Assembly (NCBI GenBank): GCA_021783175.1
Contig: JAJXUF010000080.1
Location: 1 to 13,379 of the forward strand
Origin: Pseudomonadota bacterium
GTDB taxonomy: Bacteria > Pseudomonadota > Gammaproteobacteria > Acidiferrobacterales > UBA6901
Length of the DNA stretch: 13,379 bases
Direction of reading: 5' to 3'
In this document: piece after piece, positions 1-13,379 of the stretch
Numbering within the stretch: the first letter of the stretch is position 1
Layout of the letters: the number at the start of each line of letters is the position of its first letter
Position numbers and translations under genes: made by a program
The notes under the pieces: generated by a model
What the model saw: only the letters and a program-made list of their open reading frames with translations
Databases searched by the model: none
What the model was told of the DNA's origin: nothing

Positions 1-730
1 CTTGGAGGATCAGGTTGCCGTTGCGTTTCTTGGACTGGGCCATCAATACTGAACGATTCCACTGGTCGCTATGTGGCTCAGCTTCGCCCACTCCTTTACG
101 CAAATAGACAATGCCGTTCGTGCCAATCAGGTGGAAATCGGATTTCTCACCGAGCTGATTTTCCTCTAACGCAGCGACATAAGACTGTCGGATGCAGGCA
201 TATACAATCCCACCGAAAGCACCATGCTGCTTGTTGATACGCAGCGAAACCGGGATCAGCACGCCATCCCTATGCAAGGGGTCAGGCACGGGTTTGCCAA
301 TTAACAGCCGATTGTCCTTGTGCGTTTTATGAAATCCGAACGCCTCTTGGTAAATGCTGCTTTTGAAGAATTTAACGGGCTTGCCAGAGATGATTACCTT
401 GCCATTTTCATCACTGATGCCGGCAAGCTCGAACTGATCGTGAGTCATTTCGAAATGTTCCATCAGACTGTCGATTTGGAGTTTCGGAGTACCGGACAAA
501 TCCAGATGGCTGATGACACGCAATAATTGTTCGATGCTCACCATGGATGCATCTATTTGTTGTGACAACAAATGGGCGAAATCGCTATTGACCTGAATTT
601 TACTGGCGATCGCCAAGCTACGTTCATGTGAGACGCGCTCCAGCGTCGCCGACCAGACCAAACCAATCATGGCAAGGCAACACAGCGCAAGTGTGAGATA
701 CAGGAACCGTGATTTGTTATTTGTCACCAT
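1..730 (-). CDS. Membrane-anchored sensor with Cache/PDC-like domain (N-terminal part, cut by window edge)
   Basis: An uninterrupted frame runs from ATG at 730 down to base 1 (243 codons, no stop), so only the N-terminal part is visible. Residues about 8-27 form one hydrophobic segment after a short basic start, which is a signal anchor. The following extracytoplasmic part has a helical stretch and then a pattern typical of PDC/Cache sensor domains: FHKTHKDNRLLIGKP, then VLIPVSLRI and GAFGGIVYACIRQSY, matching the family pattern of fresh-substrate, G-x-F-x-G-V strands. Such N-termini usually precede GGDEF/EAL, histidine kinase or methyl-accepting modules; the output domain lies outside the window, so the signalling type is unknown. 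The gene is divergent from the catabolic operon and is noticeably AT-richer (hand-counted lines 40-52% GC) than the genes to its right, so it is probably not part of the cluster. A start further upstream is possible because the frame stays open for some codons. Confidence 0.72.
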   Translation of the reverse strand, partial: MVTNNKSRFLYLTLALCCLAMIGLVWSATLERVSHERSLAIASKIQVNSDFAHLLSQQIDASMVSIEQLLRVISHLDLSGTPKLQIDSLMEHFEMTHDQFELAGISDENGKVIISGKPVKFFKSSIYQEAFGFHKTHKDNRLLIGKPVPDPLHRDGVLIPVSLRINKQHGAFGGIVYACIRQSYVAALEENQLGEKSDFHLIGTNGIVYLRKGVGEAEPHSDQWNRSVLMAQSKKRNGNLILQ

Positions 731-965
731 ATCCGCTGTCTCACAGGGGGACTTAGATTTCTGGGTTAGCCTCACATTCGGGGACTTGGGCATATCGATC
801 GGCACACGGGGCCGATGCTGCTTCTGTTGCACATTAGTATAACTCGGCCGACCGCCTCCCCGAATATCGCGCTTCATTACTGGGCCTCTCCTCGGGGGTA
901 AGTGCGATTGCCCTGAACTGCCGACAGCCGGACAAATCCCGACTCGCGACATGATAAGTCGACTG

Positions 966-994
966 TTGACAGGCGCTCCAATAAACACTAAAGT
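966..994 (+). promoter_or_regulatory. Sigma70-type promoter of the dehydrogenase/ETF operon
   Basis: A perfect -35 hexamer TTGACA (966-971) is followed by a 17-base spacer and TAAAGT (989-994), which matches four of six bases of the -10 consensus. Transcription would start near base 1001, about 50 bases before the ATG at 1050. The conserved operator motif begins directly after the -10 box, a position expected for repression. Confidence 0.62.
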
Positions 995-1017
995 TTGTCT
1001 GATGAACGGATAAACGT
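993..1017 (+). promoter_or_regulatory. Probable operator of the GntR/FCD regulator, upstream of the dehydrogenase operon
   Basis: The core TTGTCTGATGAAC (995-1007) occurs exactly again upstream of the regulator gene (7380-7392). Over 25 bases (993-1017 against 7378-7402) 20 positions are identical. This copy also has imperfect dyad symmetry, GTTTGTC-N9-GATAAAC (993-1015). It covers the expected transcription start of the 966-994 promoter, so binding should repress. That the GntR protein at 6598-7371 binds here is inference. Confidence 0.55.
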
Positions 1018-1049
1018 AACATCGGTTAAACTCTGATAAGGGGACGAGC

Positions 1050-2711
1050 ATGGCAGACGCATCGTATGACGCGATAGTTATAGGCGGTGGGCACCACGCG
1101 ACTATCATTTCCTGTTATCTCGCCAAGGCGGGCTTACAGGTGGCTGTGCTGGAAGGGCACACCGGGCTGGGCGGAGGAGCGGTCAGCGAGGAAGCGCCGG
1201 CACCGGGATTTCGCCAGAATCCGCACGCACATTTCACGCGTTTCTACGGTCATCCGGCTTATTCCGATTTCAACCTGCAAGAGGAGGGACTCGAATACGT
1301 TTTCCCGGAGCAGAACGAGGGCATGATCTTCGAGGACGGTTCTAGCTTCATCGGCTATTCGGCCTTCCGGGTGGTCGATCCCAAGACGGGCCGAACCGAA
1401 GAGTCGCCAGAGAATGTCCGCAAGACCTACGATCAGATCAAAGCATTCTCGCAACGCGACGCCGACATGTATTTGCGATTGTTCGAGCAGTACAAGAAAT
1501 ACTGGAAGAAGGCTTTTCATACCCACCGCTTCACTGCGCCGCCGCCCTGGGGCACGCCTGATGCACTGGAAGCGTTATGTGACATCCCCGACAGCGGAAT
1601 CGAGCCGGTCCACCAGTTCATGTCGGTGCGCCAGTGTGCTTACGACTTCTTCGAGAGCCCGGAGCTGCGCACGCTGTTCATGCGGGCTACGCCGACATCC
1701 GGTGGTTGTTTTCCAGACGACCCGATGGGGCTGCAGAGCCTGGTCCATGTCATGGGTCTGGTGCTGTCGTTCGAGCCCGCGGCGATCGTCAAGGGCGGCA
1801 CCCAGTCGATTACCGACGCACTGGTGAAGGTGGGGAAAAAGCTCGGCGTCCAGCATTTCACCGGTCACGAGGTAGATGAGATCATCGTCGAGAATGGCAG
1901 TGCGACCGGTGTAAAACTGGCCCGTGGCGGCGCCCTAAAAGCCCCACTGGTGATCTCTGACCTCGGCGTGCCGCAGACCTTCCTGCGTCTTCTGCGCAAT
2001 CACGCACTCGGCGACAGGCTGTTGCATAGGGTCAAGAACATTCATTACGACCGTGGCCAGATCTTCTGGGGCAACGTGGCGATGCATGAATTGCCCAAGT
2101 ACACCGCCGACAACATCAATCCGGGCGTCGGTTCGCAACCGCGCCTATACACCGGTGCCAAGGATCCAGAATATATGGCCAGCCGCTATCAGCACGACAT
2201 CTTCCTGCTCGGCTTTCCGCAACAGCCGTACATTCTGACCGCACCCGACAGCATCTGGGACAGGACCCGTGCGCCGGAAGGCAAGCACACCATTCTGATC
2301 GAAGATTTCACCGCGCCGGCGCGGTTGTTCTCGGCACGCGACTGGGGTCGCATCAAGGAGGAGTTCACCGATCGCGCGCTTGAGGAATGGCGCAAGTACG
2401 CCCCCAACATGACCAAGGACAACATCATCGGCGTACGCATCTACGGTCCTTACGACGTGCAGGCCGGCAAGCCCGATATGATCGAAGGTGGCTGGACGGA
2501 AGGATCGATGTTCGCCTCGCAACTCGGCCGCTTTCGGCCAACCCCGGAACTGTCAGGGTATCGCACGCCGATCAAGAATCTGTACATGTGCTCGTCCAAT
2601 CTGCATTCGGCCGGCGGTATCGGTCGTGGATCGAGCTATATCGCCTACAAGATCATCGCCCAGGACCGTTCATTAATGCGCATCTGGGAACAGGCCGGGC
2701 GCGAATTTTAA
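1050..2711 (+). CDS. FAD-dependent oxidoreductase, phytoene desaturase-like family
   Basis: A 553-residue flavoprotein, length typical of the phytoene dehydrogenase / NAD(P)/FAD-dependent oxidoreductase superfamily. The N-terminus has the Rossmann beta-alpha-beta unit (YDAIVIGGGHHA, residues 6-17) with the acidic ribose-binding residue E35 (VAVLEG) and a GLGGGAVSEE segment after it. The GxGxxG motif ends in Ala17 instead of Gly. The C-terminus (about 512-535) has the second FAD-binding strand, YMCSSNLHSAGGIGRG, where classical members have CG-x-STHPGGG. No signal peptide or membrane segment is seen. It is first in an operon with ETF beta and alpha 15 bases downstream, so electrons from its FAD very probably go to ETF rather than oxygen or NAD. 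Known ETF-linked relatives include, from memory, the limonene dehydrogenase CtmAB of Castellaniella defragrans, which hydroxylates a terpene without oxygen; carotenoid desaturation is unlikely because no carotenoid gene is nearby. The real substrate is unknown. Confidence 0.82.
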   Translation: MADASYDAIVIGGGHHATIISCYLAKAGLQVAVLEGHTGLGGGAVSEEAPAPGFRQNPHAHFTRFYGHPAYSDFNLQEEGLEYVFPEQNEGMIFEDGSSFIGYSAFRVVDPKTGRTEESPENVRKTYDQIKAFSQRDADMYLRLFEQYKKYWKKAFHTHRFTAPPPWGTPDALEALCDIPDSGIEPVHQFMSVRQCAYDFFESPELRTLFMRATPTSGGCFPDDPMGLQSLVHVMGLVLSFEPAAIVKGGTQSITDALVKVGKKLGVQHFTGHEVDEIIVENGSATGVKLARGGALKAPLVISDLGVPQTFLRLLRNHALGDRLLHRVKNIHYDRGQIFWGNVAMHELPKYTADNINPGVGSQPRLYTGAKDPEYMASRYQHDIFLLGFPQQPYILTAPDSIWDRTRAPEGKHTILIEDFTAPARLFSARDWGRIKEEFTDRALEEWRKYAPNMTKDNIIGVRIYGPYDVQAGKPDMIEGGWTEGSMFASQLGRFRPTPELSGYRTPIKNLYMCSSNLHSAGGIGRGSSYIAYKIIAQDRSLMRIWEQAGREF

Positions 2712-2726
2712 CGAGAGGAGAGCGGG

Positions 2727-3545
2727 ATGCGTGTCGTCGTCTGCCTCAAGCAGGTAATCGATCCACTGACGCCGGCGTCGACCTTGACGCTCGATCAAAA
2801 TGATAAAAAGATTCGCGTCGGCATTGTTGCGCCGCCGGTGATCAACGGATTCGACGAACAAGGGCTCGAGGCGGCATTGCGCCTGCGCGAGAAACGGAAA
2901 GATATCGAGATCGTCTGTCTGGCCGTTGGCGAGCGCTTCAACAGCGACGTGATGAAGCGCTCGCTGGCCGTTGGCGCCGATCAATTGATCCTCGTCCAGG
3001 ACGCCTCCCTCGACACCTGGGATCCCTATCCGATCGCCTCGGCTTTGGCAGCCGCCATTCGCCAGATCGGCGGCGCCGACCTGATCATTTGCGGGCGTCA
3101 GGGTTCCGACTGGGACAATGCGCTAACCCCCTACATTCTGGCCGATTTGCTGGCGCTGCCGCTGCTAAGCCTCGCCAAGCGCGTAGAGCTCAACGAGGGT
3201 AATCGGGTCGAGATCGAAAGAGTGCTCGCCGACGGTTCGATGATGATGAATGCGCCGCTGCCGGCGCTGGTGACGGTGACGAGCGAACTGGGCGCCTTGC
3301 GGATGCCGAGCGTCTCCGCGCGCCTGTCGGCGGCGCGCAAACAACCGCGTCAAATCGCCCTGGCCGACCTCGAGGTAAGCGCCGCACCGGTGCGAGCGCC
3401 GGAGGTGATCGACCTGGCGATTCCCGTCACCGGGCGAAGCTGTGCCTTCATCGAGGCCGCCGATGGGCCGGGTGCGGGTGCTCGCCTGGCCGAAACATTG
3501 TTGCAGGCCGGGGCGATCCGTCTCGGCGGGGAGAGCCAATCATGA
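2727..3545 (+). CDS. etfB: Electron transfer flavoprotein, beta subunit
   Basis: This is the small subunit of a soluble FAD/AMP heterodimer that carries electrons from flavin dehydrogenases to a quinone reductase. The 272-residue product has the family landmarks: MRVVVCLKQV at the start, INGFDEQGLEAALRL (39-53; family INPFDEYALEEALRL), the nucleotide segment LAVGADQLILV (80-90), the AMP-binding loop GRQGSDWDNALTPYILADLL (123-142) and TVTSELGALRMPS (183-195). The loop differs from the usual GRQAIDGD by GSDWD. A good ribosome site AGGAG lies six bases before ATG 2727, 15 bases after the dehydrogenase stop. Its stop codon overlaps the ATG of the alpha subunit (ATGA, 3542-3545), which indicates translational coupling and equal production. 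Its place between the FAD dehydrogenase and the membrane Fe-S protein makes it a dedicated ETF for this pathway rather than the housekeeping one. Confidence 0.9.
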   Translation: MRVVVCLKQVIDPLTPASTLTLDQNDKKIRVGIVAPPVINGFDEQGLEAALRLREKRKDIEIVCLAVGERFNSDVMKRSLAVGADQLILVQDASLDTWDPYPIASALAAAIRQIGGADLIICGRQGSDWDNALTPYILADLLALPLLSLAKRVELNEGNRVEIERVLADGSMMMNAPLPALVTVTSELGALRMPSVSARLSAARKQPRQIALADLEVSAAPVRAPEVIDLAIPVTGRSCAFIEAADGPGAGARLAETLLQAGAIRLGGESQS

Positions 3546-4522
3546 CCGGAATTCTGATAGTTGCCGAGGTCGATGCAGGCGAATTGCGACCGGATTTCAG
3601 AGAACTGATGACGGTGGCCAGAGCCATGTCCGCCACCGTTCCCGGCGGAATTGCCATCGCCCTCGTCGGCGCGAAACTGGAAGCGGCAACGCGTCAGGCG
3701 GCAAGGATCGGCGCCGATTCGCTGCACGTGATCGATGACGATCGTCTGGCCGATCCCTGGCCCGAAGCCCACGCCGCTGCCTTGATCCAATTGTGTGGCG
3801 AACTCTCCCCGAAGATGGTGATCGCTCCGCGCACGATACTCGGCGCCGAGATGGCGGCTCGTCTGGCGGTCCATTGCCGCTGGCAATTGGTTCAGGACGT
3901 GACCCAGATCGAAGCGACACCGGAAGGTGGCCTAAAATGCTTGAGGCCGGTTTCAGGCGGCGCCGTCGCCGCAACAGTGCGCGCAGGTGCTGGACCTTGG
4001 GTCGTGGTGCCGCGTCCGCGAGCCTTCACGCCGGACGAGACCGACACCGGCAGCAGCGTCGTCGCACCCGTACGCCACGCCTTCGAGCCGCCAGTGCTGG
4101 CGACGGTTTGTGAAGCACCTAAGCGCATTGCTGTCGAAGGCATCGGCATCGATCGAGCGAAGACGGTCATCGCCGGCGGCGGCGGACTCGGTGGCCCCGG
4201 GCCCTTTGGTTTGCTGCGCGAAATTGCCGATTTGCTAGGTGGCGCAGTGGGCGCGTCGCGCGTCGCGGTTGATTCCGGCTGGGTGCAAGCGTCTCTTCAG
4301 GTTGGCCTGACGGGCAAGACCATCGCCCCCGATCTGTATATCGCCGTCGGCATTTCCGGTGCGATTCAGCATCTGATCGGTTGCTCGTCAGCGCAGGTGA
4401 TCGTCGCGATCAATAGCGATGCCTCAGCGCCGATCTTCGGCATCGCCAATTATGGCGTCGTCGGTGATTGGAATGAAGTCATGCCGGCTTTCCGTGACGC
4501 ATTAGCCGGCCACGCTTCATGA
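3542..4522 (+). CDS. etfA: Electron transfer flavoprotein, alpha subunit
   Basis: The large ETF subunit binds the redox-active FAD. The 326-residue sequence has an N-terminal nucleotide-like domain (1-190, with LAVHCRWQLVQDVTQIE at 108-124) and the signature FAD domain from about 205: VIAGGGGLGG (209-218), GAVGASRVAVDSGW (234-247, with Arg240 matching the conserved FAD-contacting Arg), QVGLTGKTIAPDLYIAVG (253-270), ISGAIQH (271-277) and AINSDASAPIFGIANYGVVGDW (289-310). Leu256 sits where most ETFs have Gln in QVGQTGK, close to the flavin, while the following Thr257 and His277 are kept. The start codon overlaps the beta stop. The membrane Fe-S oxidoreductase begins 21 bases downstream. The single-FAD, AMP-type architecture and the quinone-reductase neighbour suggest an ordinary (non-bifurcating) ETF, but that is inference. 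Confidence 0.9.
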   Translation: MTGILIVAEVDAGELRPDFRELMTVARAMSATVPGGIAIALVGAKLEAATRQAARIGADSLHVIDDDRLADPWPEAHAAALIQLCGELSPKMVIAPRTILGAEMAARLAVHCRWQLVQDVTQIEATPEGGLKCLRPVSGGAVAATVRAGAGPWVVVPRPRAFTPDETDTGSSVVAPVRHAFEPPVLATVCEAPKRIAVEGIGIDRAKTVIAGGGGLGGPGPFGLLREIADLLGGAVGASRVAVDSGWVQASLQVGLTGKTIAPDLYIAVGISGAIQHLIGCSSAQVIVAINSDASAPIFGIANYGVVGDWNEVMPAFRDALAGHAS

Positions 4523-4543
4523 GTTCGGTGCGGCCAAGCTGAA

Positions 4544-6538
4544 ATGCCGATCGAAATATCCCTGAGATTAGCCGTCGTTATAGCGGCGCTCGTTGCTGCG
4601 GGACTCCGCTTCGGACGTCTGGCGCGTCCTCTGCTGGCTGCGCCAGCAGAGCCGCGGCTGAAACCATTCGCTCCGCGCGCATGGGGAGTACTGGTCAATA
4701 TATTAGGTCATGTGCGGCTGCTGCGAAAGCCTTACGCCGGGCTGCTGCACATGATGATGTTTTTCGGGTTTCTGTTTCTTCTCACAGCCGTAGTACAGAC
4801 CTTCGGCGCGGGCGTTTCACCGCTGTTTGCGCTTGCCAGGATCGGAGGATCGACCTGGATCGCACTCGGGCAGGATATTTTCGCGACCTTGCTGTTGGTC
4901 GCTGTCGCGATGGCCGCTTTTCAGCGTTTGGTGCTGGTGCCGTCGCGCTTCGAGGGATCTAACAAAGCCGACGCTGGGATCATCCTTGGCTTGGTCGCGG
5001 CGGTCGCTATCGGCCTGCTCCTTCAGAACGCCTGTTACATCGTTGGCGGTGATCCTTCGGCGGCGTGGCGACCGGTCAGTTCAATTCTGGCGACACTGCT
5101 TCGCTGGCTGGGCATGACCGGGCCGGCCGCGAAAGTCGGCGCGACGGCATTCGCCTGGCTGCACATGCTGGCCATCCTGGTTTTTCTTATCTACATTCCA
5201 GGCTCCAAGCATCTTCATGTGTTCGTTGGCATTCCCAACCTCTATTTGCGCGACCTCCAGCCGGCAGGACGGCTCACCACGCCCGATCTCGAACAGCCGG
5301 CGCTCGGCCTCTCGAAAGTCAGTCAGCTCGGCCGCAAGCAAGTGCTCGACCTCTACGCCTGTACCGAATGCGGGCGCTGTCAGGAAATGTGTCCAGCCTA
5401 CGCCTCGGGCAAGCCGTTGAGCCCGAAGCTGCTGATCATGAATTTACGCGACCATCTTTGGGAGCAACGGGACGGGGGAGATGGGGATGATACCGGCGGC
5501 GCACTGATCGGCAATGCCATCAAGGAAGAAACGATCTGGTCATGCACCACCTGCCGCGCTTGCATGGAGGCCTGCCCGCTGTTCATCGAACACGTGCCCA
5601 AGATCATTGACATGCGCCGGTATCTGGCGATGGAGGCCGGAAGCGTTCCCGATGGAATCTCGGGCGCGACGCTGTCGATAGAGCAAAGAGGCCATCCCTG
5701 GGCTGGGACAAGATTCTCCCGCCTGGACTGGTGCCGCGACCTCGATATTCGCGTGCTCAAGCCAGGAGAGGCTACCGACACGCTGCTGTGGGTTGGCTGT
5801 ACTGCAGCCTTGGATGCGCGTGCGCAGAAGGTCGTGCGCTCCCTGGTGCGCCTGCTGCGTGCGGCAAAGGTGGATTTCGCCATCCTCGGCGACGACGAGA
5901 AGTGCACGGGCGACGTCGCACGCCGCACCGGCAACGATTATCTCTTCCAAATGCAGGCGGCGGCCAATATCGAGACGCTCAATGCTCGGACGTTCAGGCA
6001 AATTGTCAGTGTCTGTCCTCACTGCGTAAACACGCTGAAGAATGAATATTCAGAATTCGGTGGCACTTACCAGGTTGCCCATCATACCCAGTTGCTGGCG
6101 GAGTTGATGGAAACTGGTCGCCTGCCTCAACTGCAGAAGAGCGAGGCGGGCACCATTACCTTCCACGATCCCTGCTACCTCGGTCGCTACAACGGAGAAT
6201 TTGCTGCGCCCCGTGCGGTCCTCTCGGCTGCGGGTGCGACCCTTGCCGAGATGAAGCGCACTCGCGGACAGTCGTTTTGCTGCGGCGGTGGCGGTGGGCG
6301 TTCATTCGCGATTGAACCACCGGATCAGCGCGTCAACGTCATTCGCGCCCGGCAGGCGCGCGAAACGGGGGCGCCGGTGCTTGCCACTGCCTGCCCGTTT
6401 TGCCTGTTGATGCTCGAGGACGGTTGCAAGGCGGCAGCGAGACAGGAGGACGGTGGAGTTCAGACCCAGCAGGTTCGCGATATCGCCGAAATCCTCGTCG
6501 AGTCCATGCCCGGTGGCGGCGCAGGAGTGGTCTTGTGA
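4544..6538 (+). CDS. Membrane (Fe-S) ETF:quinone oxidoreductase-like protein (cytochrome b-like + 2x[4Fe-4S] + 2xCCG)
   Basis: This 664-residue fusion most likely takes electrons from the adjacent ETF and passes them to the quinone pool. Residues 1-230 carry about six hydrophobic segments (near 6-22, 68-88, 108-132, 143-166, 176-190, 203-219) with histidines suited to haem b (H56, H69, H207, H223, H225), resembling the NarI/HdrE membrane domain. Two classical [4Fe-4S] motifs follow, CTECGRCQEMCP (C273, 276, 279, 283) and CTTCRACMEACP (C334, 337, 340, 344). Two CCG domains complete it: C419, C454, C491/C494 (SVCPHC) and C544 (HDPCYLGR), C579/C580 (FCCGGGGGR), C617/C620 (ACPFC). This layout is that of EMO-type ETF:menaquinone oxidoreductases and HdrD-like proteins. 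No clear Shine-Dalgarno site precedes ATG 4544, but the N-terminal hydrophobic segment supports that start; it lies 21 bases after the ETF alpha stop and may be coupled. It closes the operon and runs convergently into the regulator gene. Confidence 0.87.
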   Translation: MPIEISLRLAVVIAALVAAGLRFGRLARPLLAAPAEPRLKPFAPRAWGVLVNILGHVRLLRKPYAGLLHMMMFFGFLFLLTAVVQTFGAGVSPLFALARIGGSTWIALGQDIFATLLLVAVAMAAFQRLVLVPSRFEGSNKADAGIILGLVAAVAIGLLLQNACYIVGGDPSAAWRPVSSILATLLRWLGMTGPAAKVGATAFAWLHMLAILVFLIYIPGSKHLHVFVGIPNLYLRDLQPAGRLTTPDLEQPALGLSKVSQLGRKQVLDLYACTECGRCQEMCPAYASGKPLSPKLLIMNLRDHLWEQRDGGDGDDTGGALIGNAIKEETIWSCTTCRACMEACPLFIEHVPKIIDMRRYLAMEAGSVPDGISGATLSIEQRGHPWAGTRFSRLDWCRDLDIRVLKPGEATDTLLWVGCTAALDARAQKVVRSLVRLLRAAKVDFAILGDDEKCTGDVARRTGNDYLFQMQAAANIETLNARTFRQIVSVCPHCVNTLKNEYSEFGGTYQVAHHTQLLAELMETGRLPQLQKSEAGTITFHDPCYLGRYNGEFAAPRAVLSAAGATLAEMKRTRGQSFCCGGGGGRSFAIEPPDQRVNVIRARQARETGAPVLATACPFCLLMLEDGCKAAARQEDGGVQTQQVRDIAEILVESMPGGGAGVVL

Positions 6539-6597
6539 GCGCGTACGGCGTGATATCGAATGAGCGGCCGGGCGCGTTCGGTAAGACCAGGGCGTTT

Positions 6598-7371
6598 TCA
6601 GGACCCTCGGTTCTTGCGAGGACGTCGCGTCTGCGCTTTGCGTCCCGCAGCTTCTTGCTTCATGTCGGCGCCGCTCCCCTCGGGGGAATCAAGAACGATC
6701 TTGAGACCATGCCGCATATGTTGCTCGCTGGCGGCCATGGCCGCATTCGGGTCGTGATCGCGGATCGCGGCGAAGATTTTCTCGTGGTCCTCCAGCAAGG
6801 TCGTGTAATTCTCTGGATGACGACGCGAGAAACGTGTCGACTCGAAATAGAGGCTGCGCAACAGGAGCGTTGCAAGCAGGAGCGTCTGATTGCCGCTGGC
6901 GTCGGCGACCGCGGTGTGAAAATCCAACGACGTTTGGATGCTGGCGGCCTCGTTACCAATTGCTTTGCGGCCCGCTTCGATTGTGTCCCGAATACGACGA
7001 ATGCCTGCCGCATTGGCGCGCCTCGCCGCCATTGCGGCAATCAATGGTTCGAGGACAAGGCGTGCTTCGACAATGTCATTGATCAGGTCGGTACTGGTGA
7101 ACTCGGACCACTCCGTCAGCGCAAACAGCGGCGCAGTATTGATCAGGATAGTTCCTCGGCCCGGCTTCGCTTCGGTCACGCCGAGGATCTGAAACACGCG
7201 AAAGGCCTCGCGAATCGACGAGCGGCCGACTCCCAATTGTTCCGCCAAGACGGCCTCGGAAGGGAATTTGTCGCCCGGTTTGATCTTGCCGACTGCCACC
7301 AGGCGAGCGATCTCATGAACGATCGCCTTGGCCAGGGAAGCATTGCGGGTAATGGATATTTTAGCTAACAT
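6598..7371 (-). CDS. GntR-family transcriptional regulator, FCD (FadR C-terminal) subfamily
   Basis: A 257-residue local regulator. Residues about 12-76 are the winged helix: KIKPGDKFPSEAVLAEQLGVGRSSIREAFRVFQILGV followed by the wing AKPGRGT, near-consensus for GntR. Residues about 95-228 are an all-helical FCD ligand domain, with EARLVLEP (102-109), DFHTAVADASGN (150-161), H196 (EDHEKIFAAIRDHD) and H218. H152, H196 and H218 match the usual metal-binding histidines, but the Asp normally four residues before the first His is Ser148. The tail (233-257) is basic, probably disordered. It lies between the two plus-strand blocks, converging with the first and divergent from the second, and shares an operator-like motif with both. 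FCD proteins usually respond to carboxylates such as pathway acids or CoA-linked metabolites and often repress themselves; here that is inference. The start ATG 7371 is only seven bases from the motif's copy, so autorepression is plausible. Confidence 0.88.
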   Translation of the reverse strand: MLAKISITRNASLAKAIVHEIARLVAVGKIKPGDKFPSEAVLAEQLGVGRSSIREAFRVFQILGVTEAKPGRGTILINTAPLFALTEWSEFTSTDLINDIVEARLVLEPLIAAMAARRANAAGIRRIRDTIEAGRKAIGNEAASIQTSLDFHTAVADASGNQTLLLATLLLRSLYFESTRFSRRHPENYTTLLEDHEKIFAAIRDHDPNAAMAASEQHMRHGLKIVLDSPEGSGADMKQEAAGRKAQTRRPRKNRGS

Positions 7372-7377
7372 CGAATA

Positions 7378-7402
7378 GATTGTCTGATGAACATATTAAC
7401 TT
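7378..7402 (+). promoter_or_regulatory. Probable autoregulatory operator in front of the GntR/FCD gene
   Basis: TTGTCTGATGAAC (7380-7392) is identical to 995-1007, and the wider 25 bases match at 20 positions. It starts seven bases before the regulator's ATG (7371, minus strand), so it lies in its leader or core promoter. This is the usual arrangement for an FCD repressor that controls itself; binding has not been shown. Confidence 0.55.
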
Positions 7403-7425
7403 ATGTTTGCGAGGATGCGCGGGAA

Positions 7426-7477
7426 ATGCCAATTATTGAGGTCATTTCGAGAGATCCGGCAGCGTCTCAATTGGCAT
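7426..7477. repeat. Inverted repeat in the divergent control region
   Basis: ATGCCAATT (7426-7434) and AATTGGCAT (7469-7477) are perfect reverse complements 34 bases apart. The flanks ATTGAG (7435-7440) and CTCAAT (7467-7472) are also reverse complements. The arms are too far apart for a typical terminator; two half-sites for a second regulator, or a cruciform/looping site, are possible. Confidence 0.45.
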
Positions 7478-7509
7478 GAATTATATCAGCAAGCGGGGCT
7501 GGCTAAGCA

Positions 7510-7519
7510 GATTGTCTGA
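7510..7519 (+). promoter_or_regulatory. Partial operator motif upstream of the phosphotransferase operon
   Basis: GATTGTCTGA matches bases 7378-7387 exactly, but the second half (GTAATTAC) diverges from the full motif. It lies about 155 bases before ATG 7676. It may be a weaker site letting the same regulator act on the second block, or chance, since ten bases alone are modest evidence. Confidence 0.35.
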
Positions 7520-7675
7520 GTAATTACGGCATATTTATCCGAGTTGAGGAGTTGGCCTGAAGCGAAAAACTAACACCTTGTAGCGCACCAACACAAAAGG
7601 TTGTAGGAGACGCCAACACGGACGCTGCTCAAGCCGACGTGCTGGAATTCGAAGCAAACCAGAAAAGGAGGAGTG

Positions 7676-9388
7676 ATGGCGAACGTCAATGTGCAACATC
7701 GCGCGGCGAAACTATCGACGGCGGTTCCAGGCTTTGAATTCGACGAGGAGGCCGATCTGGCCCAATCGCCCGCATGGTTTCTCGATGGTACCCACTCCGT
7801 TCCGCCGTGGACCCCGCTGTTCGGTTGGTTCTGGATCAACTTCTGCCGACACGGGATGCAGTACGGTGCAGAAATGCTTTCGTTGCCTACCGTCAAGGGC
7901 TGGGACTGGAGATTCAAAAACGGCGGCGGCTACCTGACCTTGCTGCTGGTCAAAACCGAAGCGGAGCAACGGCAACGCGAGCAGCGCTTTCGTGTCGCGA
8001 TCCGGCCATTTATCGACGACTATGACGGTCTTTGGCGCAGCCAGCTCGACGAAATGTTGGGTCTTTATGAAGGCTTGAAAAAGCTCGATCTGGATAAAGC
8101 CAGCAATATCGAGGTTCTCGATAACTTCGAACAGACGATCAATGTCTGCCGGCGCATGTGGGAGGTGCACATGTACATGATGTACGGCACGTATACTGCC
8201 TACATCCTGTTCGAGAACATGTGCCGCGAGCTTCTGGGTATCGATGACACCCATCCGCTCTTCCACAAGCTCATCACCGGCTTCGACAACAAGGTGCTTC
8301 AAGTCGACAAGACGATATGGGAATTCTCCCAGAAGGCGTCAAAGTTGGGACTGGCAGAGGTCATTCTGCATAGCGAGCCCAAGGATATCGTGGCCAAGAT
8401 CGAGGCGGCACCGAACGGACATGCCTTCATGGAATCCTTCCGGGCGTTCCTGAACGAAGACGGCTGGCGCATGCAGCGAATGTCCGAAATGAATCTGCCC
8501 ACCTGGATTGAGGATCCAGCTCCTCCGCTCACCAACCTCAAGCAATTCCTGGTGAAAGGCGGCGGCTTCAATCTCGAGGATGAGCGTGAAAAGGTCAGTA
8601 AGGAGCGGGAAGCCGCCGAGAAGGAGGTTCTCGCCAAGGTGGCGCCAGAACAAAGAGGCTGGTTTACCACCTTGCTTCGACTGGCACAGAAGTCTGGCGT
8701 GTTCAGCGAGGAGCACGACCACTACCTCGACCTCTACACACACGCCATGATGCGGCGCTCGGCACTGGCGGTCGGTCGGCGACTTGCCGGTGGCGGCGCT
8801 ATCGATAGTGCAGAAGACATCTTCTTCATCATTCCGGACGAAATCCGCAAAGCGGCCATCAATCCGGATCAATTCAATCTGAGGCCTATTGTGGCCACTC
8901 GCCGTGCGGAATGGCAGGAGTGGTGCAAGACGCCGAATCCGCCGGTGATCCTGAGGGAAGGCTTTGACATGGACCAAGCGATGGGAGTGCTGGTCAAGTC
9001 GAACGACCCGATAGCCTTGAAGGTGGTGGTGGGTTCAATGCCGGTGGTCAGGCCGGAACTCAAGGCCGATCTGCACGGCACCTGCGGTTCTCCAGGGGTG
9101 ACGGAGGGACTGGCGCGCGTGATCATGAGCGAGGATCAACTGGCGGACGTTCAGCCAGGTGAAATTCTGATTGCGGCGACAACCTCTCCGAGCTGGACAC
9201 CGGTGTTCTCGTTTATCAAAGGGGTGGTCGTCGATCGGGGTGCCTCGTTGTCGCACGCGGCAATCGTCGGCCGCGAATACGGCATTCCTGTGCTGATGAA
9301 CGTGTTTGTCGGAACTCAGCAAATCAGGACGGGCCAGCGGATCCGGCTGGATGCCAACATGGGCGCTCTTTACATTCTCGACAAGTAG
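7676..9388 (+). CDS. Phenylphosphate synthase-like phosphotransferase, phosphohistidine/substrate subunit (PEP-utilising mobile domain)
   Basis: This 570-residue protein resembles PpsA of phenylphosphate synthase. The C-terminal ~110 residues are the swivelling PEP-utilising domain: GTCGSPGVTEGLARVI (468-483), QPGEILIAATTSPSWTPVF (493-511) and VVVDRGASLSHAAIVGREYG (517-536), with His527 the expected phosphohistidine. The N-terminal ~455 residues are mostly helical, rich in Trp, Tyr and Met (PPWTPLFGWFWINF at 43-56; MWEVHMYMMYGTY at 161-173), and should bind the phosphate acceptor, as the central domain does in rifampin phosphotransferase. The pyruvate/PEP TIM barrel of true PEP synthase is absent. 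Known relatives transfer the beta-phosphate of ATP via histidine to a hydroxyl, releasing AMP and phosphate. The ATP-grasp half is encoded by the next gene. ATG 7676 is preferred over GTG 7673 because AGGAGG (7666-7671) stands four bases before it but only one base before the GTG. The GG that usually precedes xxSH is GA here. The acceptor is unknown. Confidence 0.8.
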   Translation: MANVNVQHRAAKLSTAVPGFEFDEEADLAQSPAWFLDGTHSVPPWTPLFGWFWINFCRHGMQYGAEMLSLPTVKGWDWRFKNGGGYLTLLLVKTEAEQRQREQRFRVAIRPFIDDYDGLWRSQLDEMLGLYEGLKKLDLDKASNIEVLDNFEQTINVCRRMWEVHMYMMYGTYTAYILFENMCRELLGIDDTHPLFHKLITGFDNKVLQVDKTIWEFSQKASKLGLAEVILHSEPKDIVAKIEAAPNGHAFMESFRAFLNEDGWRMQRMSEMNLPTWIEDPAPPLTNLKQFLVKGGGFNLEDEREKVSKEREAAEKEVLAKVAPEQRGWFTTLLRLAQKSGVFSEEHDHYLDLYTHAMMRRSALAVGRRLAGGGAIDSAEDIFFIIPDEIRKAAINPDQFNLRPIVATRRAEWQEWCKTPNPPVILREGFDMDQAMGVLVKSNDPIALKVVVGSMPVVRPELKADLHGTCGSPGVTEGLARVIMSEDQLADVQPGEILIAATTSPSWTPVFSFIKGVVVDRGASLSHAAIVGREYGIPVLMNVFVGTQQIRTGQRIRLDANMGALYILDK

Positions 9389-9397
9389 ATGCGAATC

Positions 9398-9421
9398 GGC
9401 GGGCCGGGTAAACGGCCCGCC
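9398..9421 (+). terminator. GC-rich intercistronic hairpin between the two phosphotransferase genes
   Basis: GGCGGGCCG (9398-9406) pairs perfectly with CGGCCCGCC (9413-9421) around the six-base loop GGTAAA. There is no T-run after it, so full rho-independent termination is unlikely. It begins nine bases after the upstream stop codon and ends 30 bases before ATG 9452; it may stabilise the upstream message or lower expression of the downstream subunit. Confidence 0.6.
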
Positions 9422-9451
9422 TCGATTTCTGAAGCGATCAGGAGAGCGATG

Positions 9452-10483
9452 ATGGCGAAGAAGTGGATCTACGCGCTGGAAGAGCTTGGACAAGAGCATC
9501 TCGAGCTCGTCGGGAAGAAGTGCGCGAACCTGGGAGAGATGACCAAGCTCGGGATGCGTGTCCCCCCGGGATTCGCAATTTCGGTGGATGGTTTCGAGAA
9601 GTACATGCAAGTGACCGGGCTAGGCAAGCGTATCGAAAGTTATTTTGCGTCCCAGGGAGACGAGCTGAAGAAAAGTATCCAGAGGCAGATGGATGCTAGT
9701 CGGGTGGTGAAGGATCTGATCGCGGCAACGCCACTGCCCGAGGCTATGGCCGAAGAAATCGAGAAAAACTACGAGGCGCTCTGCCGCCGCTGTGGTGAAG
9801 CGGAATTGCCCGTAGCTGTTCGCTCGAGCGGTTCGGTGAGCATGCCTGGTCAGATGGAGACCTACCTCTATGTCCGGGGCAGTTCGGAAGTGACGCGCAG
9901 AGTGCTCGAGGTTTGGGAGAGTACATTCAATACCCGAGCCATTGCCTTCCGCCTGGAAAAGGGAATGCCGGTGGATAAGGCGCCCATCGGTGTTGCCGTC
10001 ATCAAGATGGTCAACGCCAAGAGCGCCGGCGTGGTCCTGACCGTGGTCCCGACTAACGGCGACGAAGACAACGTGGTCATAGAGGGTAACTGGGGCCTGG
10101 GCGAAAGCGTGGTGAGCGGCGACATCACTCCCGATAACTTTATTGTCAATAAAGCGAATCTGGAAATTGAACGCAAGCTGAGCAAGAAAACCAAGTGGGT
10201 CGTAGCGACGGGCAACGGCACCATCAAAGCGGATGTTCCTTTGCCTCTTCAGGAGATGCCCTGTCTGGAAGACGAGGAAATCCGCGAACTCGTCCGTATC
10301 GCACTGAATGTCGAGAAGCACTTCGGCGTACCGCAGGACATGGAATGGGTGGTGGATCGAGACCTGCCCTTTCCGGAGAACGTGATCTGGGTGCAGGCGC
10401 GCCAGGCCAAGTACACCCCGAAACGGAAGGATGCCGATGCCGACTACCTTGTAGACCAGATGACGAGACTCTTTCGCAGGTAA
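9452..10483 (+). CDS. Phenylphosphate synthase-like phosphotransferase, ATP-binding subunit (PPDK/PEP synthase N-terminal domain)
   Basis: This 343-residue protein is the ATP-grasp half of the split dikinase, comparable to PpsB of phenylphosphate synthase. Landmarks follow the PEP synthase N-domain in order: LVGKKCANLGEMTKLGMRVPPGFAIS (split over 19-44; family VGGKNASLGEM), VAVRSSGSVSMPGQMETYL (121-139, with the ATP-binding Arg124), NWGLGESVVSGDITPDNFIV (213-232), FGVPQDMEWVVD (291-302, metal/ATP Glu298) and VIWVQARQAKY (311-321, matching LQARP). It should bind ATP and pyrophosphorylate His527 of the upstream protein. The SGSVSMPGQ segment replaces the SATAEDLP-type loop of PEP synthase, as I recall for PpsB. 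ATG 9452 is preferred: AGGAG (9440-9444) lies seven bases upstream, whereas the open frame from 9389 would run through the GC-rich hairpin and adds a non-conserved Arg-rich leader. ATG 9449 is the close alternative. Confidence 0.82.
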   Translation: MAKKWIYALEELGQEHLELVGKKCANLGEMTKLGMRVPPGFAISVDGFEKYMQVTGLGKRIESYFASQGDELKKSIQRQMDASRVVKDLIAATPLPEAMAEEIEKNYEALCRRCGEAELPVAVRSSGSVSMPGQMETYLYVRGSSEVTRRVLEVWESTFNTRAIAFRLEKGMPVDKAPIGVAVIKMVNAKSAGVVLTVVPTNGDEDNVVIEGNWGLGESVVSGDITPDNFIVNKANLEIERKLSKKTKWVVATGNGTIKADVPLPLQEMPCLEDEEIRELVRIALNVEKHFGVPQDMEWVVDRDLPFPENVIWVQARQAKYTPKRKDADADYLVDQMTRLFRR

Positions 10484-10536
10484 GCCCCGCAGGGTGACGA
10501 GTCGGAAGTATCGTGTCCAGAAGCTGACTCTTGGAA

Positions 10537-10556
10537 TGTCTTTTTAGACAAGGAGG
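10537..10556 (+). promoter_or_regulatory. Small palindrome and strong ribosome site before the duplicated-domain gene
   Basis: TGTCT-TTTT-AGACA (10537-10550) is a perfect 5-base inverted repeat directly joined to the Shine-Dalgarno sequence AAGGAGG (10550-10556), four bases before ATG 10561. The ribosome site fixes the start at 10561 rather than the upstream TTG at 10531. Any regulatory role of the palindrome is speculative. Confidence 0.4.
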
Positions 10557-10560
10557 ACCC

Positions 10561-11220
10561 ATGGCAGTTCTTTTTAATCAGCATTGGGATTTGGCCCCTG
10601 GCAAGCAACAGGCCTATTCCGACTTCCTGATGGCTTACTACAATCCGACGCTGAGCAAGATCGGCATCGAGCTGGTTGGCGGATACTACGTGACCGTGGG
10701 CATGGGTCCCAGAATCATTGCCGTTGGCCTGGCTCAGAGCCTGCTCGAACTCGAAGGGGCTCTCGCTTCTGCCGAGTTCGAGGATGTTACCAATCGGCTG
10801 ATGGAGTTCGTGACGCACTATCACAGCAAGATTCTCATCCCGACTGGCCGGGTGAAGATGGACGGCTACAAGGTTCAGACGGGGCTTTGGAAATTCAATC
10901 AGTACTGGAACATCGTTCCAGGTTATGAAAAACAGTATTCGGAATTTGTCACCGGTGACTTCATTCCCACGTTGGAGAAGATTGGCCTTGCTGTGCCGGC
11001 AGGATGGCGAGTCGTCGTCGGGTCGGGGCCCTATATTTTGGCCGAGGCTTCCGCCACAAATCTCATCGACATTGCCCGGGCGATCGACACCGACGAATTC
11101 CGGCGGGTGACGCTCAAGCTCAAAGGAACGTACGTGACGGACTATCACAGCAGAATCTTGGCGCCTACCGGTCGAATCGACCTGCCCATTTTCATGAAAG
11201 AGATGATGGCGAACTTCTGA
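10561..11220 (+). CDS. Tandem-duplicated ~100-residue domain protein, possible dimeric alpha/beta-barrel fold, function unknown
   Basis: This 219-residue protein consists of two clear copies of one domain: FNQHWDLAPGKQQAYSDF (5-22) against FNQYWNIVPGYEKQYSEF (112-129), PTLSKIGI against PTLEKIGL, and YHSKILIPTGRV (87-98) against YHSRILAPTGRI (195-206), at a constant offset of 107-108 residues. Each copy alternates strand and amphipathic helix and ends in the invariant YHS-[KR]-IL-x-PTGR, with H88/H196 as possible functional residues. Spacing and strand-helix pattern recall the ferredoxin-like dimeric alpha/beta barrel families (NIPSNAP/ABM-like), so one chain could mimic a dimer; this is inference. 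No signal or membrane segment is seen. It follows the phosphotransferase genes, where phenol-degrading bacteria carry the CBS-domain subunit PpsC, but it has no CBS features. It may be an accessory subunit, a small-molecule binder or an isomerase/lyase for the phosphorylated intermediate. Confidence 0.75.
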   Translation: MAVLFNQHWDLAPGKQQAYSDFLMAYYNPTLSKIGIELVGGYYVTVGMGPRIIAVGLAQSLLELEGALASAEFEDVTNRLMEFVTHYHSKILIPTGRVKMDGYKVQTGLWKFNQYWNIVPGYEKQYSEFVTGDFIPTLEKIGLAVPAGWRVVVGSGPYILAEASATNLIDIARAIDTDEFRRVTLKLKGTYVTDYHSRILAPTGRIDLPIFMKEMMANF

Positions 11221-11265
11221 AAACATCGTTCGCCAAGAGCCTGCACCGTAGCGCGAGGAACCAGC

Positions 11266-12699
11266 ATGGAATTCTTCATCGATGGAAAATGGCGGCCGTC
11301 AGCCACTGCGCGGACGATGCCGGTGGTCAACCCGGCGACGGGCGAAACGGTCGATCGGGTACCGCTCGGCAATGGCGAGGATGCAGATCAGGCCATAGTC
11401 TCGGCGGCAAACGCATTCAGACATTGGCGCAAGGTGTCGATGGCCCGGCGAGCAAAGTTGCAGCACGCAGCCGCACAGCGGTTGCGCGATCGGGCCGACG
11501 AGTTTTCTCATTTGCTCACTTTGGAATTGGGACGACCACTTGCCGGCGCCAAGGTGGAGATCGAGCGATCTGCAGACTTGCTCGACTACTTCGCCGAAGA
11601 GGGGCTTCGCCTGCGCGGCGAGATTCCGATGATAAACGAGGAACACGAACGGGTATTGGTCGTCAGAGAGCCGATGGGCGTTGTGGTCGCCATTGCCCCG
11701 TTCAACTATCCGATTACGCTGCTTACTTTCAAGTTGGGCGCGGCGCTGATGACCGGCTGCACCGTAGTCGCAAAACCCGCCTCCGATACGCCGCTCACGA
11801 CGCTTTTACTGGCTGAATTGTTTTTTCAGGTGGGCTATCCGCCAGGCGTGTTCAATGCACTTACCGGATCCGGCGGGGAACTTGGCCGGGCGCTTGTGGA
11901 GCACCCGACACCGAGGAAAATTGGCTTTACGGGCAGCAGTCCGGCGGGTAAACGTATCGCGGCCATGGCCGCTGCCACCAATAAGCGGATCACCCTGGAG
12001 ATGGGCGGCCAGTCCGCAGCGATCGTTTGCGCGGATGCCAATCTCGATGTCGCCATTCCGGCATTGGTGAGGCATTCCTTTGCCAACAGCGGGCAGTTTT
12101 GCTATCGGGTCAACCGGATCTACGTCGAGCGAGGGATCTATCAGAACTTCATCGATCGCTTTGGCATGGGCGCGGCGGCATTAAAGGTCGGCAACGGTTT
12201 GAATCCCGGCTGTGATCTGGGGCCGATGGTCAACGAGGAGATCTTCAGCACCAGCGTGGATCATGTCGCAGACGCGCTTGCAAAGGGCGCGAAACTGATG
12301 GCCGGGGGGACACGCCTGTCCGGCGGCGACTATGATCGCGGTTTTTTCTTCCCGCCGACGGTGCTCGTCGATACGAATCCGGCCATGAAGATCATGAGAG
12401 AGGAAACCTTTGGTCCCGTGGTCGGGGTGATGCCGTTCGATTCCTTGTCCGAGGCCATCGAAATGGCCAACGACTCGCCATTCGGTCTTGCCGGCTACGT
12501 CTTCAGCAACGACCTGGCCGTGGCGCTGCGCGTGTCGGAGGAACTTGAGGCAGGCTCGGTGTGGGTCAACGACATTCATCGTTCTTACAATATGGTGCCC
12601 TTCGGCGGCTACAAGGAAAGCGGGCTTGGACGAGAAAAATCCCACTACGGCCTGGAAGCGTACTTGGAATTGAAGACCATCTATCTTTCGACAGCGTGA
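11266..12699 (+). CDS. NAD(P)-dependent aldehyde dehydrogenase
   Basis: This 477-residue cytosolic ALDH-superfamily enzyme oxidises an aldehyde to an acid (or acyl product). All catalytic elements are present: Asn147 in IAPFNYP, cofactor-binding Lys170 in VAKPASDTP, the FTGSSPAGKRI turn (221-231), general base Glu245 in LEMGGQS, nucleophile Cys279 in SGQFCYR, EETFGPV (379-385) and PFGGYKESGLGRE (445-457). Ser173 stands where NAD-specific enzymes carry Glu (KPAS rather than KPAE), as in the NADP-using GabD group, so NADP use is possible. Overall motifs resemble the succinate-semialdehyde / vanillin / phenylacetaldehyde-type group, but the substrate cannot be assigned. It starts 45 bases after the duplicated-domain gene with GAGGAA ahead of ATG 11266. 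No alcohol dehydrogenase is in view, so its aldehyde must come from a step encoded elsewhere or from the flavoprotein. Confidence 0.9.
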   Translation: MEFFIDGKWRPSATARTMPVVNPATGETVDRVPLGNGEDADQAIVSAANAFRHWRKVSMARRAKLQHAAAQRLRDRADEFSHLLTLELGRPLAGAKVEIERSADLLDYFAEEGLRLRGEIPMINEEHERVLVVREPMGVVVAIAPFNYPITLLTFKLGAALMTGCTVVAKPASDTPLTTLLLAELFFQVGYPPGVFNALTGSGGELGRALVEHPTPRKIGFTGSSPAGKRIAAMAAATNKRITLEMGGQSAAIVCADANLDVAIPALVRHSFANSGQFCYRVNRIYVERGIYQNFIDRFGMGAAALKVGNGLNPGCDLGPMVNEEIFSTSVDHVADALAKGAKLMAGGTRLSGGDYDRGFFFPPTVLVDTNPAMKIMREETFGPVVGVMPFDSLSEAIEMANDSPFGLAGYVFSNDLAVALRVSEELEAGSVWVNDIHRSYNMVPFGGYKESGLGREKSHYGLEAYLELKTIYLSTA

Positions 12700-12706
12700 T
12701 GGTCCG

Positions 12707-12793
12707 ATGAGAAAACTCACCCTATTTATCGAAGACGAAACGATTTCCCAGGCAAACGAAACCCGCGGTCTAGGGGGCGACGCATATGAATGA
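12707..12793 (+). CDS. Possible small ORF (28 aa) between aldehyde dehydrogenase and HD gene
   Basis: ATG 12707 opens a 28-codon frame (MRKLTLFIEDETISQANE... ending at TGA 12791-12793) that overlaps the HD gene start by eight bases. No good Shine-Dalgarno site precedes it and no family is recognised. It could be a leader peptide coupling translation of the HD gene, a remnant of a larger protein, or chance. The same eight-base overlap is seen at the next gene junction (13366/13373). Confidence 0.2.
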   Translation: MRKLTLFIEDETISQANETRGLGGDAYE

Positions 12794-13373
12794 AAAGCAC
12801 TATACCGTCTACCTGCATGCGCGCGAGTTTTGGAATTCTCGCTTCAACGACATCCATGTGCCACTGGCTTACCTGCATGCGCGGGAATTGCTTCTTTCGT
12901 ATCCGACCGCCGATGCAGATGTGGTTATACCCGCTATTCTTCTGCATGACGTCGGCTGGAAATCGATCCCCGAGGAAGATCAAGGGCGAGCGTACGGCCC
13001 CACCGTGGAGGATGAGTCGCTGCGGCGGCTCCATGAGATCGAGAGCGTGCGCATAGCCACGGAAATATTATCTGCCGTCAACTACGACCCGCGCAAGCTT
13101 GAGAAGATCGTACACATCATCGATGGACACGACACGCGGACGGAGTCGCTTTCACAGGAGGATTCCTTGGTGAAGGACGCAGATAAATTATGGCGTTTCA
13201 CGCCCGTCGGTGTTGATTACCACCACATTCAATTCGGCAAACCGCTCGCCGAGTACGTGGCATGGCTCGGGCAGCAAATTGACCGCTGGTTTTTCACTGA
13301 GCGAGGCAAGCAGATGGCTAGGAGAGCGATGGCAGAGGTTCAGCGTGCGGTATCGGAGGCCGGCCATGTCTGA
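12786..13373 (+). CDS. HD-domain metal-dependent phosphohydrolase
   Basis: This 195-residue protein has the ordered residues of the HD superfamily: His in HVPLAYLHARELL (H24 or H31), the name-giving His54-Asp55 in ILLHDVGWKS, His83 (RLHEIES), a second HD at 115-116 (IIDGHD) and Asp131/Asp133 in VKDADKLWRFTP. These bind one or two divalent metals and normally hydrolyse phosphomonoesters, nucleotides or cyclic dinucleotides. There is no GYP motif and no partner domain, so c-di-GMP hydrolysis is unlikely. Its position in the same operon as an ATP-dependent hydroxyl phosphotransferase makes a role on the phosphorylated intermediate (dephosphorylation or elimination) or clearing of a side product attractive, but that is inference. 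ATG 12786 has a G-rich but imperfect ribosome site. YLHARE occurs twice (9-14 and 29-34). It overlaps the next gene by eight bases. Confidence 0.8.
   Translation: MNEKHYTVYLHAREFWNSRFNDIHVPLAYLHARELLLSYPTADADVVIPAILLHDVGWKSIPEEDQGRAYGPTVEDESLRRLHEIESVRIATEILSAVNYDPRKLEKIVHIIDGHDTRTESLSQEDSLVKDADKLWRFTPVGVDYHHIQFGKPLAEYVAWLGQQIDRWFFTERGKQMARRAMAEVQRAVSEAGHV
12810..12883 (+). repeat. Short direct repeat inside the HD gene
   Basis: TACCTGCATGCGCG is present at 12810-12823 and again at 12870-12883, exactly 60 bases apart and in frame, so both copies encode YLHAR followed by Glu. Only the second should fall in the HD helix that supplies the first metal-binding His. A small in-frame duplication or chance convergence are both possible. 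Confidence 0.5.
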
Positions 13374-13379
13374 AGCGAG
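13366..13379 (+). CDS. Start of a further operon gene (cut by window edge)
   Basis: ATG 13366 lies six bases after a good ribosome site GGAGG (13355-13359) and overlaps the HD gene stop by eight bases, which is typical of a translationally coupled operon gene. Only the first four codons (MSEA) are visible, so no function can be given. Confidence 0.5.

Follow-up and report, generated by a model that had tools for sequence, protein, structure and literature searches.

What kind of pathway would bring together a phytoene-desaturase-like flavoprotein and a split phosphotransferase in one bacterial locus? The initial annotation of this DNA proposed an undescribed, oxygen-independent catabolic cluster that contains both. 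We scanned the ten proteins of the window (the whole stretch of 13,379 nt) against Pfam and NCBIfam, and open reading frames and profile scans together confirmed all genes named in that annotation, at 1050-13373. In the literature searched, no description of the pathway was found. The first operon contains four genes:

1050..2711, plus strand: FADox, a phytoene-desaturase-like FAD dehydrogenase (DAO/NAD_binding_8), the proposed C-H oxidising enzyme
2727..3545, plus strand: ETF beta subunit (PF01012, 91.2 bits), 15 bp downstream of FADox
3542..4522, plus strand: ETF alpha subunit (PF00766, 102.6 bits; PF01012, 101.3 bits), overlapping etfB by 4 bp
4544..6538, plus strand: membrane 4Fe-4S/CCG protein (profile scan), the proposed ETF:quinone oxidoreductase

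The membrane protein has two CxxCxxCxxxC motifs and five hydrophobic segments. The top NCBIfam models for FADox were carotenoid enzymes, all below threshold (CrtO, 152.7 bits vs a cut-off of 1000). The scan found no oxygenase among the window's genes, including no P450 of the CreJEF type among the ten proteins, in agreement with the claimed oxygen independence.

FADox can be likened by description to CtmAB and Delta24-SD, FAD/flavin oxidoreductases described as attacking an activated C-H without O2 (PMC4109377, PMC11061730). CtmAB is grouped with the phytoene dehydrogenases in its own paper (PMC4109377), and the Delta24-SD paper denies a likeness to phytoene desaturases (PMC11061730). Both enzymes have two paralogous flavoprotein subunits, while the window has one FADox; moreover, this single FADox is accompanied by ETF and the membrane Fe-S protein, unlike CtmAB, which is described as using ferredoxin and its reductase (PMC4109377). 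Covalent attachment of the flavin to a histidine is a further biochemical trait of that group. Of the 66 kinase loci of relatives, 22 encode another flavoprotein, with about 30% identity to FADox, recalling the two subunits of CtmAB (27% identical to each other) and Delta24-SD (26%), as these are described (PMC4109377, PMC11061730).

The locus might thus encode a terpenoid or sterol side-chain pathway, in which FADox would desaturate or hydroxylate an allylic carbon like CtmAB or Delta24-SD and the kinase would phosphorylate an aliphatic alcohol so that it can be eliminated. We consider this rather improbable. It would suit the phytoene-desaturase kind of FADox, and the nearest characterised flavoproteins, CtmAB and Delta24-SD as likened by description, act on terpenes and sterols. 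One relative (L020) is labelled Sterolibacterium, and DMSO-reductase-type Mo proteins, judged by eye, are close to the cluster in G344, G255, L056, and L058. The DMSO-reductase-type family includes sterol and benzylic hydroxylases. Compared by description, the sterol side-chain cascade consists of Mo-dependent C25/C26 dehydrogenases, a kinase, and a phosphosteroid lyase; the Pfam/NCBIfam scan found no Mo enzyme in the window, but the DMSO-reductase-type proteins just named are close by in some relatives. Further evidence on this pathway comes from the kinase and from the neighbourhood of the relatives' genes, both discussed below.

The second operon contains the phosphotransferase genes, followed by genes for a barrel protein and two further enzymes and by the start of another gene:

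7673..9388, plus strand: ppsA', acceptor-binding and swivel subunit of a two-component dikinase (PEP-utilizers; ATG at 7676)
9389..10483, plus strand: ppsB', its ATP-grasp subunit (PPDK_N, 286.5 bits)
10561..11220, plus strand: 'dup', a tandem dimeric alpha/beta-barrel protein by its predicted model
11266..12699, plus strand: aldehyde dehydrogenase, ALDH (PF00171, 537.5 bits; GQFC and EMGG motifs)
12786..13373, plus strand: HD-domain hydrolase, the proposed phosphatase (PF01966, 31.0 bits against a cut-off of 22; two HD dyads)
13366..13379, plus strand: first 14 bases of the next gene, an SDR by comparison, overlapping the HD stop and cut by the window end

PPDK_N was matched solely in 9389-10483 and PEP-utilizers solely in 7673-9388, so the dikinase is split. 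Since similarity of ppsB' to its homologues begins about 20-30 residues in, its true start may be near 9450. The phospho-accepting swivel His528 of PpsA' lies in GASLSHAAIVGREYG, and this histidine is invariant in 13 aligned proteins. With its split subunits and swivel histidine, PpsA'B' is by sequence a two-component small-molecule dikinase of the PpsAB/HpeHI/CreHI kind. The gene start at 13366-13379 had gone unnoticed in the initial annotation. L020 has the identical overlap with the HD gene, followed by a short-chain dehydrogenase 81% identical to the SDR of L007. The two halves of dup are 43% identical over 97 columns, and dup had no Pfam or NCBIfam match at 0.001. Its structure model (pLDDT 92.3, from 36 sequences) has the predicted fold of 2pgc, of putative ABM-type monooxygenases, and of relatives of chlorite dismutase and coproheme decarboxylase. 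Neither dup nor the UPF0261 protein has a role in the scheme proposed here.

Do the two operons belong together? A regulator gene sits between them, and a motif recurs around both:

6598..7371, minus strand: GntR/FCD regulator (PF07729, 84.8 bits; PF00392, 47.3 bits)
993..1007, no strand: operator GTTTGTCTGATGAAC, 42 bp upstream of the FAD gene
7378..7392, no strand: second operator GATTGTCTGATGAAC, between gntR and ppsA'
7512..7519, plus strand: third TTGTCTGA half-site, upstream of ppsA', present in L001 too

The shared motif reported in the initial annotation proved real: TTGTCTGA occurs 3 times in the window vs 0.28 expected, a count reached in 0 of 200 shuffles. TTGTCTGATGAAC has exact matches at 995 and 7380, and with up to 3 mismatches it gave 7 matches vs 2.9 expected, which 2 of 200 shuffles equalled. 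In the window, L002, L003, L004, and L005, matches with up to 2 mismatches to the palindrome GTTTRTCNGAYRAAC, a pattern derived from the same sequences in which its matches were counted, are confined to the regions upstream of the FAD gene and of gntR/ppsA. The operator before the FAD gene was also matched in L002-L005 and L066, and weakly in L054; the one between gntR and ppsA' was matched at the equivalent place in L002-L005 and on one strand in L006. Among the relatives' loci scanned, L007 and L055 had no match. These sites support co-regulation of the two operons, with the GntR/FCD protein probably binding the palindrome at both promoters.

The two blocks also occur together in other genomes. 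Among 297 genomes of the deltaproteobacterial phylum of G062, the kinase is present in 18, FADox in 17, and both in 16 (Fisher 2e-23 on raw genome counts, kinship ignored). In the window's own phylum, that of G001, the same 2 of 299 genomes have both, and FADox is present in all 10 of 10 chosen kinase genomes. Records that hold both FADox and the kinase carry the labels Pseudomonadota, Actinomycetes, Chloroflexi, Bacillota, and Deltaproteobacteria/Desulfobacterales. We collected 66 kinase loci (up to 10 kb each side, many cut by contig ends), and FADox relatives with 45-100% identity are at 39 of them, counting matches cut by contig ends. Slots were counted where 5 kb flanks the kinase on either side, which holds for 33 loci: FADox was present at 27 (not found at 6), an SDR at 28 (not found at 5), an aldehyde oxidiser at 26 (not found at 7), and a phosphatase at 26 (not found at 7). 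By the family assignment of representatives, the aldehyde-oxidiser slot is occupied by ALDH, AOR (tungsten), or a Mo enzyme, and the phosphatase slot by an HD, ARMT1-like, or HAD protein, three unrelated families. The gene neighbourhood is thus found in other genomes, with the same slots kept in several phyla. Independent occurrence of the blocks did not hold across the genomes, and the idea of a single pathway is supported by their joint presence and common operator.

What does the kinase phosphorylate? PpsA' is 26% identical to PpsA of Azoarcus KH32C and PpsB' 37% to its PpsB. The window kinase is 25-26% identical to PpsA of KH32C, G173, and G356, which are 58-63% identical among themselves, and 25-27% identical to phenolic kinases, which share 42-63% with each other. 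In a tree of 26 rows it formed a clade apart from PpsA. Homology to PpsAB, as first annotated, therefore stands, but membership of the PpsAB clade does not. This separate clade, and the lack in the window of a CBS third subunit and carboxylase genes, both of which KH32C has, set it apart from phenylphosphate synthase proper. As the kinase is only 25-27% identical to phenolic kinases, its acceptor could be something else. Its relatives include rifampin phosphotransferase, which acts on a non-phenolic OH, a point in favour of a terpenoid or sterol acceptor.

PpsA'B' might instead feed a phenylphosphate carboxylase encoded elsewhere, which would carboxylate the ring of a substituted phenol or aniline, on the model of Desulfatiglans anilini. 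This would fit the presence of ppcB in 14 of 18 kinase genomes vs 31 of 279 others (raw genome counts, kinship ignored). PasAB, the aniline enzyme of D. anilini, is likewise a two-component relative equally distant from PpsAB, and is described as relying on Ppc subunits encoded in two clusters (PMC7500099). However, G063, G069, and G173 each have a PpsAB of its own in the pps-ppc operon, a ppc/UbiD match is found at 2 of the 66 loci over the same often truncated flanks, and the Pas-like protein of G255, identified as such by gene order, is just 30% identical to the window kinase and lies on a long branch. Thus, a carboxylase elsewhere seems very unlikely.

The neighbourhood in relatives points to a phenolic substrate. 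Phenol-pathway genes are on the FADox contig in six genomes (G062, G063, G069, G173, G330, and G356). In G063, FADox is separated by about 4 kb from an Hcr-like (hydroxybenzoyl-CoA-reductase-like) enzyme and by about 8-13 kb from boxABC. In G069, an XylR_N/V4R (PheR-like) regulator, 70% identical to one beside the pps-ppc of KH32C, is immediately upstream of FADox. Together with its split swivel-histidine and ATP-grasp subunits, this neighbourhood likens the locus to the anaerobic phenol pathway of PpsAB(C). The phenol operon, Hcr-like, Box, and PheR-like genes on the same contigs thus argue for phenolic rather than terpene or sterol substrates, although the search left out steroid and terpene genes. 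Of the substrates first suggested (terpenes, sterols, phenols, and cyclic alcohols), the phenolic ones are favoured by contig neighbours and the terpenes and sterols less so.

Cyclic alcohols deserve mention, since G330, G173, and G069 have FADox and an SDR close to a canonical pps-ppc operon: by dehydrogenating an alicyclic or other precursor, for instance a cyclic alcohol or ketone, the two enzymes might form a phenol that the adjoining operon carboxylates. This would leave the cluster's own kinase, aldehyde oxidiser, and phosphatase without a role. Moreover, G555, given as 100% complete, has no strong ppcB. Such aromatisation is therefore highly improbable.

The phosphatase slot bears on the fate of the phosphate. 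Three unrelated families in one slot suggest that phosphate is added and then hydrolysed, better than that it leaves by elimination; this also speaks against a terpenoid or sterol pathway. The phosphorylation in the precedent first invoked, phosphorylation before elimination, is retained, and its elimination fits less well than hydrolysis. In the hydroxyphenylethanone pathway, Hpe (HpeHI, HpeCBA, HpeD), a phenol likewise receives a phosphate that a dedicated phosphatase takes off at a later stage, as described (PMC9618137); a biotin-dependent carboxylase acts between these steps, where the window has no such enzyme but a flavoprotein and an aldehyde oxidiser. The closest likeness is to the 4-cresol pathway of Corynebacterium glutamicum, described as CreHI, CreJEF, CreG, CreC, and CreD, which are kinase, P450, alcohol dehydrogenase, benzaldehyde dehydrogenase, and phosphohydrolase (PMC7764795). 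Both systems combine a two-component kinase, a C-H oxidising module, alcohol and aldehyde dehydrogenases, and a phosphohydrolase; the window holds the kinase, ALDH, an HD protein as the putative phosphohydrolase, and 14 bases of the SDR. In contrast to Cre, which needs oxygen, an FAD dehydrogenase/ETF/Fe-S module replaces the P450 and, as far as the PpsA and Hpe-type proteins compared can tell, the kinase forms a clade of its own. With FADox/ETF in place of a P450, the locus would work like Cre but is not Cre.

With about as much confidence as doubt, we propose from sequence comparison that the window encodes two co-regulated operons of an oxygen-independent, Cre-like branch for a hydroxylated aromatic, most likely a cresol-type alkylphenol. 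Gene content, co-occurrence, the common operator, slot replacement, and the phenol-pathway neighbourhood are its directly observed basis. Counting against it are the distance from phenolic kinases, the loci where a slot or operator is missing, the Mo proteins close to some loci, and the absence of a strong ppcB from 5 of the 25 genomes given (distant ones in G555, 31%, and G213, 32%; none in G001, G064, and G263). PpsA'B' would transfer a phosphoryl group from ATP via His528 to the phenolic OH. FADox would then oxidise the side-chain carbon by abstracting a hydride or hydrogen, with water giving the alcohol, and EtfAB and the membrane Fe-S protein would relay the electrons to quinone. The SDR just beyond the window would form the aldehyde, which ALDH would convert to the acid, a step that relatives would leave to AOR or a Mo enzyme. 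The HD hydrolase, whose place is filled in relatives by an ARMT1-like or HAD protein, would cleave off the phosphate, and a CoA ligase would lead the hydroxyaryl acid into hydroxybenzoyl-CoA/benzoyl-CoA metabolism.

Phosphorylation first and oxidation after is favoured over the reverse order of the initial annotation. Gene content cannot fix reaction order, and FADox might act on the free alkylphenol, like p-cresol methylhydroxylase, with PpsA'B' phosphorylating a hydroxy intermediate further down the pathway, perhaps to hold or trap it. A flavoprotein of Aromatoleum is described as oxidising free p-cresol, converging at 4-hydroxybenzoyl-CoA (PMC10715001). However, in the Cre and Hpe systems as described the kinase acts first, and the Hpe phosphatase acts after the step following phosphorylation (PMC9618137, PMC12167813, PMC7764795). 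FADox also hits different models from those expected for p-cresol methylhydroxylase, which gives no reason to assume a quinone-methide mechanism. We therefore regard oxidation of the free phenol as unlikely, though conceivable.

More tentatively, and with rather more doubt than belief, phosphorylation-first branches of this kind may make up a widespread oxygen-free pathway (five phyla by labels), in which phosphate masks the phenol and flavoprotein/ETF hydroxylates the alkyl group with water, including in meta and ortho cresols barred from a quinone methide; each genome might hold several paralogous copies of the kinase and the flavoprotein to serve different phenolics. For p-cresol methylhydroxylase, an oxygen-free phenol-methyl oxidiser, a para OH is described as mandatory (PMC13416013), and fumarate addition is given as the other known oxygen-free route for phenol methyl groups (PMC4148979). 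If true, a flavoprotein route with phosphate masking would join these two as a third solution and form an oxygen-free counterpart of a P450 system, and it could account for the use of cresols and alkylphenols by uncultured sulfate reducers and syntrophs.

The 13,379-base window contains two plus-strand operons and a single minus-strand regulator gene. All genes listed by the initial annotation (FAD dehydrogenase, ETF, Fe-S protein, split kinase, duplicated protein, aldehyde dehydrogenase, HD protein and GntR/FCD regulator) are present:

1050-2711, plus, FADox, the phytoene-desaturase-like FAD dehydrogenase (operon 1)
2727-3545, plus, etfB (operon 1, 15 bases after FADox)
3542-4522, plus, etfA (operon 1, gap of -4 bases after etfB)
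4544-6538, plus, membrane Fe-S/CCG protein, FeSQ (operon 1, 21 bases after etfA)
6598-7371, minus, GntR/FCD regulator (between the operons, divergent from ppsA')
7673-9388, plus, ppsA', kinase subunit A (operon 2)
9389-10483, plus, ppsB', kinase subunit B (operon 2)
10561-11220, plus, dup, duplicated protein (operon 2)
11266-12699, plus, aldehyde dehydrogenase, ALDH (operon 2)
12786-13373, plus, HD protein (operon 2)
13366-13379, plus, first 14 bases of the next gene, its start overlapping the HD stop

Intergenic gaps in operon 2 are 0 to 86 bases. In L020, a locus with the order ppsA'-ppsB'-dup-aldh-HD, a matching overlap at the HD stop runs into a short-chain dehydrogenase (SDR) gene. The catalytic signatures are complete: the swivel His528 of PpsA', the ATP-grasp motifs of PpsB' and the Cys and Glu motifs of ALDH. 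The HD protein has two HD dyads, and the Fe-S/CCG protein has two CxxCxxCxxxC motifs. With regard to a possible covalent flavin histidine, His15 is the sole histidine conserved at ≥95% in an alignment of 38 FADox rows. The structure prediction of dup had a pLDDT of 33.5 from the single sequence and gave a good model with 36 sequences, in which dup is predicted to be a tandem dimeric alpha/beta barrel, a fold from which function is not readable. At the left end, a partial membrane sensor-like protein (4-730, minus, by eye) runs off the window and had no Pfam match at 0.01. The Rfam scan of the window gave no match above the gathering score, and every match in the plasmid collection was below 60% identity.

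A profile search of genome contigs, built on 13 aligned kinase-A proteins, yielded 66 loci; strain NaphS2 is the source of two, and the other 64 are titled as MAGs. The kinase is accompanied by FADox at ≥45% identity in 39 of these. Of the 33 wide loci, which extend 5 kb to the left and right of ppsA', 27 contain FADox, and L009, L010, L011, L039, L061 and L063 lack it; FADox is present elsewhere in the genome of L010 and likewise in G356, taken as the genome of L009. In the phylum of G062, the genome with the deltaproteobacterial locus L042 (297 genomes, G062 included), 18 genomes had ppsA' (E ≤ 1e-80), 17 had FADox (E ≤ 1e-100) and 16 had both. Three genomes break the pairing: G184, whose partial kinase lies close to the end of a contig, G211, with a kinase paralogue of 34%, and G330, with FADox and no kinase; the G330 contig stops ~500 bp past SDR, and its kinase may be cut off there. 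Some of the 16 are counted on the strength of paralogues (G272, kinase 39% and FADox 43%; G309, kinase 42% and FADox 48%). In the phylum of G001, which corresponds to the proteobacterial locus L001, both genes occurred in the same two of 299 genomes, G001 and G555. Fisher's test for kinase-FADox co-occurrence in the phylum of G062 gave p = 2e-23 without phylogeny correction. Among 61 genomes round G001, a true kinase orthologue (99%) was found in G001 alone, the next best match being 29%, and therefore the cluster is accessory.

Further kinase paralogues (31-47%) are found in G255, G168, G213, G223, G295 and G263, all but the last also having a second FADox. A single stretch of G676 encodes FeSQ, etfA, etfB, FADox, SDR, an ARMT1-like protein, ppsB, a PaaK-type ligase, an AOR and HD together with two ppsA paralogues (36% and 40%). 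In G356 the cluster lies on two contigs (L119/L120), one with ppsA'-dup-HD-AOR-PaaK and the other with a FADox pair near phenol genes, where a dup homologue (41%) adjoins canonical ppsA. The NaphS2 loci were rejected as FADox clusters, their kinases being 38-44% identical with no FADox within the stretches examined. One of them, L061 (7531-13895), has kinase-A paralogues of 38% and 43%, one kinase B and an old-yellow-enzyme-like oxidoreductase (by eye); the other, L060, has FeSQ and ETF relatives at 30-36% alongside the kinase.

The sequence TTGTCTGA occurs at 995, 7380 and 7512 of the window, where 0.28 occurrences are expected and none of 200 shuffles reached three. Matches to the palindrome GTTTRTCNGAYRAAC with ≤2 mismatches are found only before FADox and gntR/ppsA' in the window, L002, L003, L004 and L005, while 0 to 0.75 are expected by chance per shuffled sequence. 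L006, whose contig begins within FADox, has a single match, at the gntR end. In Actinomycetes, L066 and L054 have the palindrome before FADox, L054 with one further match elsewhere; none was found in L007 and L055. Since the pattern was derived from the scanned sequences themselves, its placement carries more weight than its score. The shared motif of the initial annotation is thus real, with operator matches at both promoters in L002-L005. Chance proximity of unrelated neighbours is ruled out by these operators and the kinase-FADox co-occurrence, and the proposal of one linked cluster holds, as the 16 shared genomes contradict independent blocks.

The window PpsA' is 25-27% identical to PpsA of Azoarcus KH32C (source of the reference phenylphosphate synthase), G173 and G356, to a Rhizobium protein called Hpe-type (hydroxyphenylethanone pathway) from its carboxylase and HAD neighbours, and to a Rhodococcus protein; these five share 42-63% among themselves. 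In a tree of 26 rows the window kinase clade is set apart from the PpsA-type clade with support of 100/98, although the position of several long branches, Thermomicrobium and Pas-like among them, is uncertain. Thus, PpsA' is a kinase of the same kind, not phenylphosphate synthase proper. A plain phenol operon is ruled out by this separate clade and the absence of Ppc genes from the window; in the kinase genomes G063, G069 and G173 the same contig also bears a distinct canonical operon that includes a PpsAB of its own. Identity with the aniline kinase PasAB is likewise rejected: in G255, the protein judged Pas-like from gene order alone is 30% identical. In L143 (G255:C56) the order ppsB-UPF0261-AMP ligase-ppsA-ppcB plus a Mo enzyme resembles that of the ani (aniline) genes in Desulfatiglans anilini. 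On a Thermomicrobium roseum plasmid (L088, 2430-14775), a deep relative of this cluster kind, PEP-utilizing and PEP/pyruvate-binding proteins are separate genes alongside Tm-1-like, ABM-family and xanthine-dehydrogenase-family genes. UPF0261 (Tm-1-like) accompanies phenol, aniline-type and FADox clusters (L107, L143, L151, L152; 20 of 66 kinase loci).

In several relatives the cluster lies beside phenol-pathway genes. In G173 the FADox-kinase genes adjoin a canonical phenol operon that includes ppsB, ppcB, AMP-ligase and a ppsA 63% identical to KH32C PpsA, with UbiX and a CBS protein identified by eye. In G062 ppcB, ppcA, UbiD and UbiX (UbiX by eye) are upstream of the cluster. In the close relative G069 (FADox 92%), an XylR_N and V4R regulator lies immediately before FADox, and it is named PheR-like because it is 70% identical to the regulator beside KH32C pps-ppc; PpsA (79%), PpsB (75%), ppcB and UbiX are ~7 kb downstream of SDR. 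A pps-ppc-ligase-Hcr run ends with HD-FADweak-FADox-SDR in G330, and the G356 FADox pair shares a contig with ppcB and a PpsA 58% identical to that of KH32C. The G063 contig combines a canonical phenol operon with BoxA/BoxB/BoxC over cut-off and with Hcr-like enzymes, which score 889 bits where the model cut-off is 994.6. Strong ppcB was found in 14 of 18 kinase genomes versus 31 of 279 others (Fisher 9e-10). In G555, given as 100% complete, BoxB and HcrA are over cut-off and no strong ppcB was found; therefore, the carboxylase is not needed by the cluster. Hcr is a weak marker. Only 3 of 45 genomes have it above the model cut-off; with E ≤ 1e-100 as the limit it was found in 23 of 25 cluster-related genomes (not G001 and G064) versus 5 of 20 others, but the family is broad and the 20 were drawn from listed ppcB negatives, a source of bias in the comparison. 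Of 9 genomes, 4 have BoxB over its cut-off, and G001 is not one of them. Since Box is an oxygen-using route, the lineage of the window need not be a strict anaerobe. In G555 (L115, G555:C59, 2357-3544), a Rieske-type oxygenase-like gene (by eye), whose sole NCBIfam match is a sub-threshold methylsterol monooxygenase, and a binding-protein gene lie near the HD gene, which suggests an aerobic or facultative host. DMSO-reductase-type molybdoproteins (by eye) near FADox-kinase clusters of G344, G255, L056 and L058 (genes at L108 2400-4484, L110 4345-6408, L056 3444-5492 and L058 5681-7861) count against the phenolic reading and could fit other C-H hydroxylations. Of the substrates first proposed, a phenol is favored by the phenol-pathway neighbours, and the terpene or sterol direction is less supported.

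Functional slots were labeled by tblastn with representative proteins, mostly Pfam-identified and a few by eye. In the 33 wide loci we found SDR in 28, ETF in 14, dup in 23, a PaaK-type ligase in 7 and UPF0261 in 16. At least one aldehyde oxidizer (ALDH 7, tungsten AOR 12, Mo hydroxylase 9) was found in 26 loci, and at least one phosphatase (HD 18, ARMT1-like 9, HAD 2) in 26; seven wide loci have no labeled aldehyde oxidizer and seven no labeled phosphatase. Distance may explain part of the missing slots, and part may count against the proposed scheme. Because unrelated families fill each slot, aldehyde oxidation and phosphate removal are the probable reactions, and this replacement is the strongest internal argument for them.

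Our literature search, with most subscription journals outside its scope, found no description of this gene combination, in agreement with the initial annotation's "apparently undescribed". Gene content, co-occurrence, operators and neighbourhood are observed, and from them we infer the chemistry. In the gene-role table of PMC7764795, the 4-cresol pathway (Cre) of Corynebacterium glutamicum comprises kinase CreHI, P450 CreJEF, alcohol dehydrogenase CreG, aldehyde dehydrogenase CreC and phosphohydrolase CreD, and the window cluster matches that table role by role. The Hpe pathway likewise puts a phosphate on and later removes it (PMC9618137, PMC12167813), a logic common to the scheme proposed here. 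Flavoproteins hydroxylate limonene with water (PMC4109377) and, in the absence of O2, introduce a double bond into a steroid side chain (PMC11061730), and by analogy benzylic oxidation by a flavoprotein is chemically plausible. The benzene flavoprotein of BzS1, described as VAO/PCMH family, is not of the FADox family. Where Cre has the P450 CreJEF, the window cluster has a flavoprotein/ETF/quinone module, which would do the job of the P450 in a Cre-like scheme.
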